In this document: positions 1 to 64,000 of the stretch, piece by piece
How positions within the stretch are numbered: the first letter of the stretch is position 1
How the letters are laid out: each line of letters starts with the position of its first letter
Assembly: GCF_003855095.1 (NCBI RefSeq)
Contig: NZ_CP033972.1
Span: 2,170,001 to 2,234,000 of the forward strand
Source: Gordonia insulae
GTDB lineage: Bacteria; Actinomycetota; Actinomycetes; Mycobacteriales; Mycobacteriaceae
Direction: 5' to 3'
DNA: 64,000 nt
Position numbers and translations under genes: made by a program
Notes under the pieces: model-generated
What the model was told of the DNA's origin: nothing
The model's database searches: none
Seen by the model: only the letters and a program-made list of their open reading frames with translations

Positions 1-720
1 GACGAGCGGCCAGCCCTGGTTCTCCTCGCCGATACGATCGGCGATGGGTACCCGCACGTCATCGAAGAAGACCTCGGCGAAGTGCTCGCCGCCGGTGATG
101 TCCTTCAGCGGGCGTACGGTCACCCCGGGAGCATGCGCATCGATGATCAGGTAAGTGATGCCCTTTTGCCGGGACTCCTGGGTCCCGGTGCGCACCAACG
201 TGAAGAAGACGTCCGCGTCGGTGGCGTGTGTGGTCCACACCTTCTGGCCGTTGACCACATAGAAGTCGTCCTCACGGCGGGCGGTGGTGCGTAGAGCCGG
301 GAGATCCGAACCCGCACCCGGCTCCGAATAACCCTGACACCAAATGAGGTCCTGGCGCAGCATCGGCCCGAGCCAGCGCTGCTTCTGCTCATCGGTGCCG
401 TAGGTGATGATCGTCGGCGCGACGATCCCGAGACCGGTCCCGAGCGGCGAGGGCACACGCGCCTTGGCCAGTTCTTCCTGGTAGATCACCTGTTGCGCAA
501 AGGACAGGCCCATGCCGCCGTATTCCAACGGCCAGGACGGCCCGGTCATCCGGGCGTCGTACATCCGGGCGTGGTAGGCCCGCACCCACGATTTGCGCTC
601 AGCCGGATCCCTGGGGCGCTTAGCGGGGCGATTGTCGGCGAACCACTGGCGAATCCGTGCGCGGAACTCGTCGTCGCTCTCGATCGTCATCACTGTGCCT
701 GTCTCGATCTGCTGTGTCAT
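1..720 (-). CDS. Acyl-CoA dehydrogenase, flavin-motif subunit (C-terminus cut by window edge)
   Basis: The first 240 residues of an acyl-CoA dehydrogenase that runs off the left edge; the frame is open throughout. A WCQGYSEPGAGSDL segment (about residues 127-140) and NGQKVWTTHA (157-166) form the flavin/substrate-binding middle domain of the family. The ATG at 720 has GGAG seven bases upstream and lies one base after the stop of the neighbouring ACAD gene, so the two are co-transcribed. By analogy with the other pairs here it should be the subunit without a catalytic Glu, but that part is outside the window. FAD-dependent alpha,beta-desaturation of an acyl-CoA in the cytosol is a family inference. 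Confidence 0.9.
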   Translation of the reverse strand, partial: MTQQIETGTVMTIESDDEFRARIRQWFADNRPAKRPRDPAERKSWVRAYHARMYDARMTGPSWPLEYGGMGLSFAQQVIYQEELAKARVPSPLGTGLGIVAPTIITYGTDEQKQRWLGPMLRQDLIWCQGYSEPGAGSDLPALRTTARREDDFYVVNGQKVWTTHATDADVFFTLVRTGTQESRQKGITYLIIDAHAPGVTVRPLKDITGGEHFAEVFFDDVRVPIADRIGEENQGWPLV

Positions 721-721
721 C

Positions 722-1831
722 TCACATCTCCACCAGCTCGGCGATCCGGGCGCGATGCGCCCGCGGAGCGCCGAGGACAATGTCGGAAACGGTGGCCCGG
801 CGCAGGTAGAGGTGCGCGTCGCACTCCCACGTATAGCCGATTCCACCATGGAACTGGATGTTCTCCTTGCTCGCCTTGGTGTAGGCCGCTGAACACCACG
901 CCTGAGCTGTCGACGCGGCGATCGCCGCCTCGGGATCACCGTCATCGAGCAGCGCGGCCGCGAAAAATGCTGCGGACCGACCGGATTCGATCTGCACCTT
1001 GAGGTCTGCACATCGATGCTTGATCGCCTGGAAGGAGCCGATCGGACGCTCGAACTGGACACGCATCTTCGCGTAGTCAACCGCCATGTCCAGTGCCGCA
1101 GCGGCACCACCGATCTGTTCGGCGGCCAGGGCGGCAGCGGCAAGGTCACCGGCGCGCGCGAGCGTCTGTGTGGCATCGTCACCGACCCGAACCGCCGGTA
1201 CGGCATCCAACTCGACTCGCGCGAGCGCCCGGGTCTCGTCGACGGTGGGCACCGCTTCGCGATGCAATCCGGCGGCGTCACCCGCGAGGGCGAACAGGCC
1301 TAGATCGCCATCGGTACGAGCGGCCACCAGAATGAGGTCCGCGGTCATCCCGTCGATGACGAACGCCTTGGCGCCAGACACACTCCAGCCGTCACGCGAT
1401 GCCGTGGCCGTGGCCGTGACCGCGGTGAGGTCGAACGACGGCGCGTCGTCGGCGATTGCCACGGTGGCGGTGAGTTCTCCCGCCGCGATGCGCGGTAGCC
1501 ATCGGGCCTGTGCCGCCCGGTCACCCACCGCCGTCAAGGTCTGCACCGCCAGCGCGACCGTCGAGAAATACGGTCCCACATACAGTGCGCGGCCCATCTC
1601 CTCGAGGACCACGCCCAGTTCGACCGCACCCATCCCGGCGCCGCCGAACTCCTCAGGGATCACCAGGCCCTGCAGGTCCATCTGCTCGGCCATCTGCCGC
1701 CACACGGCCTGGTCGCCCACTGCGCCCGCGATGGCGAGCTCGCGAGCCTTCTCCGTCGACGACTTCTCGCTCAGGAAGCGTCGCACCACGGCTCGGAGCT
1801 CTTCGTGGTCGTCGGTCCATCCGGTGATCAT
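722..1831 (-). CDS. Acyl-CoA dehydrogenase, catalytic-Glu subunit
   Basis: About 369 residues, slightly short for an ACAD. The C-terminal GGIGYTWE motif (about 329-336) places a Glu at the position of the catalytic base of medium-chain ACADs, while the SEPxxGSD flavin-domain motif is absent. It therefore looks like one half of a heteromeric enzyme whose partner is the next gene downstream. The start at 1831 is chosen because GGAGG sits six bases before it; in-frame ATGs at 1837 and 1867 exist but 1837 abuts the GGAGG. An operator-like 18-mer lies about 60 bases upstream (1890-1907). Confidence 0.88.
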   Translation of the reverse strand: MITGWTDDHEELRAVVRRFLSEKSSTEKARELAIAGAVGDQAVWRQMAEQMDLQGLVIPEEFGGAGMGAVELGVVLEEMGRALYVGPYFSTVALAVQTLTAVGDRAAQARWLPRIAAGELTATVAIADDAPSFDLTAVTATATASRDGWSVSGAKAFVIDGMTADLILVAARTDGDLGLFALAGDAAGLHREAVPTVDETRALARVELDAVPAVRVGDDATQTLARAGDLAAAALAAEQIGGAAAALDMAVDYAKMRVQFERPIGSFQAIKHRCADLKVQIESGRSAAFFAAALLDDGDPEAAIAASTAQAWCSAAYTKASKENIQFHGGIGYTWECDAHLYLRRATVSDIVLGAPRAHRARIAELVEM

Positions 1832-1889
1832 GGTCATCCTCCGCTGCATGGTCGGCAGGAGCGTCACCGACGCTCGAACCCTTTCAGTA

Positions 1890-1907
1890 AAATAAGTTAC
1901 CTGATTA
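1890..1907. promoter_or_regulatory. Operator-like palindrome, regulon I copy A
   Basis: AAATAAGTTACCTGATTA, which on the minus strand reads TAATCAGGTAACTTATTT and matches the near-perfect palindrome at 8649-8666 at 13 of 18 positions. It sits upstream of the two-gene ACAD operon on the minus strand. Inferred to be a repressor or activator site shared by region 1; the protein is unknown. Confidence 0.5.
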
Positions 1908-1982
1908 CGGTGCCGTTATGGAAGTGGTGACAGGCCCGAGTGAGGCACACGATTGTTCGGGGCCGACCAGGTGTCCCCGACG

Positions 1983-2795
1983 TCAGCGTCGGCGATAGCG
2001 GGGGGATCGCTTGCCGAGGAATGCCGCGACCGCCTCGGGCTGGTCTTCGGTGAATGAGGTGAAGACCTGCTGACGGTTCTCGAACTCGACCGCGGCATCG
2101 AATCCGGGCGTCTCCAGTGCCAGCCACATGCCTTGCTTCGTGAGTTCCACCGAGATCGGTGGGTTGAGCATTATCTCCGCTGCGAGTGCCATAGCGCGAT
2201 CGAGAAGCTCTCCGGCGGGCACGACATCGGTCACCAGACCGATCTCGCGGGCGTACTCGGCGGAGAACCGACGGCCCGTCAGCATCAACTCATGGGCCCG
2301 GCCCGCGCCGATCAGGCGCGGGAGGAGCCAGGACACGCCGATGTCGCATGCCGAGAACCCTGCGCGGATGAACGAGACGGCGAACACGGCCTCCGGTGCG
2401 GCGATCCGGATGTCGCTGGCGGCGACCAGGGCGAGTCCGCCACCGGCCGCCGGGCCGTTCACCGCGGCGATCACCGGTTGACGCAGCGAGTGCAACCGCT
2501 GGGCCAGTCCGGCGATCTCGCGCTGGATGACCAGCTGAGCCTGTGCGCGCCCGAGTCGATCGAGCTCATCGGCCCACCCATCGGGCGGGAGGTAACCGTT
2601 CAGATCGAGTCCGGCGCAGAACGCCCGCCCCGCCCCGGTCACGATCACCACGCGGCAGTCGGTGTCCGCCTCGACCTCGTCGAGGGCTGTGATCAGATCG
2701 CCGGTCAGTCGACGGTCAAGTGTGTTCAGCGCCTCGGGCCGACTCAGCGTGATCTGCGTGATGCCCTCGGCGGGTCGGGTGACCGATACGGTCAC
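1983..2795 (-). CDS. Enoyl-CoA hydratase/isomerase family (crotonase)
   Basis: A 270-residue crotonase-fold protein: an N-terminal region with SRPEALNTLDRRL, the oxyanion-hole segment AFCAGLDLNG and the PAAGGGLALVAASDIR turn. Such enzymes hydrate 2-enoyl-CoAs or isomerise or cleave related thioesters. The usual second catalytic Glu region reads AGFSACDIGVSW, so the exact reaction is uncertain. The start is the GTG at 2795, whose GTGA overlaps the stop of the upstream ligase by four bases; an in-frame ATG far upstream would run through the ligase. Third gene of the operon beginning at 4623. Confidence 0.88.
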   Translation of the reverse strand: MTVSVTRPAEGITQITLSRPEALNTLDRRLTGDLITALDEVEADTDCRVVIVTGAGRAFCAGLDLNGYLPPDGWADELDRLGRAQAQLVIQREIAGLAQRLHSLRQPVIAAVNGPAAGGGLALVAASDIRIAAPEAVFAVSFIRAGFSACDIGVSWLLPRLIGAGRAHELMLTGRRFSAEYAREIGLVTDVVPAGELLDRAMALAAEIMLNPPISVELTKQGMWLALETPGFDAAVEFENRQQVFTSFTEDQPEAVAAFLGKRSPRYRRR

Positions 2796-4303
2796 GCGGT
2801 GACCCCTTCTGCCGAAAGTACCTTCTTGAGCACGTTGCGCCGCACCAGTTTTCCGGTCTCGGTCCGCGGTAGCTCGGGCCAGAACCAGAACCGGTCCGGG
2901 GTCTTGCTGGATCGCAGTGACGTCTGGGCGAATTCTCTGAGGTCCGCGTCGAGAAGTTCGGCGCCGACGCGCAGCACGACGGCGGCCTCGATCCGCTGGC
3001 CCCATTCCTCGTCGGGGACACCGACGACGGCGACATCGAGCACGTCGGGATGCCGCAGCAACACCTCTTCGATCTCGGCCGGAGCGATGTTCTCGGCGCC
3101 GCGGATGATCGTGTCATCGATGCGCCCACCGATGAACAGGTAACCGTCGTCGTCGAGGTAGCCGTTGTCGCGGGTGTCGAAGAACCCGTCGTCATCGACC
3201 GCGCGCCCGATGCCCGCATATTCGGCGGACACCTGGTCACCACGGACGCAGATACGACCAGGAGCCCCGGGCGGGAGCGCAGCACCGTTCTCGTCACGAA
3301 TCTGGATCTCGACGGTGGGCAGTACCTTGCCGACCGATGCCAGGCGGGCCCGGATGTGCGGCTCATCCGAGGCATACGCGTCCCGGTGATCCTCGGGCCC
3401 GAGGACCGCGACGGTCGAGCTGGTCTCGGTCAGGCCGTAGGCGTTGACGAAACCCACCTCCGGCCAGGCGAGCAGCGCCTTCTCGATCACGGCCGCCGGC
3501 ATCGGAGCGCCGCCGTAGGCAAGCGACCGCAGCGTGGGCACCGAACCGTCGACACCGTCGCCGATGGCCTCGATCACCCGCGACAACATGGTGGGCACGA
3601 CCAGGGCGTTGGTGACACCCTCGGTCCGGACCGTGTCGAGCCACTGCGTCGGATCGAACTGCTCCAGGACTATCGTGCGGCGTCCGCCGTAGAGGTTGGA
3701 GATGACGTTGGCGACCGCGGCGATGTGGTAAGGCGGCACGCTCACCAGAGCGGCATCGTCCTCGTCAGCATTCATGAACTCCACCGACCCGAGCACATAG
3801 GACACCAGGTTCGAATGCCGGAGCAGAACACCCTTGGGCTCCGACGTCGTCCCGCTCGTGTAGATCACCACGGCCGGCCCGTCATCGAGGATGACGTCGG
3901 GCTCGGCAGGATCGCCGTCGGCAGCGGTGGACTGCAGCCACTCCCCCATGGTCTGCGCCGACAGTCCGGCCGCACGCAGATGGGCCACACCGGTCTCGTC
4001 GCCGATGCCGATGGCGCGTGGATGTTTGGCGAGCAACCCCGTCAGCTGGTCGTCGCCGAGGCGATAGTTCAGCGGAACCAGCGGCACCCCGGCAAAGGCG
4101 GCGGCAAACATCGCCACCGGGAACGCCGGCCCGTTCGGACCCAGGTAGACCACCGAATCCACGCCGGCGGCACGGATGGCCGCAGCCCCGGTCAGCGCCC
4201 GGGCGCGCAGATCGGACGCAGTGAATCCGGACGCTCGGCGGCCGACAACAACACGATCGCCGAATCCGTCGGCGGCCATGTCCAGCAGCATCGAAAGGCG
4301 CAC
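2792..4303 (-). CDS. Acyl-CoA synthetase (AMP-forming, ANL superfamily)
   Basis: A full-length 503-residue adenylate-forming ligase that activates a carboxylic acid with ATP and CoA. The phosphate-binding loop YTSGTTSEPKG is at about 148-158 and the C-terminal domain ends with TETGKLVRRN, whose Lys (about 485) is the usual adenylation lysine. It starts 14 bases after the small upstream gene and overlaps the hydratase gene by four bases. Substrate unknown. Confidence 0.9.
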   Translation of the reverse strand: MRLSMLLDMAADGFGDRVVVGRRASGFTASDLRARALTGAAAIRAAGVDSVVYLGPNGPAFPVAMFAAAFAGVPLVPLNYRLGDDQLTGLLAKHPRAIGIGDETGVAHLRAAGLSAQTMGEWLQSTAADGDPAEPDVILDDGPAVVIYTSGTTSEPKGVLLRHSNLVSYVLGSVEFMNADEDDAALVSVPPYHIAAVANVISNLYGGRRTIVLEQFDPTQWLDTVRTEGVTNALVVPTMLSRVIEAIGDGVDGSVPTLRSLAYGGAPMPAAVIEKALLAWPEVGFVNAYGLTETSSTVAVLGPEDHRDAYASDEPHIRARLASVGKVLPTVEIQIRDENGAALPPGAPGRICVRGDQVSAEYAGIGRAVDDDGFFDTRDNGYLDDDGYLFIGGRIDDTIIRGAENIAPAEIEEVLLRHPDVLDVAVVGVPDEEWGQRIEAAVVLRVGAELLDADLREFAQTSLRSSKTPDRFWFWPELPRTETGKLVRRNVLKKVLSAEGVTA

Positions 4304-4317
4304 GATTCCGATTCCCC

Positions 4318-4623
4318 TCAGTCCGACGCCGGGAGCGGTTTGGCCTGGGCGGTGACGAGGAGTTCCCCGTTGAGCGCCAACGAGCCCTCACCCGGTTTGG
4401 TGCATAGCACCTCGATCACATCGGCGGAATCGACATATCGCTTGCCGATCAGCGTTCCGTTCATCTGTGCCGGATCGGCCTTCGCCTCCGGTGCGGCTTG
4501 GCCCTTCTCGACCATCGGGGCGCCGCCACAGGTCAACTCGACGTCGCCGTCGGGCACTCGTGTGATGATCACGTTCGTTGTGTCGACGGCACTTGCCAGT
4601 GCCAGTCCCACTCGCAGCTTCAC
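4318..4623 (-). CDS. Small conserved-type protein of unknown function, first gene of a ligase operon
   Basis: A 101-residue protein I cannot assign. It begins MKLRVG-like (GTG start) and has a TNVIITRVPDGDVELTCGGAPM segment followed by a second half rich in beta-type residues with one more Cys (VLCTKPGEG). No signal peptide or membrane segment. The GTG at 4623 is preferred over an upstream ATG at 4686 because AGGAG lies eight bases before it and the longer form would overlap the previous gene. Its position directly ahead of the ligase and hydratase suggests a role in the same pathway, perhaps as a binding or scaffold subunit; that is a guess. Confidence 0.7.
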   Translation of the reverse strand: MKLRVGLALASAVDTTNVIITRVPDGDVELTCGGAPMVEKGQAAPEAKADPAQMNGTLIGKRYVDSADVIEVLCTKPGEGSLALNGELLVTAQAKPLPASD

Positions 4624-4685
4624 TTCGTCAACTCCTAGCCGTCGAAAGTCTGTCGGATGTCCTCCAGAGTGACGACGATAACACA

Positions 4686-6278
4686 TTAATCCGTTAGATG
4701 AATAGACTGATTCGTCCCAGCGCGGAGCTGCTGCCGGAGTGGCGCCTTCTGCACCTTGCCGACCGCCGTCCGCGGCAGCGTGGACACCGTGCGGATCACC
4801 TCGGGTGTCTTCTGGCGCGCCACTCCCGCAAGCCGGAAGTGGTCGCCCACTTCGTCGATGGTCAGGCGCTCCGCGCCTTCGCGTAGCACTACGAAGACCG
4901 CGACCCGCTCCCCGTACACCGGGTCCGGCGCTCCCACCGCGGCGACCTCGCCGACCTTGGGATGCGTGGACACCACGTCCTCGACCTCACGCGATGAGAT
5001 GTTCTCGCCGCCGCGGACGATGATGTCCTTCTTCCGGTCCGTCACCGTCAGATAACCGTCGCGGTCGACGTTGCCGACGTCCCCGGTGCGAAACCAGCCG
5101 TCATCGGTGAAAGCCTCGGCCGTCAGTTCCGATCTCAGGTAGCCGGCGAAGAGCTCGGTCCCCCGGCTCAGGATCTCGCCGTCGATTCCCGGTGCGACGT
5201 CGCGACCGAGGTCGTCGACGATCCTGACCTCGTTGCCCGGCTGGATACGGCCGTCGGTCTGGGTGCGTTTGCCGATCGGATCGTCGGGCGACCCGCCCGC
5301 GATGGTCGGATGCTCGCTCAAACCGTAGGCACGGAAAGCCGCGATGCCGGCTGCGTCGGCGCGCTCGACGAGTGCTGCCGGCACCGACGCGCCGCCCACG
5401 AGGTAGCCACGCAGGGTCGCAAGCACGACCTCGCCGCGCTCTTGCGCGTCCAGGAGCCCGGACAGATGGATCGGGGCCCCGGCCGTCGACGTCACCGCGT
5501 ACTCGTCGATCAGCTCCGCCGCTTGAACGGGGTTCCAGACGTCCATCAGTACGGTGGGTGTCGCATGGATCAGTATCCGGAGCAGCCCATTGGCGGCCGC
5601 AACGTGTCCGGAGGGGAACACACTGAGGTGCGAGGAGTCCGGACCGGCCCCGTCGGCCACCACCGGCGACAGTGTGTCGGCGATGAGTGAGCGATGGGTG
5701 TGCTTGACCCCCTTGGGATCCGAGGTGGTTCCCGAGGTGTAGACGAGCAGGGCGATGTCGTCGGGCTCAGCGGGGTCCTCGCCCTCCCGCCAGTCGGCGG
5801 CGGTGTCCTCCCAGCCGATCGCACCGGATGGGATGTCGTCGCCGACGACCACTACTGTGCCGACCGACTTCACCGCACCGGCGTCGATGAGCGCGGATGC
5901 CACCAGACGGCCTTTGACCCGCGCCGCCAGGACCACCACCGTCGCTCCCGAGTCACGCAGGATGAACTCGACCTCACGGGGTCCGTAGATGGGCACGATC
6001 GGCAGGACAGTTGCGCCCACCAGGAACGTCGCGGCCTGGATGACGAGTCCTTCGTACCAGTTCGGCAGCTGCAGGGCCACGACGTCGCCGCGCCCGATCC
6101 CGATGGACTGCAGCCAGGCCGCCCGGGACACCGCGTCGCATCCCAGCATCCCGATGGTGCTGCGATACGGTCGTTCGTCGCTGACCACCACCACGTGTCC
6201 GCCAGGATGCCGAGCAGCAGCGTTCCGCGCCGCAGAGCCGATCGTGAGGACCGATGGCGATGGACCTGCGGTCGTCAT
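4686..6278 (-). CDS. Acyl-CoA synthetase (AMP-forming)
   Basis: 530 residues from the ATG at 6278, which overlaps the stop of the preceding ligase as ATGA; a longer in-frame extension to 6419 lies wholly inside that gene and is rejected. Phosphate-binding motif YTSGTTSDPKG, hinge region TDRKKDIIVRGGENIS and a C-terminal PRTAVGKVQK with the adenylation Lys are all present. Third gene of the operon starting at 8552; two consecutive ligases suggest either two acid substrates or a heteromeric activity. Confidence 0.9.
   Translation of the reverse strand: MTTAGPSPSVLTIGSAARNAAARHPGGHVVVVSDERPYRSTIGMLGCDAVSRAAWLQSIGIGRGDVVALQLPNWYEGLVIQAATFLVGATVLPIVPIYGPREVEFILRDSGATVVVLAARVKGRLVASALIDAGAVKSVGTVVVVGDDIPSGAIGWEDTAADWREGEDPAEPDDIALLVYTSGTTSDPKGVKHTHRSLIADTLSPVVADGAGPDSSHLSVFPSGHVAAANGLLRILIHATPTVLMDVWNPVQAAELIDEYAVTSTAGAPIHLSGLLDAQERGEVVLATLRGYLVGGASVPAALVERADAAGIAAFRAYGLSEHPTIAGGSPDDPIGKRTQTDGRIQPGNEVRIVDDLGRDVAPGIDGEILSRGTELFAGYLRSELTAEAFTDDGWFRTGDVGNVDRDGYLTVTDRKKDIIVRGGENISSREVEDVVSTHPKVGEVAAVGAPDPVYGERVAVFVVLREGAERLTIDEVGDHFRLAGVARQKTPEVIRTVSTLPRTAVGKVQKAPLRQQLRAGTNQSIHLTD
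4687..4704. promoter_or_regulatory. Operator-like palindrome, regulon I copy B
   Basis: TAATCCGTTAGATGAATA, matching the 8649-8666 palindrome at 14 of 18 positions. It overlaps the stop codon of the upstream ligase and lies 64 bases before the GTG of the small protein gene at 4623, so it would control the three-gene operon 4623-1983. Confidence 0.5.
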
Positions 6279-7786
6279 GCCGAGATCGACGTAGCCATGT
6301 CGGCTGCGATGACGTCGAGCAGATCCATCCGGCTGACCTTGGACGAAGGAGTTCGGGGCAAGGCATCGACAACGGCGATGTGCACCGGCACCTCGTAGGG
6401 CAGCAGATGCTGGCGGCACAGCCCGTCGAGCTCTTTGGCCAGGGCTGCCCGATCGGTGCCGGCCTCGGCGGGCTCGAGCTCGACGCCCGCCACCGGCACC
6501 TGGCCGAGGCGGTCATCGGGCCTGGGCGCCACCGCCGCCTCATGCACTGAAGGGTGCTGCTCGAGCACCTTACGGACCGTGTCGGGATGGACCTTGAAAC
6601 CACCGCGCACGATCGCGTCGTCGGCCCGGCCGCGTATCCACAGGAATCCGTCGGCATCCACCACCGCGAGGTCACTGGTCCGCAGCCAACTGTCGGCCCC
6701 GACCGGCGACTGAGCGGTTCGGATCTCGAGCCGTCCCTGCTCACCAGCCGGGATCTCGGCCCCGTTCTCATCGGTGACCCGCAGCGTCACCCCGGGCAGG
6801 GGGCGGCCCGCGCTGCCCGCCTTCGACTCCCACCACTTCTCGTGGAGTGCTTTTGTCCAGTACGCGACCGCACCGGCGAATTCCGTGGCGCCGTAGGTCG
6901 GGAGCACTCGAATCCCGTAGGTCTCCAGGAAGTCGTCGATCAGTTCAGGCGGACAGAAGGTCGTACCGGTGGTGACCACCTCGATTCCGTCGAGCTGGTC
7001 GGCCGTCACGCCTGCATTGAGAATGGAACGCAGCGCCGCCGGAACCAGACCGGTCGCCTTTGGCCGATGCCGCGTGATGACCCGCAGCCAGGGCTCCAGC
7101 GCGAATTTGGTCATGAGAACGATGCGCCTGCCGGCAAACAGCGGACCCAGCGCTCCCCAGAAGCCACCGATGTGCACCAGTGGGGTCGAGACGATGCTGA
7201 CTCCGCGACGGAACAACGAATCCGTCGGCGGCGCCGGCACACTTGTGGAGATGGCGGTGTCGAACTGCTTCTCACGCAGCAACACCCGCTTGGGCGGGCC
7301 CGTGGTTCCAGAGGTCAGCATCTCGACGATCACGCCGGGCGAGATGTCGGATTGCCGCGCCGCGCGAACCTCGCGGTCGTCGAACACCTGCACCGCATCG
7401 GTGCCCAACGCCAGTACCAGCGCATCGCCGGCGGACTCCCGCACCCCGTCACCCGCGAGTGCGGTTGCCGTTCCGACCACGACCGGCACGTCAGCCCTGG
7501 CGATGTCGGCACTCAGCCGTTCCGGCGGCTGCAGGGAACTGAACGTCACGATGCATCGTCGTCGTGCGATGAGCGACAACAGGACCGCCACGCACTCGGG
7601 CCGGTTCTCCAGGATCAACCCGACCCGGGTGCCCTCACCGTGGCCGTACTCGCCCAGCACAGAGTCCAGTGAGCGGTCGATACCCTGCAGAGTTCCCCAG
7701 GTGGTCCATGACTCCTCGAACTCGATCGCCTCCGCGTCGGCCGGGGCGTTGTCGAGGAGCTCCGCGAATCGCGATCGGCTGTCCAT
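6275..7786 (-). CDS. Acyl-CoA synthetase (AMP-forming)
   Basis: 503 residues starting at the ATG at 7786, one base after the stop of the hydratase gene. The phosphate loop reads TSGTTGPPKRV, with Arg replacing the usual Gly after PK, and the C-terminal lysine region reads PRTPSSKVSR. Both departures are mild, so it is probably an active ligase of unknown acid specificity. Middle gene of the operon hydratase - ligase - ligase. Confidence 0.88.
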   Translation of the reverse strand: MDSRSRFAELLDNAPADAEAIEFEESWTTWGTLQGIDRSLDSVLGEYGHGEGTRVGLILENRPECVAVLLSLIARRRCIVTFSSLQPPERLSADIARADVPVVVGTATALAGDGVRESAGDALVLALGTDAVQVFDDREVRAARQSDISPGVIVEMLTSGTTGPPKRVLLREKQFDTAISTSVPAPPTDSLFRRGVSIVSTPLVHIGGFWGALGPLFAGRRIVLMTKFALEPWLRVITRHRPKATGLVPAALRSILNAGVTADQLDGIEVVTTGTTFCPPELIDDFLETYGIRVLPTYGATEFAGAVAYWTKALHEKWWESKAGSAGRPLPGVTLRVTDENGAEIPAGEQGRLEIRTAQSPVGADSWLRTSDLAVVDADGFLWIRGRADDAIVRGGFKVHPDTVRKVLEQHPSVHEAAVAPRPDDRLGQVPVAGVELEPAEAGTDRAALAKELDGLCRQHLLPYEVPVHIAVVDALPRTPSSKVSRMDLLDVIAADMATSISA

Positions 7787-7787
7787 G

Positions 7788-8552
7788 TCAGCGGCCCTTC
7801 CACACTGGCGCACGCTTCTCGGCGAACGCGGTGGCGCCCTCGCGGGCATCCTCGGAGGTCATCACCGGCCCGATGAGCTCCATCTGTTTGGCCCATCCCT
7901 CATCGATGGTCCAGTCCGAAGACGATCGGGCGATCTGCTTGGTCACCGCAACTGCAAGCGGGCCATTCGCGGCGATGGCCGACGCCAGCTCGACAGCACC
8001 GTCGAGCGCGCCGCCGGGAGGCGTGAGTCGGTTCACCAGGCCGAGGGCGGCAGCGCGCTCGGCACTGATCGGATCGCCCGTGAGCAGCAACTCGAGGGCG
8101 ACGGCCTGTGGAATGCGCTGCGGGAGCAACATGGCGGCGCCTGCGCCGGCGACCAGAGCTCGTTTCACCTCGGGCACGCCGAGTTTCGCGTTCTCGGCAG
8201 CGACGACCATGTCGCAGGCGAGCAGCAGTTCGAAGCCACCGGCCACGGCCCAGCCCTCGACAGCTCCGATCAAAGGTTTACGCGGCGGCGCCTGAGTGAT
8301 CCCGCCGAGCCCGCGACCTTCCACGACCGGGCTCTCCCCCCTCAGGAATGCCTTGAGATCCATCCCCGAACAGAAGGTGCCGCCCGCACCGGTGAGGACA
8401 CCGACGCGGAGTTCGTCACTCTCCTCCAGTTCGTCGATCGCGGCGGCGATTCCCTCGGCGACCGCACCGTTGAGTGCGTTCTTGGCCTCGGGCCGGTTGA
8501 TGGTGATCACCTGTACGCCGTCGCGGCGTTCGACAACAACCTCGTCTGACAT
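7788..8552 (-). CDS. Enoyl-CoA hydratase/isomerase family (crotonase)
   Basis: 254 residues from the ATG at 8552 (GAGG five bases upstream). Typical crotonase landmarks: INRPEAKNALN near the N-terminus, the oxyanion-hole segment TFCSGMDLKAF, AVAGGFELLLACDMVV and a VPEVKR segment carrying the usual first catalytic Glu. In-frame ATGs at 8618 and 8639 exist, but they add a Arg/Pro/Glu-rich tail not typical of the family and have weaker ribosome sites. First gene of a three-gene operon, divergent from an ACAD gene with a shared operator between them. Confidence 0.88.
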   Translation of the reverse strand: MSDEVVVERRDGVQVITINRPEAKNALNGAVAEGIAAAIDELEESDELRVGVLTGAGGTFCSGMDLKAFLRGESPVVEGRGLGGITQAPPRKPLIGAVEGWAVAGGFELLLACDMVVAAENAKLGVPEVKRALVAGAGAAMLLPQRIPQAVALELLLTGDPISAERAAALGLVNRLTPPGGALDGAVELASAIAANGPLAVAVTKQIARSSSDWTIDEGWAKQMELIGPVMTSEDAREGATAFAEKRAPVWKGR

Positions 8553-8648
8553 CTCGTCCTCGTCTTCGGTCGGATCGGCCGGTCTTGCCGGCGCGGCGTC
8601 CCGGCGATGGGTCGCCATGGGGTCTCTTCGCATCAGCACACTAGCACA

Positions 8649-8666
8649 TAATCAGTTTAATGATTA
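8649..8666. promoter_or_regulatory. Operator-like palindrome, regulon I copy C (best copy)
   Basis: TAATCAGTTTAATGATTA, with six-base arms TAATCA and TGATTA that are exact inverted repeats. It lies in the divergent promoter region between the hydratase-ligase operon (minus) and the ACAD-SDR operon (plus), 40 bases before the ACAD ATG. It is the reference copy of the regulon I site. Confidence 0.6.
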
Positions 8667-8705
8667 AGCTGTCTTGGTACCTGATCTTCGGAGAGGAAAA
8701 CAAGC

Positions 8706-9854
8706 ATGGCTGCACCCCGTTCGGTGTTCACACCCGAACATGAAGAGTTCCGCGGAGTGGTCCGCGACTTCCTGGCCCGCGATGTCGCGCCCTACCACGA
8801 ACAATGGGAGCAGGCCGGTCAAGTCGACAAGACCGTTTACAAGGCCGCGGCACAGGCCGGCGTTCTGGGCTTCTCGGTTCCCGAGGAGTACGGGGGACTC
8901 GGCGTCGACGACTTTCGCTACAACGCGATCGTTGCCGAAGAGCTCGGTGCCTCTCACCTGAGCGGACCCGCCCTCACGTTGCACAACGACATCATCGCGC
9001 CCTACCTGCTGCGCCTGACCACCGAAGCGCAACGTCAGCGCTGGCTCACCGGATTGGCAAGCGGCGAACTGACATTCGCCATCGGGATGAGTGAGCCGAC
9101 TGCCGGCTCCGATCTCGCCGGCATCAAGACGTCGGCGCGCCGCGACGGTGACGAGTGGGTGATCAACGGCCAGAAGACGTTCATCTCCAACGGAATTCTC
9201 TCCGACGTCGTGATCGTGGTGTGCCGCACCGACCCGGATGCGGGCCACAAGGGATTCAGCCTGATTCTCGTCGAGAAGGGCACTCCCGGCTTCGAACTCG
9301 GGCGCAAGCTCGCCAAGATCGGACACCATGCCCAGGACACGTCGGAACTCTTCTTCTCCGACTGCCGGGTTCCGGCGAGCAACCTGCTCGGCACCGAGGG
9401 CCGCGGCTTCTATCACCTCATGGAGAACCTGCCGTCCGAACGCCTGTCCATCGGCATCAGTGCCGTGGCCGGCGCGCGCAGCATCTTCACCCAGACAGTG
9501 CAGTACGCGCACGACCGCGAGGCGTTCGGCCAGTCGATCGGCTCATTCCAGGCCAACCGCTTCACCATCGCCGAGATGGCGACCGAGCTCGACATCGCGC
9601 AGATCTACATCGACAACTACATCCACCAGGTCCTCGACGGCACCCTCACCGCGGTCGATGCGGCCAAGGCCAAGTGGTGGTGCACGGAGTTGAACAAAAA
9701 GGTGGTCGACCAGTGCCTCCAGCTCCACGGCGGCTACGGATACATGCTCGAGTACCCGGTCGCCAAGGCGTACCAGGACGTGCGGATCAGCACCATCCTG
9801 GGCGGCACCACCGAGATCATGAAAGACATCATCGGGCGTGACCTGGGCTTCTGA
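8706..9854 (+). CDS. Acyl-CoA dehydrogenase, complete single-subunit type
   Basis: A classical 382-residue ACAD and the only one in the window that carries both halves of the active site: GMSEPTAGSDLAGIKT in the middle domain and GGYGYMLEYP near the C-terminus, where Glu349 is the expected catalytic base. It ends with the usual GGTTEIMKDIIGRDL flavin-contact segment. It resembles isovaleryl- or long-chain-type homotetrameric enzymes that oxidise an acyl-CoA to the 2-enoyl-CoA with ETF as acceptor. GAGAGG precedes the ATG by nine bases. Co-transcribed with the SDR gene 44 bases downstream. Confidence 0.93.
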   Translation: MAAPRSVFTPEHEEFRGVVRDFLARDVAPYHEQWEQAGQVDKTVYKAAAQAGVLGFSVPEEYGGLGVDDFRYNAIVAEELGASHLSGPALTLHNDIIAPYLLRLTTEAQRQRWLTGLASGELTFAIGMSEPTAGSDLAGIKTSARRDGDEWVINGQKTFISNGILSDVVIVVCRTDPDAGHKGFSLILVEKGTPGFELGRKLAKIGHHAQDTSELFFSDCRVPASNLLGTEGRGFYHLMENLPSERLSIGISAVAGARSIFTQTVQYAHDREAFGQSIGSFQANRFTIAEMATELDIAQIYIDNYIHQVLDGTLTAVDAAKAKWWCTELNKKVVDQCLQLHGGYGYMLEYPVAKAYQDVRISTILGGTTEIMKDIIGRDLGF

Positions 9855-9898
9855 CCGTTTCGCACACAACACTATCCACTGAAAAGGAGACACATCAC

Positions 9899-10660
9899 AT
9901 GGAGATCAAAGGCAAACTCGCCGTCGTCGTCGGAGGCGCCTCGGGCATGGGCCGGGCCAGCGCCGAACTGCTCGCCGAACGTGGGGCCCAGGTGGCGATC
10001 ATCGACCGCCCGGGCGGCGCCGGTGAGGAAGTCGCCACCGCGATCGGCGGAGCATTCATCGAAGGCGACATCACCGATCACGAGGGCATCGAGGCGCAGC
10101 TCGCGCAAGCCGTCACATCGTTGGGCGGCTTACACATTGCGGTCAACACCGCCGGCGGCGGCATCGTCGGTAAGACACTCGGCAAGGACGGGCCACATGC
10201 GCTCGACGCCTTCACCAGCGTCATCAATCTGAACCTCATCTCCACGTTCAACCTCAATCGACTGCAGGCCGCGCACATGGCCCAGTCCGATCCGAACGAA
10301 GACGGCGAGCGTGGCGTCATCATCAACACATCGTCCATCGCCGCGTTCGAAGGACAGATCGGGCAGGTCGCCTACAGTGCGGCCAAGGCCGGCATCGCGG
10401 GTATGGCGCTGACGATGGCTCGCGACCTCGGGTCGTACGGCATCCGGGTTCTGGCGATCGCGCCGAGCCTGTTCAACACCGGTGCGGTCGCCGGACTGCC
10501 TGAGGACATGGTCGGTCCACTCGTCGCCGGCAACGCCTTCCCCAAGCGGATGGGACAGCCAGAGGAGTACGCCAAGCTCGCCGCCGCGATCGCCGAGAAC
10601 GCCATGCTCAACGGCCAGTGCCTGCGACTCGACGCCGGCATGCGCTTCGCCCCGCGCTGA
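9899..10660 (+). CDS. Short-chain dehydrogenase, 3-hydroxyacyl-CoA dehydrogenase type II-like
   Basis: 253 residues of NAD-dependent SDR. The GGASGMGRA nucleotide loop (12-20), Ser at about 145 and the YSAAK pair Tyr159/Lys163 are intact. The SSIAAFEGQIGQVAYSA region is characteristic of the HSD10-like enzymes that oxidise 3-hydroxyacyl-CoAs. AAGGAGA lies seven bases before the ATG. It follows the complete ACAD, so together with the crotonases it supplies successive beta-oxidation steps. A strong hairpin terminator follows. Confidence 0.9.
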   Translation: MEIKGKLAVVVGGASGMGRASAELLAERGAQVAIIDRPGGAGEEVATAIGGAFIEGDITDHEGIEAQLAQAVTSLGGLHIAVNTAGGGIVGKTLGKDGPHALDAFTSVINLNLISTFNLNRLQAAHMAQSDPNEDGERGVIINTSSIAAFEGQIGQVAYSAAKAGIAGMALTMARDLGSYGIRVLAIAPSLFNTGAVAGLPEDMVGPLVAGNAFPKRMGQPEEYAKLAAAIAENAMLNGQCLRLDAGMRFAPR

Positions 10661-10679
10661 CTCGTAGCGCGAGAACACA

Positions 10680-10721
10680 GCAAAGCGCCTCGCCCTAATC
10701 GTTCCGGGCGAGGCGCTTTGC
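10680..10721. terminator. Bidirectional hairpin terminator between convergent genes
   Basis: Perfect 16-bp arms GCAAAGCGCCTCGCCC (10680-10695) and GGGCGAGGCGCTTTGC (10706-10721) around a ten-base loop. It separates the plus-strand SDR from the minus-strand CoA transferase. There is no long U-run, which is common for actinobacterial terminators. Confidence 0.85.
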
Positions 10722-10741
10722 ATCGGCGCCGATCCCCGCTG

Positions 10742-13192
10742 TCAGGCGATGACACCTCGTTTTCGAAAATCGCCGAGTTGCTCTGCGGAGTAACCGAATT
10801 CGCCGAGCACGGAATCGGTGTGCTGTCCGATGGTGCAGCCGGCATCGGCCTTGGTGGCCGACCGCGAGAAATGCAGCACCGGCGCGATCCGACGGTGTTC
10901 GTCGAAGATCGGGCTCACGGCGTCGACGCTGTAGCCCGCCTCATAGTACTCGTCACTCTGCAGCAGGCCCTCGGAGTTGCGCTCGGTGACCTCGACGCAG
11001 CCCACGTCCTGGGACTGCAACTCGTTCTCCCACTCGAGCTTTGCCCGTTTCCCGAAGATCCCGGCAAGTACCTCTGTCAGTTCGGCATCATGCTCGCGGC
11101 GCGCCTCGAAAGTGGCGAAGCGGGCATCGCCGCCGAGATCGACGTAGGGTTCGAGCGCCGTGACGAGCGGGGCCCACTCCGACTCCTTCGGAGCTGCCAG
11201 GAACACGAAGCCATCCTCGGCGGGATAGATGCGGTAGAGCGCATGAATCCCCCAGAAGCCCTCGTCCACGACCGGCAGACTGGTGGCGCCGTCGTACTCG
11301 TTGTTGAGGTGCATCAGCGCGCCCAGAGCCGAACCCAGCATGGTCGTCGTGATGCCGTCCATCGACGTGCCGCGATCGCGGGCGTAGAGGCCGAGCATGA
11401 TCGTTGACGCCACCCCGAGCGCTGCGACGCCATCGGCCTGAGCTACCGGAACAGCGTTGGCCGCGTGCAAGGTGCGCGCTCCGTTGCGGATCTCCTCGTC
11501 GGAATGCGGCGTGTCGTTGCGCCCCCGGCCGTCGACCGACGCCAATCCCATTGCCGCACCGACCGAGGGTGCGTATGCCGGTCGTGCGCCGTACGGGCCG
11601 TCGACGCCATAACCCACTGCGCTGATGTAGACGAGGTCGGGTTTGATGGACTTCAGCGTCTCTTCATCGACACGGGTCCGCTTGGCGGCGCCGGCACGGA
11701 AACACTGGAGCACGACGTCGACGCCCTTGACGAGCTCGTGGACAATCGCCTGCCCCTCCTCCGAGCGGAGGTCCACCACGACGCTCTCCTTGCCCTGCAA
11801 CACCTTCGCGCCACCTGCCTCGGGGAACGGCACCAGCACACGGATGTTGTCGCCACCGGCCTCCTCGATCTTGATCACCCGCGCACCGAGGTCGGTCAGC
11901 AGGGTCGCACCGTACGGCCCGGCGAACATCACGCCGAACTCGAGGATGGTGATTCCGTCCAGAGGAAGCCCGGATGAAGCGTCCGTAGAGCTACCGAGCG
12001 GGGTCGCCGCGGCAGCGAGCGCACGGAGCTCGGCGCTGTGGTCGCCGGGCATTGGCGCCGCGGTCGGCTCGGTGAGCGGGCGCCCGTTCACCTGTATCTG
12101 GGTGGACGGCTGCTTGACCGGCCCCAGTACCGGATGCTCGACGGTGATCGCCCGACCTTCGTGCACCACCTGCGGATGCTCGAACGCGCCTGTCGGCGTG
12201 CGGAAGACCTCGGCACTGACATCGGGGTTGCGCTCGAAGGCCTCCTGCCACTCGGCAAGGCTCCGCTGCCCCACACGCGAGATCATCTCCCACCAGAACT
12301 CCTGGCGCAGGTCCGGATCCTCGAGGACCGGGAAGCCCTTCCATTTCGGATCGGCCAGCCATTCGATGAGACCGAGTTCGGTGAGCCACGCCTGCATCAA
12401 TCGTGGTGCGGTCTGGGCGAATTGGAGCCACGTGCCGTCGCTGCTCGGTGCGATGAGCAGGGCGAACAGCAGCGGAGCAGCGGGCCTGCCCTGATCGTCG
12501 TAGGCCACATCCTGAGGCGTGTATGCCCCTGGGTAGCGTTCCAAGACCATCTCGTAGAACCAGTTGTACGGGTCCATCGCGCCGATCCCGAGTACGAGAT
12601 TGGACTCGACCACCTGCCCGTGGCCGCTGCGTTCGCGTTCATGCAGCGCGGCGAGCACTCCGTGCACAGCACACTGTGCCGCACCCCACGACGCATACGG
12701 CACGGACACATACGCGGGACCCGGCCGCGAGGTGAGTTGACGTTTGTTGTGCAACACGCCCGCTTTCGCCATGACCAGACCCTCGTAGCCCTTGTAGTGA
12801 CTCCACGGACTGTTGGAGCCCCAGCCGGTGATGCTGGCGACCACGAGGCGCGGATAGTCGGCGGAGAGCCGCTCTGCGGTCATTCCGAGACGCTCGGCGG
12901 TCGAGGGCCGCATGGTGCTCACCATGACGTCGGCTTCCGCCAGCAAGCCACGAAGCACGTCACGGTCGGAGTCGTCGTGGACGTCGAGGGTGATGCTGCG
13001 GCGGCTGCGCAGCAGCCCCGGCCAACCCGGATAGTCACGCACGGGGCTGCCACCTGGAGGTTCCACCATGATCACGTCGGCTCCGGCATCGGCGAAGAAC
13101 TGACTGAACTGAGCGCCGGGCAGCGTGCTCGACAGGTCGACGACGCGAAGTCCGGCAAGCGGTGCGACAGCAGGATCGGGGGTCACATTCAT
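10742..13192 (-). CDS. Double-length class III CoA transferase (CaiB/BaiF), two fused domains
   Basis: 816 residues, twice the family length: domain 1 about 12-395 (starts GLRVVDLSSTLPGAQ) and domain 2 about 410-816 (starts GITILEFGVMFAGPYG). Class III enzymes move CoA between acids through an aspartyl-CoA intermediate. Domain 2 has Asp587 (QADGVAALG) at the catalytic position; in the equivalent register domain 1 has Ser168 (YASWGAAQ), so domain 1 is probably structural. The start ATG at 13192 is followed by a typical N-terminus; an upstream in-frame ATG at 13267 crosses the divergent promoter. Divergent from the thioesterase gene, with operator copies D and E between them. Confidence 0.88.
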   Translation of the reverse strand: MNVTPDPAVAPLAGLRVVDLSSTLPGAQFSQFFADAGADVIMVEPPGGSPVRDYPGWPGLLRSRRSITLDVHDDSDRDVLRGLLAEADVMVSTMRPSTAERLGMTAERLSADYPRLVVASITGWGSNSPWSHYKGYEGLVMAKAGVLHNKRQLTSRPGPAYVSVPYASWGAAQCAVHGVLAALHERERSGHGQVVESNLVLGIGAMDPYNWFYEMVLERYPGAYTPQDVAYDDQGRPAAPLLFALLIAPSSDGTWLQFAQTAPRLMQAWLTELGLIEWLADPKWKGFPVLEDPDLRQEFWWEMISRVGQRSLAEWQEAFERNPDVSAEVFRTPTGAFEHPQVVHEGRAITVEHPVLGPVKQPSTQIQVNGRPLTEPTAAPMPGDHSAELRALAAAATPLGSSTDASSGLPLDGITILEFGVMFAGPYGATLLTDLGARVIKIEEAGGDNIRVLVPFPEAGGAKVLQGKESVVVDLRSEEGQAIVHELVKGVDVVLQCFRAGAAKRTRVDEETLKSIKPDLVYISAVGYGVDGPYGARPAYAPSVGAAMGLASVDGRGRNDTPHSDEEIRNGARTLHAANAVPVAQADGVAALGVASTIMLGLYARDRGTSMDGITTTMLGSALGALMHLNNEYDGATSLPVVDEGFWGIHALYRIYPAEDGFVFLAAPKESEWAPLVTALEPYVDLGGDARFATFEARREHDAELTEVLAGIFGKRAKLEWENELQSQDVGCVEVTERNSEGLLQSDEYYEAGYSVDAVSPIFDEHRRIAPVLHFSRSATKADAGCTIGQHTDSVLGEFGYSAEQLGDFRKRGVIA

Positions 13193-13279
13193 CGTGGAGC
13201 TCTCACTTCGGTCGTCGGACTGTGATCGGTGCCACTCATCCTGCCCAATCGGGCACGGATGGCGCAAGGATTTTCGACT

Positions 13280-13297
13280 AATTCATTAAACTATTTC
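13280..13297. promoter_or_regulatory. Operator-like palindrome, regulon I copy D
   Basis: AATTCATTAAACTATTTC, which shares the core ATTAAACT and 13 of 18 positions with the reverse complement of the 8649-8666 site. Its centre is 50 bases from that of copy E, in the divergent region between the CoA transferase and the thioesterase. Confidence 0.45.
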
Positions 13298-13329
13298 GTG
13301 ACCGGAGACGGCTACCGAGAGTCGTCCCA

Positions 13330-13347
13330 TATACATTTAACTGATTA
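13330..13347. promoter_or_regulatory. Operator-like palindrome, regulon I copy E
   Basis: TATACATTTAACTGATTA, matching the reverse complement of the 8649-8666 site at 15 of 18 positions. It overlaps a TATACT -10-like hexamer at 13346-13351, so a bound protein would block the thioesterase promoter. Confidence 0.55.
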
Positions 13348-13351
13348 TACT
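13346..13351 (+). promoter_or_regulatory. -10-like hexamer for a leaderless thioesterase transcript
   Basis: TATACT lies six bases before the GTG at 13358, the spacing expected if transcription starts on the start codon. No Shine-Dalgarno sequence is visible ahead of that GTG, which supports leaderless translation. No clear -35 element. Confidence 0.4.
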
Positions 13352-13357
13352 GGTTCC

Positions 13358-14239
13358 GTGGCAGTCGAGACTACGCACGACGCATTGAGCCGACCGATCC
13401 CGGAGCGGATCGCGCTCGTGGAGGTCGGACCTCTGCGATTCCGGGGTGGCGTCAGCCCGGGTCCGCCGACGCGCACCTACGGCGGTGAGGTCGCCGCCCA
13501 ATCCGTGCTCGCCGCCTACCGAACGGTTTCGGCCGATCGCGACATCCATGCGGCACATATGCATTTCCTGCTCCCCGGCGACACCACCGTCCCGGTGGAG
13601 TTCGAGGTCGAGGAGAGCCGAGATGGCCGGTCGTTCAGCTCCCGACACGTCCGGGCGTCCCAGGCCGGTCGGGTCATCTTCACCATGACCGCGTCATTCC
13701 AGCGGCCGGAGAAAGGGTTGGAACACCAGGTACCACGGCTGGACGCACCTCGGCCCGAGACCCTTCCCACCCCCGAGGAGATGTTCGCCGACGATACCGA
13801 GAACCTGGAGTGGGTCCGCTGGCTGACCGACAGCATCGATGTGGACGCCCGGTTCCCGATGTTGCCGGCACGATCCTCGGCCGCGCGTGGCCATCGCGTG
13901 GACCCCCGACAGAGCGTCTGGCTGCGATCGCGGCGCCGTGTGGGCACGACGTCGGCCGACCGCAATGCCGCACTCGCCTACATCTCCGACCTCCTGCTGC
14001 TCTCCGCAGCACTCGGGCCGCACCAGCTGACGCTGCAGGGCGGCGAACTCCAGTTCGCGACCGTCAGTCACTCGATCTGGTTTCACGCGCCGCTGTCGGT
14101 TGAGGACTGGTTCCTGTACGAACAGGACTCGCGATGGGCGGGTTCGAGCCGCGCGCTGTGTCGCGGGGAGATGTTCGACGGGACCGGCCGACTGTGTGCG
14201 ACGACGATGCAGGAGGGACTCATCCGGGTCCGGTCCTGA
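13358..14239 (+). CDS. tesB: Acyl-CoA thioesterase II (TesB family)
   Basis: 293 residues with the double hot-dog architecture of TesB. The catalytic triad of that family is recognisable: Asp211 (YISDLLLL), Thr235 (FATVSHSIWFH) and Gln285 (TTMQEGLIR). It hydrolyses acyl-CoAs to free acid and CoA. The GTG at 13358 gives the normal family N-terminus; the longer in-frame form from 13229 would encode the operator region. Probably leaderless. Regulated with the divergent CoA transferase through copies D and E. The symbol is given by family, not by orthology. Confidence 0.85.
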   Translation: MAVETTHDALSRPIPERIALVEVGPLRFRGGVSPGPPTRTYGGEVAAQSVLAAYRTVSADRDIHAAHMHFLLPGDTTVPVEFEVEESRDGRSFSSRHVRASQAGRVIFTMTASFQRPEKGLEHQVPRLDAPRPETLPTPEEMFADDTENLEWVRWLTDSIDVDARFPMLPARSSAARGHRVDPRQSVWLRSRRRVGTTSADRNAALAYISDLLLLSAALGPHQLTLQGGELQFATVSHSIWFHAPLSVEDWFLYEQDSRWAGSSRALCRGEMFDGTGRLCATTMQEGLIRVRS

Positions 14240-14370
14240 CAATCATGCAGATCCCGTGACCGATGCCGGGCCGAGAATCCGCACCCGGACTCGTGGTGTG
14301 TGCGACATGGGAGACCGACCAAGGTGCGACGATTCACGACACCGGGCGGAGACCCGAATGTGTGACACCT

Positions 14371-14387
14371 ATAAACGGTACATTTAT
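14371..14387. promoter_or_regulatory. Palindrome in front of the GntR regulator, probable autoregulatory operator
   Basis: ATAAACGGTACATTTAT, with five-base outer arms ATAAA/TTTAT and further inner matches. It ends four bases before the ATG of the FadR-type regulator, so binding would occlude its promoter. It differs from the regulon I motif. Confidence 0.5.
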
Positions 14388-14391
14388 CTAC

Positions 14392-15210
14392 ATGTCTGTC
14401 ACAGCTACAGGATCGTCCGCCGAGGCCCCGCGGGTCGGCACGGTGATGCGCGCCCCCAAGACCGCCGAACTCATCGCCGGACATCTGCGTCGCCAGATCG
14501 TGAGAGGTGAGCTGACCCCCGGCGAGACTCTACCCCCGGAGATGCAGCTCATGGAGCAGTTCGGGGTGTCGCGGCCAACGCTGCGAGAAGCATTCCGGAT
14601 TCTGGAAGCGGAGAGCCTCATCGGAGTACGCCGCGGTGCCCGCGGCGGAGCACAGGTTCTCGCGCCCGACCCGATGGTCGCCGCGCGACACGTCGCGTTG
14701 CTCCTACAACTTCAGGGCACCACGATCCAGGACGTCTATGAGGCGCGCATGGTGTCCGAGCCGGTCTGTGCCGGCATGCTGGCCAGGATCCGAACCGACG
14801 AGGATCTCGCTGACCTGCAAGAAGTGGTCGCCAAGCTCTCCTCATTGATCAAGTCCGCTCCGGAGCAGACACCGGACATGTCTCAGTGGAGCGCGACCAC
14901 ATACCGATTTCACGAATTACTCCTGCAGCGATGCGGCAACAAGACCCTCGCGGTGCAGGGCGCCGTGCTCGCCGACATCGTGGAAACCCACCTGGCCCGC
15001 ACCATCTCTCAGGGGATGAGCCGGGAGCAACAGGCGCAACCGCCGAGCATCGACAAGACTCTGCGCTCCTACCGGAAAATGGTTCGCCTGATCGAAGCAC
15101 GGGACGGCGACGGCGCCGAAAAGCATTGGCGGTCCCACATGCAGATCGCCGCCAAATACCTGTTCATGTTCGATCCGCAGAACATGCCGCTCGTCGATCT
15201 CTTCAGTTGA
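14392..15210 (+). CDS. GntR-family transcriptional regulator, FadR/FCD subfamily
   Basis: 272 residues. The N-terminal winged helix-turn-helix (about 18-85) contains GETLPPEMQLMEQFGVSRPTLREAFRILEAE, the GntR signature, followed by the RRGARGGAQV wing. The C-terminal all-helical FCD domain has FHELLLQRCGN and KHWRSHM, which usually supply metal or effector ligands. Effectors of this subfamily are small acids or acyl-CoAs. The ATG at 14392 is directly preceded by a palindrome and no ribosome site, suggesting a leaderless, self-regulated gene. Its place beside the region 1 enzymes makes it one candidate for their regulator, but its own operator looks different. Confidence 0.88.
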   Translation: MSVTATGSSAEAPRVGTVMRAPKTAELIAGHLRRQIVRGELTPGETLPPEMQLMEQFGVSRPTLREAFRILEAESLIGVRRGARGGAQVLAPDPMVAARHVALLLQLQGTTIQDVYEARMVSEPVCAGMLARIRTDEDLADLQEVVAKLSSLIKSAPEQTPDMSQWSATTYRFHELLLQRCGNKTLAVQGAVLADIVETHLARTISQGMSREQQAQPPSIDKTLRSYRKMVRLIEARDGDGAEKHWRSHMQIAAKYLFMFDPQNMPLVDLFS

Positions 15211-15228
15211 ACCGGGCTCGCGGTCCGA

Positions 15229-15483
15229 TCACGGCGATGTCGAGAGAAGGTCGACCGGCACCTCGACGAGCCGGGCCTGTACGTATTCGAAGACCGATTT
15301 GCCGATGCTGTCGACCAGGAGGTTGCTCGATCCACCGCGGCCCAACAGTTGCGGGAGTACGAGGTGTAGACATACCGGCTATGGCGCGATGTCGCGCTCG
15401 AGGCGCAGGGCTGTTCGCGCTTGTGGCGACCACCAATCCCCGATTCTCCCCGAGATGTGCTGCACGCGCTGCAGATCACGCTG
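15229..15483 (-). pseudogene. Decayed C-terminal remnant of an unidentified gene
   Basis: On the minus strand an 84-codon stretch with strong actinobacterial codon bias reads through one internal TAG, about 32 codons in, and ends at a TGA at 15229. The second part encodes LLGRGGSSNLLVDSIGKSV followed by FEYVQARLVEVPVDLL; the first part contains RVQHISGRIGDWWSPQA. A further stop (15484-15486) lies immediately upstream and no start is evident. I do not recognise the family. It fills most of the 319-base space between the GntR and flavoprotein genes. Confidence 0.4.
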
Positions 15484-15529
15484 TCAACGGCCGCCCCGTG
15501 GCGGAACCATGCAGACCGCACATCGCATC

Positions 15530-16762
15530 TCACGCAAGCGCAAGAGTGGTCAGTATGTCCGGTCCGAATGCCTCCTCGCCGATACTCCACGGTCCTGCGT
15601 GTATCGCGGTCAGCGCCTGGCCCAGTTCGGGCCGGCGCGCGAGCAGTTTGAGCACCCGTGCCCGGCGGGTATCCCGATCCGACATTCCGAATCCGCTGAC
15701 GAGATCAGCCAGTGCGGTGCTGAAACGCAGTCGTCTCGTCCGCTCGGTCCGTTCCACTGCATAGGCCGCAAGCACCTCCGGACCCCACCGCTGATTGTCC
15801 AGCAGCACCTCCGACAACACACGCGCATCACGCAGACCGATACTCAGCCCCTGCGCGGTCACCGGGTTGCTCCACCCGGCAGCGTCGCCGACGAGGGCGG
15901 CGCCGGGCATCGCCGGTGTGCTGGTCCACGAATCGCACATCGGGAAAGTTGCACAAGGTCCGACAGGTGTCGACTCGGCGAGACGGTCCGAATCCGGGAA
16001 GATCGGGGTGCGGTACGCCTCCAGGAAGGCGGTGATCGCCTCACGTCCGGTCAGCGGTTCCGGATCGTCAACGTGCCGACCCACGTACAGACGCAAACGG
16101 TTGTCGGCTCGTGGAATCACGATGAACTGGTTGCGTCCGTCCACGGCGATCGTCGTCACACGCCGATCCCAGACTCCGGCGTCGTCGACGAGCATCCCGG
16201 TGAGTTTCACGCGCGCCTGAGTCGACGCCATCTCGACACCAAGCGCAGCGCGCGTCGTCGAGAACTTTCCGTCGGCCGCGATGATCAACCGGCATGAGAT
16301 CTCTTCGGTGCGCCCATCGAGTTCGCACGTGACGACCGGACTGTCCCCGGCCCGAACCGTCGATCTGCGAACACCGCGGTAGAGGGTGGCACCTTCTTTC
16401 ACCGCGGCATCGGCAAGGGCCTCGCGTAGTTCCGGATGACCGATCCCGATCACTCCCGGTGCGCCCGGTACCGCATCCGACAGGTCCGTAGCCAACTCCT
16501 GTGCGCCCGAAACGGTCAGCGCGGCGTCGTACGGGACCATGCGTGTGATGACGGAGACGCCGTCGGCGTCCATGATTGCGCCATCCACACCCAGTGCGGC
16601 CGCCTCGAGGAACCCCCACGGAACGATCGCTTCTCCCCGCACCATGTCGCGGTAGGACGACTCCCGCTCGAGGACCACGACACCCACGTCCGCGGCAGCA
16701 AGTCTGGCCGCGAGCGCGCTGCCGGCGACTCCTCCGCCGACGATGACGACATCAGTCTTCAT
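15530..16762 (-). CDS. FAD-dependent monooxygenase (PHBH/geranylgeranyl-reductase-like flavoprotein)
   Basis: 410 residues. N-terminal Rossmann motif VVIVGGGVAGSALAARLA (about 5-22) with an acidic residue at about 32 for ADP-ribose, the middle AADGKFSTTR segment (DG motif) and the second flavin motif LVGDAAGWSNPVTAQGLS, followed by a helical C-terminus. Such enzymes hydroxylate or epoxidise substrates using FADH2 and oxygen. The ATG at 16762 is the only start that gives a proper Rossmann N-terminus. Divergent from a TetR gene with a palindrome between them, so it is probably repressed by that regulator. Confidence 0.85.
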   Translation of the reverse strand: MKTDVVIVGGGVAGSALAARLAAADVGVVVLERESSYRDMVRGEAIVPWGFLEAAALGVDGAIMDADGVSVITRMVPYDAALTVSGAQELATDLSDAVPGAPGVIGIGHPELREALADAAVKEGATLYRGVRRSTVRAGDSPVVTCELDGRTEEISCRLIIAADGKFSTTRAALGVEMASTQARVKLTGMLVDDAGVWDRRVTTIAVDGRNQFIVIPRADNRLRLYVGRHVDDPEPLTGREAITAFLEAYRTPIFPDSDRLAESTPVGPCATFPMCDSWTSTPAMPGAALVGDAAGWSNPVTAQGLSIGLRDARVLSEVLLDNQRWGPEVLAAYAVERTERTRRLRFSTALADLVSGFGMSDRDTRRARVLKLLARRPELGQALTAIHAGPWSIGEEAFGPDILTTLALA

Positions 16763-16780
16763 GCTGACCCAATCCGTTGA

Positions 16781-16795
16781 TTTACTGTCACTAAA
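16781..16795. promoter_or_regulatory. Palindrome in the flavoprotein/TetR divergent promoter
   Basis: TTTACTGTCACTAAA, a 15-mer of the form TTTAnTGnCAnTAAA with symmetric outer and inner arms. Its position 19 bases upstream of the flavoprotein start and in the divergent region fits a TetR operator controlling both genes. Confidence 0.5.
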
Positions 16796-16858
16796 TGGAT
16801 AGCATTTACCCATAATTAATGGAAGTCCCCCTTGAGATCAGGACATACGGGAGGTGCG

Positions 16859-17464
16859 ATGCCAAGGCAGCGCGGCGGAGTCCAATCGGCACCGTTGGCA
16901 ACCGCCGACATTCTCGATGCAGCGCTACGCGTGGTCGAGCGCTCGTCCCTGGACGCACTGACGGTGCGCGCCGTCGCCGACGAATGCGGAGTCACACCGC
17001 CGGCAATTCACTACCACCTCCGTGGCGAGCGCGATCTGGCAACACTCGTCGTCGAGGCGGTGGCACGCGAGATCACGGTACGGTTGGACCCGTCGACCTC
17101 GTGGCAGGATCAATACATCGAACTCGTCCTGGCCATGGACAGAACCTTCCTCCGTTACCCCGGAACCGGCGCCCGAGCGCTGACGGCGACTGGAAAGTCT
17201 CCGGCGGCAAGTAAACTCACCGAGACCGCACTCGACATCCTGCGAGGCGCCGGGTTCGGCGAGCAGGAATGCGTCGAGATCTTCGCCGCGACCTATTTTC
17301 TGTACGTGGGTTGGCTCTCAACGCGGCAGATGGCCCAGAGCGACGCCATCCACCCATCTCTGGCCGCGGCCGGGATCTCGGCGCCGGAGCGGGTGCAGAC
17401 CGAGCCATTGATCGCATCATTGGACTGCATTTTCACTGGACATGTACCACGACAAGGGAGTTGA
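16859..17464 (+). CDS. TetR-family transcriptional regulator
   Basis: 201 residues. The N-terminal helix-turn-helix (about 17-63) has TADILDAALRVVERSSLDALTV and the recognition helix region GVTPPAIHYHLRGERDL; the rest is a helical ligand-binding domain. The ATG at 16859 has GGGAGG five bases upstream. It precedes a small NTF2-fold gene by five bases and is divergent from the flavoprotein, so the three genes form a local unit. Effector unknown. Confidence 0.87.
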   Translation: MPRQRGGVQSAPLATADILDAALRVVERSSLDALTVRAVADECGVTPPAIHYHLRGERDLATLVVEAVAREITVRLDPSTSWQDQYIELVLAMDRTFLRYPGTGARALTATGKSPAASKLTETALDILRGAGFGEQECVEIFAATYFLYVGWLSTRQMAQSDAIHPSLAAAGISAPERVQTEPLIASLDCIFTGHVPRQGS

Positions 17465-17469
17465 CCGAC

Positions 17470-17820
17470 GTGACCGACAAAACCACAAACTGGGTGACCG
17501 ACTACTACGCCGCATGGGATTCGGCAGACGTCGATCAAATCGTGAACTGGTTCGCCGACGACATCGTGTTGGAGGATGTGCCGATGGCCCACGTCGCATC
17601 GGGACCGGAGCAGGCACGCGAATTCGTCGAACACGCAATCGCACTCACCCCGGGAACCACCTACGAAGTGGTGAACAGCGTGGTCACCGACGACGCCTTC
17701 GCCACGGAGTGGATCATGCGGCCCGCGGGCCTGCGTGGATCATCGGTCGGCGCGACTCGCGACGGCAAGATCGTGAACAATCGGGACTACTGGAATGCGG
17801 GCGGTCGCAGCCAGATGTGA
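17470..17820 (+). CDS. SnoaL-like / NTF2-fold small protein
   Basis: 116 residues with the cone-shaped NTF2/SnoaL pattern: an N-terminal helix (WVTDYYAAWDSADVDQIVNWF), DDIVLEDVPMAHVASGPEQAREFV and a C-terminal beta section ending DGKIVNNRDYWN. Members act as small isomerases, cyclases, hydrolases or dehydratases, or as non-enzymatic partners. The GTG at 17470 has GGGAG nine bases upstream; a TTG at 17461 abuts that site and is less likely. Co-transcribed with the TetR gene. Confidence 0.78.
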   Translation: MTDKTTNWVTDYYAAWDSADVDQIVNWFADDIVLEDVPMAHVASGPEQAREFVEHAIALTPGTTYEVVNSVVTDDAFATEWIMRPAGLRGSSVGATRDGKIVNNRDYWNAGGRSQM

Positions 17821-17939
17821 CGTGCGCTGATCGATACGCCAGTCGACAACCGGTGCGCTTGCCACGGCAACACTTACGATACGGGAGCCGTCCGTGATGG
17901 ATGTCTCGGGTGCCGAGGTCTGACTGGGAGGATGGACGC

Positions 17940-18560
17940 ATGACTGCGGTTGACAACACGCAAGGGCGGCCGCGCGACCCGGAGGTCACGCGACGAATCA
18001 CCGAGGCGGCCCTGCTCGAGTACAGCCGCACCGGCTGGGCGGCGTTCACCATGGACGGCGTCGCGCGCCGTGCGGGAGTCGGGAAGGCGGCCCTTTACCG
18101 GCGCTGGAAGTCAAAGGAAGGTCTCTTGGTCGATGCGCTGGAGGCTCGGTCACAACCAGTGACGGAGACGGTCGATCAGGGCGACTTTCGGTCCGACACG
18201 ATCGCGCTGGCAGCCGAATTGATGTGCCACTTTCTGGACCCGGCGGGATGGGCCACCTTGCGTATTGCCGTGGACGCCGCCGACAACACCGCGCCGCTCG
18301 CGCAGTTCTACGAGCGAATAGTGCTGGCGCACCGAGAAGCAGTGGCCCGCTTCTTCGAGCGCAATGTCGCACGCGGCGCGCTGTCACCCGGCGCCTCAGC
18401 CGCCGCACTCGCCGAATGCCTGTTCGGAGCCGTCTTCATGCACGTCCTCGCAATGGCCCCGGCCGACCGCACCGCGGCCCGTGACTCGGCCATCGAGCAC
18501 GTGACGCCTCTGGTCGACCTGCTCCTCAACGGAGTATCCACAGAACACGCTCGAGACTGA
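17940..18560 (+). CDS. TetR-family transcriptional regulator
   Basis: 206 residues. Helix-turn-helix at about 15-60, with RITEAALLEYSRTGWAAFTMDGVARRAGVGKAALYRRWKSK, a strong TetR signature, then a C-terminal domain of the TetR_C type seen with ALYRRW regulators. The ATG at 17940 follows GGGAGG by eight bases. It stands just upstream of, and on the same strand as, the ferredoxin-P450 operon, so it may regulate that operon. Confidence 0.87.
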   Translation: MTAVDNTQGRPRDPEVTRRITEAALLEYSRTGWAAFTMDGVARRAGVGKAALYRRWKSKEGLLVDALEARSQPVTETVDQGDFRSDTIALAAELMCHFLDPAGWATLRIAVDAADNTAPLAQFYERIVLAHREAVARFFERNVARGALSPGASAAALAECLFGAVFMHVLAMAPADRTAARDSAIEHVTPLVDLLLNGVSTEHARD

Positions 18561-18693
18561 GCGGCACCGCCGCGCGACACATCCACCTTCCATCACCGAA
18601 CTCACGAAACGCGTTTCCGACGCGGGACACTGTCTACACAAAACACTTGCGGACGATTCCCGTTCCGTATATTGTGACTGTGATCCACACCAT

Positions 18694-18714
18694 ACAGATG
18701 ACCTATTAATCTGT
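18694..18714. promoter_or_regulatory. Inverted repeat upstream of the ferredoxin-P450 operon
   Basis: ACAGAT (18694-18699) and ATCTGT (18709-18714) are exact inverted repeats nine bases apart, 24 bases before the ferredoxin ATG. Suitable as a TetR-type or other dimeric site; evidence is positional only. Confidence 0.35.
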
Positions 18715-18738
18715 TTTTCGATCGACCGGAGGTCGAGA

Positions 18739-18930
18739 ATGAGACTGTCGATCGAGCCGAGCGCGTGCCAGGGCCACGCGGTGTGCAGCGTGACGGCACC
18801 AGCACTCGTTGATTTCGACGACGAGGGCCACGCCGTACCCCACCACGAGACGCTCCCCGACCACCTCATCGACGCCGCGCGACGGATGCGGCTGTCCTGC
18901 CCGGAAAGAGCAGTCTCCCTTGTTGATTGA
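18739..18930 (+). CDS. Ferredoxin, single-cluster [3Fe-4S] type
   Basis: 63 residues. Cys10 and Cys16 with His13 between them (CQGHAVC) and Cys54 before Pro form the three-cysteine pattern of P450-associated actinobacterial ferredoxins. It passes electrons to the cytochrome P450 encoded 27 bases downstream. GGAGG lies six bases before the ATG. No dedicated ferredoxin reductase is present in this operon. Confidence 0.92.
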   Translation: MRLSIEPSACQGHAVCSVTAPALVDFDDEGHAVPHHETLPDHLIDAARRMRLSCPERAVSLVD

Positions 18931-18957
18931 TTCCTGATCACTCCAGAGAAGGTGTCC

Positions 18958-20226
18958 ATGACGACCGACATCCCCGCCATCCCCAGCATCGACTTCGACC
19001 ATCACTCCGAGCATTACGCGCGCCATTGGCGCGAGATCAATGAGCAGAACCGTGCTGCGTGCCCGGTTGCCCATACCGACGCGCACGGCGGATTCTGGGT
19101 TCTCTCCTCCTACGAGGACATCGCGACAGTCGCCAAGGACGACGCAGCATTCTCCTCGTACCAAGAACTCGACGACGGCACCCACACCGGCGCAACGATT
19201 CCAGCCGGCCCGATCCGGCAGGTACCCATCGAGATGGACCCCCCGGAGTTCACGGCATACCGCAGGCTGTTGAACCGGTCTTTCGCCCCCGCGGTGATCG
19301 CCGAATGGGAAGACTACATCCGCAGTGCGACCACCTACTGTATCGATCAGGTCATCGATAGCGGCACTTGCGATTTGGTTGCTGATGTCCTCAATCCCGT
19401 GCCGGCCATCACCACCCTGTCCGTGCTCGGTCTGCCGACCGAGGACTGGCGCAGCTTCTCCGACACGATTCACGAGATGGTCCACACCCCACCTGATCCC
19501 GATGGCAACTTCGCTGCCGACGACGCCGCGCAGAGGCTCATGGAGCTCTTCGTCACGGTCACCGAAACCATCTCGGCGCGCCGCCAGAATCCGACCGATG
19601 ACCTCATCTCCACGTTGGTCCACGCAGAGATCGACGGCGAGCCGATGTCTGATCAGCGCCTGCTCGAGATCATCAGCCTGGTCATCTTCGGCGGCGTCGA
19701 CACCACCGGCAGCCTGTTGAGCAGTGTGCTGCGATGGCTGGAGGCGAATCCACATGAGCGCGAACGGCTCGCCGCGGATCCTGGCTTGATTCCACAGGCC
19801 ACCGAGGAGTTCTTGCGCTTCTTCTCTCCGGTGCAGGGACTCGCGCGCACGGCCACGCACGACTGCGTGATCGGCGACCAGCAGATCCGCAAGGGCGAAC
19901 GGCTCTTCCTGTCCTGGGCGTCGGCGAACTTCGACCCGGCACTGTTCCCTGATGCCGACCAGGTCGAACTGGACCGATTCCCCAACCGGCATCAGTCCTT
20001 CGGCATCGGCGTGCACCGATGCCTCGGATCGAACTTGGCGCGACTGGAGTTCCGCGTGGTTCTCGAGGAGATCCTGCGTCGGATGCCCGATTTTCACATC
20101 TCCGATGATGCCGAACCATTCCGCTCCATCGGTGTGGTCAACGGCTGGGTCAACTTGCCCACCACCTTCACCGCCGGCGTCCGCGAGGGCTCCGACGTCG
20201 GTGGAAACCCCGCGCTCACCCTCTGA
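18958..20226 (+). CDS. Cytochrome P450
   Basis: 422 residues, soluble bacterial class I type. I-helix FGGVDTTGS (about 244-252), ExxR pair Glu284/Arg287 and heme-ligand segment FGIGVHRCLG with Cys355 as thiolate ligand. It should hydroxylate a hydrophobic substrate with electrons from the adjacent ferredoxin. The ATG at 18958 is preferred over a GTG six bases upstream because GAAGG is five bases before it. The following aldehyde dehydrogenase and mycofactocin-type SDR suggest oxidation of a terminal or allylic carbon to alcohol, aldehyde and acid. Confidence 0.93.
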   Translation: MTTDIPAIPSIDFDHHSEHYARHWREINEQNRAACPVAHTDAHGGFWVLSSYEDIATVAKDDAAFSSYQELDDGTHTGATIPAGPIRQVPIEMDPPEFTAYRRLLNRSFAPAVIAEWEDYIRSATTYCIDQVIDSGTCDLVADVLNPVPAITTLSVLGLPTEDWRSFSDTIHEMVHTPPDPDGNFAADDAAQRLMELFVTVTETISARRQNPTDDLISTLVHAEIDGEPMSDQRLLEIISLVIFGGVDTTGSLLSSVLRWLEANPHERERLAADPGLIPQATEEFLRFFSPVQGLARTATHDCVIGDQQIRKGERLFLSWASANFDPALFPDADQVELDRFPNRHQSFGIGVHRCLGSNLARLEFRVVLEEILRRMPDFHISDDAEPFRSIGVVNGWVNLPTTFTAGVREGSDVGGNPALTL

Positions 20227-20261
20227 TCGAACTCTGATCCACCGCAGAACAGGAGAACCAC

Positions 20262-21710
20262 ATGACCGATCGCACACCACCACCGGTACACCTACGCCTC
20301 AATGGCGAGAAGCTCCCCGAAGGCTCTGGCGGATTCTTCGACCACGTCGACCCCGTCACCGGAACGGTCAATGCCCGAATCCCCCTGGCCGACAAGGATG
20401 ACGTCGATCGTGCCGTCGGGGCCGCCCACACCGCATACGACTCGTGGCGACGGACACCACCGGCCATCCGGCGCGGCATGCTCATGAAGCTGGCCGACCT
20501 GATCGATGCCAACGCCGACGAGTTCGCACGCCGCGGGGCGCTGGACAACGGGATGCCGATGTCCCTGGCGGCCGGCGGCATCGGGATCTCGGCGGAGTGG
20601 ACCCGCTACTACGCCGGTTGGGCAGACAAGATCGCCGGTGAGGTGACCGGCCAACCGCTACAGGACTCCGAGCTGGGCTACACACTACGACAGCCGTACG
20701 GCGTGATCGGCATCGTGATCACCTGGAACGGACCGCTCATCTCGTTGGCGATGAAGGTGCCGGCCGCGCTCGCCGCCGGCAACACCGTGGTGGTCAAACC
20801 GTCCGAGATGACGCCCTTCGCACCCGAATTGTTCATGGACCTGGTGGAGGAGGCGGGGATCCCACCCGGCGTGGTCAACATCCTGCCGGGCACCGCCGAA
20901 GCCGGGCATCAGCTCGTCACCCATGACCTGGTGAAGAAGGTGTCCTTTACCGGTGGTCCCGTCACCGCCACCCGGATTCTCGAGGCCTGCGCACCGTCGA
21001 TGAAGCCGGTCGTCCTCGAACTCGGTGGCAAGTCCGCGAATATCGTGCTCGAGGATGCCGATCTGGCAACGGCCTGCCAACACGCCGCATTCATGTCGGT
21101 CGGGCTGATGACCGGTCAGGGATGCGCGTTCCCCACCCGACTACTCGTCCAGGAGTCCGTCTACGACCAGGTGCTCGACGGCGTCCTCGCCACGGCGGCG
21201 TCCATCGCCCCCGGTGACCCTTTCGACCCCGCCACGCTGACCGGACCGGTCGTGAACGAGGCGGCCGTCGAGCGGATCATGGGCATGATCGAGCGAGCCC
21301 AGGCCGACGGTGCACGCCTGCTCCACGGCGGAAGGCGCATGGAGCGCGAGGGCTTCTTCATCGAGCCGACCGTGTTCGCCGACGTCGACCCGGCATCCGA
21401 ACTGGCCCAGACCGAGGTCTTCGGTCCGGTGCTCGCCATCACGAAGTTCCGCACCGATGACGAGGCGATCGAGATCGCCAACTCCACCAAATACGGTCTG
21501 TCGGGTTACATCCAGACGCGGGACCTCACGCGCGCAACCAGGATCGCCGCCGAGCTGGAAACCGGCGAGGTACTCATCAACGGCGCGATGAATCTCGCGG
21601 TCCATCGTCCGTTCGGTGGGATCGGGATCAGCGGTGTCGGCAAGGAAGGCGGCCGCGCCGGAATCGAAGAGTTTCTCCGTGTCAAGAGTGTGGGAATGGG
21701 ATTGGTCTGA
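20262..21710 (+). CDS. Aldehyde dehydrogenase (NAD(P)-dependent)
   Basis: 482 residues, full length. Catalytic Cys288 (TGQGCAFPTR), general-base Glu253 (LELGGKSAN), Asn156 (TWNGP) and nucleotide-binding Lys179 (VVKPSE) are all in place. It oxidises an aldehyde to the acid. AGGAG lies before the ATG at normal distance. Its stop overlaps the start of the SDR gene by one base, so the aldehyde may come from that dehydrogenase. Confidence 0.93.
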   Translation: MTDRTPPPVHLRLNGEKLPEGSGGFFDHVDPVTGTVNARIPLADKDDVDRAVGAAHTAYDSWRRTPPAIRRGMLMKLADLIDANADEFARRGALDNGMPMSLAAGGIGISAEWTRYYAGWADKIAGEVTGQPLQDSELGYTLRQPYGVIGIVITWNGPLISLAMKVPAALAAGNTVVVKPSEMTPFAPELFMDLVEEAGIPPGVVNILPGTAEAGHQLVTHDLVKKVSFTGGPVTATRILEACAPSMKPVVLELGGKSANIVLEDADLATACQHAAFMSVGLMTGQGCAFPTRLLVQESVYDQVLDGVLATAASIAPGDPFDPATLTGPVVNEAAVERIMGMIERAQADGARLLHGGRRMEREGFFIEPTVFADVDPASELAQTEVFGPVLAITKFRTDDEAIEIANSTKYGLSGYIQTRDLTRATRIAAELETGEVLINGAMNLAVHRPFGGIGISGVGKEGGRAGIEEFLRVKSVGMGLV

Positions 21711-22555
21711 TGTTGAATCTCGAAGGACAGAAGCTACCGGTCGGCTCGCTGGAAGGCCGCGTCGCGTTCATCACCGGCGCCGGGCGCGGCCAGGGACGCG
21801 CGCATGCAGTTCGTCTCGCGCAGCTCGGCGTCGACATCATCGGCGTCGACATCTGTGCGGACATGGCGACTTTCGACTATCCGTGTGCGACGCTCGATGA
21901 GCTCGAGGAAACCAAGAAACTCGTGGAGAACGAGGGACGACGGATGCACGCCGGGGTGGCCGATGTGCGCGACTTCCGCGCACTCAAGGCCGCCTTCGAC
22001 GCGGGATTCGCCGAGTTCGGCCGGGTCGACATCGTGATCGCCAACGCAGGCATGATCCGCTATGCCGACGAGGAGAACCCGCAGCAGGAGTGGCGGGACA
22101 CCCTCGATGTCATCCTGACCGGCGCCTTCAACGCCGTCCGAGCCTCAATCGACGAGTTGCGTGCGGGTGGCCGGGGCGGCTCGATCGTGCTGACATCGTC
22201 ATCGGCAGGATTGAAGGGCACCGCGTCACCGGATGCGAGCCCGCAGGCGTATACCGCCGCCAAGCGCGGCCTGGTCGGATACATGCAGGTGTTGGCGAAT
22301 CAGTATGCACCAGAGATGATCCGCGTGAACACCGTCCATCCCACCGGGGTGATCTCGGGAATGACGATGAACGAGGCGATGGCCAAGAAGGCCGCCGAGA
22401 TCGGCAGCAACATCTCGGCGATGCAGAACGCACTACCGATCTCGATCCTCGACGCCGAGGACATCGCCAACGCGGTCGCCTTCCTGGTCTCCGACGAGGC
22501 ACAGTTCATCACCGGCACCGAATGGGCGCTCGACGCCGGATTCACCGTGCGCTGA
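21710..22555 (+). CDS. Mycofactocin-type SDR family oxidoreductase
   Basis: 281 residues. The nucleotide loop TGAGRGQGRAHA (22-33), the insert with DICADMATFDYPCATLDELEETKKLVE and the GRRMHAGVADVRD segment are features of the mycofactocin-coupled (carveol-dehydrogenase-like) SDRs, which hold NAD tightly and pass electrons to mycofactocin. Active-site Tyr181 and Lys185 (YTAAK) are present. It probably oxidises the alcohol made by the P450. One-base TGATG overlap with the aldehyde dehydrogenase gene. No mycofactocin biosynthesis genes are in this window. Confidence 0.87.
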   Translation: MLNLEGQKLPVGSLEGRVAFITGAGRGQGRAHAVRLAQLGVDIIGVDICADMATFDYPCATLDELEETKKLVENEGRRMHAGVADVRDFRALKAAFDAGFAEFGRVDIVIANAGMIRYADEENPQQEWRDTLDVILTGAFNAVRASIDELRAGGRGGSIVLTSSSAGLKGTASPDASPQAYTAAKRGLVGYMQVLANQYAPEMIRVNTVHPTGVISGMTMNEAMAKKAAEIGSNISAMQNALPISILDAEDIANAVAFLVSDEAQFITGTEWALDAGFTVR

Positions 22556-22566
22556 CGCATCGTCCC

Positions 22567-22606
22567 GCCTGGCTCCGTGGGCACTCGGCGGCCCACGAAG
22601 CCAGGC
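22567..22606. terminator. Hairpin terminator after the P450 operon
   Basis: Arms GCCTGGCTCCGTGGGC (22567-22582) and GCCCACGAAGCCAGGC (22591-22606) pair over 16 bases with one mismatch around an eight-base loop, twelve bases after the SDR stop, and are followed by a short T-rich run. Confidence 0.8.
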
Positions 22607-23674
22607 ATTCGTCTTTCTAAGGACAACGATCACCAATGCCACGTCCCTCATCTGCCCGATCAACACGTCTGCGGACCAACACCCGGACCGATCGGTGGGA
22701 CCACCGGCACCACCGATCGCGTCCGACTCGCGGTGGCGTGGAACGACACAGGGAAATCGGCGGGTCTGCCGGAGAACGTCTTCATCAAGAGCACGCCGTT
22801 ATCGGCCAAGAACCGGGTCATGGTCGGCACCCTCGACATGGCCGTCAACGAGGTCCGCTTCTACGACGAGCTCGCACCAGCGCTCGGCGATGTGGCTCCG
22901 CGCGCCTGGTATGCGCGAGCCGGTTGCGGGGCCCGATTCCTGATGGTCCTGGAGCATCTGGTCGCCGAAGGCGGGCGGCCGTACGCCCTGGCCGACCCGT
23001 GTCCCATCGACCACGCGCGCGGACTGATCGACGCATTCGCCAGGCCGCATTCGACATTCTGGGACAGCTCGCGCTTCGCCACGGACCTCGACTGGGTACG
23101 CCCGTGGAGCACGCGGCCGGGCAGCCAGTTCCTGAATCGTTTCTACTCGCGCGGTCGCCACGCCGCCCTGAAGCTCGACCGCCCCGAAGCCGGACCCGCT
23201 GCGAAGGCCCTGGTCTCGGCTCTCGACGGCAATGCCGACGCCTTCTACCGCGCCTTCGAAACCGGGCCGCTTACGTTGTTGCACGGCGATTCTCACCTGG
23301 GCAACACCTTCTCCCGCGCCGACGGTCGCTCGGGACTGCTTGACTGGCAGGTCATCTGGCGTGGCCCTGGCATGCGTGAGGTCACCTACTGGATGGTGAC
23401 CGGACTCGAGCCGGGGACACGCCGGGCCCACGAACGCGAACTGATCGACCGTTACCTGGACGGTCTTCGATCAGCCGGGACACCTGGTGTGCCAGATGCG
23501 GCGACTGCGTTCGATCAGTATCGCGTCTACGCCGCGGAGGCGTGGGATGCGACGGCGATGACGATTGCCTGGCCAGGACTGCAAGCACCCGACAACGCCG
23601 AAGCCGACTGGCGGCGTGCATGCATTGCGATCGAGGATCTCCACACCGCCGACGCGGTTTCCGGACTCCGCTGA
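22577..23674 (+). CDS. Phosphotransferase of the aminoglycoside/4-hydroxyacyl kinase fold, N-terminus disrupted or misread
   Basis: From about 22696 the frame encodes a clear kinase-like fold: GGTTGTTDRVRLAV (nucleotide loop), ENVFIKST (Lys), NEVRFYDEL (Glu), LLHGDSHLGNTF (catalytic Asp and metal Asn) and GLLDWQ (metal Asp). The 30-50 residues that normally precede the loop are missing. The only in-frame start upstream is a GTG inside the terminator stem, while AAGGA and an ATG at 22636 lie in another frame that would need a +1 shift. It is either a frameshifted or truncated gene or a sequencing error. Relatives phosphorylate hydroxyacyl-CoAs or antibiotics; the substrate here is unknown. Confidence 0.6.
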   Translation: MGTRRPTKPGIRLSKDNDHQCHVPHLPDQHVCGPTPGPIGGTTGTTDRVRLAVAWNDTGKSAGLPENVFIKSTPLSAKNRVMVGTLDMAVNEVRFYDELAPALGDVAPRAWYARAGCGARFLMVLEHLVAEGGRPYALADPCPIDHARGLIDAFARPHSTFWDSSRFATDLDWVRPWSTRPGSQFLNRFYSRGRHAALKLDRPEAGPAAKALVSALDGNADAFYRAFETGPLTLLHGDSHLGNTFSRADGRSGLLDWQVIWRGPGMREVTYWMVTGLEPGTRRAHERELIDRYLDGLRSAGTPGVPDAATAFDQYRVYAAEAWDATAMTIAWPGLQAPDNAEADWRRACIAIEDLHTADAVSGLR

Positions 23675-23840
23675 GCTGGGTCCGTACCCGTCGTATCTGC
23701 CGTCGGCCGGAGGCGATGATGTGACGGACGCTCATGCGGGTCCCTCACAGTGGCAGGTAACATACTCGACTCCGCCCGAAGTTCAGCGAACGCAATCACA
23801 GCGCGCTCACACAACTGGACCCAACTCGTATCCACGTCGA

Positions 23841-24419
23841 TCAGTGACTGCGTATTCCGAAGTCGATATCGTTGTAGGCCAATGGCTTCCAGTCAGGGCG
23901 GTCGTACCAGGACGGGCGCGCCACGTGACCGGGCTCCGGGCGCGCCCAGTCAACCCATGGCCCCCAGTCCTTCCGGCTGAGGCGCTCGTCAAGCGACTGG
24001 GGATGACGAAGCGCGGCCTCGGAGTATGTGCGTGCGAATGTCTTCATCTCACCCATCACCCAGATGTCCTCCTCGGACTTCCAGCGTCCGTCGCCGGCAT
24101 ACTGGATGACCTGCCACGAGGGGAAGTCGATCGGGGGTGCACCCGGCTCGGGATTGTCTGCCCGATTGACGATTTGGTAGACGACACGATCTCCGTCGAC
24201 GTTGTACCAGACAAGCACGCTGTACACGTGCGGCGCCGCACCCATCGTGCCCTCGATGTAGCGCAGAATCTCGTCGTGCCCCGTGAACGTGCCGTAGAAG
24301 TGGTCGAAATAGGTGGCGTCCTCGGTGAACAGCTTCGTCCATGCTTCCCAGTCCTCACCGACCAGCCCGACCCTGACGTACTCCTTGAATGCTTCCTCGA
24401 CTTCAGCTCGATCCGCCAT
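23841..24419 (-). CDS. SnoaL-like / nuclear-transport-factor-2-fold protein
   Basis: 192 residues. The first 125 match the NTF2-like pattern (VEEAFKEYVRVGLVGEDWEAWTKLFTEDATYFDHFYGTFTGHDEIL, then VVYQIVNRADNP). The C-terminal part is a Trp/Pro-rich tail (DWGPWVDWARPEPGH) that is not typical of the small SnoaL proteins. The ATG at 24419 is chosen for the AGGA six bases upstream. Third gene after an amidohydrolase and a small helical protein on the same strand; a long hairpin separates it from the second gene, so it may be transcribed at a lower level. Confidence 0.75.
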   Translation of the reverse strand: MADRAEVEEAFKEYVRVGLVGEDWEAWTKLFTEDATYFDHFYGTFTGHDEILRYIEGTMGAAPHVYSVLVWYNVDGDRVVYQIVNRADNPEPGAPPIDFPSWQVIQYAGDGRWKSEEDIWVMGEMKTFARTYSEAALRHPQSLDERLSRKDWGPWVDWARPEPGHVARPSWYDRPDWKPLAYNDIDFGIRSH

Positions 24420-24503
24420 CTGCGTTCCTACTTTCGATGTCAAGGTCCTGAACTCAGTGGTCGTCCGCTTCACCAACGGCACCGAACAGGCCAGGACCGG
24501 CTG

Positions 24504-24539
24504 CGTGCCGGCTTGTCACGAAAGTGACAAGCCGGCACG
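24504..24539. terminator. Perfect 16-bp hairpin with GAAA loop between co-directional genes
   Basis: CGTGCCGGCTTGTCAC (24504-24519), loop GAAA, GTGACAAGCCGGCACG (24524-24539). It lies just downstream of the 96-residue protein gene on the minus strand and upstream of the NTF2-fold gene. It may be a terminator, an attenuator or an mRNA-processing or stability element; no U-run follows. Confidence 0.7.
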
Positions 24540-24545
24540 GCTCGT

Positions 24546-24836
24546 TCACGTGTTGCGTCGAGCCGTTCCGGGGTATCCGAAGAACGACTCGAAGTTCTCG
24601 TCGTTGATGGGCTGCCTACGGTTGCGCTCCTGCGCGTCTTCCAGCGCAGACAGACGCTGCCGGGCCCGCACTATCGCAGCCTCATCAGCGCCGGCGGCGA
24701 TCATCTCGGCAAGCAGATCCTTCTGCTTGCCCACCTCTGCGAACACTCGCACACCGGCTTCGCCGTAGGTCAGCAGATCGTGGTCTTCGGCCTCCTCGCG
24801 TTGCGGTGCATCGGGACCGGAATCACTGTCACTCAT
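24546..24836 (-). CDS. Small helical protein of unknown function
   Basis: 96 residues, acidic N-terminus (SDSDSGPDAPQREEAEDHD), then a predicted long helix or coiled coil (YGEAGVRVFAEVGKQKDLLAEMIAAGADEAAIVRARQRLSALEDAQERN) and a short FESFFGYPG tail. No domain recognised. The ATG at 24836 has GGGGA six bases upstream. It starts 24 bases after the amidohydrolase stop and is probably co-transcribed, so it may be an accessory subunit of that enzyme. Confidence 0.7.
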   Translation of the reverse strand: MSDSDSGPDAPQREEAEDHDLLTYGEAGVRVFAEVGKQKDLLAEMIAAGADEAAIVRARQRLSALEDAQERNRRQPINDENFESFFGYPGTARRNT

Positions 24837-24860
24837 GCCCATTCCCCTACGGTGCGTATC

Positions 24861-26057
24861 TCAGAGGACGATTGCCGGGTCGCGGACGTCGACGCGGGGG
24901 AAGTTCAGCATCCGCCGCGCGTTCTCCTCGACAATCAGCGAACACTCGTCGTCCGGGACATCTCGAAGCACCTCGGCAGCCCGCTTACGCGAGTTGGGCC
25001 AGTTCGAGTCGGAATGCGGGAAGTCGATCTCCAATGTGAGGCGATCGATGCCGATCTCGTGGCGGTTCTTGAGACCGTGCTCGTCGTCGATGAAGCAGCC
25101 CCAGAAGTGTTTGCGGAACAGATCCGAGGGGCGCGCGTCGAAGTCGATGTTCTGGTAGTAGCGGTGCCGATCCCAGACGAAGTCAGCGCGCTCGAGGATA
25201 TACGGAATCCAGCCGACGCCGCCTTCGGCGAGCGAGATCTGCAGATCCGGAAACTGTTGCAGCTTTCCGGAGAAGAGCCAGTCAACAGTGGTCCACATCA
25301 GATTGGATGAGAACAACGTGATGGCAACCGCGAACGGAGCATCCGGCATCGCCATCTGCCCGGCCACGGGAGCCATCGACGAGAAGGAGAATCCGGGGAC
25401 GAACGACCCGGAGCCGAAATGTTGCGACACCACGACACCGGATTCGCTGAGTACCGCCCACAGCGGATCCCAATGATCAGAGTGCAACGACGGCAGGCCC
25501 ATCGGGATGGGATTGTCCGGGAAAGAGACCGTGCGTGAGCCCTTGGCGATCGTCCGCTTGGCTTCGGCAACCGTCGCCTCGATATCCCACACCGGCAGGA
25601 TCGACATCGGCACATAGCGATCGGGCGCGGTCGCGCACCATTCATCGATGTAGAAGTCGTTCCACGCCTTCACACACAGCAACGCCAGCTCTTTGTCCTG
25701 CGCGCGCACAAACGTCCCACCACCGAATCCCGGGAACGATGGGAAACACAGGGCGGCCTGCACACCGTCGAGGTCCATGTCCTTGACCCTGGCGTTGGGC
25801 TCGTAGCACCCGGGAATCATGTCCTCGTAGCGAACCGGATCCATGCCCCATTCCTCTTTGGGTTTCCCGGCAACGGCGTTGAGACCGATGGTGGGGAACA
25901 CGGCACCGTCATAGGACCAGAGATGCTTGTCGTCGACTTCGATGATCCGCGGCCCCTGCTCCCGATACTTGGCCGGCAGACGGTCCTGCCACACCTTCGG
26001 GTGTTCGACCAGATGGTCGTCGACCGAGACGATCTGGTGGTGATCTTGGAGTGGCAT
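24861..26057 (-). CDS. Metal-dependent amidohydrolase family 2 (TIM-barrel hydrolase/decarboxylase)
   Basis: 398 residues. The N-terminal SVDDHLVEHP replaces the canonical HxH with a DxH-type metal site; GVVVSQHFGSG carries the strand His and EIDFPHSDSNWPN the terminal Asp. The family includes decarboxylases and ring or amide hydrolases acting on aromatic and alicyclic acids. AGGAGG precedes the ATG at 26057 by four to five bases; a longer in-frame form to 26117 lacks such a site. First gene of a three-gene unit. Confidence 0.87.
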   Translation of the reverse strand: MPLQDHHQIVSVDDHLVEHPKVWQDRLPAKYREQGPRIIEVDDKHLWSYDGAVFPTIGLNAVAGKPKEEWGMDPVRYEDMIPGCYEPNARVKDMDLDGVQAALCFPSFPGFGGGTFVRAQDKELALLCVKAWNDFYIDEWCATAPDRYVPMSILPVWDIEATVAEAKRTIAKGSRTVSFPDNPIPMGLPSLHSDHWDPLWAVLSESGVVVSQHFGSGSFVPGFSFSSMAPVAGQMAMPDAPFAVAITLFSSNLMWTTVDWLFSGKLQQFPDLQISLAEGGVGWIPYILERADFVWDRHRYYQNIDFDARPSDLFRKHFWGCFIDDEHGLKNRHEIGIDRLTLEIDFPHSDSNWPNSRKRAAEVLRDVPDDECSLIVEENARRMLNFPRVDVRDPAIVL

Positions 26058-26402
26058 AGGGCCTCCTGCTCGTGAAAGTTCGTAAACGTCCGACGCACGG
26101 CTCACGCTGGTCCGCAAATCTCGGCGCGCAAGCGCCCGAGGTGGGAACCACCTACTGAGGCCGGTCCGGTTTCTGACACTGCGTCCAGATTAGGATAGAC
26201 GTGATCTAGGCAACAATCCAGCACTACCGGGAAACAAGTCACCCCTTCCGGAGTCAACTTGGCCAGCAACGAGGAGCGACACGCATTGATCTGCATCATG
26301 GATTACTGCACGGTCGCGACGAACGAGGTCCATTCGACCAGAACTCAAGTGACTATTCTCCGTCACTTCTGACAGCAGTGAACGCTCCGCGCGCGTCCGT
26401 GA
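26058..26402. other. 345-base intergenic region with two short inverted repeats
   Basis: No convincing gene. It holds the amidohydrolase promoter. AGGTGGGAACCACCT (26139-26153) is a palindrome with a three-base centre about 80 bases upstream of the amidohydrolase start. AAGTGAC and GTCACTT (26347-26368) are exact seven-base inverted repeats eight bases apart, 35 bases downstream of the oxidoreductase stop, and could be its terminator. Confidence 0.5.
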
Positions 26403-27485
26403 TCAGAGACGGACGTCGACCCACCCCTCGCCCGTCGCCGAGCGATGCGCGGCGTCGATCACCGCCAGCGACAGGAGGCCGTCTGCGAATGTCGGCGCCG
26501 CACTTGGCGCGCCGTCGAACGCGGGCAACCAATCGTGCAGCATCAGCGCCAGTGCACGAGCAGCATGGCCGGCCAGGCCGCTCGGCAACACATCGGGGTT
26601 GGCCGGCTCGCGTTCGTCAACCGAGAGTGGCGCCAATCCGTCGTCGCCGGCGAGGCCGGCGCGATATCGGGCCGACCGTAGGCCTCCGTCTCCGATGATC
26701 GTCCCGTCAGAGCCGAACAACTCGAGTCGATAGTGGTCTGTGTGGGCACCCATCACCGAGACGCTGAGGATGGCGATCACACCGCACTCCATCCGCATCA
26801 GCAACGCGGCGGTGTCGTCGGCAGTGACCGCGAGGCGCCCACCGTCGGGCAGGTCGCGGACAGGCTCACTGGTGCGCACTTCGGCGCACACAGACTGCGG
26901 GCGGCCGAACGCGCTGCACAGAAAGTCGATGTCGTGCACCAGCATCCCGGCCAAGTAGCCACCGCCCTGATCCCGGTCGTACATCCACGCCGCCTGCGGC
27001 GGATGGTCCGGATGCCAGTAACTGGCGCTACGGCTGACACGCGCAAGGTAGGGCTTCCCCAGAAAGCCTGAGTGCACCTTGGCGGCGACCGCCAACCAGT
27101 CTGCATTCCAACGATTTTCGAAACCGCACGCGGTGGGCAACCCAGTCTGGGCGGCGGCGCGGACAAGATCCCGAGCCGAGTCGAGATCACCGGCCAGAGG
27201 CTTTTCACACAACACCGGCTTGCCCGCGTCCAGCGCGGCGAGCGCCATATCGTGGTGCAACGCCGTGGGGGTGGCGACCGAGATGACGTCGAGATCGTCA
27301 CGGGCGACGAATGCCCGCCAGTCGGTGGAGGTGCTATCGATGTCGAGGCGCGCCGCGACACGTTCCAGTCGCTGAGGTGTGCGTGCACACAGCGCAACGG
27401 GCTCGAACCCCTGCGCCGCCCGGAACCCGGGTACCTGTACGTGGGCACCCCATCCCACACCGATGATGCCGACCCTCAACGCCAT
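26403..27485 (-). CDS. Gfo/Idh/MocA-family NAD(P)-dependent oxidoreductase
   Basis: 360 residues. N-terminal Rossmann fold with VGIIGVGWGAHV (5-16) and the diagnostic CEKPLAGD motif (EKP at 94-96), then the C-terminal alpha/beta domain with GGYLAGMLVHDIDFL, where the His/Asp pair is typical of the active site. Members oxidise or reduce sugars, inositols, dihydrodiols or related alcohols. GAGGAG lies before the ATG. Single gene, divergent from the tandem hot-dog gene. Confidence 0.88.
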   Translation of the reverse strand: MALRVGIIGVGWGAHVQVPGFRAAQGFEPVALCARTPQRLERVAARLDIDSTSTDWRAFVARDDLDVISVATPTALHHDMALAALDAGKPVLCEKPLAGDLDSARDLVRAAAQTGLPTACGFENRWNADWLAVAAKVHSGFLGKPYLARVSRSASYWHPDHPPQAAWMYDRDQGGGYLAGMLVHDIDFLCSAFGRPQSVCAEVRTSEPVRDLPDGGRLAVTADDTAALLMRMECGVIAILSVSVMGAHTDHYRLELFGSDGTIIGDGGLRSARYRAGLAGDDGLAPLSVDEREPANPDVLPSGLAGHAARALALMLHDWLPAFDGAPSAAPTFADGLLSLAVIDAAHRSATGEGWVDVRL

Positions 27486-27597
27486 GCGCTCTCCTCAGTC
27501 CAGTGATGCATACGTCTTGTGACACTGATGTTAGATTTTGCGTGGTCCGCTGTCGATGACGCAGCTCATTCGCCTTTCTCGTGATACACCTTGTCAA

Positions 27598-28422
27598 ATG
27601 AGCAAGGCAGAACAGCGGGTCGACGACCACGATCTGGAGACACCCGACAACATTCAGGTCCGATTCGGGATCTCGTACGACGAGGACGACCCGAACGCGG
27701 CCAGTGCCGTGATGTCCATGCCGATGGAGCGGTACCGCAATCCGATCACCGGCGCGCCGACCGTGGGCCCGCTGGCCATACTCGTCGACGCTGCCGCGGG
27801 AATCGTGAACCATCATCGCCGTGGACCACATCAGTGGACGGTCTCCAGTGAACTGTCGCTCGAACTCAACCTCTCCGCAGTCGAGGATCTCGACGGCCTG
27901 GTGTCTGCGAGCGCGCACGTCCTGGGTTCGACGGGCTCCACCTCGCTGGGCATCTGCACTTTGACCCATCGCGGAACCGTGATCGGCGGGGGTACGGTGC
28001 GCTCTTTCTTCATCGACGCAGGTGACACCCTGTCTCCGCGGCCACAGGAAACCCTGGAGCGGACCGCCGCGACGACGATCGCCGACCTCATGGCGGTAAG
28101 CCCGCGATCAGCGGATGGCGGTCAAGTCCTGGTACAGAAGTCCGACCCCTGCCTGAACAATGACATCGGCATCGTGCACGGCGGTGTGGCGTCAGCCGGC
28201 CTCGAACTCGCTGCGTCTGCAGCGATCAACCACGGCCATATGGGTGAGCTGCAGACCGCCTCGCTGCGGGTGAACTTCCTCCGCCCCTTCATGGCAGGAG
28301 AGAATTCCCGATACGAGGGCACGGCGATCCGGGTGGGACGCAGCACCGCTGTGGGCGACGCGCGCGCAATCGGCGACGACGGAAAGGTCGCACTCGTCGC
28401 TCGAGTCACCGCATATCGCTGA
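27598..28422 (+). CDS. Tandem hot-dog (PaaI-type) thioesterase-like protein
   Basis: 274 residues from the ATG at 27598. Two hot-dog repeats are visible: one around NPITGAPTVGPLAILVDAAAGIV and WTVSSELSLELN, the other around NNDIGIVHGGVASAGLELAAS and TASLRVNFLRPF. The second repeat has the HGG element used by PaaI-type acyl-CoA thioesterases; the first lacks it and may be structural. No ribosome site is seen ahead of the ATG; in-frame alternatives at 27538 (TTG) and 27556 (ATG) are possible. Confidence 0.75.
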   Translation: MSKAEQRVDDHDLETPDNIQVRFGISYDEDDPNAASAVMSMPMERYRNPITGAPTVGPLAILVDAAAGIVNHHRRGPHQWTVSSELSLELNLSAVEDLDGLVSASAHVLGSTGSTSLGICTLTHRGTVIGGGTVRSFFIDAGDTLSPRPQETLERTAATTIADLMAVSPRSADGGQVLVQKSDPCLNNDIGIVHGGVASAGLELAASAAINHGHMGELQTASLRVNFLRPFMAGENSRYEGTAIRVGRSTAVGDARAIGDDGKVALVARVTAYR

Positions 28423-28639
28423 CGCCCCGGGCGCCAGTTGACATGGAGTACAGATCACCGCCTAGCAGCTTCGATGATGTGGCGAGACGGGACGTTTCCA
28501 CCGGTCACAGATGATCTGACACCAGTCTTCCCAGGAGCAATGAATCTGGCCAAAGCTGCAGTTGAGCATCAAAATCGGCCCTGCGGGCGCACCGGCGCGA
28601 AAGCGCATGGGCTTGCCATCGGACCTCGGCTGTAGTTAT

Positions 28640-28655
28640 CTGACATAATCGTCAA
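28640..28655. promoter_or_regulatory. Operator-like palindrome, regulon II copy 1
   Basis: CTGACATAATCGTCAA, one mismatch from TTGAC-N6-GTCAA, followed by CTA as in copies 3 and 4. It lies 36 bases before the SDR start at 28691, so it would control the three-gene operon 28691-31686. Confidence 0.5.
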
Positions 28656-28690
28656 CTAATTATCACCGAACATGATTCTGGAGGACCACG

Positions 28691-29467
28691 ATGGTCGCGG
28701 CATTCGAGGAAGCATCGGCAATAGTCAGCGGCGGCGCGGGAGGACTCGGCGAAGCCGCGGTGCGCCGACTCCACGCTGAGGGGATGGCCGTGGTCATCGC
28801 CGACCTCGCCGAGGAGAAGGGCGAGCAGCTCGCGAAGGAACTCGGGGAGCGAGCAGCGTTCGTCAAGACCGACGTCACCAGCGAAGCGAGCGTTCTCAGC
28901 GCCGTCGAGAAGGCGAACGAACTCGGGCAGCTGCGCTACGGCGTCGTCGCACACGGCGGTTTCGGGGTGGCCCAACGAATGGTGCAGCGCGACGGCTCAC
29001 CCGCTGACCTCAGTGGGTTCACCAAGACGATCGATCTTTACCTCACCGGCACATACAATGTGGCCCGATTGGTGGCCGCGTCTGTCGCCACAGCACCCGA
29101 GCTTGCTTCCGGCGGGCGCGGAGCCCTGGTACTCACGGCGTCGATCGCAGGGTACGAAGGGCAGATCGGTCAGACGTCCTATGCGGCCGCGAAGGCGGGC
29201 GTGATCGGCCTGACCCTCGCCGCCGCGCGAGATCTGAGTTCGGTCGGGATCCGGGTCAACACCATTGCGCCCGGCACGATGAAGACTCCCATCATGGAGT
29301 CCGTCGGAGAAGAGGCCATTGCGAAGTTCTCCGCCAATGTGCCTTACCCGAAGCGGCTCGGCACACCCGAGGAGTTCGCCGATGCCGCGACGTTCCTCTT
29401 GACCAACGGGTACGTCAATGGCGAGGTACTGCGGCTCGACGGCGCTCAGAGGTTCCAACCCAAGTAG
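28691..29467 (+). CDS. Short-chain dehydrogenase, HSD10-like
   Basis: 258 residues. Nucleotide loop SGGAGGLGEA (13-22), Ser151 and the YAAAK pair Tyr164/Lys168, with the ASIAGYEGQIGQTSYAA region seen in 3-hydroxyacyl-CoA dehydrogenase type II. The usual NAG motif reads AHGG. It closely parallels the SDR at 9899-10660 and probably does the same chemistry in the second regulon. First gene of an operon with an isochorismatase-like protein and a ligase. Confidence 0.88.
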   Translation: MVAAFEEASAIVSGGAGGLGEAAVRRLHAEGMAVVIADLAEEKGEQLAKELGERAAFVKTDVTSEASVLSAVEKANELGQLRYGVVAHGGFGVAQRMVQRDGSPADLSGFTKTIDLYLTGTYNVARLVAASVATAPELASGGRGALVLTASIAGYEGQIGQTSYAAAKAGVIGLTLAAARDLSSVGIRVNTIAPGTMKTPIMESVGEEAIAKFSANVPYPKRLGTPEEFADAATFLLTNGYVNGEVLRLDGAQRFQPK

Positions 29468-29475
29468 CGCGCGAC

Positions 29476-30081
29476 ATGACAAATGGCGATGATTCATCGG
29501 CCGCGACGGCCGTACTGTGTGTGGAGTGCCAGAACGGCGTGCTCGGACCCGACGCCGTGTTACCGGCACTCGGCGCCGACTCGACGATCTTGGTCGACAC
29601 GCTCGCGCGTCTGCTCTGCACTGCGCGATCCAGTGGCATCCAGGTGATCCACGCGACGCACGAAGGCAACGTCGGCGCTCGAATACCCGGGACCGCACGC
29701 CTGTGGCGATCCCTGGGTCCCGCCACTGCCCACTGGGAGCATGGGACCCCCGAAACGCAGGTGGTGTCGGCGTTGTTCGACACGGTCGATCTCGTGGTCC
29801 CGCGCCATCACGGACTCTTTCCGACACTGGACACCGAACTGATCCCGGTGCTGCGTGGACACGGGATCGCGACGGTGGTTCTCGTCGGCGTATCCCTCAA
29901 CGTCGCACTACCTTTCACTGCTGGGCACCTGTCGCAGTCAGGGTTCCGGGTGGTGGTGCCACGCGACGCGGTCGCCGGCACGCCACCTGAATACGCCGAG
30001 ATGGCGCTGCGGCATTCGATCGCGATGGTTGCCGATCTGACCACAACCGACAAGCTGATCACCCGCTGGTCGTCTCGCTGA
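29476..30081 (+). CDS. Isochorismatase/cysteine-hydrolase-fold protein lacking the Asp-Lys-Cys triad
   Basis: 201 residues of the isochorismatase-like alpha/beta fold. The first catalytic position reads VECQN (Glu17 instead of Asp), the Lys position lies in VPRHHGLF with no Lys, and the Cys position reads GVSLNVALP (Ala144). Such a divergent subfamily may have another activity or a binding role. It starts eight bases after the SDR stop and precedes the ligase, so it belongs to that pathway. Confidence 0.75.
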   Translation: MTNGDDSSAATAVLCVECQNGVLGPDAVLPALGADSTILVDTLARLLCTARSSGIQVIHATHEGNVGARIPGTARLWRSLGPATAHWEHGTPETQVVSALFDTVDLVVPRHHGLFPTLDTELIPVLRGHGIATVVLVGVSLNVALPFTAGHLSQSGFRVVVPRDAVAGTPPEYAEMALRHSIAMVADLTTTDKLITRWSSR

Positions 30082-30129
30082 TTGCCCCCCCCGGACCACC
30101 AGCGATCACCTGGCACCAGGAGCACCGAA

Positions 30130-31686
30130 ATGACTCTCGACGTCTGTCTGGCAGACCTCGTCTCGGACAACGCCAGACGGTTCGGCGACCAACCCGCGTA
30201 CCTGGCCGACGGTCAGGTAAGGACGCACCGAGAACTCTATGAACGCGCCAACCGATTGACTGCGGCACTCGAGGCGCGGGGCCTCTGCCGCCAGGACCGG
30301 GTCGCCGTGTTCGGCCGCAATTCGATCCAGTTCGGCGAGGTCCTGGCCATGGGGCAGCTCAGCGGCATAGTGGTGGCCACGGTCAACTTCCGGCTTGCAC
30401 CCGCCGAGGTCGTCGCTATCCTCGCGGACGCAGCGCCACGCGTGTTGTTCGTCGACGCGGACTGCTATGCATCGGTGGCGGAGTTGCTGCCAACCCTCGG
30501 CTGCATCGAGGTCATCGTCGCGCTCGATCCGCTGGCGGGTACGACACCTGACGACTGCGAGGACTACGAGGACTTCCTGGCGTCCGCCGACGGCCGTTCG
30601 CGAACCCTTTGTGCGCGACCCGACGACATCGCCTGCCTGATCTACACGAGCGGCACGACAGGAAAACCCAAGGGCTGCATGCTTGGACAGCGCGGGTTGC
30701 ATCGTGTTGCGTTCACGACGAACAACGAGATGAGGACGGGCTCGTCCGATCGCGTGCTGTTGGTGATGCCGATGTTCCACATCGGCGCCATGGCGATCGG
30801 GCTCGCCCTCCACGCGCGCGGCGGCTGCTGTGTGCTGCGCAGACAGTTCGAACCCGCTGACGCACTCCACGTCATCGCATCCGATGACATCACCGCCCTG
30901 CATCTCGCGCCGACGATGCTCCAGGCACTTCTGGAGGAAGCCGACAGCAGGACCGATCACCGCCTGACCGGGGTGCGCGTCGTGGTCTACTCCGCCGCGC
31001 CGATCACGAGTTCGACACTCGCCGCGGCCATGACGGCGATGCCTGACGCCGGTTTCACCAACATGTACGGCCAGACAGAGGTCATCACATCGGGACTACC
31101 GTTCGAGTTCCACACCAGGGACAACGGCGAACGGTCGGTCCGCCGACTGTCGTCGGTCGGCATACCCTTCCCGGGCAACAGGGTACGCATCGTCGACGAC
31201 GACGGAGAAGACTTGCCGACCGGGACCGCCGGCGAGATCATCGTCCGCAGCGAGACCATGTTCCTCGGATACTGGAACAACTCGATCACCACCGCGGAGA
31301 CGATCCGAGACGGCTGGTGTCATACGGGCGACATCGGGATCGTCGACCACGACGGTCTGCTGCACCTCGTCGACCGAAAGAAGGACGTCATCATCTCCGG
31401 CGGAGAAAACATCTACTCACTCGAGGTCGAGGATGCGATCAGCGCACATCCGGATGTGGCCGAGTGCGCCGTCGTCGGAGTTCAGGACAAGCGGTGGGGC
31501 GAAGCGGTTACGGCCGTGGTGGTCCTGCGATCGAACGCTCGGCTCACCCTCGAAGGACTGAGAGAATACCTTGCGCCGACCCTGGCCCGCTACAAATTGC
31601 CCAGGTCTCTCCGCTCCGTCGGTGAACTGCCCAAGCTTCCCACCGGAAAGCTGGACAAGAAGGCGCTGCGCGCGACTCTGACGTGA
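30130..31686 (+). CDS. Acyl-CoA synthetase (AMP-forming)
   Basis: 518 residues. Phosphate loop IYTSGTTGKPKGCM, hinge segment DRKKDVIISGGENIYS and terminal LPTGKLDKKALR with the adenylation Lys: a complete ligase. The ATG at 30130 has AGGAG eight bases upstream. Last gene of the SDR operon. It resembles long- or medium-chain FadD and cyclohexane- or benzoate-type ligases; specificity cannot be read from sequence. Confidence 0.9.
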   Translation: MTLDVCLADLVSDNARRFGDQPAYLADGQVRTHRELYERANRLTAALEARGLCRQDRVAVFGRNSIQFGEVLAMGQLSGIVVATVNFRLAPAEVVAILADAAPRVLFVDADCYASVAELLPTLGCIEVIVALDPLAGTTPDDCEDYEDFLASADGRSRTLCARPDDIACLIYTSGTTGKPKGCMLGQRGLHRVAFTTNNEMRTGSSDRVLLVMPMFHIGAMAIGLALHARGGCCVLRRQFEPADALHVIASDDITALHLAPTMLQALLEEADSRTDHRLTGVRVVVYSAAPITSSTLAAAMTAMPDAGFTNMYGQTEVITSGLPFEFHTRDNGERSVRRLSSVGIPFPGNRVRIVDDDGEDLPTGTAGEIIVRSETMFLGYWNNSITTAETIRDGWCHTGDIGIVDHDGLLHLVDRKKDVIISGGENIYSLEVEDAISAHPDVAECAVVGVQDKRWGEAVTAVVVLRSNARLTLEGLREYLAPTLARYKLPRSLRSVGELPKLPTGKLDKKALRATLT

Positions 31687-31758
31687 GCAGCGCGCATTCT
31701 GACGCAGCGCCCGAGTCCGCTGATCCGTATCCTCTCGACAAGTGCGAAATGATCTCCT

Positions 31759-31788
31759 GCGCCGGTAACCATCTCGGCGCACCGGCGC
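31759..31788. terminator. Hairpin between convergent ligase and ACAD genes
   Basis: GCGCCGGT (31759-31766) and ACCGGCGC (31781-31788) are exact inverted repeats around a 14-base loop, between the ligase stop and the convergent ACAD stop. Probable bidirectional terminator. Confidence 0.5.
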
Positions 31789-31793
31789 CATGC

Positions 31794-32873
31794 TCAGCGG
31801 GCAGCGAGCAACTCGGCCAGACGTTCCCGATGGTCCGCAGCGTCACCGAAGGTCACGGCCAGGGTGCGCGCCCGCCGGAGGAGCAGATGTGCGGGATGCT
31901 CCCACGTGTAGCCGGTGCCTCCGAGGATCTGGATCAGCAGTTCGGTTGCCAGAGGGCACTGTTCAGACGTCCATGCCTTGGCGATCGCGGCGGTGACGGC
32001 GAGCTCGTCCGGCCTGTCGTCGGCGGACGCTGCTGCGGCTGCGGTCGCGGCCCGTGAGCTCTCGACAATGGTGAGCATGTCCGCGCACAGGTGCTTGACG
32101 GCCTGGAAAGAACCGATCGGCCTCCCGAACTGCACTCGGGTTTGCGCGTACTCGACTGCCATGGTCATGGCTCGATCAGCCAACCCGGTCAGTTCAGCCG
32201 AAGCGGCCACCGCCCCGAGGTGTCCCAGACGCGCCACCAACTCGGTCTGGTCTCCACCAAGCCGGATCGCCGGGGCGGCGTCGAACCGCACGCGAGCGAT
32301 GGTGCGGGTCAGGTCGATTCCCTCATACGGCTCGATCGTGACCTGGTCGGCGTCCACCAGGAGAAGTGCGGTCTCCCCGTCCAGCGCGACGCTCACCACA
32401 AACGACCCCGCCAGCGTCGCATCGAGCACAAGCTCCTTGGCGCCGTTGAGCTGCCAACAGGTATCGACGCGCGTGGCCGTCACCGGCATGTCCGGGTCAT
32501 CGTCGAGACACAGCGTCGCGATCAGCGAACCCGACGCCAGCCGGGACAAGAACGCTGCGCCCTCACCTGATTCCTTGATCGCGATGGTCGCCAGCACGGA
32601 GCTACTCAGGAACGGCTGGGCGAACAAGACCCGTGCGGTCTCCTCGAGAACGACGGCGGCCTCGGTCACGCCGAGGTCTTGTCCGCCCTCCGACGCGGGT
32701 ACGACCAGCCCGGGTAGACCGATCTCGCCCGACACCCGCGCCCACGTCGCGTCGTCGAGCTTGTCGCCGGCACCCACACGAGTCTCGGACGAGAGCGGCG
32801 GGTACACGGATTCGAGGAAATCGCGTACTGCCGAGCGCAGCTCGCGCCGTTCGGCCTGCGTTGTCACGGGCAT
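31794..32873 (-). CDS. Acyl-CoA dehydrogenase, catalytic-Glu subunit
   Basis: 359 residues. C-terminal GGTGYTWEHPAH gives a catalytic Glu at about 325, while the SEPxxGSD motif of the middle domain is missing. The region QFGRPIGSFQAVKHLCADM is well conserved. The ATG at 32873 follows the stop of the partner ACAD by four bases, with AAGGAG seven bases upstream inside that gene. It should assemble with the upstream gene product. Confidence 0.88.
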   Translation of the reverse strand: MPVTTQAERRELRSAVRDFLESVYPPLSSETRVGAGDKLDDATWARVSGEIGLPGLVVPASEGGQDLGVTEAAVVLEETARVLFAQPFLSSSVLATIAIKESGEGAAFLSRLASGSLIATLCLDDDPDMPVTATRVDTCWQLNGAKELVLDATLAGSFVVSVALDGETALLLVDADQVTIEPYEGIDLTRTIARVRFDAAPAIRLGGDQTELVARLGHLGAVAASAELTGLADRAMTMAVEYAQTRVQFGRPIGSFQAVKHLCADMLTIVESSRAATAAAAASADDRPDELAVTAAIAKAWTSEQCPLATELLIQILGGTGYTWEHPAHLLLRRARTLAVTFGDAADHRERLAELLAAR

Positions 32874-32877
32874 CGAC

Positions 32878-33981
32878 TCACTCCTTCGGCAAACCGAGCA
32901 CGCGCTCGGCCATGATGTTCTTGAGGACCTGCGTGGTGCCACCGGCAATGGTCAACGCGCGCCCGGTCAGATACTGCTTCACGGGATCAGGGTCGCGACC
33001 GAGAACCCCGTTGACCCCCGCCAGCGCCAGACGGGTCTCGTCCACCCGTTGACCGGTCTCACTCCACAGCAGCTTGATCACTGTTTGTTCGGCTCCCGGT
33101 TGTTCCCCCTCAGCCACCCGGGCCAGCATCTGTTCGCCCATGTTGGCCGCGACGAAAGTCTCGATGTAGCGCCGCACGAGTTCGTCGCGCAACGACGGAG
33201 CAGTTGTCGTTGCCAGGCGATCGTGCACAAGCGCGACAACGTCGCCGTGTTGTCGACGGGCGAGAGCGGCGATCGCCGAGCGCTCGTGGCCCAGCGTGGT
33301 CATGGTGACACGCCACCCTTGATTCTCCGGGCCGAGCAGGTTCTCCACCGGCACAAGAACATCGGTGAAGAACACCTCGGCGAACCCCTCCTCGCCGTTG
33401 ATCTGTCTGATCGGGCGGATGTCTATCCCGGGTGTCGACAGGTCAACCGTCAACGCCGAGATGCCCTTGTGCTTGGCCGCCTGCGGATCGGTCCGCACGA
33501 GCAACTCCATATGCGTGGCATGGGTGCCGTTCGAGGTCCAGATCTTCTGACCGTTCACCACGAAATGAGCGCCGTCGCGCACAGCCTTGGTGCGCAGCGA
33601 TGCGAGATCCGAACCGGCGTTCGGCTCGCTGAACCCCTGACACCACATCTCATCTCCGCTGAGGATCGCCGGCAGGTGGCTCTGTTGCTCCTCGTTGCCC
33701 CATGCGATGAGCGTCGGGCCGACATTGTTGATGCCGAGGACACCGGCGATGATCGGGAACCCCTCCGCGGCGAGCATCTCCTCGACCACCACCACCTCAT
33801 GCGGCTCGAGTCCCCGGCCACCGTGTTCCTCAGGCCAGGCGGGCGCCGCCCATCGACCGGTGTTCAGCGTGCGCTGCCAGTCGACACGGGCAGCCCATTC
33901 CGAGATGTCGTCCCATCGCTCCCGGAAACCTGGCACCTCCGACGCGAGGAATGCGCCGAACTCTTCTGCAACCGACATCAT
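32878..33981 (-). CDS. Acyl-CoA dehydrogenase, flavin-motif subunit
   Basis: 367 residues. WCQGFSEPNAGSDL (113-126) and NGQKIWTSNGTHA are intact, and the C-terminus ends GGTTQVLKNIMAERVLGLPKE, but the segment that should hold the catalytic Glu reads AGVNGVLGRDPD with no Glu. It is the complementary half of the downstream ACAD. AGAGGA precedes the ATG. A perfect palindrome lies 29 bases upstream. Confidence 0.9.
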   Translation of the reverse strand: MMSVAEEFGAFLASEVPGFRERWDDISEWAARVDWQRTLNTGRWAAPAWPEEHGGRGLEPHEVVVVEEMLAAEGFPIIAGVLGINNVGPTLIAWGNEEQQSHLPAILSGDEMWCQGFSEPNAGSDLASLRTKAVRDGAHFVVNGQKIWTSNGTHATHMELLVRTDPQAAKHKGISALTVDLSTPGIDIRPIRQINGEEGFAEVFFTDVLVPVENLLGPENQGWRVTMTTLGHERSAIAALARRQHGDVVALVHDRLATTTAPSLRDELVRRYIETFVAANMGEQMLARVAEGEQPGAEQTVIKLLWSETGQRVDETRLALAGVNGVLGRDPDPVKQYLTGRALTIAGGTTQVLKNIMAERVLGLPKE

Positions 33982-34009
33982 TGTTCCTCTCAGCTCGAGA
34001 TCATTGATA

Positions 34010-34024
34010 TCACCAAATTGGTGA
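34010..34024. promoter_or_regulatory. Near-perfect 15-bp palindrome between the ACAD pair and a CoA transferase
   Basis: TCACCAAATTGGTGA, symmetric on both sides of one central base, in the divergent region between the ACAD operon (minus) and the CoA-transferase operon (plus). Probable operator, distinct from the motifs of regulons I and II. Confidence 0.5.
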
Positions 34025-34231
34025 CAACACCGTTAGAACCTCGCTACGATGCTTCATGTAGAGCAGTTCCGGTGACAGAAGTCCGACGCTCGCAGAGTAT
34101 GTGAACACTCCACCAAGCCGAGTGCGAGTGGCTCGAAGACCATGCGACACCGGCGTCAGATCTTCTGTCGGCATTCCACACCGCCAACCCCGTGAACAGA
34201 TTGCTCGTCGAGACAGTAACCGAAAGGACAT

Positions 34232-35458
34232 GTGGTGACCGGAGTAATGGACGGCGTCAAGGTCGTCGAATTGGCGGGCTGGACATTTGTGCCGACAGCG
34301 GGCGCGGTGCTCGCCGATTGGGGCGCCGACGTCATCAAGGTGGAAGATCCGGTGACCGGCGATCCGCAACGCGGACTGTCGGTCGGTGCGGTGGGCGCGA
34401 AGGGCGCCAATGGTGTCAGTTTCATCATCGAGCAGCCCAACCGCGGAAAGCGCAGTCTCGGACTGGATGTGACGACCGAACGGGGGCGCGAGTTGTTACT
34501 CGAGCTCGTCGCGAAATCGGATGTCTTCCTGACCAGCATGTTGGCGGAACGATTGGAGAAGCTGCGCCTCACCGTCGAGGACCTCCGCGCCGCGAATCCG
34601 CAGATCATCATCGCGCGCGGCACCGGTTTCGGCGTGAAGGGTGCCGAGGCCAACAAGCCGGGCTTCGATGGCACGGCATACCTGTCACGAGGCGGAGTCG
34701 CCCACATGATCAAGGAACCCGACGCACCGTGGCCCCCCATGCAACGCCCCGCCTTCGGCGACATCATGGGCGGGTTCATGATCGCCTCTGGTATTGCAGG
34801 CGCCTTGTTCAAACGTGAACGGACCGGCGAGACGTCGATCGTCGACGTCTCACTTCTCGGTGCGGCGGCCTGGCACATCTCCCCGGATCTGGTGGCCACC
34901 GGCCTCCTGGGCGAGGAGAACCTGCCACGCTTCACCACCGACGACATGCCGAACCCGATCGTCAACTACTACAAGACTTCCGACGGACGCTTCGTCCAGC
35001 TGATGATGCTGCAGGCCGACCGGTTCTGGCCGGAGGTGTGCGAGCTCATCGAACGCCCCGAACTGATTGCCGACGAGCGCTTTGCCGATGCGGGTGCCCG
35101 ATTCCAGAACCGCGTCGAGTGTGTGAACGAACTGCGCAAGGCCTTCGAGGCCCGACCGCTGGCGGAGTGGCGCGAGCGGATGGACAAGCTCAAGGGCGCA
35201 TGGGCCGTCGTACAGACGCCCGGTGAGGTCCTCGAGGATCCACAGGTGATCGCCAACGGCTACATCCGCCCGGTCACCACTGCCGATGGCTCGGCCACCT
35301 ATGGTCTGGTCGCGAACCCCGTCCAGTACGACGAGACGCCTCCCGATCTCACCCGTGCGCCGTCGGCCGGCGAACACACCGACGCCATTCTGCAGGAGGA
35401 ACTGGGCCTCGACTGGGACGCTGTCATCGCGTTGAAGGTCGATTCGATAGTCACCTGA
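34232..35458 (+). CDS. Class III CoA transferase (CaiB/BaiF)
   Basis: 408 residues, single-domain length. VKVVELAGWTFVPTAGAVLADWGADVIKVE at the N-terminus, LDVTTERGRELLLELV in the Rossmann part and FGDIMGG with Asp177 at the aspartyl-thioester position. It transfers CoA between carboxylic acids. GTG at 34232 or 34235; AAGGA upstream fits 34235 slightly better. Followed 46 bases later by a double-length relative, so the two may form one complex. Confidence 0.88.
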   Translation: MVTGVMDGVKVVELAGWTFVPTAGAVLADWGADVIKVEDPVTGDPQRGLSVGAVGAKGANGVSFIIEQPNRGKRSLGLDVTTERGRELLLELVAKSDVFLTSMLAERLEKLRLTVEDLRAANPQIIIARGTGFGVKGAEANKPGFDGTAYLSRGGVAHMIKEPDAPWPPMQRPAFGDIMGGFMIASGIAGALFKRERTGETSIVDVSLLGAAAWHISPDLVATGLLGEENLPRFTTDDMPNPIVNYYKTSDGRFVQLMMLQADRFWPEVCELIERPELIADERFADAGARFQNRVECVNELRKAFEARPLAEWRERMDKLKGAWAVVQTPGEVLEDPQVIANGYIRPVTTADGSATYGLVANPVQYDETPPDLTRAPSAGEHTDAILQEELGLDWDAVIALKVDSIVT

Positions 35459-35504
35459 GTCCGCGCACGATCCCGTCGCGTTTGTCACCGCCCAGGAGGT
35501 CTTG

Positions 35505-37733
35505 ATGCCACACGCCTCACACACGACCAACGCTCCCCCGCTGTCAGGTGTGCGCGTACTCGAGGATTCGCACACCCCGCAGGCGCGTCTCGCAGGCCTC
35601 CTGCTCGCGGACCTGGGGGCCGATGTCGTACGGGTGGTGATTCACGACGATTCGGCGAGCCCGTGCACCTGTTGCGGTGGGAATCCGGTCCACCACCGCG
35701 GAAAGCGCCGGGTGAACGTATCCGCCACTGAGATACCGGGTCTGGCGGAGAGCGCGGACATTTATCTCACTGATCGGCCGCCTGGCGATCTGCACGACCA
35801 TGGGTGCTCTGCGGCCGCGATCGCCGATCGGGCCCCGGGATGCACCCACGTGTGGATGCCCACCTACGGTACGACGGGCCGTTGGGTCGATCAGTTGCCG
35901 CCCGACAACTTCTTGCTGGCCGCGCTCGGCGGTGTGGCGACGCATGGACCGTCGGCCGACGGCAGTCCGGTGGCCACCACAATTGATCTGATCGCTCCCG
36001 TGCACGCCGCACTCGGTGCCACCGCCGCAGTCAGCGCGCTGGTCGGGCGGGCTCGCGGACGACACGGGGGCGCGGCTGTGGTGACCGGTCTGCACGCCGT
36101 ATCCGTCTTGATGCTCACCATGATGGTCGATGGACTCGACAGCGAGGTGTTCAATCCCGGCAGTGCGCGCGGCCCGGTACCGAGTTGGCGCGGATACCAA
36201 TGCGCCGACGGAGAATGGCTCTTCCTCGCCGCACTGACGTCACCCTTGTTCATCCGCGCCCTCGACGCGTTGGATCGCCTCGACATCCTCACTCTGCCGG
36301 GAGTGGATGGAGATCCGGATTCGATCCGGATCTCGCCCGCCGCCGCCACCGCTGCCGGCTCCGCCCTCGAACACCATTTCGCCACCGCCAGCCGCGATCA
36401 GTGGCTGCAGACTCTGCACGAGGCCGGCGTCCCGTGCGCACCGACGGGCACCCGACAGGAGTGGCGAGAGAGTGAGTTGGTCACCGAACTCGGATCGTTC
36501 ACCACCGCCGAGCATCCGGTTGTCGGCCGGATCGAGATGCCTACCATCCCACTCACCATGGACGGGAATACCTGGATTGCAGGCGGTTTCGACGACGAGG
36601 CCGCCCTGGCAACGCTCGGCTGGGACAAGCGGGGGGCTCGCAGCGCTGAACACCGGGACGACCTGCCTCTCGACGGTCTGCGAGTCGTGGACCTGGCGTC
36701 GTACCTGGCCGGCCCGACGGCTACGGCCGTTCTCGCCGAGATGGGCGCCGACGTGGTCAAAGTGGAGCAGGAAACCGGAGATCCCTATCGCGCCTTTTCG
36801 ATCGCTTACCTCGCCTTGAATCAGCGCAAGAGGTGCATGTCACTCGACCTGCACCAGTCCGACGACCACGACCACTTCATCGAGCTGCTCCGAAAGTCCG
36901 ACGTCCTCCTCGACAACCTACGCCCCGCTTCGGGTGCCGCACTGGGACTCGAGCCACAGGACGTCGCGCGGGCCAACGCGACCATCACACATTGTTCGGT
37001 GACCGCATTCGGCACGACCCAGGCCGGCGCGCGTCTACCGGGGTTCGATCCGATAATCCAGTCGATGAGCGGGCTGGCGCTGGCGCAGGGTGGCGACGGG
37101 CCACCGGTCGTCAGCAACATCTCGGTGCACGACACCGCAACAGGCGTATTGAGCGCATTGGCGATCACCGCGGCCCTATACGCCCGGTTCAGCCGTACCG
37201 GACGCGGGTCGCGGATCGAGTCGTCACTCGCGCAGACAACAGGTTTCGCGCAGTTCGACGAGTTCACCAGTTATGCCGGCAGCCCCAACGCCGTGGTGGG
37301 CGGCGCGAACTTCGTCGGACCGTTCTTCGCTCGCAGTCTGCAGCGCTGCGCCGACGGCTGGGTGGCGTTCGCAGCGGCGGATCGCCGCAGCGATGCGCCC
37401 CTTGCCCATGCCCTCGGCATCGCCACGCCTTCCGACGCAGTGACTGCAGACATCTCCGACCGCACGGTGGACGACGCGATCCGCTGCGCCACCGACGCCG
37501 GCGTCGCCGCCTGCCCGGTGCTCGATCGCGAACGCGAGATGTTCGATGAGTTCCTGAGTGCCAACGATTTCACCCAGATCATCGACCACCACATCCACGG
37601 CCGGATGGCGGTGGTAGCCGGGTTCGTCAGGTGGGACTCCGGTACCCCGCGGCTCGCTGCATCGACCGAGCCCGGTACGCACACCGCGGAGGTTCTCGCG
37701 GAATTGGGGATCGTCGAACGCCTGCAGACATGA
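35505..37733 (+). CDS. Double-length class III CoA transferase (CaiB/BaiF)
   Basis: 742 residues in two CaiB-like halves. Domain 2 (about 388-742) starts GLRVVDLASYLAGPTATAVL and has Asp543 (VHDTATG) at the catalytic position. Domain 1 (about 14-375) is diverged: it lacks the usual nucleotide-contacting segments, carries a cysteine-rich CTCCGG stretch at 54-59, and its nearest Asp161 is about three residues out of register. One half is probably catalytic and one structural. AGGAGG is five bases before the ATG at 35505. Confidence 0.85.
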   Translation: MPHASHTTNAPPLSGVRVLEDSHTPQARLAGLLLADLGADVVRVVIHDDSASPCTCCGGNPVHHRGKRRVNVSATEIPGLAESADIYLTDRPPGDLHDHGCSAAAIADRAPGCTHVWMPTYGTTGRWVDQLPPDNFLLAALGGVATHGPSADGSPVATTIDLIAPVHAALGATAAVSALVGRARGRHGGAAVVTGLHAVSVLMLTMMVDGLDSEVFNPGSARGPVPSWRGYQCADGEWLFLAALTSPLFIRALDALDRLDILTLPGVDGDPDSIRISPAAATAAGSALEHHFATASRDQWLQTLHEAGVPCAPTGTRQEWRESELVTELGSFTTAEHPVVGRIEMPTIPLTMDGNTWIAGGFDDEAALATLGWDKRGARSAEHRDDLPLDGLRVVDLASYLAGPTATAVLAEMGADVVKVEQETGDPYRAFSIAYLALNQRKRCMSLDLHQSDDHDHFIELLRKSDVLLDNLRPASGAALGLEPQDVARANATITHCSVTAFGTTQAGARLPGFDPIIQSMSGLALAQGGDGPPVVSNISVHDTATGVLSALAITAALYARFSRTGRGSRIESSLAQTTGFAQFDEFTSYAGSPNAVVGGANFVGPFFARSLQRCADGWVAFAAADRRSDAPLAHALGIATPSDAVTADISDRTVDDAIRCATDAGVAACPVLDREREMFDEFLSANDFTQIIDHHIHGRMAVVAGFVRWDSGTPRLAASTEPGTHTAEVLAELGIVERLQT

Positions 37734-37753
37734 GCACGTCTGAATATCTCTGG

Positions 37754-37770
37754 CCTCGGCGAAGCCGGGG
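37754..37770. terminator. Short hairpin between convergent genes
   Basis: CCTCGGC (37754-37760), GAA, GCCGGGG (37764-37770) pair over seven bases with one G-U. It lies between the CoA-transferase stop and the convergent TetR stop. Confidence 0.4.
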
Positions 37771-37785
37771 TGACGTCGGGTCCGG

Positions 37786-38370
37786 TCAGGCGAGGAACCG
37801 GCACACAAGTTCCACAATGGCCTCGACAACGCGCTCACGATCCGGTGACGGCAGACGCTGGTGATCGACGACGGACCAGGAGCGCTCCAGCATCGCCATC
37901 ACCGCGGTGCCCACCGCCTGTGGGTCCGCCTCCGATGCAGTCGCCGACGCATCGAGAACCGCTTGTCCCAATGCGGTCACGACGCGGCGTTGCGAACGTG
38001 CAACCGATTGTCTGAACCCGGCGTCCGGCGGTAGATCCCCTTCCGCGCGTAGGACAAAAGCGCCGCTTCGATCGAGGTACGCGAAGTAGCGAAGCACCCA
38101 GGACCGGACTGCCTCGCGTGATGGCTGACCACCCTCGTCGCGAAATGCACTCACCACAGCCATCGCCTCGTGGCGGGTGGACGTGCCGAGTTCGATGAAC
38201 AGCGCGGTCTTGTTCGCGAAATAGTAATAGAAATTCGCTCGCGTGACGTGCGCCTGCTCGGTGATGTCACCGATAGTTGTCCCGGAGAAGCCTTTTCGCG
38301 TGAAAACTGTTCGCGCCGCATCGAGGATGGCAAGTCTTGTTCGATCAGCTTTGGGGGTCTTCTCGGCCAC
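37786..38370 (-). CDS. TetR-family transcriptional regulator (paralogue of the one at 42388)
   Basis: 194 residues. Helix-turn-helix about 10-56 with AILDAARTVFTRKGFSGTTIGDITEQAHVTRANFYYYFANK; ligand domain follows. The GTG at 38370 has AGGAAGG five bases upstream; an ATG at 38409 is less well placed. It resembles the regulator at 42388-43050 along its whole length (AVVSA, RSWVLRYF against RGWVQSYF, MLERSW against MVERTW, HQRLP against HVRHLP), so they are paralogues. No regulon II site is seen at its own promoter. Confidence 0.87.
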   Translation of the reverse strand: MAEKTPKADRTRLAILDAARTVFTRKGFSGTTIGDITEQAHVTRANFYYYFANKTALFIELGTSTRHEAMAVVSAFRDEGGQPSREAVRSWVLRYFAYLDRSGAFVLRAEGDLPPDAGFRQSVARSQRRVVTALGQAVLDASATASEADPQAVGTAVMAMLERSWSVVDHQRLPSPDRERVVEAIVELVCRFLA

Positions 38371-38511
38371 GCCACCCTTCCTCGGTTCACCGCTGTCCCT
38401 CCCGACCACAGCGTCGGTACCCTCAGCCTACCGAGACGGCTCGGACCGGGATCTCGAGATCGCGTGGAACACACCCGCGGCCACGGAACGGCCGCTGACT
38501 TTCTCCGCAGG

Positions 38512-39480
38512 CTACAGGTCGAGAACGAGGCGTGAGGAACGCGAACGCGAAACGCACGGCATCATGGTGTCATTGAGGACTCGTTCCTCATCAGTGAGCA
38601 GGGAGTCGCGGTGTTCGGGCAGACCCCTGAGCACCGCGGTCTCGCACGTACCGCAGATGCCCTCCTCGCACGACGTGGGAACCGTAACGCCGGCCGCTTC
38701 CAATGCTGCGACGATGGTGCGATCCGCGGGCACGTTGATGGTACGGCCCGACCGCGCGAGTTCGAGCTCGAATGCCTCATCCTCCGAACCCTTCGGCGCG
38801 GCGCTCGGCATGAACCTCTCGACGTGGACGCCGATCCCCCGGGCGCCGCAGGCGACCGTCACGGCTTCCAGCAGCGGCGCCGGTCCGCAACAGTAGACGA
38901 CCGATGCCTGCGGGTCATCGAGTTCGGCGAGAACCTCCCCGATGTCGATCGGGCCGAACTCGTCCTGGGGCCGAAGACGCACCCGGTCGCCGTGAACCGA
39001 CACGAGTTCCTCACGGAATGCCATCGACGACCTGCTGCGGCCGCCATAGGTCAAACTCCACCGCGCACTCCCGAACCCGACGGAGCGGATCATCGCACGG
39101 ATCGGGGTGATCCCGATGCCGCCGGCGATGAACACATACGATGGCGCCGCCACGAGTGCGAAGTGATTTCGCGGTCCCTTCACGCGCAGCCGTTCACCCA
39201 CCTCCAGTCGGTCGTGAACGTAGGCGGAGCCACCGCGACCCTGGTGTTCCTTCAGCACCGCGATCTCATATGTCGTCCGATCGCCGGGATCGCCGCAGAG
39301 CGAGTATTGCCGGATCACATCGGTCCCCACGGTGACGTCGATGTGCGATCCCGGGGTCCACGACGGCAGATCGTGGCCGTCACACGCGCGAAGTTCCAGA
39401 CGAACGATACCGTCCGCGATCGTCTCCTTGTCGGCCACGACCATCGGCAGATCGTGTTCGCTGGGCGAATGAGCATGCAT
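38512..39480 (-). CDS. Oxygenase reductase: FNR-type domain plus C-terminal [2Fe-2S] ferredoxin domain
   Basis: 322 residues of the phthalate-dioxygenase-reductase/VanB type. The flavin segment RQYSLCGDP (57-65), the NAD-domain GGIGITPIRAM loop and a plant-type cluster with Cys271, Cys276, Cys279 and Cys309 (CEEGICGTC and MMPC) follow in that order. It transfers electrons from NAD(P)H to a Rieske oxygenase, almost certainly the divergently encoded one at 39655. The ATG at 39480 has AAGGA upstream. Regulon II copy 2 lies in the shared promoter. Confidence 0.92.
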   Translation of the reverse strand: MHAHSPSEHDLPMVVADKETIADGIVRLELRACDGHDLPSWTPGSHIDVTVGTDVIRQYSLCGDPGDRTTYEIAVLKEHQGRGGSAYVHDRLEVGERLRVKGPRNHFALVAAPSYVFIAGGIGITPIRAMIRSVGFGSARWSLTYGGRSRSSMAFREELVSVHGDRVRLRPQDEFGPIDIGEVLAELDDPQASVVYCCGPAPLLEAVTVACGARGIGVHVERFMPSAAPKGSEDEAFELELARSGRTINVPADRTIVAALEAAGVTVPTSCEEGICGTCETAVLRGLPEHRDSLLTDEERVLNDTMMPCVSRSRSSRLVLDL

Positions 39481-39509
39481 GGCAATCCTTCTCACCGAGC
39501 CAATTTTTT

Positions 39510-39525
39510 TTGACAGTACCGTCAA
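39510..39525. promoter_or_regulatory. Operator-like palindrome, regulon II copy 2
   Basis: TTGACAGTACCGTCAA, a perfect TTGAC-N6-GTCAA site between the divergent reductase and Rieske oxygenase genes, 30 bases upstream of the reductase start. Confidence 0.65.
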
Positions 39526-39654
39526 AATATTGTTACGGTCAACTGCAACCGGACCGACGGGCGTTCGCCACCGAATGATGGCCACCAGCCCGCGGACTCG
39601 CCCGAAGGCACCACGCAGTGCTCGGTCGAATCGGCCGAGGCAAAGGAGGATTCC

Positions 39655-40731
39655 ATGGAGTTACACGGACTGAGCCTGGACATCACCGGATGGTTTCAGG
39701 TTGCGTGGTCGGGGGATATCGGGCCCGAGCACGTGGTGCCGCTGAGATACTTCGGCCGAGACCTGGTCGCCTACCGTGGCCGTGATGGCGTTGTGCGCGT
39801 ACATGACCGGCACTGCCGACACCTGGGAGGCAGCCTTGCCCATGGCGGCAAGGTGGTCGACGACGGGATACAGTGCCCATTTCACGGATGGGTGTGGAAC
39901 GTCGACGGCGAGAATGCCTCGATCCCCTATCAGGATCGACCGAGTAGGGCTCGCCGGCTGGGCACCTGGCCGGTGATCGAACGAAACGAATCCATCTACG
40001 TCTGGAACGATCACGCGGGCCGTGAACCGTTTTTCGACGTTCCCGACGTCTTCTCCCTGGCAGATCACACCAAAGGCATGGACTTCCACCCCGCGTGGCC
40101 CGCCGGCCGCGCACACTATCCGAATCTGCGCGCACATCCACAGATGGTCACCGAGAACGCGGTGGACCCCCAGCACTTTCGTTTCGTACACAGCACCCCC
40201 GTCGCCCCGGTCGTCCTCGAGGAACGTGTCCAGGGACCCACCTGGTGGGCCCGGGTCGGTTTCGGCAACGGCTGGATAAAGCACCCCAACGATGCAGACG
40301 GCAATCTGCGCGACGACAGCCACAACACCCTGGTCCTGTATTGGGCCGGGATGGGCAGCAGCACCAACATCGAACAAACCGCGGCAGGCGTACGCATCAT
40401 CACCATCAACCCCACTCCCGTCGAGGACGGGAAGACCGAACTGTTTGCCACGTACTGGATCGAGCGCAAAGACAACGACATCGAGGACGGCTCCTACCGA
40501 CGCCGACTCGACGAGGCACAACGCGCATTACCCGATGACATCAACATCTGGGACAACCAGATCTTTCTGGACCCGCCCACCCTGGCCGGCGTAGAAGGGC
40601 GCGGTTTCCGGCGCATGCGCCGCTGGGCCAAGCAGTTCTACCCACCGTCGCAGGTCAGCAATCACCCAACGGGTACCGCTGACACACGCGCGCCGGGCGC
40701 GGAGATGACCGCGGCCGGCAGCGAGGCATGA
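39655..40731 (+). CDS. Rieske non-heme iron oxygenase, oxygenase component (KshA/DAF-36-like)
   Basis: 358 residues. Rieske cluster ligands Cys54/His56 (CRHLGG) and Cys74/His77 (CPFHGW); mononuclear-iron segment ENAVDPQHFRFVHS with Asp171, His174 and His179. The single-subunit layout and motif spacing resemble 3-ketosteroid 9-hydroxylase and cholesterol desaturase type enzymes, so a polycyclic or terpenoid substrate is plausible but not shown. An excellent AAAGGAGG precedes the ATG. Paired with the divergent reductase. Confidence 0.9.
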   Translation: MELHGLSLDITGWFQVAWSGDIGPEHVVPLRYFGRDLVAYRGRDGVVRVHDRHCRHLGGSLAHGGKVVDDGIQCPFHGWVWNVDGENASIPYQDRPSRARRLGTWPVIERNESIYVWNDHAGREPFFDVPDVFSLADHTKGMDFHPAWPAGRAHYPNLRAHPQMVTENAVDPQHFRFVHSTPVAPVVLEERVQGPTWWARVGFGNGWIKHPNDADGNLRDDSHNTLVLYWAGMGSSTNIEQTAAGVRIITINPTPVEDGKTELFATYWIERKDNDIEDGSYRRRLDEAQRALPDDINIWDNQIFLDPPTLAGVEGRGFRRMRRWAKQFYPPSQVSNHPTGTADTRAPGAEMTAAGSEA

Positions 40732-40742
40732 CGGCAGGCTCA

Positions 40743-40778
40743 GCCGATGCCGATGCCGATGCCGATGCCGATGCCGAT
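40743..40778. repeat. Hexanucleotide tandem repeat (GCCGAT)6
   Basis: Six perfect copies of GCCGAT just after the Rieske oxygenase stop. An ATG overlapping that stop would read it as alternating Ala-Asp, but the frame then runs through a terminator and into the convergent gene, so I treat it as a non-coding, possibly variable-number, repeat. Confidence 0.85.
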
Positions 40779-40835
40779 GTGAAACATACCGGGAACACAG
40801 ACACGACAGGTGGGCTGAACCCACAGACCCGGCCA

Positions 40836-40896
40836 GATGCAGCGTCCCGGGAAGCTCATCGCCCTGACGGCGATCCGCTTCCCGGGACGCTGCATC
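40836..40896. terminator. Large nested hairpin between convergent genes
   Basis: Perfect 20-bp arms GATGCAGCGTCCCGGGAAGC (40836-40855) and its inverse (40877-40896), with an inner six-base stem ATCGCC/GGCGAT in the 21-base loop. Strong bidirectional terminator between the Rieske oxygenase and the convergent amidohydrolase. Confidence 0.85.
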
Positions 40897-40930
40897 GGTC
40901 CCACACAGTGCCGGGATCACGCGTGGCGAC

Positions 40931-42142
40931 TCACACGGCGGCAAATTCAGCTGGGTTACGAACCGGCAGGCCTAGGAAGCGACGCGCGTTGTCGCCCATG
41001 AAATCATACGTGCGCTTCTCGTCCATTCCCTCGGCGTACCGCCAGTAACCGGTGGGCTCTTGGAGCCCCTCGGGATGCGGGAAGTCCGAACCGAACATCA
41101 CCCGATCCCAGCCGACGGTCTCGACCACGTCGGCGACAGAGCCCTCCCAGAACGGGCTCACCCAGATGTTGCGCCGGAACACATCGATTGGGTGCTCCGG
41201 GAACGCCTGCGGCATCTTCTTGTAGAAGTCCTCGTAATCGTGGAACAACGGGTGCAGCCAAGCAGATCCGTTCTCGATGCTGGCAACGCGCAACTTGGGA
41301 AATCGCGTGAATGTCCCGTGCGTGATCAGCGCGGTGATCATGTCGGTGATCTCGCGGTGACCGAGCGCAATCCACCGAAACGCACTCATCTCCGTGAACA
41401 CCTGCGAGTTGGGCGGCTCCCACTTGTTGATGTAGTCGTCGAGCGGAGGCTGGCTCGCGTGCAGAACGACCGGCAGCCCGGCGGCCTCGACCTCACGCCA
41501 GAACGGGTCGAACTCGGGGAGCGAGGGACTGCGCCACTCCTTCCAGTTCCGGACGGGAGCCGGCTTGATCAAGATGGCCTTGGCGCCGTTCTCCAACACG
41601 TACTCGAGCTCACGCATGCCTTCGTCGAGGAGGCCGAGGTTGATGACCGGAGTCATGAAAAGGCGGTTCTCGTGGGTGAACCCCCATGTTTCGAGCATCC
41701 ACCGATTGAGTGCGTGGATCATCGCGGAGCACAGCTCGGGATCCTCTGACGCCGAGTGCTCGACGAGGTTGGCCAACGTCGGGTAGATGAGCGCTTCTTG
41801 CACAGACTGGTTGTCCAGCGCCGCAATACGCGGCTCCGGTGCCCGGAACGCCGGGATCGACTCCATGACACGCTCCCTGGCCATCTGCGTCAGGGTCTTG
41901 CCTTCGTGATTCTCGGCCGCGAAGAAGGCTTCCCAGGCGCCCGGCGCCGCCACCTTGTCGAATGTCGGGTTCGGGATGTAATCACGGATCTTCCCGAGGA
42001 TGGAGATCCGTGTCTGATGGCCGACCTGCACAAAACTCACTGCCGACTTGTACTTGTCAGGCAGGTACTTCGTGAGTGCGTCCGGCGTCTCGTACATGTG
42101 CTGATCCGCATCGAAGATCGGTGCGTCGGTGAACTGGGTCAT
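40931..42142 (-). CDS. Metal-dependent amidohydrolase family 2
   Basis: 403 residues. N-terminal FDADQHMYE metal segment, LPVVLHASQPPLDD with the strand His and FGSDFPHPEG with the terminal Asp, as in ACMSD-like decarboxylases and related ring-cleavage hydrolases. AAAGGGGA precedes the ATG. It is divergent from a TetR gene with regulon II copy 3 between them. It shares the family, but little else, with the amidohydrolase at 24861. Confidence 0.88.
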   Translation of the reverse strand: MTQFTDAPIFDADQHMYETPDALTKYLPDKYKSAVSFVQVGHQTRISILGKIRDYIPNPTFDKVAAPGAWEAFFAAENHEGKTLTQMARERVMESIPAFRAPEPRIAALDNQSVQEALIYPTLANLVEHSASEDPELCSAMIHALNRWMLETWGFTHENRLFMTPVINLGLLDEGMRELEYVLENGAKAILIKPAPVRNWKEWRSPSLPEFDPFWREVEAAGLPVVLHASQPPLDDYINKWEPPNSQVFTEMSAFRWIALGHREITDMITALITHGTFTRFPKLRVASIENGSAWLHPLFHDYEDFYKKMPQAFPEHPIDVFRRNIWVSPFWEGSVADVVETVGWDRVMFGSDFPHPEGLQEPTGYWRYAEGMDEKRTYDFMGDNARRFLGLPVRNPAEFAAV

Positions 42143-42205
42143 GGGGTTCCCCTTTCAGAAGCGAGCGCAGAGTTGATGAGCTGCTGGACAGAACATAACG
42201 CTAGT

Positions 42206-42221
42206 TTGACGAAAGTGTCAA
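42206..42221. promoter_or_regulatory. Operator-like palindrome, regulon II copy 3
   Basis: TTGACGAAAGTGTCAA, a perfect TTGAC-N6-GTCAA site between the amidohydrolase and the TetR gene at 42388. Its presence at a regulator promoter suggests autoregulation. Confidence 0.65.
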
Positions 42222-42387
42222 CTATTGCGTGCTAGGGTCTCGGACTTGAGGGGAAAGTACCCGTTCAGGTACACATAACACGGGCATGAGATGGCCGGAA
42301 CGAGATGTCAAGTAGCTGGCTACCATGGACTCGCGGCGCGACACTTGCGCGGACGGCGACGATCCCAAGACACAAGGAGGACCACCG

Positions 42388-43050
42388 ATGACCTTGGAAA
42401 CAAGCGCGAGCAACGAGTCGTCGACGCCCACTGCGGACGAGGAACTGGCCGACCTCGGCCCTCGCGCGTTGAAGGCGCGCGAGGCCATTCTCGATGCCGC
42501 CCGCAAACTGTTCCTCGAGCGGGGCTACGCCGGCACACGGATCAACAACATCACCGACGAGTGCGGTGCATCGCGGGCAGGGTTCTACACCTACTTCAAG
42601 AGCAAGATGGACGTGGTTGAGGTCCTCGGCCGCACCACCTATCGGGACTGTCTGGCAGTTGTCAGTGCACTGGATGAACTTCCCCGTCCCACCCGCTACG
42701 ACGATGTCCGCGGATGGGTGCAGTCCTACTTCGATTTCATGGATCAACACGGCGCGTTCATGAACGCGCTCAGCGAGTCCGGCCCGACCGACGAAGAGTT
42801 CCGCGCCACTGCCAACAGATTGCAGATGCGCACAGCGTTCCTGGTGGGTATCGCGTTACGAAGCCGTCAGATGACACCGACCGACGCACCGGAGGCGCTC
42901 GGACTGAGCATCGTGTCGATGGTGGAGCGGACATGGAATCAGATCCATGTCCGCCACCTGCCCATCGACAGTCAGGAGGTCGTCGCGGCGATCGCCCACA
43001 TGATCATGGGCACGATCACCGAACCTCAGAGCGCTTCGGTTGGTGTGTAG
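42388..43050 (+). CDS. TetR-family transcriptional regulator, candidate regulator of regulon II
   Basis: 220 residues with a 30-residue acidic N-terminal extension before the helix-turn-helix (AILDAARKLFLERGYAGTRINNITDECGASRAGFYTYFKSK, about 34-80). AAGGAGG lies seven bases before the ATG. A perfect copy of the TTGAC-N6-GTCAA site is in its promoter, and other copies flank the catabolic operons around it, so it is the best candidate for the protein binding that motif. Its last 25 bases overlap the 3' end of the convergent ligase gene. Confidence 0.88.
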   Translation: MTLETSASNESSTPTADEELADLGPRALKAREAILDAARKLFLERGYAGTRINNITDECGASRAGFYTYFKSKMDVVEVLGRTTYRDCLAVVSALDELPRPTRYDDVRGWVQSYFDFMDQHGAFMNALSESGPTDEEFRATANRLQMRTAFLVGIALRSRQMTPTDAPEALGLSIVSMVERTWNQIHVRHLPIDSQEVVAAIAHMIMGTITEPQSASVGV

Positions 43051-44582
43051 CGCAGCTTGAGCTCGGCCTTGGCGACCTTGGCGAGCCCGGTGCGAGGCAG
43101 TTGCGCCACGATCTCGACGCGCTCCGGGATCTTCTGCGGCATCAGGCCCCAGCCGAGTAGGTGGTCCCGCAATTGGGCGCGGGATGGAGCCTCGGCCCCC
43201 GCAGCGATGCTGATGACCGCACAGACGATTTCGCCACGTTCCGGGTCGGGCAAGCCGATGACCGCCACCTCTGCAACCGCCGGGTGCGTCATGAGCGCCG
43301 TCTCGACCTCGACCGGCGCAATGTTCTCGCCCTTGCGGATGATCATGTCCTTGAGCCGGCCGACGACCTCGATGTGGCCTGTCGGGTGCATCACGCCGAT
43401 GTCGCCGGTGCGGAACCAACCATCGGCGGTGAATGCCTTCGCGGTCTCGTCGGCATCGGTGTAACCGTGGCAGACCCCCCGTCCCGACACCTGAACCTCA
43501 CCCTGCGTGAGCGACGCGCACAGATTGCCCTCCAGGTCGACGATTCTGACCTCGTTGCCCGGGATCGGCCGTCCGTCGGTCCGGGCACGGATCTGCGGCA
43601 GATCCTGTGGGTCGGCGACGGCGAGCATGGGCACCTCGGTCATCCCGTAGTCGTGGGCCAGGGCCACACCGAGGATGTCGGTAACCTCGTCGAAGAGCTC
43701 GACCGAACAGGGCGCGCCTCCGCCCTTCAGGCTCCGTAGCGCCGGCAGCAGTTTCTCCGGCGCCGCGGCGCGGGCCTGTGCGACCAGCGCTTGGTAGAAG
43801 GGCGGCGCGCCGCCGGTGGTCGTCACGGAGTACTTTCCGAACAACTCGACCGCACGGTCGGGCACAAACGTCTCGAGCAGTAGCAAGGGGTATCCCCCGG
43901 CCAGCGAGGCGATGATGTATTCGATGCCACCGACATGCGCTATCGGGAAGCCCATCGCGGCGACCTCGCCGGGGCGCTCCCCGAGCCGACCCTGCCCGCC
44001 GAAGGCCAATCCGGTTGCCAACAGGGTCGCATCACTGTGCCGTGCCCCCTTCGGTGCGCCTGTCGATCCCGAGGTGAAGTAGACCCAGACGACATCGTCG
44101 GCGTCGCGGGAAGGCGCGACGTCGACCGGTTCCGCCTCCATCGGCACATGTCCGACTTCGATCAGCTCCGGAGCCGTGACGAGGTCCAGGCGACGGACCA
44201 TCGCGCTGTAGTCATGGCCACCCCACGTGCCCGGCACCAGCACAACGTCCGCGCCGAACGTGCGCAGAGCCGCGGTGACCTCCTTGTCGCGATACTGAGT
44301 GATGATCGGCGCCTGAACGGCACCCAGGCGCCGCAGCGCGAGCATCGTGACCGCGGTCGAGATCCGGGTGGGCAGCTGCCACGCGACTCGTGTCCCGGAA
44401 CCGATGCCCCGCGCGCTCAGGGCCGCCGCAGCCCTCCCGACGGCAACGTCGAGTTCGCCGAAGGTCAGCGACGCGCCGTGCTCATCGAGGAACGCCGCCG
44501 CCGCGGGAGTCGCCGCCGACCGTTGTGCGACCAACTCGTCGATCGAGTCGGTGTCGAGCATCCAAGGCCAACTGTGGTTCAT
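43026..44582 (-). CDS. Acyl-CoA synthetase (AMP-forming)
   Basis: 518 residues. Phosphate loop VYFTSGSTGAPKGARHS, hinge GRLKDMIIRKGENIAP and terminal RTGLAKVAKAELK. The ATG at 44582 overlaps the stop of the MaoC gene (ATGA); the longer in-frame form to 44921 is entirely inside that gene. It should activate the acid substrate of the second pathway. Its 3' end overlaps the convergent TetR gene by 25 bases. Confidence 0.9.
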   Translation of the reverse strand: MNHSWPWMLDTDSIDELVAQRSAATPAAAAFLDEHGASLTFGELDVAVGRAAAALSARGIGSGTRVAWQLPTRISTAVTMLALRRLGAVQAPIITQYRDKEVTAALRTFGADVVLVPGTWGGHDYSAMVRRLDLVTAPELIEVGHVPMEAEPVDVAPSRDADDVVWVYFTSGSTGAPKGARHSDATLLATGLAFGGQGRLGERPGEVAAMGFPIAHVGGIEYIIASLAGGYPLLLLETFVPDRAVELFGKYSVTTTGGAPPFYQALVAQARAAAPEKLLPALRSLKGGGAPCSVELFDEVTDILGVALAHDYGMTEVPMLAVADPQDLPQIRARTDGRPIPGNEVRIVDLEGNLCASLTQGEVQVSGRGVCHGYTDADETAKAFTADGWFRTGDIGVMHPTGHIEVVGRLKDMIIRKGENIAPVEVETALMTHPAVAEVAVIGLPDPERGEIVCAVISIAAGAEAPSRAQLRDHLLGWGLMPQKIPERVEIVAQLPRTGLAKVAKAELKLRYTPTEAL

Positions 44583-45085
44583 TCGGCGTCCTCCCCGTGA
44601 TACCGCGCGACCAGATCGGCCACACACACCGGCTTGGGCGCCCCCTCGGCCTCGACGACCGTCCGCGTGACGACCTGTACGATCCCCGGCCCCACCTCGT
44701 CGACCGTGATCGTCTCCGTCGTTGCCCGGATACGGCTCCCCGCGCGCAGGGGCGACGGGAACCGAACGCGATCGAGGCCGTAGTTGACACCCATCGCCAC
44801 GCCCTCGACTCGTCGGAGCTGATTGATGAAATGGGGCACCAACGAAAGTGTCAAGAACCCGTGGGCGATGGTGCCCCCGAAAGGTCCGTCTGCTGCGCGG
44901 TCCGGGTCGACGTGGATCCACTGATGATCCTCGGTGTCATCGGCGAACGAGTCGATCCGCGACTGGTCGACGAGCAACCAGTCGGTCGGTCCCAGCTTCT
45001 GCCCCACTGACGCCTTGAGCGCGGATACGCCGCGGTAGACGACCGCATGCGCCGGTTCGTTCCCGGGATCGAGCAGATTGGACAT
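44579..45085 (-). CDS. MaoC-like (R)-enoyl-CoA hydratase/dehydratase
   Basis: 168 residues, one hot-dog domain with the hydratase-2 signature: FADDTEDHQWIHVDPDRAADGPFGG, where Asp53 and His58 are the expected catalytic pair. It hydrates a 2-enoyl-CoA or forms a subunit of a larger hydratase. AAGGAGA precedes the ATG. First gene of the MaoC-ligase operon, divergent from the hydratase-ACAD operon with regulon II copy 4 between. Confidence 0.88.
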   Translation of the reverse strand: MSNLLDPGNEPAHAVVYRGVSALKASVGQKLGPTDWLLVDQSRIDSFADDTEDHQWIHVDPDRAADGPFGGTIAHGFLTLSLVPHFINQLRRVEGVAMGVNYGLDRVRFPSPLRAGSRIRATTETITVDEVGPGIVQVVTRTVVEAEGAPKPVCVADLVARYHGEDAE

Positions 45086-45172
45086 GCGTTCTCCTTCACT
45101 CGGCGTGCGGGGGCACTCAGATCAGACGGTCCGAACCAGCCCACCATCGACTGCAGGAACGATAGGCATTTC

Positions 45173-45188
45173 TTGACAAGTTCGTCAA
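45173..45188. promoter_or_regulatory. Operator-like palindrome, regulon II copy 4
   Basis: TTGACAAGTTCGTCAA, a perfect TTGAC-N6-GTCAA site between the MaoC-ligase operon and the hydratase-ACAD operon. Confidence 0.65.
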
Positions 45189-45268
45189 CTAGCTGTCGAA
45201 TGGAGCGACCACCGCCGTCTCACGCCGGCACCGACGTCCCAACGCAATGGGCAACCGAGGAGAGAACG

Positions 45269-46066
45269 ATGCAGAATCCTGCTTGCTCCGAACTTCTGAT
45301 CGAGTCACGGGGCGCCCTGCGCATCGTGACCCTGAACCGTCCGGAAGCGATGAACGCCACCAGCGAGACCCTGCACGACGCACTTGTCGCCGTATGGCAG
45401 TACCTGGCAGAAGATCCGGACGCTCGCGCAGTGGTGCTGACGGGTGCCGGAAAGGCGTTCAGCGCCGGCGGCGACTTCGATCACTTCGTCGAACTGTGGG
45501 ACGACAAATCCATGCGGCGCAAAGAGATCGACAGTGCGGGCAAGCTGGTTCGGGAGATGTTGGAATGCCCCCTGCCGATCGTGGCGGCGATCAACGGCCC
45601 GGCGGTGGGTCTCGGCGCCAGTCTGGCGGCCTGCAGCGACATCGTCCTCATCGCCGAGTCGGCATACCTGTCCGACCCGCACGTCGGGGTGGGTCTCACG
45701 GCAGCCGACGGCGGTGCCCCGACATGGCCGTTGCTGATGAGTATGCTGCGCGCAAAAGAATACCTGTTGACCAGCGCACGAATCCCGGCACAGCAGGCAG
45801 TTGAGATCGGCCTCGCGAACCGGGTCGTGGCCGACGGCGACGTGCTGACCGAGGCCATCGCCCTCGCGGAGAGGATCGCGGCACAGCCGGCACATGCCGT
45901 CCAGAGCACAAAGCGCGCGCTGAACATCCACATGAAGCGGGCCGTCGCCGGGGTCATCGAATATGCACTCGCCGAGGAGTACGCCTCGTTCGATACACCC
46001 GAACATCACGAGATCGTCAACAAGTTCCTCGCGCGCAGCCGGTCGCGTGCGGCCGCATCCTCATGA
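45269..46066 (+). CDS. Enoyl-CoA hydratase/isomerase family (crotonase)
   Basis: 265 residues. TLNRPEAMNATSETL, oxyanion segment AFSAGGDFDHF and GPAVGLGASLAACSDIVL are typical; the second Glu region reads YLSDPHVGVGL, where Asp and His stand in for the usual residues, so the reaction may be isomerisation or C-C cleavage rather than hydration. AGGAGAG precedes the ATG. Its stop overlaps the start of the next ACAD (ATGA). Confidence 0.87.
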   Translation: MQNPACSELLIESRGALRIVTLNRPEAMNATSETLHDALVAVWQYLAEDPDARAVVLTGAGKAFSAGGDFDHFVELWDDKSMRRKEIDSAGKLVREMLECPLPIVAAINGPAVGLGASLAACSDIVLIAESAYLSDPHVGVGLTAADGGAPTWPLLMSMLRAKEYLLTSARIPAQQAVEIGLANRVVADGDVLTEAIALAERIAAQPAHAVQSTKRALNIHMKRAVAGVIEYALAEEYASFDTPEHHEIVNKFLARSRSRAAASS

Positions 46067-47253
46067 ACCCGTCGAACGTCGCGGGACAGGCTGCGGATCA
46101 TCGCGAGTTCGCGAAGCAGTTGCACGCCGAGCTCGCAGTGCCCACATCACCCGACGAGTCCGACCGATATGCGCGATGGCGCAACACCCGCTACGCGACC
46201 GAAGAAGAACAGATCGCCGCCGACGCCCAGCTGATGGCAGAGCTCAACGGATCGGGCTGGAATCGTTTCGGCTGGCCCGCGGAGGTCGGCGGCCTCGGCG
46301 GCGACGTGCGTCATCGCGCGGTGCTCTACGAGGAGCTGGCAGCGGCCGGCCTCGCGATCCCGCAACCCACGCTGCTGCTCGAAACCCTCGGACCACCGTT
46401 GGTGAAGTTCGCACCGGCGCTCGCTGCCGATCTGCTCCCTCGCGCGCTCGCGGGTGCCGAATGGTGGGGCCAAGGGTTCTCCGAGCCCGAAGCGGGTAGC
46501 GACCTCGCGTCACTGCGCACCCGTGCCGTCCGCGACGGCGACCACTATGTCGTCTCGGGGCAGAAGCTCTGGACAAGTCACGGCGACACCGCCTCCCGAT
46601 ACGTCTGCCTGGTGCGGACCGGCACCCCCGAGTCTCGCCACCGCGGGTTGTCGATGATCGTGATCGACCGTGACCTCCCCGGCGTCACGGTCCGCCCGAT
46701 CGCCATCGCGAGTGGTCGCAACAAACTGGCCGAGGTGTACTTCGACGAGGTACGCGTCGGCGTTGATCGCCTGGTGGGCACGGAGAACGGTGGTTGGGCT
46801 GTGGCAACCTACCTGCTGCAGTTCGAGAGGTCGGTCTACGCATGGCAGTCGGCCGCGACCGCTTTCGGACGGTTCCGCGCACTTGTCGACGCTGCCAAGC
46901 AGAACTCGCAGGCCGACGGCCTCGTCTCGCGGATCGGAGCCCTGTACGCCGACCTGGTCACGTTGCGTGCCCGCAGCGCAGCGACTCTGCGCAGGCTCGC
47001 CGACGGAGCTCCCGTCGGCCCGGAGGCGAGCATCGACAAGATCGCACTCGCGCGCGTGGAGATCGGACTGTACGACCTCGCCGCCGAGCTCCACGGCACC
47101 GACTTCCTGTTCGGCGATTCGGCCGAGATGAACGAATGGCGCGACGAATGGTGGTACAGCCGATCGGCCACGATTCTCGGTGGGTCGGCGGAGGTGCAGC
47201 GCACCATCCTCGCTGACCACGTGCTCGGACTACCGAAAGAGACTGTCAGATGA
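46063..47253 (+). CDS. Acyl-CoA dehydrogenase, flavin-motif subunit
   Basis: 396 residues. WWGQGFSEPEAGSDL (134-148) and SGQKLWTSHGDTA are present; the C-terminal ILGGSAEVQRTILADHVLGLPKE segment is typical. In the place of the catalytic Glu motif it has LHGTDFLFGDSAEMNE, a different sequence. It is the natural partner of the short ACAD that follows with a four-base overlap. Confidence 0.88.
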   Translation: MNPSNVAGQAADHREFAKQLHAELAVPTSPDESDRYARWRNTRYATEEEQIAADAQLMAELNGSGWNRFGWPAEVGGLGGDVRHRAVLYEELAAAGLAIPQPTLLLETLGPPLVKFAPALAADLLPRALAGAEWWGQGFSEPEAGSDLASLRTRAVRDGDHYVVSGQKLWTSHGDTASRYVCLVRTGTPESRHRGLSMIVIDRDLPGVTVRPIAIASGRNKLAEVYFDEVRVGVDRLVGTENGGWAVATYLLQFERSVYAWQSAATAFGRFRALVDAAKQNSQADGLVSRIGALYADLVTLRARSAATLRRLADGAPVGPEASIDKIALARVEIGLYDLAAELHGTDFLFGDSAEMNEWRDEWWYSRSATILGGSAEVQRTILADHVLGLPKETVR

Positions 47254-48167
47254 GTGTTCTCGACGCCGAGACCACGGCGACCATTCGCGCATCGTTGGAA
47301 CAGGTCTTTGTCGGCGAACCCTCCGCCATCACCGACGCACTCGGCGAGCTGGGCTGGTCGGAGGTGGTCGAGGCCGACCCGGTAACCGCGCAGACACTGC
47401 TCTTCGGCGCACAGGGCCGGGCCCTGGCGGCCAGCAGGTTGCTCGATGAGGTCGCCCTCGCAGCCCTCGATGAGGGGTTCACCGTTGACAGAACCGCCGT
47501 GGCCTACGGTGACATCCTCCTCGGTGCCGTGGAAGACGTCGACACCATCGTGCTCCTCGACGTCGACCGCGCCGCTGTGGCGACCGCGGCCGACGCCGGC
47601 ACGCACGTGCGGAGCTCGTCGGGATTCGACCCTGGTGGGAGCTGGCAGGTTCTCGATCGCGCCGAAGTCCCATCTGTACCCCTCGAACTCGACCCGGACG
47701 CTGTCGCAGCGGCTGTGGCCGCGGTGCGACTGGCGCTCACCGCAGAGATCATCGGCGCGTGTGAGACCGCGCTCGAGATGTGCGTCCGGCACACGACTGC
47801 GCGCGAACAGTACGGAAGGCCGCTCGCCACCTTCCAGGTCGTGCGACATGCACTCGCCGAATCGCATGCGGCAGTGGAACTCACCCGGGCCACTCTGACC
47901 GGGGCTCAAGACGCCGACCCCGCGCTCGCACCGCTGGCAGCGCGCGTCGCCAAACACCGGGCCGGCGCGACCCACGCACTCGTGATGCGGCACGCCATCC
48001 AAGTGCACGGCGCGATGGGTCTCACCCTCGAGAGCGACGTGCACCGCGCTGTCACACGTGCCGCCGCGCTCGACTCGCTGATGGGTTCCCATCACCATCT
48101 CGCCCGACAACTCGGCCACGACCTCGTGTCCGGTGCGCAGCCTCCGCTGCCGATCGTCGAAATCTGA
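47250..48167 (+). CDS. Short acyl-CoA dehydrogenase, catalytic-Glu subunit
   Basis: 305 residues, about 75 shorter than a normal ACAD, with no SEPxxGSD motif in the middle domain. QYGRPLATFQVVRHALAE and GAMGLTLESDVH with Glu261 are kept at the C-terminus. ATGA overlap with the preceding ACAD gene; the two must be made in equal amounts. Confidence 0.85.
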   Translation: MSVLDAETTATIRASLEQVFVGEPSAITDALGELGWSEVVEADPVTAQTLLFGAQGRALAASRLLDEVALAALDEGFTVDRTAVAYGDILLGAVEDVDTIVLLDVDRAAVATAADAGTHVRSSSGFDPGGSWQVLDRAEVPSVPLELDPDAVAAAVAAVRLALTAEIIGACETALEMCVRHTTAREQYGRPLATFQVVRHALAESHAAVELTRATLTGAQDADPALAPLAARVAKHRAGATHALVMRHAIQVHGAMGLTLESDVHRAVTRAAALDSLMGSHHHLARQLGHDLVSGAQPPLPIVEI

Positions 48168-48187
48168 CCAGTGAACCGGGAGGACAC

Positions 48188-49435
48188 ATGACCACCATGA
48201 GCGCGCCTGCGGACGTGACACCCGAATCTCTCACCCAGTTCGTTGATGAGGCACGCACCTTCCTGGACCGTCACGCCGAACGACGCTCCCCCACCGCGCT
48301 GTCCTGGGGTGAGGGCGACGACCACACCGGCTACTTCTCCGACGATCCCCCGGAAGTAGAACGCATGAACGTCGACGCGGCCCGCCGGTGGCAACGAACG
48401 CGCTACGAGAACGGCTTCGGATGGATCACGGGGCCACTCACATACGGCGGCCGCGAGCTCACTCCCGTCCACGAACTCATCTATGACCAGATCGAAGCCG
48501 GATACGCGGTGGCCGACACCGGCGTGCTTTCGCTCATCGGCCTCGGCATGATCGGTCCGACCATCCTGACCCACGCCCGCGATGACATCAAGGAGCGCTA
48601 CCTCCCGGCGATGTATCGCGGCGATGCGATCGCGTGCCAACTGTTCAGTGAGCCCGGCGCCGGTTCCGATCTGGCCGGCGTGCGCACCAGAGCCGAGCGC
48701 ATCGACGACGGCTGGGTACTGCGGGGACAGAAAGTCTGGACGTCGGTCGCCCACCACGCCCAACTCGGGATGGCTCTGTGCCGCACCGATTCTGATGCTC
48801 CCAAACACAAAGGAATCACGGCGTTTCTGGTCGACATGTCGTCGCCGGGCGTCGAGGTGCGTCCGCTGCGCCAGATGAGTGGCGGCGCCGAGTTCAACGA
48901 GGTCTTCCTGACCGATGTCCGCGTCCCCGACAGTCATCGTCTCGGAGAGGTCAACGGCGGATGGCGGGTCGCGTTGACCACCCTGATGAACGAACGTGCC
49001 AGCGTCGGTGGCGAGAGTTCGTCGACCGGTGTGGCCAGGGTTCTGTCCGACGGCTTCCTGGCTTCCCTGCTCCGCGCGACCGGACACCGCACCGACGGCG
49101 CCGCACGCCGTCGGCTTGCGGAGATCACCGCCGATCTCACCGCTGCGGAGTATCTCAACCGCCAGACGCTTCGCAAGCTACGGGCAGGTGCCGAGCCAGG
49201 CCCGGAGGCATCCGTCTCCAAAATGCTGTGGGCCCAGAACCTCACGCGCGTAGCACATTTTGCTGCCGAACTCGTCGGACCGAAGCTGACCGCCGATACC
49301 GGTGAGTGGGGAACGTTCTCATGGAACGAACTCCTGCTCTCCACCCCGGCATTCCGCATCCTCGGCGGCACCGAGGAGATCATGAAGAACATCCTGGGCG
49401 AGCGGGTCCTGGGGCTACCGAAGGAACCGTCATGA
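48188..49435 (+). CDS. Acyl-CoA dehydrogenase, flavin-motif subunit
   Basis: 415 residues, with an N-terminal extension including SWGEGDDHTGYFSDDPP. CQLFSEPGAGSDL (150-162) and RGQKVWTSVAHHA are intact. No catalytic Glu motif near the C-terminus (VGPKLTADTGEWGTF instead). The ATG at 48188 has GGGAGG four bases upstream. Partner of the next gene, with which it overlaps by four bases. Confidence 0.88.
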   Translation: MTTMSAPADVTPESLTQFVDEARTFLDRHAERRSPTALSWGEGDDHTGYFSDDPPEVERMNVDAARRWQRTRYENGFGWITGPLTYGGRELTPVHELIYDQIEAGYAVADTGVLSLIGLGMIGPTILTHARDDIKERYLPAMYRGDAIACQLFSEPGAGSDLAGVRTRAERIDDGWVLRGQKVWTSVAHHAQLGMALCRTDSDAPKHKGITAFLVDMSSPGVEVRPLRQMSGGAEFNEVFLTDVRVPDSHRLGEVNGGWRVALTTLMNERASVGGESSSTGVARVLSDGFLASLLRATGHRTDGAARRRLAEITADLTAAEYLNRQTLRKLRAGAEPGPEASVSKMLWAQNLTRVAHFAAELVGPKLTADTGEWGTFSWNELLLSTPAFRILGGTEEIMKNILGERVLGLPKEPS

Positions 49436-50556
49436 GCGAGCACAGCATCAGTGCCGAGGAACTCCAGGATCTGCGTTCAACGGTGCGCGACATCCTCGCC
49501 GAACGCTGTGACGACTCCGCGGTCCGGGCTGCGGTGCAGACCGAGCGGGGCTTCGATGATTCGCTCTGGCGGCTGTTGGCGAGCGACATCGGAGTACACG
49601 CGTTGGCGATGCCGAAAGAGTTCGGCGGAGACGGTTTCGGGCTGACCGAACTCGGCGTGGTCCTGGCGGAGATGGGCGCCGCACTGATGCCCGGTCCCTT
49701 CCTGTCATCTGTCGTCGTCGCCGGTAGCGCTCTACTGGCATCGGGTGACAGCGCGGCCCAGGCCACGCACCTACCGCGCATCGCGGACGGATCCACCATC
49801 GCCACTCTGGCCGTGGTCGAGTGCGACGGCTTATGGCGCACAGAGGGTTTCGCTGTAGCCGGTGAGGCGGACGGTTCGGGTTGGGTCATCACCGGCCAGA
49901 AGGCCTTGGTGCCCGATGGCGACGCCGACCTCATCCTGGTCGCCGCGACGACGCCGGCCGGGCCGTCGCTGTTCGCCGTCGAGGCAGGGGCAGCCGGATT
50001 CTCGCAGACACCGCTTCGAACTCTCGACATCACCCGGCCGATCTCGCGATTGTCCTTCGACCGAACACCCGCGGTCCTCGTCGGTGCACAGGGCGATGCA
50101 TCGCGAATCCTGGCCGCAGTACTCGACCGGTCCACTGCTGCCCTCGCCGCTGAGCAGGTCGGCGCCGCCAGGACGTGTCTGACGATGAGTGTGGCCTACG
50201 CCAAGGAGCGTGAGCAGTTCGGCCGCAAGATCGGTTCGTTCCAAGCGGTGAAACACAAACTCGCGGACATGTTCGCGCGGGTCGCTCTTGCCGACGCCGC
50301 CGCGACCGAGGCGCTACGTGCGGCCGATGGTCACGACGACGCGCCGCTACCGGCCGAGGCAGCTGCCGTGGCGCATTCGGTGTGTTCGGACGCGTTCATG
50401 TTCGTGGCCGCGGAGACCATTCAAGTGCACGGCGGGATCGGATTCACCTGGGAGCACCCGGCACACCTCTACTTCCGGCGAGCCAAGGCTGACCAGTTGA
50501 TGTTCGGGGGCCCGTCGGTTTATCACGAGCGACTACTCGATCAGATCGGTGTGTAA
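49432..50556 (+). CDS. Acyl-CoA dehydrogenase, catalytic-Glu subunit
   Basis: 374 residues. GGIGFTWEHPAHLYFRRAK gives catalytic Glu341; QFGRKIGSFQAVKHKLADM is conserved; SEPxxGSD is absent. Last gene of the five-gene operon 45269-50556 (hydratase and two heteromeric ACADs). Confidence 0.88.
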   Translation: MSEHSISAEELQDLRSTVRDILAERCDDSAVRAAVQTERGFDDSLWRLLASDIGVHALAMPKEFGGDGFGLTELGVVLAEMGAALMPGPFLSSVVVAGSALLASGDSAAQATHLPRIADGSTIATLAVVECDGLWRTEGFAVAGEADGSGWVITGQKALVPDGDADLILVAATTPAGPSLFAVEAGAAGFSQTPLRTLDITRPISRLSFDRTPAVLVGAQGDASRILAAVLDRSTAALAAEQVGAARTCLTMSVAYAKEREQFGRKIGSFQAVKHKLADMFARVALADAAATEALRAADGHDDAPLPAEAAAVAHSVCSDAFMFVAAETIQVHGGIGFTWEHPAHLYFRRAKADQLMFGGPSVYHERLLDQIGV

Positions 50557-50977
50557 CATTCTTCGAAGGATCTCGCGGCCGTGACATTCTCACCGAACAA
50601 TTATCGAACAGCGCGGTTGAATGCGATCACACATATCAATCGCGGACGCAGATCCATTTCCCGGTGAGAGTATTCACGTCCCATAAATAGCCAACAGTGT
50701 GCGGTTATTGATTTTCCCAAATCGACTCGACCCATTCTTTATCGAGAGGATCCGATCGGGTTGATTCGACGTGGCAATGTCGATTTCGCAATGAAGCTCG
50801 CTCGGTCACAGCGTTCTCATGGTGAGTCAGGGTGCCCGGGTCTCCCGATCGCGGATTCGCCGTGTCGCTGACCGCCGGTCGCCGCCAGCGAGAAACGACC
50901 ACCGCACCAACTCCCACGCGTTGTGGAGATGATGCGGTGGTCGCCACGGCGTCCATGTGGGCCGGCCGGATTCGGTG
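50557..50977. other. 421-base gap, AT-richer than its surroundings, with one hairpin
   Basis: Bases 50557-50830 look clearly less GC-rich than the neighbouring genes and contain no reading frame I trust. CGACCACCGCA (50897-50907) and TGCGGTGGTCG (50934-50944) form an 11-bp stem whose 26-base loop contains a second imperfect stem; it lies downstream of the convergent ACAD gene and may be its terminator. Confidence 0.5.
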
Positions 50978-52111
50978 TCAGGAAGCCGCACCGAGGATCG
51001 GCTCGAGCGGGTCGCGGCCCTCGTCGAAGACGAGGTCGGCCAGCCGCGCGACCTCGGCATCCATCCCGCCCGCCAGCAGCTGCGTGGCTTTCGCCCTCTT
51101 GAGGAAGAGCTGCGGCAACGCCTCCGCGGTGAACGCGACGCCGCCGTGGATCTGCATGGTCGAGGCCGCCGCGTCGAAGCCCGCTTGCAGACAGTAGGCC
51201 GTCGCCGCCTCGGCGATCAGCCCGCGTTGCTCGGGCTGCTCGTCCCACGCTGCGAAAGCCGCTGCCACCGAGGCGGAGGCGGCCTGAGCTGCCACGAACA
51301 TGTCGGCGCAACGATGCTTGATCGCCTGGAAGCCGCCGATGGCACGGCCGAATTGCCTGCGGCTCTTGGCGTACTCCACCGAAAGGTCGAGGCAGGCGGC
51401 GATCTGCCCCGAAGCCTCCGCAGCCAGCGAGAGTCGGAGCAGCGCTCGGGCGTCGTCGAGCACCCGATCCACCTCGGCGATCTTCAGTGGTTCCCCCGAC
51501 ACGTGGTCGAACCGCATCTGCACCACCGGTCGCGTCTCATCGAGGCAAGGAAGTTCCTCGATCACCAGCCCCGGCGAATGAGCATCAACCAGGACGACGA
51601 CCGACTCACCGCCTCGGGTGGCGGTGACGAGAAGATCTGTCGCGAGGTCCCCGTCGATGACGGCAGCCTTGCTTCCGGTCACGGTGGGACCCCCCGGACC
51701 GTTCTCGAGCTCGGTGCGTGCCGCGCCGCGCACGTCGACGTCGGCAAAGGCCACCCGACCGACTCCCGCGGCCACGCCGGCGAGGACATCGGCAGCCCGC
51801 CCGGAGTCGTCGTGCCCCAACAGAAACGGAGCGACTGTCGCCGACGACAGGTACGCAGCGGGCAACAGTACTCGCCCAGCCTCCTCCAGGAGGATTCCCA
51901 ACGCCGTCGCACCGGCACCGGCCCCTCCGCGTTCCTCGGCGACCACGAGCCCCGGCAATCCCAATTCGACAAGCCGGTCGCGCAACTGCTCATCGCCACG
52001 ACGACCTTCGGTCACCAGGTGTCGGGTGGTCTCGACCGGGGCGACGCGCGCGAGCCCATCGCGAATCATCGTGCGGAACTCCACCTGCTCTTGGTCCGAC
52101 ATCAGTTCCAT
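50978..52111 (-). CDS. Acyl-CoA dehydrogenase, catalytic-Glu subunit
   Basis: 377 residues. GGVAFTAEALPQLFLKRAK gives Glu330 at the catalytic position; QFGRAIGGFQAIKHRCADM is conserved; SEPxxGSD is missing (VGRVAFADVDVRG instead). AGAGG lies about ten bases before the ATG at 52111. It is divergent from a flavin-motif ACAD only 99 bases away, which is the likely partner. Confidence 0.87.
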   Translation of the reverse strand: MELMSDQEQVEFRTMIRDGLARVAPVETTRHLVTEGRRGDEQLRDRLVELGLPGLVVAEERGGAGAGATALGILLEEAGRVLLPAAYLSSATVAPFLLGHDDSGRAADVLAGVAAGVGRVAFADVDVRGAARTELENGPGGPTVTGSKAAVIDGDLATDLLVTATRGGESVVVLVDAHSPGLVIEELPCLDETRPVVQMRFDHVSGEPLKIAEVDRVLDDARALLRLSLAAEASGQIAACLDLSVEYAKSRRQFGRAIGGFQAIKHRCADMFVAAQAASASVAAAFAAWDEQPEQRGLIAEAATAYCLQAGFDAAASTMQIHGGVAFTAEALPQLFLKRAKATQLLAGGMDAEVARLADLVFDEGRDPLEPILGAAS

Positions 52112-52210
52112 TTATGGTCACCTCTTCTTATTTCTACAATAGACTTATATCATTGATTTCATCTGACTGACAGCGTGAAAAGATCAGCTCGAACCGCTAG
52201 GAGATAATCG

Positions 52211-53434
52211 ATGACGACTACCCGTCCCGGGGAGACACCAGGCTTCCGTGATGAGGTGATCGAGTTCCTGCGTGACGAACTCCCCACCGATTGGCAGGGC
52301 GTCGGCGCTCTTCCGGCCGGCGAACGTGAAGGCTTTGTCGCTTCGTGGCGCAAACTCGCCGGGTCCCGCGGATACCTGGCAGTCACCTGGCCAGAGGAAT
52401 ACGGCGGTCGCGGGCTCGGCAAGGTCGACCATCTTGTCGTGGTCGAGGAGTTCTCCCGCGCGAAGGTTCCGGTCGGCACACCCGGCGACACGGTCTCGAT
52501 CAAGATGCTGGGCAACACCATCAACAAGTGGGGCACCGACACGCAGAAGGCACAGATCCTCCCACGGATCATCTCCGGCGACGATGTCTGGTGCCAGGGA
52601 TACTCCGAGCCGGAGTCCGGATCGGACCTCTCGAGTCTGCGCACCCGCGCGGCGCTGCGCGGCGACGAGTGGCATATCGACGGCCAGAAGATCTGGACGT
52701 CCAACGCCGCCAACGCCAACTGGATGTTCTTGCTCGCGCGTACGGATCCCGCTGCCGCGCGGACCAAGGGCATCACCATGCTCATCATGCCCATGACACA
52801 GCCGGGTGTAGAGGTGCGTCCGATCACCATGCTGTCCGGCGCCAGCGACTTCTGCGAGGTGTTCTTCACCGACGCGGTGACCCCTGCGGCGAACGTGGTC
52901 GGATCTGTCAACGATGGCTGGGCCGTGGCCAATTCCCTTCTGACACATGAGCGGGGCGAAGAGGCCGCGGTGAATCCGGTCCTGTTTGCGCACGAGTTCG
53001 CGCGTGTCCTGGCGCTGGTCCGCGAGCGCGGCGCCGATCGCGACCCGGCCATTCGCGCGCGGATCACCCGCTCGTACACCGAACTGAGCGCGATGAAGGC
53101 GATGGGTGACCGGATACTCGATGCCTACATCCGGGACGGATCCCTGGGGCCCGCGGCATCGGTCTCCAAGCTGTACTGGAGTGAATACCATCAACGGCTG
53201 TCCTCGATCGCGGTCGACGTTCTCGGACAGGACGCCCTGTACTGGGTTGGCGACCCGCCCATGCGCTGGTTCCGCGCCGACGATCCGGGAGCGCCGAACA
53301 CCTCTGCGTCCTGGTTGTCGATTCACCTGCAGAATTCGTTGGCGGGCACCGTGTATGCGGGCACGTCGGAGATCCAACGCAACATCATCGCCGAACGTGC
53401 TCTCGGCCTCCCTCGCGAGTCGCGACAGTCCTGA
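52211..53434 (+). CDS. Acyl-CoA dehydrogenase, flavin-motif subunit
   Basis: 407 residues. WCQGYSEPESGSDL (127-140) and DGQKIWTSNAANA are intact, C-terminus AGTSEIQRNIIAERALGLPRE is typical, but the catalytic Glu segment is replaced by VLGQDALYWVGDPP. AGGAG is seven bases before the ATG. Partner of the divergent ACAD at 50978-52111. A compact hairpin terminator follows. Confidence 0.9.
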   Translation: MTTTRPGETPGFRDEVIEFLRDELPTDWQGVGALPAGEREGFVASWRKLAGSRGYLAVTWPEEYGGRGLGKVDHLVVVEEFSRAKVPVGTPGDTVSIKMLGNTINKWGTDTQKAQILPRIISGDDVWCQGYSEPESGSDLSSLRTRAALRGDEWHIDGQKIWTSNAANANWMFLLARTDPAAARTKGITMLIMPMTQPGVEVRPITMLSGASDFCEVFFTDAVTPAANVVGSVNDGWAVANSLLTHERGEEAAVNPVLFAHEFARVLALVRERGADRDPAIRARITRSYTELSAMKAMGDRILDAYIRDGSLGPAASVSKLYWSEYHQRLSSIAVDVLGQDALYWVGDPPMRWFRADDPGAPNTSASWLSIHLQNSLAGTVYAGTSEIQRNIIAERALGLPRESRQS

Positions 53435-53446
53435 GGCGGTTCGGCG

Positions 53447-53475
53447 GGCCGGCCTCCCCTCAGGGGTGGCCGGCC
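53447..53475. terminator. Hairpin terminator between convergent ACAD genes
   Basis: GGCCGGCC (53447-53454) and GGCCGGCC (53468-53475) pair, and an inner CCCC/GGGG stem leaves a three-base loop: almost continuous 13-bp stem. Bidirectional terminator. Confidence 0.8.
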
Positions 53476-53479
53476 GGAG

Positions 53480-54532
53480 TCACTTGACCAGAGCCGCCCA
53501 GGCACCATCGCCTTCACCCGGGACGAGTTGGCAGACCCGTAGGTCCCAATCACGCGTTGTGCCGTAGTCGTTGCGCCACGACAGCACCGGTTGGGTCAAT
53601 CCACGGAGCGGATGCTCGAGTGTCGTACCGATCGCACCATGTACCTGATGCGCATTACGAACAACGACGCCCGACGCTGTGCCGAGAACAGAGCGGGCGA
53701 TCGCAACCGCACGCTCCAGTTCGTCCAGGCTCTCGCCCGATCGGCCGAGTGAGGCAAGTGAGGTGAGGGCGGCATCCGTGGCGATGTGGGCGAGGGCCGA
53801 CTCTGCCGCAGCGTCGGCGACCAGATGTTGGACCGCCTGGAAACGCGCGAGCGGCCGGCCGAACTGGCGTCGCTCGGTGACGTGCCGGACGCACAGGTCG
53901 ATGATCCGGTCCAACGCTCCGGTGGCCTGTACCGCGCGCATCAGCGCAGCACGAAGAAAGAACTCCCTGGCCAGATCGGCACCGATGAGCGTCCCCACGC
54001 CTGCCGATGCTGTCATCGTCAACCGATCCCGCGGCCGGCCGGCCAGATCGGCGGCGGCCTCGAGCCGACATGAGGACACCGGGATGTCGGCGATCTGCCA
54101 GGCATCGAAGGCCGTGTCACCCGAAGGCCTCAGCACCAGTATCCGATCCACCTGGCTCGCCCACGGTACGGCACGGTCGGTGCCGTAAACATCAAGGCGC
54201 GCTATGGTTCTTATCCCGGATCCGCAGCTGATTCCCGCCCTTGTGGCGAGCAGCCCAGCCAACGCGTCATGCTCTGCGATCGGCAGCGGCACCGCGTATC
54301 GAGCAGCCGCTCGCAGCAGTTCCGCGACTGTCCACACGTCTGCGTCGTCCGCCGAGGCGAGGTCGGTCAAGCCGAGCTCATCCAACCTCGCCCACAGGTC
54401 GCGGTCGAGTTCGAGAACCACGCCCGGCGCGGGACGCCTCGAGTGCCAGTCGGCGAACACGTTGTCGAAGAGGTCGGCCACATCCGGGTCGACCCGGCCG
54501 GTATGTCTCGACGTCGGATGAAGCGAGGTCAT
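53480..54532 (-). CDS. Acyl-CoA dehydrogenase, catalytic-Glu subunit, diverged
   Basis: 350 residues. C-terminal GAIGTTLEHPLRGLTQ with Glu306, and QFGRPLARFQAVQHLVAD, identify the family; the N-terminal and middle domains are strongly diverged and no SEPxxGSD is seen. The ATG at 54532 overlaps the stop of the upstream ACAD by one base (TGATG). Last gene of the operon starting with the VOC protein at 58354. Confidence 0.82.
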   Translation of the reverse strand: MTSLHPTSRHTGRVDPDVADLFDNVFADWHSRRPAPGVVLELDRDLWARLDELGLTDLASADDADVWTVAELLRAAARYAVPLPIAEHDALAGLLATRAGISCGSGIRTIARLDVYGTDRAVPWASQVDRILVLRPSGDTAFDAWQIADIPVSSCRLEAAADLAGRPRDRLTMTASAGVGTLIGADLAREFFLRAALMRAVQATGALDRIIDLCVRHVTERRQFGRPLARFQAVQHLVADAAAESALAHIATDAALTSLASLGRSGESLDELERAVAIARSVLGTASGVVVRNAHQVHGAIGTTLEHPLRGLTQPVLSWRNDYGTTRDWDLRVCQLVPGEGDGAWAALVK

Positions 54533-55686
54533 CAGCGCATCCCCCAACCGCGGGCAACCACGCCCCGCAGGATCTCGTTTGTGCCGCCCCGCAGAGTGAA
54601 TCCCGGACGCTGGGCAAGGGCGTCGGCGGTCAGCTCACGCACCGGCTCGCCGAGTGGAGACGAACCAGCGTCAAGTCCGTACGACCCGGCCAGTTCAGCG
54701 ATATCACCCTCGTGCGTGGTGCCAAGGATCTTCGTGATGGCCGCGGCGAGGTCCACCGACTCGCCGCGTGTGAGACCATCGGCGATGGCAGCGGAGAACT
54801 CGTGTAGAGCTGCCGTTCGTGCCAGTGAACGCCCCAGTTGCGCAGTCGTTTCCAACGTCCCGTCGGCGACGGCTCGCGCCATGGCGGCCAGCAACGGGAA
54901 CGTACTCAGAAAGCGCTCCGGTCCACTGCGCTCGTAGCCCAGTTCCGATGTCACCTGCTCCCAACCGGCGCCGATGGTGCCGAACACCCACTCGTCGGGA
55001 ACGTGAACCTCGTCGAGATAGACCTCGTTGAAGTGGTGCCTGCCGTCGAGGGAGAGAATCGGTCGGATCCGCACCCCCGGCGCGCGGAGATCAACGATGA
55101 ATTGGCTGAGCCCGCCGTGTCGGTCCCCCGGGTCCACCGCAGCCGTGCGCGCGAGGACGATGAAGTAGTGCGCCCGGTGCGCGCCGGACGTCCAGACCTT
55201 CGCTCCTTGGAGCAGCCAACCATCATCGCAACGGGTGGCACGGGTCCGGACCGAGGCCAGGTCGGAACCGGAGTCGGGCTCACTCATTCCGATCGCGAAA
55301 TAGGTTTCACCGGAAGCAATTCCGGGGAGCAACGCGTGTTTCTGGAACTCGGTGCCGTACTTGAGCAGCGACGGCGCGATCTGCCGGTCCGCGATCCAGT
55401 GGGCGGCGAGGGGGGCTCCGGCGGCGAGCAGTTCCTCGGTCACCACGAACCGCTCGAGGAAGCTCTGACCTCGGCCACCGTAGTGTACCGGGATGGTCAT
55501 TCCCAACCAGCCACGCTCGGCGAGCGAACGACTGAAGTCCTCGTCCCAACCGGTGAGCCAACTGTCGACCTGGCCGACGAACCGCCCGGCCGCGGTCTCC
55601 TGCGAGATGAACTCGCGTACCTCTCGTCGGAGATCGCCCATCGCCTGGTCCTCGTCGACCGCCGACGGCATCGCGGGACGATTCAT
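54532..55686 (-). CDS. Acyl-CoA dehydrogenase, flavin-motif subunit
   Basis: 384 residues from the ATG at 55686. GMSEPDSGSDLASVRT (133-148) and QGAKVWTSGAHRA are present, and the C-terminus reads RGGTNEILRGVVARGWG; no catalytic Glu motif (AGSYGLDAGSSPLG in its place). An in-frame ATG at 55782 would add an Arg-rich, non-family tail, so 55686 is preferred although its ribosome site is weak. It should pair with the next gene. Confidence 0.85.
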   Translation of the reverse strand: MNRPAMPSAVDEDQAMGDLRREVREFISQETAAGRFVGQVDSWLTGWDEDFSRSLAERGWLGMTIPVHYGGRGQSFLERFVVTEELLAAGAPLAAHWIADRQIAPSLLKYGTEFQKHALLPGIASGETYFAIGMSEPDSGSDLASVRTRATRCDDGWLLQGAKVWTSGAHRAHYFIVLARTAAVDPGDRHGGLSQFIVDLRAPGVRIRPILSLDGRHHFNEVYLDEVHVPDEWVFGTIGAGWEQVTSELGYERSGPERFLSTFPLLAAMARAVADGTLETTAQLGRSLARTAALHEFSAAIADGLTRGESVDLAAAITKILGTTHEGDIAELAGSYGLDAGSSPLGEPVRELTADALAQRPGFTLRGGTNEILRGVVARGWGMR

Positions 55687-55791
55687 CCGACGACCCCCGC
55701 GGCCGCTACCGCCCAGGCTTCGCCGCCTCGGGTGTGCCAGGGGTCGGCCGACAGCTGCTGTCGCGCCGCCCTGACGCTGCACGCACCCATG

Positions 55792-56943
55792 TCAGGTCGA
55801 CAGAATCGTCACGGCCGCGGTACCCGGGGCTCCGTACAGCTGGGCGTAAGCGACAGTCGCGCCGTCGACCTGCCGGTCCCCGCACCGTCCGCGCAGCTGG
55901 TTCGTGAGCTCCCAGATCTGGCGCAGACCCGAAGCCCCCACCGGTTCGCCGTTGGCGAGCAGGCCCCCGTCGGTGTTGATCGGCAGCGGACCGCCGATCT
56001 CGGTGGCGCCTTCCGCGATCAGCTTCTCCTGATCTCCGTCGACGCAGAAGCCGTTCTCCGCCATGTGAATGATCTCGGAAGCCGCATCGGTGTCCTGCAG
56101 CTGAATCACATCGACATCCCCCGGCTCTATCCCCGCTTGCTCGTAGGCGGCACGGGACGCGTACACCGTCGGAGAATCCTCGGATTCGAGCGGCAGCGAT
56201 GGCATCAGCAGTTCGAACGCCCCGTCACGGCGCGAGAACAACGTGCTCGCACGCAAATACACCGGCGTATCGGTGTATTTGTGCGCATCCTCCGCGCGGC
56301 AGAGCACCGCTGCCGCCGCACCCTCGTCGGGCCCGCAGTACATGTATTGGCGCAGTGGATAGTTCAGTACCGGGCTGGCCAGTATTTCCTCGACGCCGAG
56401 CTTCTTGTTACGCCACGCGACCGGGTTGACCGAACCATTGGCGAACGCTTTCGCTGCCACCTTGGCCAGGGTTGTCTCCGAGATGTCGTGGTCGTGCATG
56501 TAGCGCGTGGCTTTCATACCGAAGAAGTGGGTGGTGAGGAACAGACCGAGTTCGCCGTACCATTCCGGAAGCCCGGATACCGAGGGGTGGTCGGAGAACG
56601 CGCCGCGCGGATGTTTGTCGAGCCCGACGGCCACAGCGAGGTTGGCATCGCCGAGACGGAGCGCATTCGCCGCCTGCGCGAGAGTGTTGCCGCCCGATGC
56701 ACATCCGGTGAAGGTGGAACGTGCCGGTATTCCGGTCATTCCCAGCAGGCCGGTGATGGCCTCCGGGTTCTTGACCTCCATGCTCGATGCCCAGAGTACG
56801 TCGACGTCTTCCCATTTCGCACCCGCGTCGCCGAGCGCGTCGATGACGGCGTCCTCGCCCATCTCGAGTGCGGACTTCGACGGGTAACGGCCGAACGGAT
56901 GGAGTCCGACGCCGATGATCGCGATATCTGATGGAGTGCTCAT
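55792..56943 (-). CDS. Thiolase-fold protein of the SCP-x / lipid-transfer type
   Basis: 383 residues. Nucleophile Cys81 (TGCASGGNT) is present. The His of the classical GHPxGA motif is Glu333 (GEPVGASG), and the second Cys motif is replaced by AYAQLYGAPG. These changes match thiolase-like enzymes that work with a DUF35 partner, some of which are thiolases and some retro-aldolases of side-chain degradation. Its start overlaps the DUF35 gene (ATGA). Confidence 0.87.
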   Translation of the reverse strand: MSTPSDIAIIGVGLHPFGRYPSKSALEMGEDAVIDALGDAGAKWEDVDVLWASSMEVKNPEAITGLLGMTGIPARSTFTGCASGGNTLAQAANALRLGDANLAVAVGLDKHPRGAFSDHPSVSGLPEWYGELGLFLTTHFFGMKATRYMHDHDISETTLAKVAAKAFANGSVNPVAWRNKKLGVEEILASPVLNYPLRQYMYCGPDEGAAAAVLCRAEDAHKYTDTPVYLRASTLFSRRDGAFELLMPSLPLESEDSPTVYASRAAYEQAGIEPGDVDVIQLQDTDAASEIIHMAENGFCVDGDQEKLIAEGATEIGGPLPINTDGGLLANGEPVGASGLRQIWELTNQLRGRCGDRQVDGATVAYAQLYGAPGTAAVTILST

Positions 56944-57401
56944 ACGGAGGTTTCCTCACTTGTCACAGGGGCGAAGGCGTACATCATGGTCGGCGTGCCC
57001 TGGGCATTCCTGGCGAACGGGAGAATCACCAATTCCATCTCCTGCCCGATCATGAGTTTCTCCGGGTCCGGCTCGGTCAGCCGGGCTTGGACGCGCAGGG
57101 CGCCGGGCAGTTCGATGTAGCCAACGGTGAAGGGCTGGAAGGTCTTTGCGTCGTCATCGCCGGCGTACGGGGGTGAGGTGGGCCGGAATGCCTGAGTGGT
57201 GAACGTCCAGAGCGTTCCTCGACGCGGCAACTCCACACGCTCCTGCTCCTCGCGGACCCCGTTCACCAGTCGGTGACTCCGGTAGGGGAACGTCAGCTTT
57301 CCGTCCGATCCTTTCGCGGCGATGAGTGCGGGCCGCTCGGCCGGCCAGGTGAACAGATCGGGCGCCACCGGCACGGTCGCCTCGGCACTGGTCTGGGTCA
57401 T
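56940..57401 (-). CDS. DUF35 / OB-fold acyl-CoA-associated protein lacking the zinc ribbon cysteines
   Basis: 153 residues. The OB-fold half is recognisable (GTLWTFTTQAFRP, FTVGYIELPGALRVQARL, IGQEMELVILPFA), but the N-terminal zinc-ribbon half contains no cysteine at all, where relatives have two CxxC pairs. It should still bind the adjacent thiolase. Overlaps the thiolase gene by four bases. A better preserved homologue is at 63478. Confidence 0.82.
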   Translation of the reverse strand: MTQTSAEATVPVAPDLFTWPAERPALIAAKGSDGKLTFPYRSHRLVNGVREEQERVELPRRGTLWTFTTQAFRPTSPPYAGDDDAKTFQPFTVGYIELPGALRVQARLTEPDPEKLMIGQEMELVILPFARNAQGTPTMMYAFAPVTSEETSV

Positions 57402-57439
57402 CGGGGTCTCCTCTGGTCAAACGTGGAACAACAAGGGGG

Positions 57440-58354
57440 TCAGCATGGTTGGGTGGGTCTACGCACCTCGCTACGCGGACGGGAAACGAGCTCGACGACC
57501 GCGCCGTCGGGATCAGCCAGGAACAGCACGGTGAAGCCACCGGTCGGCGTATCGACCATCGGGATGAACACCGGTTCCGGGATGTCCGCGCCCAGATCCA
57601 GAAGGGCGTGGTGGGCCCGCACGACATCCTCGACCGCGAGCGCGATGCGATAGAGGCCGGCGGTGTTCGCATGCCAATCGGGCCTCACCGCGCCGGGATC
57701 ATGACGGAATTCGATCGAGAATGTGGGATCCTCGGCCGCGACGAGACTCAGCGCCCCCGCCGGTGCATTCGGGACGGGTTCGAAACCGAGCTGCTGCCAC
57801 CATGCGGCAGTGCGCTCGAGATCGCTGCTGACCAGCCGGACGTGAGAGAACTTGGCACCCTCGGGCTCATCGACGACCGCACTGGGATCGACCTGGATCA
57901 GCTCGACGGGGCCTCCGGCGGGATCCGACGCCATCCATGCGGTTACTCGTCGGCCCCGGACCACGACCTCGGTCATGTCGGTGACGCCCGGCGACAACGC
58001 TGCGGGCTGGGGCGTACGCAGACCGATGGCCTCGAACCCGAGTGTGTGGGACTTCGTTGCGACCTCCCGCGCGACCACGGGGGGCTCCCTCCAGCCGACG
58101 AGCTCGATTGCCGGCGCGGAGCGCGGCCCGCGACCGTCGTAGTGAAATGCGGTGGTGCTCGACGTGTGCTCGCCGAGTCCGAGGGGTCTGCCGTCCGTGT
58201 CGTCGGAGACCGACCGCATGCGCTCGACCAGGCCGAGGCGGGTCAGAAAGTCGGCGGATTCGGCCAGTACCGGAGTATTGACGTTGCAGTGCAGAACTGC
58301 ATGCACACGTCGGTCGAGGGCAGTCGTCTCGAGTTCGTGGTCACTGACGGTCAT
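57440..58354 (-). CDS. VOC-superfamily protein with two glyoxalase/extradiol-dioxygenase-type modules
   Basis: 304 residues in two vicinal-oxygen-chelate modules: one around VHAVLHCNVNTPVLAESADFLTRLGL, one around SHVRLVSSDLERTAAWWQQLGF and FTVLFLADPDGAVVELV, where His and Glu are likely metal ligands. It could be a ring-cleavage dioxygenase, isomerase or epimerase; the sequence does not decide. The ATG at 58354 has AGGAG nine bases upstream; an ATG at 58363 abuts it. First gene of the minus-strand operon; regulon II copies 5 and 6 lie upstream. Confidence 0.78.
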   Translation of the reverse strand: MTVSDHELETTALDRRVHAVLHCNVNTPVLAESADFLTRLGLVERMRSVSDDTDGRPLGLGEHTSSTTAFHYDGRGPRSAPAIELVGWREPPVVAREVATKSHTLGFEAIGLRTPQPAALSPGVTDMTEVVVRGRRVTAWMASDPAGGPVELIQVDPSAVVDEPEGAKFSHVRLVSSDLERTAAWWQQLGFEPVPNAPAGALSLVAAEDPTFSIEFRHDPGAVRPDWHANTAGLYRIALAVEDVVRAHHALLDLGADIPEPVFIPMVDTPTGGFTVLFLADPDGAVVELVSRPRSEVRRPTQPC

Positions 58355-58424
58355 CGCGGTCATCTCCTACTCGCGTCCAAACCTCGACGTCCTCGACGCC
58401 GCTGGTTCAGCAGCCTAGAATAAC

Positions 58425-58440
58425 TTGACACTTGTGACAA
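58425..58440. promoter_or_regulatory. Operator-like palindrome, regulon II copy 5
   Basis: TTGACACTTGTGACAA, one mismatch from TTGAC-N6-GTCAA, 70 bases upstream of the VOC gene in the divergent region. Confidence 0.5.
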
Positions 58441-58559
58441 CTGTGTGCGACGCCATGCCGCTGCAGCGAGCCAGCCCCTTGACATAGCCCAGATTCGTCG
58501 AGAACGGTGCAGCACCCTCCCGGCGAAGCGGGTCGCTGATAGCTCCAATATGATGGCAT

Positions 58560-58575
58560 TTGACACTTTAGTCAA
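58560..58575. promoter_or_regulatory. Operator-like palindrome, regulon II copy 6
   Basis: TTGACACTTTAGTCAA, a perfect TTGAC-N6-GTCAA site 42 bases upstream of the hydratase start at 58618. Confidence 0.6.
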
Positions 58576-58617
58576 GTACACTACAGCCAGGATTCGCCGC
58601 GCCCACGGAAGAGACTC

Positions 58618-59370
58618 ATGCCCCTTGTACTCGTCGCCGACGACGGACCAGTCCGCACCATCACACTGAACGCACCCGAGCGACTCAACGCGCTCGACCT
58701 CGACGTCCTGGCCGAATTGCGAGAGGCGATCGACGACACGGCCAACACGTCGACGGTCGGCGCTGTCGTCGTGACCGGCGCCGGCCGCAGTTTCTGCTCC
58801 GGCGCAGACCTGACCGGCATGTTCGGTGATCTCACCCGGCCCACAGAGGAGATCCGCGACCACCTCAAAGGCGTCTACGCGTCCTTTCTCGGCCTCCGGG
58901 ATCTGACCGTGCCCACGATGGCGGCAGTTCATGGGCCGGCGATCGGCGCAGGTCTGAACATCGCGCTCGCCTGCGACATCATCGTCGGCGGCCCGCGCGC
59001 TCGCTACGGACCCACCTTCGCCGAGATCGGCCTGCACCCCGGTGGAGGGTGCTCCTGGATGTTGGTCGAACGCATCGGCCGGTCCCGCGCGATGGCGGCC
59101 TTGCTCGAGGGAGCGATCATCGAGGCCGACCACGCGCACGAGATCGGACTGTCGGACCTCCGGGCCGACGACCCGCTCGCCGAAGCATTCCGGCTGGCCT
59201 CCCGATACGCGCGGCGCGCCGAACTCAGCAGTGTTATCAAGCGCTCGGTCGATACGGCAACCCACGCGGGATTCGCCGACTCCATCGACGTCGAGGCCTT
59301 GGCACAAGCCGAATCCACCACCAACGAGACCTTCCGCAACTTCCTCGTGGAGTTCGCCGCCCGAACCTGA
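58618..59370 (+). CDS. Enoyl-CoA hydratase/isomerase family (crotonase)
   Basis: 250 residues. TLNAPERLNALDLDVL, oxyanion segment SFCSGADLTGMF, GPAIGAGLNIALACDIIV and YGPTFAEIGLHPGGG, where the Glu is in the usual catalytic region. It leads a plus-strand operon of two SDRs, a CoA transferase, a thiolase and DUF35. A weak GGAAGAG precedes the ATG. Confidence 0.88.
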   Translation: MPLVLVADDGPVRTITLNAPERLNALDLDVLAELREAIDDTANTSTVGAVVVTGAGRSFCSGADLTGMFGDLTRPTEEIRDHLKGVYASFLGLRDLTVPTMAAVHGPAIGAGLNIALACDIIVGGPRARYGPTFAEIGLHPGGGCSWMLVERIGRSRAMAALLEGAIIEADHAHEIGLSDLRADDPLAEAFRLASRYARRAELSSVIKRSVDTATHAGFADSIDVEALAQAESTTNETFRNFLVEFAART

Positions 59371-59451
59371 CCGCGCGCCGACCGTTCGGGGATCGCGCAC
59401 CCATTGCTCTCACATCGCTACAACTGACCAACAGAAGAGGATCCGATCCGA

Positions 59452-60150
59452 ATGCCCAGAGCGCTACTCATCGGTGCCACAGGAACTGTCGGGCGCGCCG
59501 TCGCTGAAGTCCTCTGTTCACGAAACTGGGACGTGATCCTCAGCGCCCGCACTGGGCAGCGTCTCGACGACTTGTCGGCCTCACTCCCGTCCGCGCAGGT
59601 CACCACGCAACCCTGCAGCGTTGAATCCATCACCGAGACAGACGCTCTCGCAGACCGGTGTAGTGCAGCGTCCCTGGACGCCGTGGTGGTGACCACCGCA
59701 GCCTCCTGGACGCCGCGACCAATCGCCGAGCTGGATTTCGACATCATCAGCGATGTCTTCGAACGTGACCTGCGACTGCATGTGAACGCGGCACGAACCT
59801 TCATCCCCCGACTCTCGCCCGGTGCCGTCTACCTCGCCACCGGCGGCGGCATGGCCGACTTCACGTTCCCCGGCATGGGGCCCATGTCGATGACGCAGGC
59901 GGCACAGCGAGCGTTGCTGCGGTCCTGGCACAAGGAGGGAAAGACGTCCGGTGTTCACATCCGCGAGTTGTTGATCGCCGCGATGGTGCGGGGACACGGC
60001 CCGGACGATGCACGCGAGGGCTCCCTGACCGCCACCGAGGTCGCCGAGCACCTCGCCCAGGTGGTCGAGAACCCGCTCGACACCCCCGGCGCGGTCGTCA
60101 CCATCGACCCGTCGTCGCGCACCACCCACTCGTACACCGGAGGAATCTGA
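59452..60150 (+). CDS. SDR-like NAD(P)-binding protein without the YxxxK pair
   Basis: 232 residues. The nucleotide loop GATGTVGRAVAEVL is clear, but the region where SDRs carry YxxxK reads MGPMSMTQAAQRALL, with neither Tyr nor Lys. It may be a non-catalytic partner or use different chemistry. Placed between the hydratase and a normal SDR, overlapping the latter by one base. Confidence 0.75.
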   Translation: MPRALLIGATGTVGRAVAEVLCSRNWDVILSARTGQRLDDLSASLPSAQVTTQPCSVESITETDALADRCSAASLDAVVVTTAASWTPRPIAELDFDIISDVFERDLRLHVNAARTFIPRLSPGAVYLATGGGMADFTFPGMGPMSMTQAAQRALLRSWHKEGKTSGVHIRELLIAAMVRGHGPDDAREGSLTATEVAEHLAQVVENPLDTPGAVVTIDPSSRTTHSYTGGI

Positions 60151-61073
60151 TGGGACTACTCGACGACCGCGTGGCGATCGTGACCGGCGGCGGCCGCGGT
60201 CTGGGCCGCGCACATTCACTCGAGCTCGCCGCACAGGGAGCAACAGTCGTCATCGTCGACCCCGGTGTCGGACTCGATGGGGCACGAGACGCCGAGACAC
60301 CCGCACACTCTGTTGTTCGTGAGATCGCCGAGATCGGCGGCAAGGCAGAGGTCGCCGAACTGTCGGTCACCGACTACGACGCCATCGGAGACCTCGTTCG
60401 AACGGTGGTCGCTGCCCACGGCGATGTGCACGCCGTGATCAACAACGCCGGCATCACCCGCGACAAGATGATCACCTCGATGGAAGAACGCGACTTCGAC
60501 GATGTCATCGCCGTCCACCTGAAGGGCACCTTCAACCTCATGCGGCACGCCGCCGGTCACTGGCGCGAGCGTGCGAAAGCCGGCGACCGGGTCACCGGTC
60601 GAGTCATCAACACCACCAGCGGCTCGGGCATGCGCGGCAACATCGGGCAGCTTGCCTATGGCGCAGCCAAGTCCGCGATCGCCAGCGCCACCGTCGTCGC
60701 GGCCATGGAGCTGCAACGTTACGGCGTCTCGGTGAATGCAGTGTCGCCGGTGGCGCGCACAAGGATGACCGAAGCGGTCGGCGGGCTTCTCGCCGAGGTC
60801 GAGCCAGGGGCATTCGACACGTTCGCGCCCGAGAACTCCTCGCCGGTGGTCGCGTATCTGGCAAGTGAGCCGGCCGGCTGGATCACCGGCCAGATCATCC
60901 GCGTGGACGGCAACCGACTCCGCATCTACGAACGATGGAGCCTTGGTACACAAGCGTTCTCGCTGTCGGAGGAGCGCGCGCTGCGCACCGACGAGATGGA
61001 TGTCGCGCTGCGGTCGCTGTATGGCGCGATCCCGCTCGGGCTCGGCGACCGACGCCTGCAGGACAACGAATAG
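60150..61073 (+). CDS. Short-chain dehydrogenase, 17-beta-HSD4/3-hydroxyacyl-CoA dehydrogenase-like
   Basis: 307 residues. TGGGRGLGRAHSLELA (12-27), NNAGITRDKM and Tyr170/Lys174 (YGAAK) are intact. The DPGVGLDGARD insert and about 50 extra C-terminal residues are as in the dehydrogenase part of multifunctional beta-oxidation enzymes acting on bulky (steroid- or branched-type) 3-hydroxyacyl-CoAs. One-base overlap with the previous gene. Confidence 0.88.
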   Translation: MGLLDDRVAIVTGGGRGLGRAHSLELAAQGATVVIVDPGVGLDGARDAETPAHSVVREIAEIGGKAEVAELSVTDYDAIGDLVRTVVAAHGDVHAVINNAGITRDKMITSMEERDFDDVIAVHLKGTFNLMRHAAGHWRERAKAGDRVTGRVINTTSGSGMRGNIGQLAYGAAKSAIASATVVAAMELQRYGVSVNAVSPVARTRMTEAVGGLLAEVEPGAFDTFAPENSSPVVAYLASEPAGWITGQIIRVDGNRLRIYERWSLGTQAFSLSEERALRTDEMDVALRSLYGAIPLGLGDRRLQDNE

Positions 61074-61082
61074 GAGCACGCT

Positions 61083-62306
61083 GTGGCTACGCATTCTGCC
61101 GACCTGCTCACCGGCGTGCGCATCGTGGACTTGACGACCACGTTCATGGGCCCGTACTGCACCATGCAGCTCGCACGTCTGGGGGCCGATGTGGTCAAGG
61201 TGGAGGATCCCAAGGGGGATGTGGTTCGCGGCATCCTCGATCACGACGGGACGGGCCTCGGGCCGATCTTCCTGAGCGCCAACCATGGCAAACGCAGTCT
61301 TGCCGTGGATCTGAAGAACGAGCGCGGGTGTGACCTGTTGTTCGAACTCGTCGCGGCCGCCGACGTCTTCGTCTCCAACATGCGGCCCCGTGCGCTGGAA
61401 CGCCTCGGGATCAGCACCGAGGCGATTCTCGACCGGAATCCGCGCTGTATCGTCGCCAATCTCGTCGGCTTCGGCGCGGGCGGGCGATATGACGGAACAG
61501 CCGCCTATGACGACGTCATCCAAGCGGTCAGCGGCATGGCCGCGGTGCAGGGCGGACCAGAGGGGCCGCCCACCTACGTGAAGTCGGCGATCGCCGACAA
61601 GACTGTCGGGTTGGTGGCGGCGAACTCGATTCTCGCCGCTCTGTTCAGTCGCGAACGCACGGGTCGCGGGTGTGCCATCACGGTACCGATGTTCGAGACG
61701 ATGGCCGCGTTCAACCTTCTCGACCACCAGGGGGCCCGGACCTACGATCCACCCCGTGGCGACACGGGCTATCCGCGCCTCATGTCACCGTTCCGGCGCC
61801 CATACGCCACCAGCGACGGCTACCTCGGCGTGGTCGTCTACACCGACCGGATGTGGCTGTCCTTCTTCGATCTCATCGGCCGTCCAGAGCTCACCGACGA
61901 CCCCCGCTACCGGACGATCACCGGCCGGACGCAGCACATCGACGAGCTCTACGCCCTCGTCGATCACGAACTGCGGAAACATCCATCGGCGTATTGGGAA
62001 AAGGCACTCGCCGGCGCCGACATCCCGGTCATCCCGGTCCGGTCCCTCGACGATCTGCTCGACGACCCGCACCTGACCGACGTCGACTTCTTCGAATCTG
62101 TCGACCATCCCGTGGCCGGGCCGCTGCGCCTCGCGCCGTACCCCGCCAACTTCTCAGCCGGCACCGGCGCCGGCGTGCGACCTGCGCCCACCCTCGGTCA
62201 GCACAGCCGCCAGGTGGCGGCCGAACTCTCCCTACCGCCCGAGACCATCCAATCGCTGATCGATGACGGCGTCCTGGTCGAGACGACGATCGGAGTCCAC
62301 TCATGA
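61083..62306 (+). CDS. Class III CoA transferase (CaiB/BaiF)
   Basis: 407 residues, single-domain. GVRIVDLTTTFMGPYCTMQLARLGADVVKVE and SLAVDLKNERGCDLL at the N-terminus; Asp172 (AIADKTVG) is the expected aspartyl-thioester residue. It probably activates an acid by CoA transfer inside this operon. The GTG at 61083 has AGGAG six bases upstream. Its stop overlaps the thiolase start (ATGA). Confidence 0.9.
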   Translation: MATHSADLLTGVRIVDLTTTFMGPYCTMQLARLGADVVKVEDPKGDVVRGILDHDGTGLGPIFLSANHGKRSLAVDLKNERGCDLLFELVAAADVFVSNMRPRALERLGISTEAILDRNPRCIVANLVGFGAGGRYDGTAAYDDVIQAVSGMAAVQGGPEGPPTYVKSAIADKTVGLVAANSILAALFSRERTGRGCAITVPMFETMAAFNLLDHQGARTYDPPRGDTGYPRLMSPFRRPYATSDGYLGVVVYTDRMWLSFFDLIGRPELTDDPRYRTITGRTQHIDELYALVDHELRKHPSAYWEKALAGADIPVIPVRSLDDLLDDPHLTDVDFFESVDHPVAGPLRLAPYPANFSAGTGAGVRPAPTLGQHSRQVAAELSLPPETIQSLIDDGVLVETTIGVHS

Positions 62307-63481
62307 TCCCTTCACTCAACGGTTCGGCAGTCATCGTCGGCGCCTACGAGCATCCGGGTCGAAAGCTCCCCGACCACACCATCGCGCAGGTCCACCGCGA
62401 GGTGATCCTCGGTGCGCTCGCCGATGCGGGGCTGGCGCTCGCCGATGTCGATGGCTTCTTCTGCGATGCAACGACTCCCGGCCTGGGCCCGGTCGACATG
62501 ATGGAGTACCTCGGCATCGAGTGTCGCGTGACCGCCTCCGGCGAACTCGGCGGCGCAACCTATGTCGCCTATATCGGACAGGCTGCCGCCGCCATCGCTG
62601 CCGGTCATTGCCGAGTCGCGGTGATCAGCCTGGCCGGACTGCCCAGCCAGGCGAGTACCAAGAGTGCAGCCCTGGCGTTGCCTCCGGGCCCCGTGGCGAG
62701 CTTCGAGAACAACGGATTTCGGGGCGGCTACGGTCCGGTCGCCGACTACGCACTGGTGGCGCGACGCCATATGCACGAGTTCGGCACCACGTCCGAACAA
62801 CTCGCCTGGATCAAGGTGGCGGCGTCCGAGCACGCCAAACACAACCCGAATGCGAAACTCCAGGAGCCGGTCACCGTCGAGCAGGTGCTGGCCTCCCCCC
62901 TCGTGGCCGATCCACTGCACGTCATGGACTGCTGCGTGATGACTGACGGCGGTGGTGCGCTGGTCGTGGTCCACCCTGACATCGCACGGGACCTCGGAAG
63001 GCGCGGAGCCATCCTGCGGGGCTACGGTGAGGCGCACAAGGATTCGATGCTCGGGCAGATCGACCTGACCTACTCGGCCAACCGGCGCGCCGGGGAGCAG
63101 GCCTACGCGGAGTCCGGGCTCGGGCCACAAGACATCGGCTACCTGTCCCTGTACGACTCGTTCACCATCACCGTGCTGCTCGCGCTCGAAGATCTCGGCT
63201 TCGCCGAACGGGGCCGGGGCGGGCGATATGTCGAGAACCTCGGTCTCACCGCGGCGGGCGGGCGAGTGCCCGTGAACACCGACGGTGGCGGGTTGATGAA
63301 CAACCACCCGGGAAATCGCGGCGGAATGACCAAGACGATCGAAGCGGTCCGGCAACTCCGCGGCGAGGCCACCCCTGCCGTACAGGTCCCCGACCTCGAG
63401 TTCGCACTCGTGGCGGGAACCGGATTCCGACTCTCTCAACGGCATTACAGTGCCGCAGCCGTATTGGAGCAATACCCATGA
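62303..63481 (+). CDS. Thiolase-fold protein without the catalytic Cys (lipid-transfer / aldolase-like)
   Basis: 392 residues. The nucleophile position reads ASGELGGAT, with Glu81 where the other thiolase here has Cys81. The NNHPGNRGGM segment keeps the His region and NTDGGGLMNN is typical. With no Cys it cannot do normal thiolysis; cysteine-free relatives that pair with DUF35 proteins act as retro-aldolases on steroid side-chain CoA esters. That function is suggested for this one. ATGA overlaps at both ends. Confidence 0.85.
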   Translation: MIPSLNGSAVIVGAYEHPGRKLPDHTIAQVHREVILGALADAGLALADVDGFFCDATTPGLGPVDMMEYLGIECRVTASGELGGATYVAYIGQAAAAIAAGHCRVAVISLAGLPSQASTKSAALALPPGPVASFENNGFRGGYGPVADYALVARRHMHEFGTTSEQLAWIKVAASEHAKHNPNAKLQEPVTVEQVLASPLVADPLHVMDCCVMTDGGGALVVVHPDIARDLGRRGAILRGYGEAHKDSMLGQIDLTYSANRRAGEQAYAESGLGPQDIGYLSLYDSFTITVLLALEDLGFAERGRGGRYVENLGLTAAGGRVPVNTDGGGLMNNHPGNRGGMTKTIEAVRQLRGEATPAVQVPDLEFALVAGTGFRLSQRHYSAAAVLEQYP

Positions 63482-63900
63482 CCACCTACTTCGAGCCCGG
63501 ACTGCCCACCGATCAACCGGCCTTCGACCCCGAGACCGCACCGTATTGGGATGCCGCACGGGTGGGACACCTCGTGCTGCCGTTCTGCGAGGCCTGTCAG
63601 CAGTTCTTCTGGTACCCACGAGGATTCTGCCCCCGCTGCGCCGGCGATTCGCTTGCGTGGCCTGAGGCGACCGGCCGCGGCGAGGTGTACAGCTATTCGG
63701 TCGTCAGACGCGCCTTCGGAGAGTGGGCGGAGTACACGCCGTTCGTGATCGCCTGGGTTACCCTCGATGAGGGGGTCACGTTGCTGACCAACATCATTGG
63801 CTGCTCCGAAGACCAACTCGCCGTTGGCATGCCCGTCGAGGCAGTGTTCGAGTCGGGCTCTGACGCTGATCTACCGGCACTGCGCTTCACTCCTGCCTGA
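63478..63900 (+). CDS. DUF35 zinc-ribbon / OB-fold protein
   Basis: 140 residues. N-terminal helix, then a rubredoxin-like zinc ribbon with four cysteines (FCEACQQFFWYPRGFCPRCAG) and an OB-fold (GRGEVYSYSVVRRAF, FVIAWVTLDEGVTLLTNI). Such proteins bind the acyl-CoA and complete the active site of their thiolase-like partner. Four-base overlap with the thiolase gene confirms the pairing. Confidence 0.9.
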   Translation: MTTYFEPGLPTDQPAFDPETAPYWDAARVGHLVLPFCEACQQFFWYPRGFCPRCAGDSLAWPEATGRGEVYSYSVVRRAFGEWAEYTPFVIAWVTLDEGVTLLTNIIGCSEDQLAVGMPVEAVFESGSDADLPALRFTPA

Positions 63901-63913
63901 AGGGACCTGTCCG

Positions 63914-64000
63914 ATGTCGCAACACACCGGTTCCGCGGTCGACGCGGCCACCGAGACTCCGATCGTCGACACCGGGCGGGTGCTTCCGCAACCGACCCTG
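63914..64000 (+). CDS. N-terminal 29 codons of a gene cut by the window edge
   Basis: An ATG with AGGGA upstream, 13 bases after the DUF35 stop, opens a frame (MSQHTGSAVDAATETP and on) that is open to the end of the window. It is probably the next gene of the same operon. Too little remains to assign a family. Confidence 0.6.
   Translation, partial: MSQHTGSAVDAATETPIVDTGRVLPQPTL

Follow-up and report, generated by a model that had tools for sequence, protein, structure and literature searches.

The window, a 64,000-nucleotide stretch of the Gordonia insulae genome (contig NZ_CP033972.1), carries a large uncharacterised catabolic cluster in which the gene for a TetR-family regulator of 220 aa (42388..43050, + strand) is divergent to that of a PF04909 'amidohydrolase' (40931..42142, - strand). 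On one side of this pair lie SDR, isochorismatase-like and acyl-CoA ligase genes (28691..31686, +), a flavin/2Fe-2S reductase gene (38512..39480, -) and a Rieske oxygenase gene whose product carries a KshA_C domain in a domain search (39655..40731, +). On the other side are genes for a MaoC dehydratase and an acyl-CoA ligase (43026..45085, -), an enoyl-CoA hydratase gene with four acyl-CoA dehydrogenase subunit genes (45269..50556, +), a block encoding a glyoxalase-like protein, a ChsH2-like DUF35 protein, a thiolase and two acyl-CoA dehydrogenases (53480..58363, -), and a further block encoding an enoyl-CoA hydratase, two SDR proteins, a CoA-transferase III, a thiolase and a ChsH2-like DUF35 protein (58618..63900, +).

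A pattern scan of the window finds exact copies of the palindrome TTGAC-N6-GTCAA at 39510, 42206, 45173 and 58560, and copies that deviate at one base at 28640 and 58425, bearing out the positions and the division into four exact and two imperfect copies that a sequence-only reading had given. The predicted operators, listed without strand, are CTGACATAATCGTCAA (28640..28655; one mismatch), which lies 35 bp before the SDR gene of the SDR-isochorismatase-ligase operon and behind a same-strand gene; TTGACAGTACCGTCAA (39510..39525), between the reductase (-) and Rieske oxygenase (+) genes; TTGACGAAAGTGTCAA (42206..42221), between the amidohydrolase (-) and TetR (+) genes; TTGACAAGTTCGTCAA (45173..45188), between the MaoC-ligase (-) and hydratase-ACAD (+) operons; and TTGACACTTGTGACAA (58425..58440; one mismatch) and TTGACACTTTAGTCAA (58560..58575), both in the gap that separates the glyoxalase-like gene from an enoyl-CoA hydratase gene, the former nearer the glyoxalase-DUF35-thiolase operon (-) and the latter nearer the hydratase-SDR-CoA-transferase-thiolase operon (+). 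If taken at their longest open frames, the reductase and 45-kb hydratase genes would run over the sites at 39510 and 45173; with starts picked by eye at a ribosome-binding site, at 39480 and 45269, all six sites are intergenic, and the earlier placement of all of them in promoter regions holds once these two starts are revised. Four divergent regions together hold five of the six sites, where the earlier reading had counted four sites. Its statement that no copy lies inside a gene is right for exact copies and wrong for the one-mismatch copies at 22833 and 23340, which fall within the CDS 22577-23674.

The 5.96-Mb genome contains seven exact copies, four of them in the window (P ~5e-7 if the seven were placed randomly), and the three elsewhere lie within open reading frames with GC3 values of 0.79, 0.83 and 0.76. 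Copies with one mismatch were placed genome-wide for mismatches in the outermost base and taken as counts for the other four positions; among the 25 mismatched in the outermost base, all but 28640 overlap an open frame of 100 aa or more, such a frame being weak evidence of coding in a GC-rich genome. Within the window, 31 matches with up to two mismatches are found against 18.9 expected, a number reached by 0 of 100 shuffles. Among exact 5-base inverted repeats with gaps of 0-10, counted over 6183 bases in 30 intergenic gaps, each extended by 30 bp to either side, TTGAC with a gap of 6 comes first with four copies and the next have two. These figures bear on whether the palindromes are chance copies or symmetrical -35 boxes (TTGACA), a reading that draws on the presence of the sigma-70 -35 hexamer in the half-site and on a genome-wide abundance no greater than that of the reversed control (7 against 10 exact copies, 125 against 176 with up to one mismatch). 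It is opposed by the concentration of sites in the cluster and by the recurrence of the same placement in other genera, as well as by the 42206 site of the close relative G018, in which both arms are kept while the spacer is changed. The 28640 and 39510 sites are also kept in G018. A -10 box matching at least four of six bases 16-18 bp from the TTGACA half-site occurs in 1/41 and 2/41 cases, compared with 6% and 10% in shuffles, and since the box is not enriched, the idea that the sites simply coincide with a -35 box is unsupported. For the set as a whole, chance or promoter resemblance is therefore extremely improbable; single sites, of which 58425 is the weakest, could be non-functional.

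The palindrome also accompanies relatives of the 42388 TetR in other genomes. In a sample of 76 loci encoding such relatives, from Mycobacterium, Nocardia, Frankia, Williamsia, Pseudonocardia, Janibacter and others, 59 have a copy with no more than one mismatch in the 400 bp upstream of the TetR match and 45 have an exact copy, leaving 17 loci with no upstream site at one mismatch. Scrambled patterns put to the same upstream test occur at 6, 6 and 0 of the 76 loci, and random 400-bp windows of these loci contain the palindrome in 48 of 1367 cases. Exact sites near the TetR gene make up 4/5 of those in G018, 1/1 in G026, 1/2 in G021 and 1/3 in G033, and 8/13 exact sites in G093 lie within 20 kb of one of three TetR genes; in G049, 2/5 are on the contig of the TetR gene, and in the Gordonia genomes G031 and G036, which encode the TetR, an exact copy was not found. 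In seven of the eight other genomes that encode the TetR, the reversed control outnumbers the exact pattern genome-wide. Genomes with the TetR gene carry modestly more sites each (25 sites across 9 genomes; control, 17) than those lacking it (84 sites across 92 genomes; control, 127). The regulon reading gains further support from the targets, as orthologues of the 45-kb enoyl-CoA hydratase have a site in 14/17 loci (control, 0); the corresponding numbers for the SDR, MaoC and glyoxalase-like orthologues are 0/15, 0/36 and 1/6.

The consensus has a core of TGAC-N6-GTCA, most often extended to TTGAC-N6-GTCAA within ACTTGACA-N4-TGTCAAGT. A matrix trained on 65 distinct foreign sites, with the window sites excluded, places the six window sites at ranks 1-6: 42206 (27.7 bits), 28640 (27.5), 58560 (27.1), 45173 (26.9), 39510 (26.8) and 58425 (21.7). 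The next scores in the window are 15.4 and then 7.9 bits, no score above 4.7 bits was found in the 20 kb on either side, and 20 mononucleotide shuffles of the window reach at best 18.8 bits. Since the training sites were selected by their TGAC-N6-GTCA core, part of the power of the matrix is by construction. Across the 76 loci the matrix finds 145 sites scoring 18 bits or more, against 4 for the complemented matrix, with at least one such site in 68 loci. The other eight have no 18-bit site anywhere in the locus despite nearly the same helix region; four of them, all Frankia, retain just the core TGAC-N6-GTCA and differ in both outer bases, and no site is evident in the remaining four. A Mycobacterium branderi plasmid outside the training set carries sites of 26.9 and 22.5 bits between its TetR and amidohydrolase genes. 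Computation thus gives the site positions, their concentration in the cluster, their conservation beside the TetR gene across genera and some of the targets elsewhere.

The 42388 protein matches TetR_N (PF00440) at 53.4 bits, above a cut-off of 24, which assigns it a DNA-binding domain, and the helix-turn-helix region is nearly invariant across its family. Its predicted structure is an all-helical TetR fold (mean pLDDT 88.7), and acyl-CoA-bound DesT and FadR are among its nearest solved chains; as EthR, QacR and AcrR score much alike, the fold comparison singles out no ligand. Because of the upstream palindromes in its relatives and the matrix ranks of the window sites, the 42388 TetR is very probably the cognate regulator of the palindrome, in agreement with its earlier naming as the best candidate for the binding protein. 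A second TetR-family protein (37786..38409, -), 37% identical to the first and perhaps encoded in the reductase operon, lies in the same cluster downstream of the reductase gene, whose promoter has the 39510 site, and could bind the sites alone or together with its paralogue, leaving the 42388 protein with fewer targets. Across loci L021-L099, however, it is the best match at one place only, at 28% identity, which makes it unlikely as the conserved binder, and it is next to relatives of the 42388 TetR that the palindrome is retained in these loci. The helix regions also differ, with TRANFYYYF in the second protein and SRAGFYTYF in the first, and a role of the second TetR at the sites is accordingly considered quite improbable.

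Taken together, the palindrome is predicted to be the operator of the 42388 TetR, acting as a repressor, with a probability of about 0.85. Binding, repression, ligand and substrate class of this system are what we infer from such comparisons, and the protein most likely represses both its own gene and a pathway that degrades CoA thioesters. A TetR dimer on each palindrome would block the flanking promoters, including its own; a pathway intermediate, probably an acyl-CoA, would bind the C-terminal domain, and the ligand-bound protein would leave the DNA, so that five promoter regions would fire together. The encoded steps would comprise CoA activation, beta-oxidation by paired acyl-CoA dehydrogenases and thiolase/DUF35 cleavage, with oxygenation by the Rieske enzyme and by the PF04909 protein, which resembles a dinuclear-metal oxygenase. 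In 39 of the 76 loci the 400 bp upstream of the TetR gene contain two or more sites scoring at least 14 bits, and the first two are spaced 66-69 bp apart, about six helical turns, in 27 of these 39. This pairing, together with the lack of a -10 box where the half-site would call for one, would suit an activator, or looping between paired sites, in place of simple repression. That arrangement is unlikely given that the gap between the 42388 TetR and amidohydrolase genes carries one site only, that TetR proteins are often repressors, as stated in a 2015 survey of mycobacterial TetR motifs (PMC4482099), and that the repressor BkaR has a pair of operators within a single divergent promoter region (PMC3920632).

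The 42388 TetR system is probably a local TetR regulon of a known general kind. KstR (pattern TNNAACNNGTTNNA) and KstR2 (pattern ANCAAGNNCTTGNT) are TetR regulators of steroid catabolism that govern the CoA-dependent breakdown of rings and side chains in actinobacteria, and their regulons likewise place ligase, acyl-CoA dehydrogenase and thiolase/DUF35 genes under TetR control. The window operator differs from both consensus patterns, as the sequence-only reading had held. With up to one mismatch, the KstR pattern occurs 6 times in the window, once exactly (at 12555), where 6.0 matches are expected, and the KstR2 pattern occurs once, where 0.6 are expected; neither matches at any of the six sites, so that identity with these operators is rejected. 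BkaR (Rv2506/MSMEG_4718) of mycobacteria is a similar TetR protein, with a palindrome of 16 bp that lies in the divergent promoter of its own gene and also at a small number of genes for CoA metabolism; its targets belong to branched-chain keto-acid metabolism and its operator, bound in EMSA, is GTTA(N)T(N4)A(N)TAAC (PMC3920632), which differs from the six sites. Limited title and abstract searches found neither the palindrome strings, nor work on a TetR-amidohydrolase operator regulon in Frankia or Nocardia, nor anything joining KstR, KstR2 and the inverted-palindrome consensus, and the matches for a TTGAC/GTCAA inverted repeat with TetR and acyl-CoA were unrelated by title. The 'previously unassigned' status of the motif rests on these limited searches and is a weak point; the 2015 survey prints its 11 motifs as logos, one of which may be the same palindrome (PMC4482099).

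For the substrate, an alicyclic acid of terpenoid- or steroid-like type is the likeliest class. For the regulon enzymes scanned, no NCBIfam model listed reached its cut-off (for some enzymes among the best 25 models), the 30-kb ligase falling 1.5 bits short of a general ligase model, and the solved-structure matches of these enzymes name no substrate.

The most constant target of the regulon is the PF04909 'amidohydrolase'. Dinuclear oxygenases of this family hold their metals through D-x-H, H, E, D and H plus an extra acidic residue (PMC7782822), and the 40931..42142 product has all of the listed ligands: H228, E290, D353, H356 and E358 align with PtmU3 in a pairwise alignment, and D13-x-H15 is matched by pattern only. 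SDxPHxE is present in 120/120 relatives among those listed, out of 5900 found, and the protein matches PtmU3 (E 5.6e-11) as well as AibH1H2 chains. By the sequence signature of the group it looks like an amidohydrolase-related dinuclear oxygenase (ARO), and it is likely an oxygenase rather than a hydrolase. PtmU3 and AibH1H2 serve diterpenoid biosynthesis and aminoisobutyrate degradation (PMC7782822), and the window protein is a candidate for the same group.

A regulator-operator pair for this large cluster and its actinobacterial relatives makes pathway membership readable from the DNA, and cluster genes without a site, such as those at 31794-37733, can be separated from the regulon. More tentatively, one TetR-operator pair extending from Gordonia and Nocardia to Frankia, Janibacter and Mycobacterium may control an undescribed degradation of alicyclic or terpenoid acids, with a dinuclear-metal (TIM-barrel) oxygenase of CoA substrates, usually divergent to the regulator, as its signature. 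If so, searching genomes for the operator would bring to light an entire class of oxygenase pathways that are as yet unassigned. An 'amidohydrolase' beside the regulator would be flagged as a likely oxygenase, a prediction that is directly testable; the solved chain closest to the window protein, 4dzi, is termed a putative metal-dependent hydrolase.

The TTGAC-N6-GTCAA sites constitute a real family of predicted operators, with the TetR protein encoded at 42388..43050 (+) as their well-supported putative regulator. The six sites proposed in the sequence-only reading are all present, with exact copies at 39510, 42206, 45173 and 58560 and copies with one mismatch at 28640 and 58425. All six are intergenic with the starts of the reductase (39480) and the 45-kb hydratase (45269) placed by eye at their ribosome-binding sites; with the longest frames instead, the sites at 39510 and 45173 would be intragenic. 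Four divergent intergenic regions contain five of the six sites, the gap at 58.4-58.6 kb having two that are 135 bp apart and each closer to one gene, and the gap between the TetR gene and the amidohydrolase gene (40931..42142 (-)) having one. As a safeguard against post-hoc choice of the pattern, all exact 5-base inverted repeats with gaps of 0-10 were counted in the window's 30 intergenic gaps that are 40 bp or longer (6183 bases, plus 30 bp on each side), where TTGAC with a gap of 6 is the top repeat with four copies and the next have two. Across the 5.96-Mb single-contig genome the exact palindrome occurs seven times (reversed pattern, ten), and four of the seven copies fall in the window, with P ~5e-7 for at least four of seven under random placement. 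Open reading frames cover the remaining three; the first of them (636057) lies in what is presumably the gene for ribosomal protein L19. Only the copy at 28640, among 25 genome-wide whose mismatch falls on the outermost base, is without a covering open frame of at least 100 aa.

The 42388 protein has 220 aa and a TetR_N domain, and has 442 relatives across Actinobacteria, the closest named one among the best 120 of these being from G. alkanivorans (89%). A match at E 1e-20 is found in only nine of the 101 genomes searched, its own genome counted, and the system is therefore patchy within the genus. Named bacterial genomes yielded 84 relatives, the best 80 of which gave 76 distinct loci (38-70% identical), non-independent as samples because many are from closely related mycobacteria. 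In the 400 bp that precede the beginning of the TetR match (380 bp for a single locus), the palindrome is present with at most one mismatch in 59 of the 76 loci and exactly in 45, versus 6, 6 and 0 loci for three scrambled patterns and 48 of 1367 windows of 400 bp taken at random from these loci. Over the whole of the 76 loci, 88 exact copies compare with 10 of the reversed control. This enrichment beside its relatives argues for the earlier proposal of the 42388 TetR as the best candidate for the binding protein. Two or more sites scoring 14 bits or higher lie upstream in 39 of the 76 loci, the first two being 66-69 bp apart in 27 of the 39, and these pairs resemble the arrangement of BkaR, which has two operators within one divergent region (PMC3920632). 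The close relative G018 is 98.4-99.2% identical to the window genome over the cluster, and its 42206 spacer is changed in two bases with both arms unchanged. The predicted structure of the 42388 TetR has the usual TetR fold (mean pLDDT 88.7), and the closest solved chains include EthR, DesT, FasR, FadR and BkaR, and also QacR. A -35/-10 overlap model for the half-site was examined and is unsupported. The second TetR (37786-38409, minus strand), downstream of the reductase, is 37% identical to the 42388 protein and is the best match at just one place across the loci L021-L099, drawn from those with TetR relatives.

A 22-base matrix built from 77 upstream sites (65 distinct) of the 76 loci, with the window left out, has the consensus TACTTGACAATATTGTCAAGTA. 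Admission required the core TGAC-N6-GTCA and at least one intact outer base, and the core is therefore fixed by construction, the flanks and spacer not. The matrix ranks the six window sites first to sixth (27.7, 27.5, 27.1, 26.9, 26.8 and 21.7 bits), the next window scores being 15.4 bits, in the 45-kb hydratase gene, and then 7.9; no score exceeds 4.7 bits in the 20 kb either side of the window, and the window sequence, mononucleotide-shuffled 20 times, gives a maximum of 18.8 bits and an average of 9.3. The claim that none of the sites occurs inside genes holds for exact copies and fails for one-mismatch copies, of which 22833-22848 and 23340-23355 are both within the EcKL/APH-like coding sequence 22577-23674; scored by the matrix at 4.5 and 5.1 bits, they look like chance matches. 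Sites reaching 18 bits are present in 68 of the 76 loci and number 145, versus four for the complemented matrix. Outside the training set, a Mycobacterium branderi plasmid has two sites, of 26.9 and 22.5 bits, in the region that separates its TetR gene from the amidohydrolase gene. On this plasmid, pJCM12687 (864 kb; record 9437-40624), the gene pair and its two predicted operators have genes for cytochrome P450, MaoC and acyl-CoA dehydrogenase in their neighbourhood. The weak 15.4-bit match in the window, at 46005-46020, lies at the 3' end of the hydratase coding sequence, a short way ahead of the start of the acyl-CoA dehydrogenase gene (46063); shuffles yield 0.5 matches of at least 10 bits per window.

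Several results count against a uniform picture. The 18-bit site is absent from eight of the 76 loci in the matrix scan, four of them Frankia loci in which TGAC-N6-GTCA persists and both outer bases are altered; the other four (Protofrankia, two Frankia and Pseudonocardia) show nothing clear, and their helix region is nearly the same. Two of the eight other TetR-bearing genomes searched (G031 and G036) have no exact copy, and in the remaining six the exact copies by the TetR number 4/5 (G018), 8/13 (G093), 2/5 (G049), 1/1 (G026), 1/2 (G021) and 1/3 (G033). Seven of the eight genomes have fewer exact copies than copies of the reversed control, and only G093 has more (13 versus 2). A stricter pattern gives 25 sites (control 17) in the nine TetR-bearing genomes and 84 (control 127) in the 92 without the TetR, as expected if there are only a few real sites per genome.

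Target genes were compared through orthologues in the 76 loci (at least 45% identity, 300 bp upstream, at most one mismatch). Sites lie upstream of 50/50 amidohydrolase orthologues, mostly in the intergenic region shared with the TetR gene, and of 14/17 orthologues of the 45-kb hydratase and 5/11 of the Rieske gene. The isochorismatase-like second gene and the ligase third gene of the 28640 operon have their own sites elsewhere in 12/13 and 5/28 cases, and the control is 0 for each of these five genes. The SDR leading that operon has an upstream site in 0/15 orthologues, MaoC in 0/36 (control 1) and the glyoxalase-like gene in 1/6, and thus the promoters served by 28640, by 58425 and, on the leftward side, by 45173 do not qualify as general targets. 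G. hydrophobica has an exact site before its glyoxalase-DUF35-thiolase genes. The operon-internal 46-kb acyl-CoA dehydrogenase and 55.8-kb thiolase are without upstream sites in 17 and 29 orthologues, respectively. Within the cluster, the acyl-CoA dehydrogenase and CoA-transferase genes at 31794-37733 and 50981-53431 show no matrix score above 4.1 bits and are thus perhaps under other control.

The genes of the predicted regulon encode a Rieske enzyme carrying a KshA_C domain, a reductase, a CoA-transferase, thiolases accompanied by ChsH2-like DUF35 proteins, and ligases, hydratases, SDRs and acyl-CoA dehydrogenases. Models for pimeloyl-CoA and cyclohexanecarboxyl-CoA dehydrogenases match the 46-kb dehydrogenase, with scores that fall far short of the cut-offs. 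This content is in keeping with an alicyclic, terpenoid- or steroid-like acid as the substrate class, without naming one. Comparable TetR regulons are common, and this predicted one is broad, with a clear tag; it also directs attention to its constant target, the 40931-42142 protein, a PF04909 member whose solved relatives include 4dzi (a putative hydrolase), PtmU3 and AibH1H2. PtmU3 and AibH2 are named as dinuclear oxygenases of the amidohydrolase-related family (PMC10811679), and AibH2 has the ligands D25, H27, H211, E265, D337 and H340, with an acidic residue at D342 conserved in binuclear members only (PMC7782822). The 40931-42142 protein has D13-x-H15, H228, E290, D353, H356 and E358, and SDxPHxE is present in all 120 relatives examined of 5900. 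The 40931-42142 protein is probably an oxygenase concealed by the name hydrolase. A second amidohydrolase (24864-26117, PF04909) has IDFPHSD at the equivalent place in its translation, a DFPHxD signature. The TTGAC palindrome is upstream of only one of its 21 orthologues, and a TetR relative is found near the orthologue in four mycobacterial loci and in G. hydrophobica.
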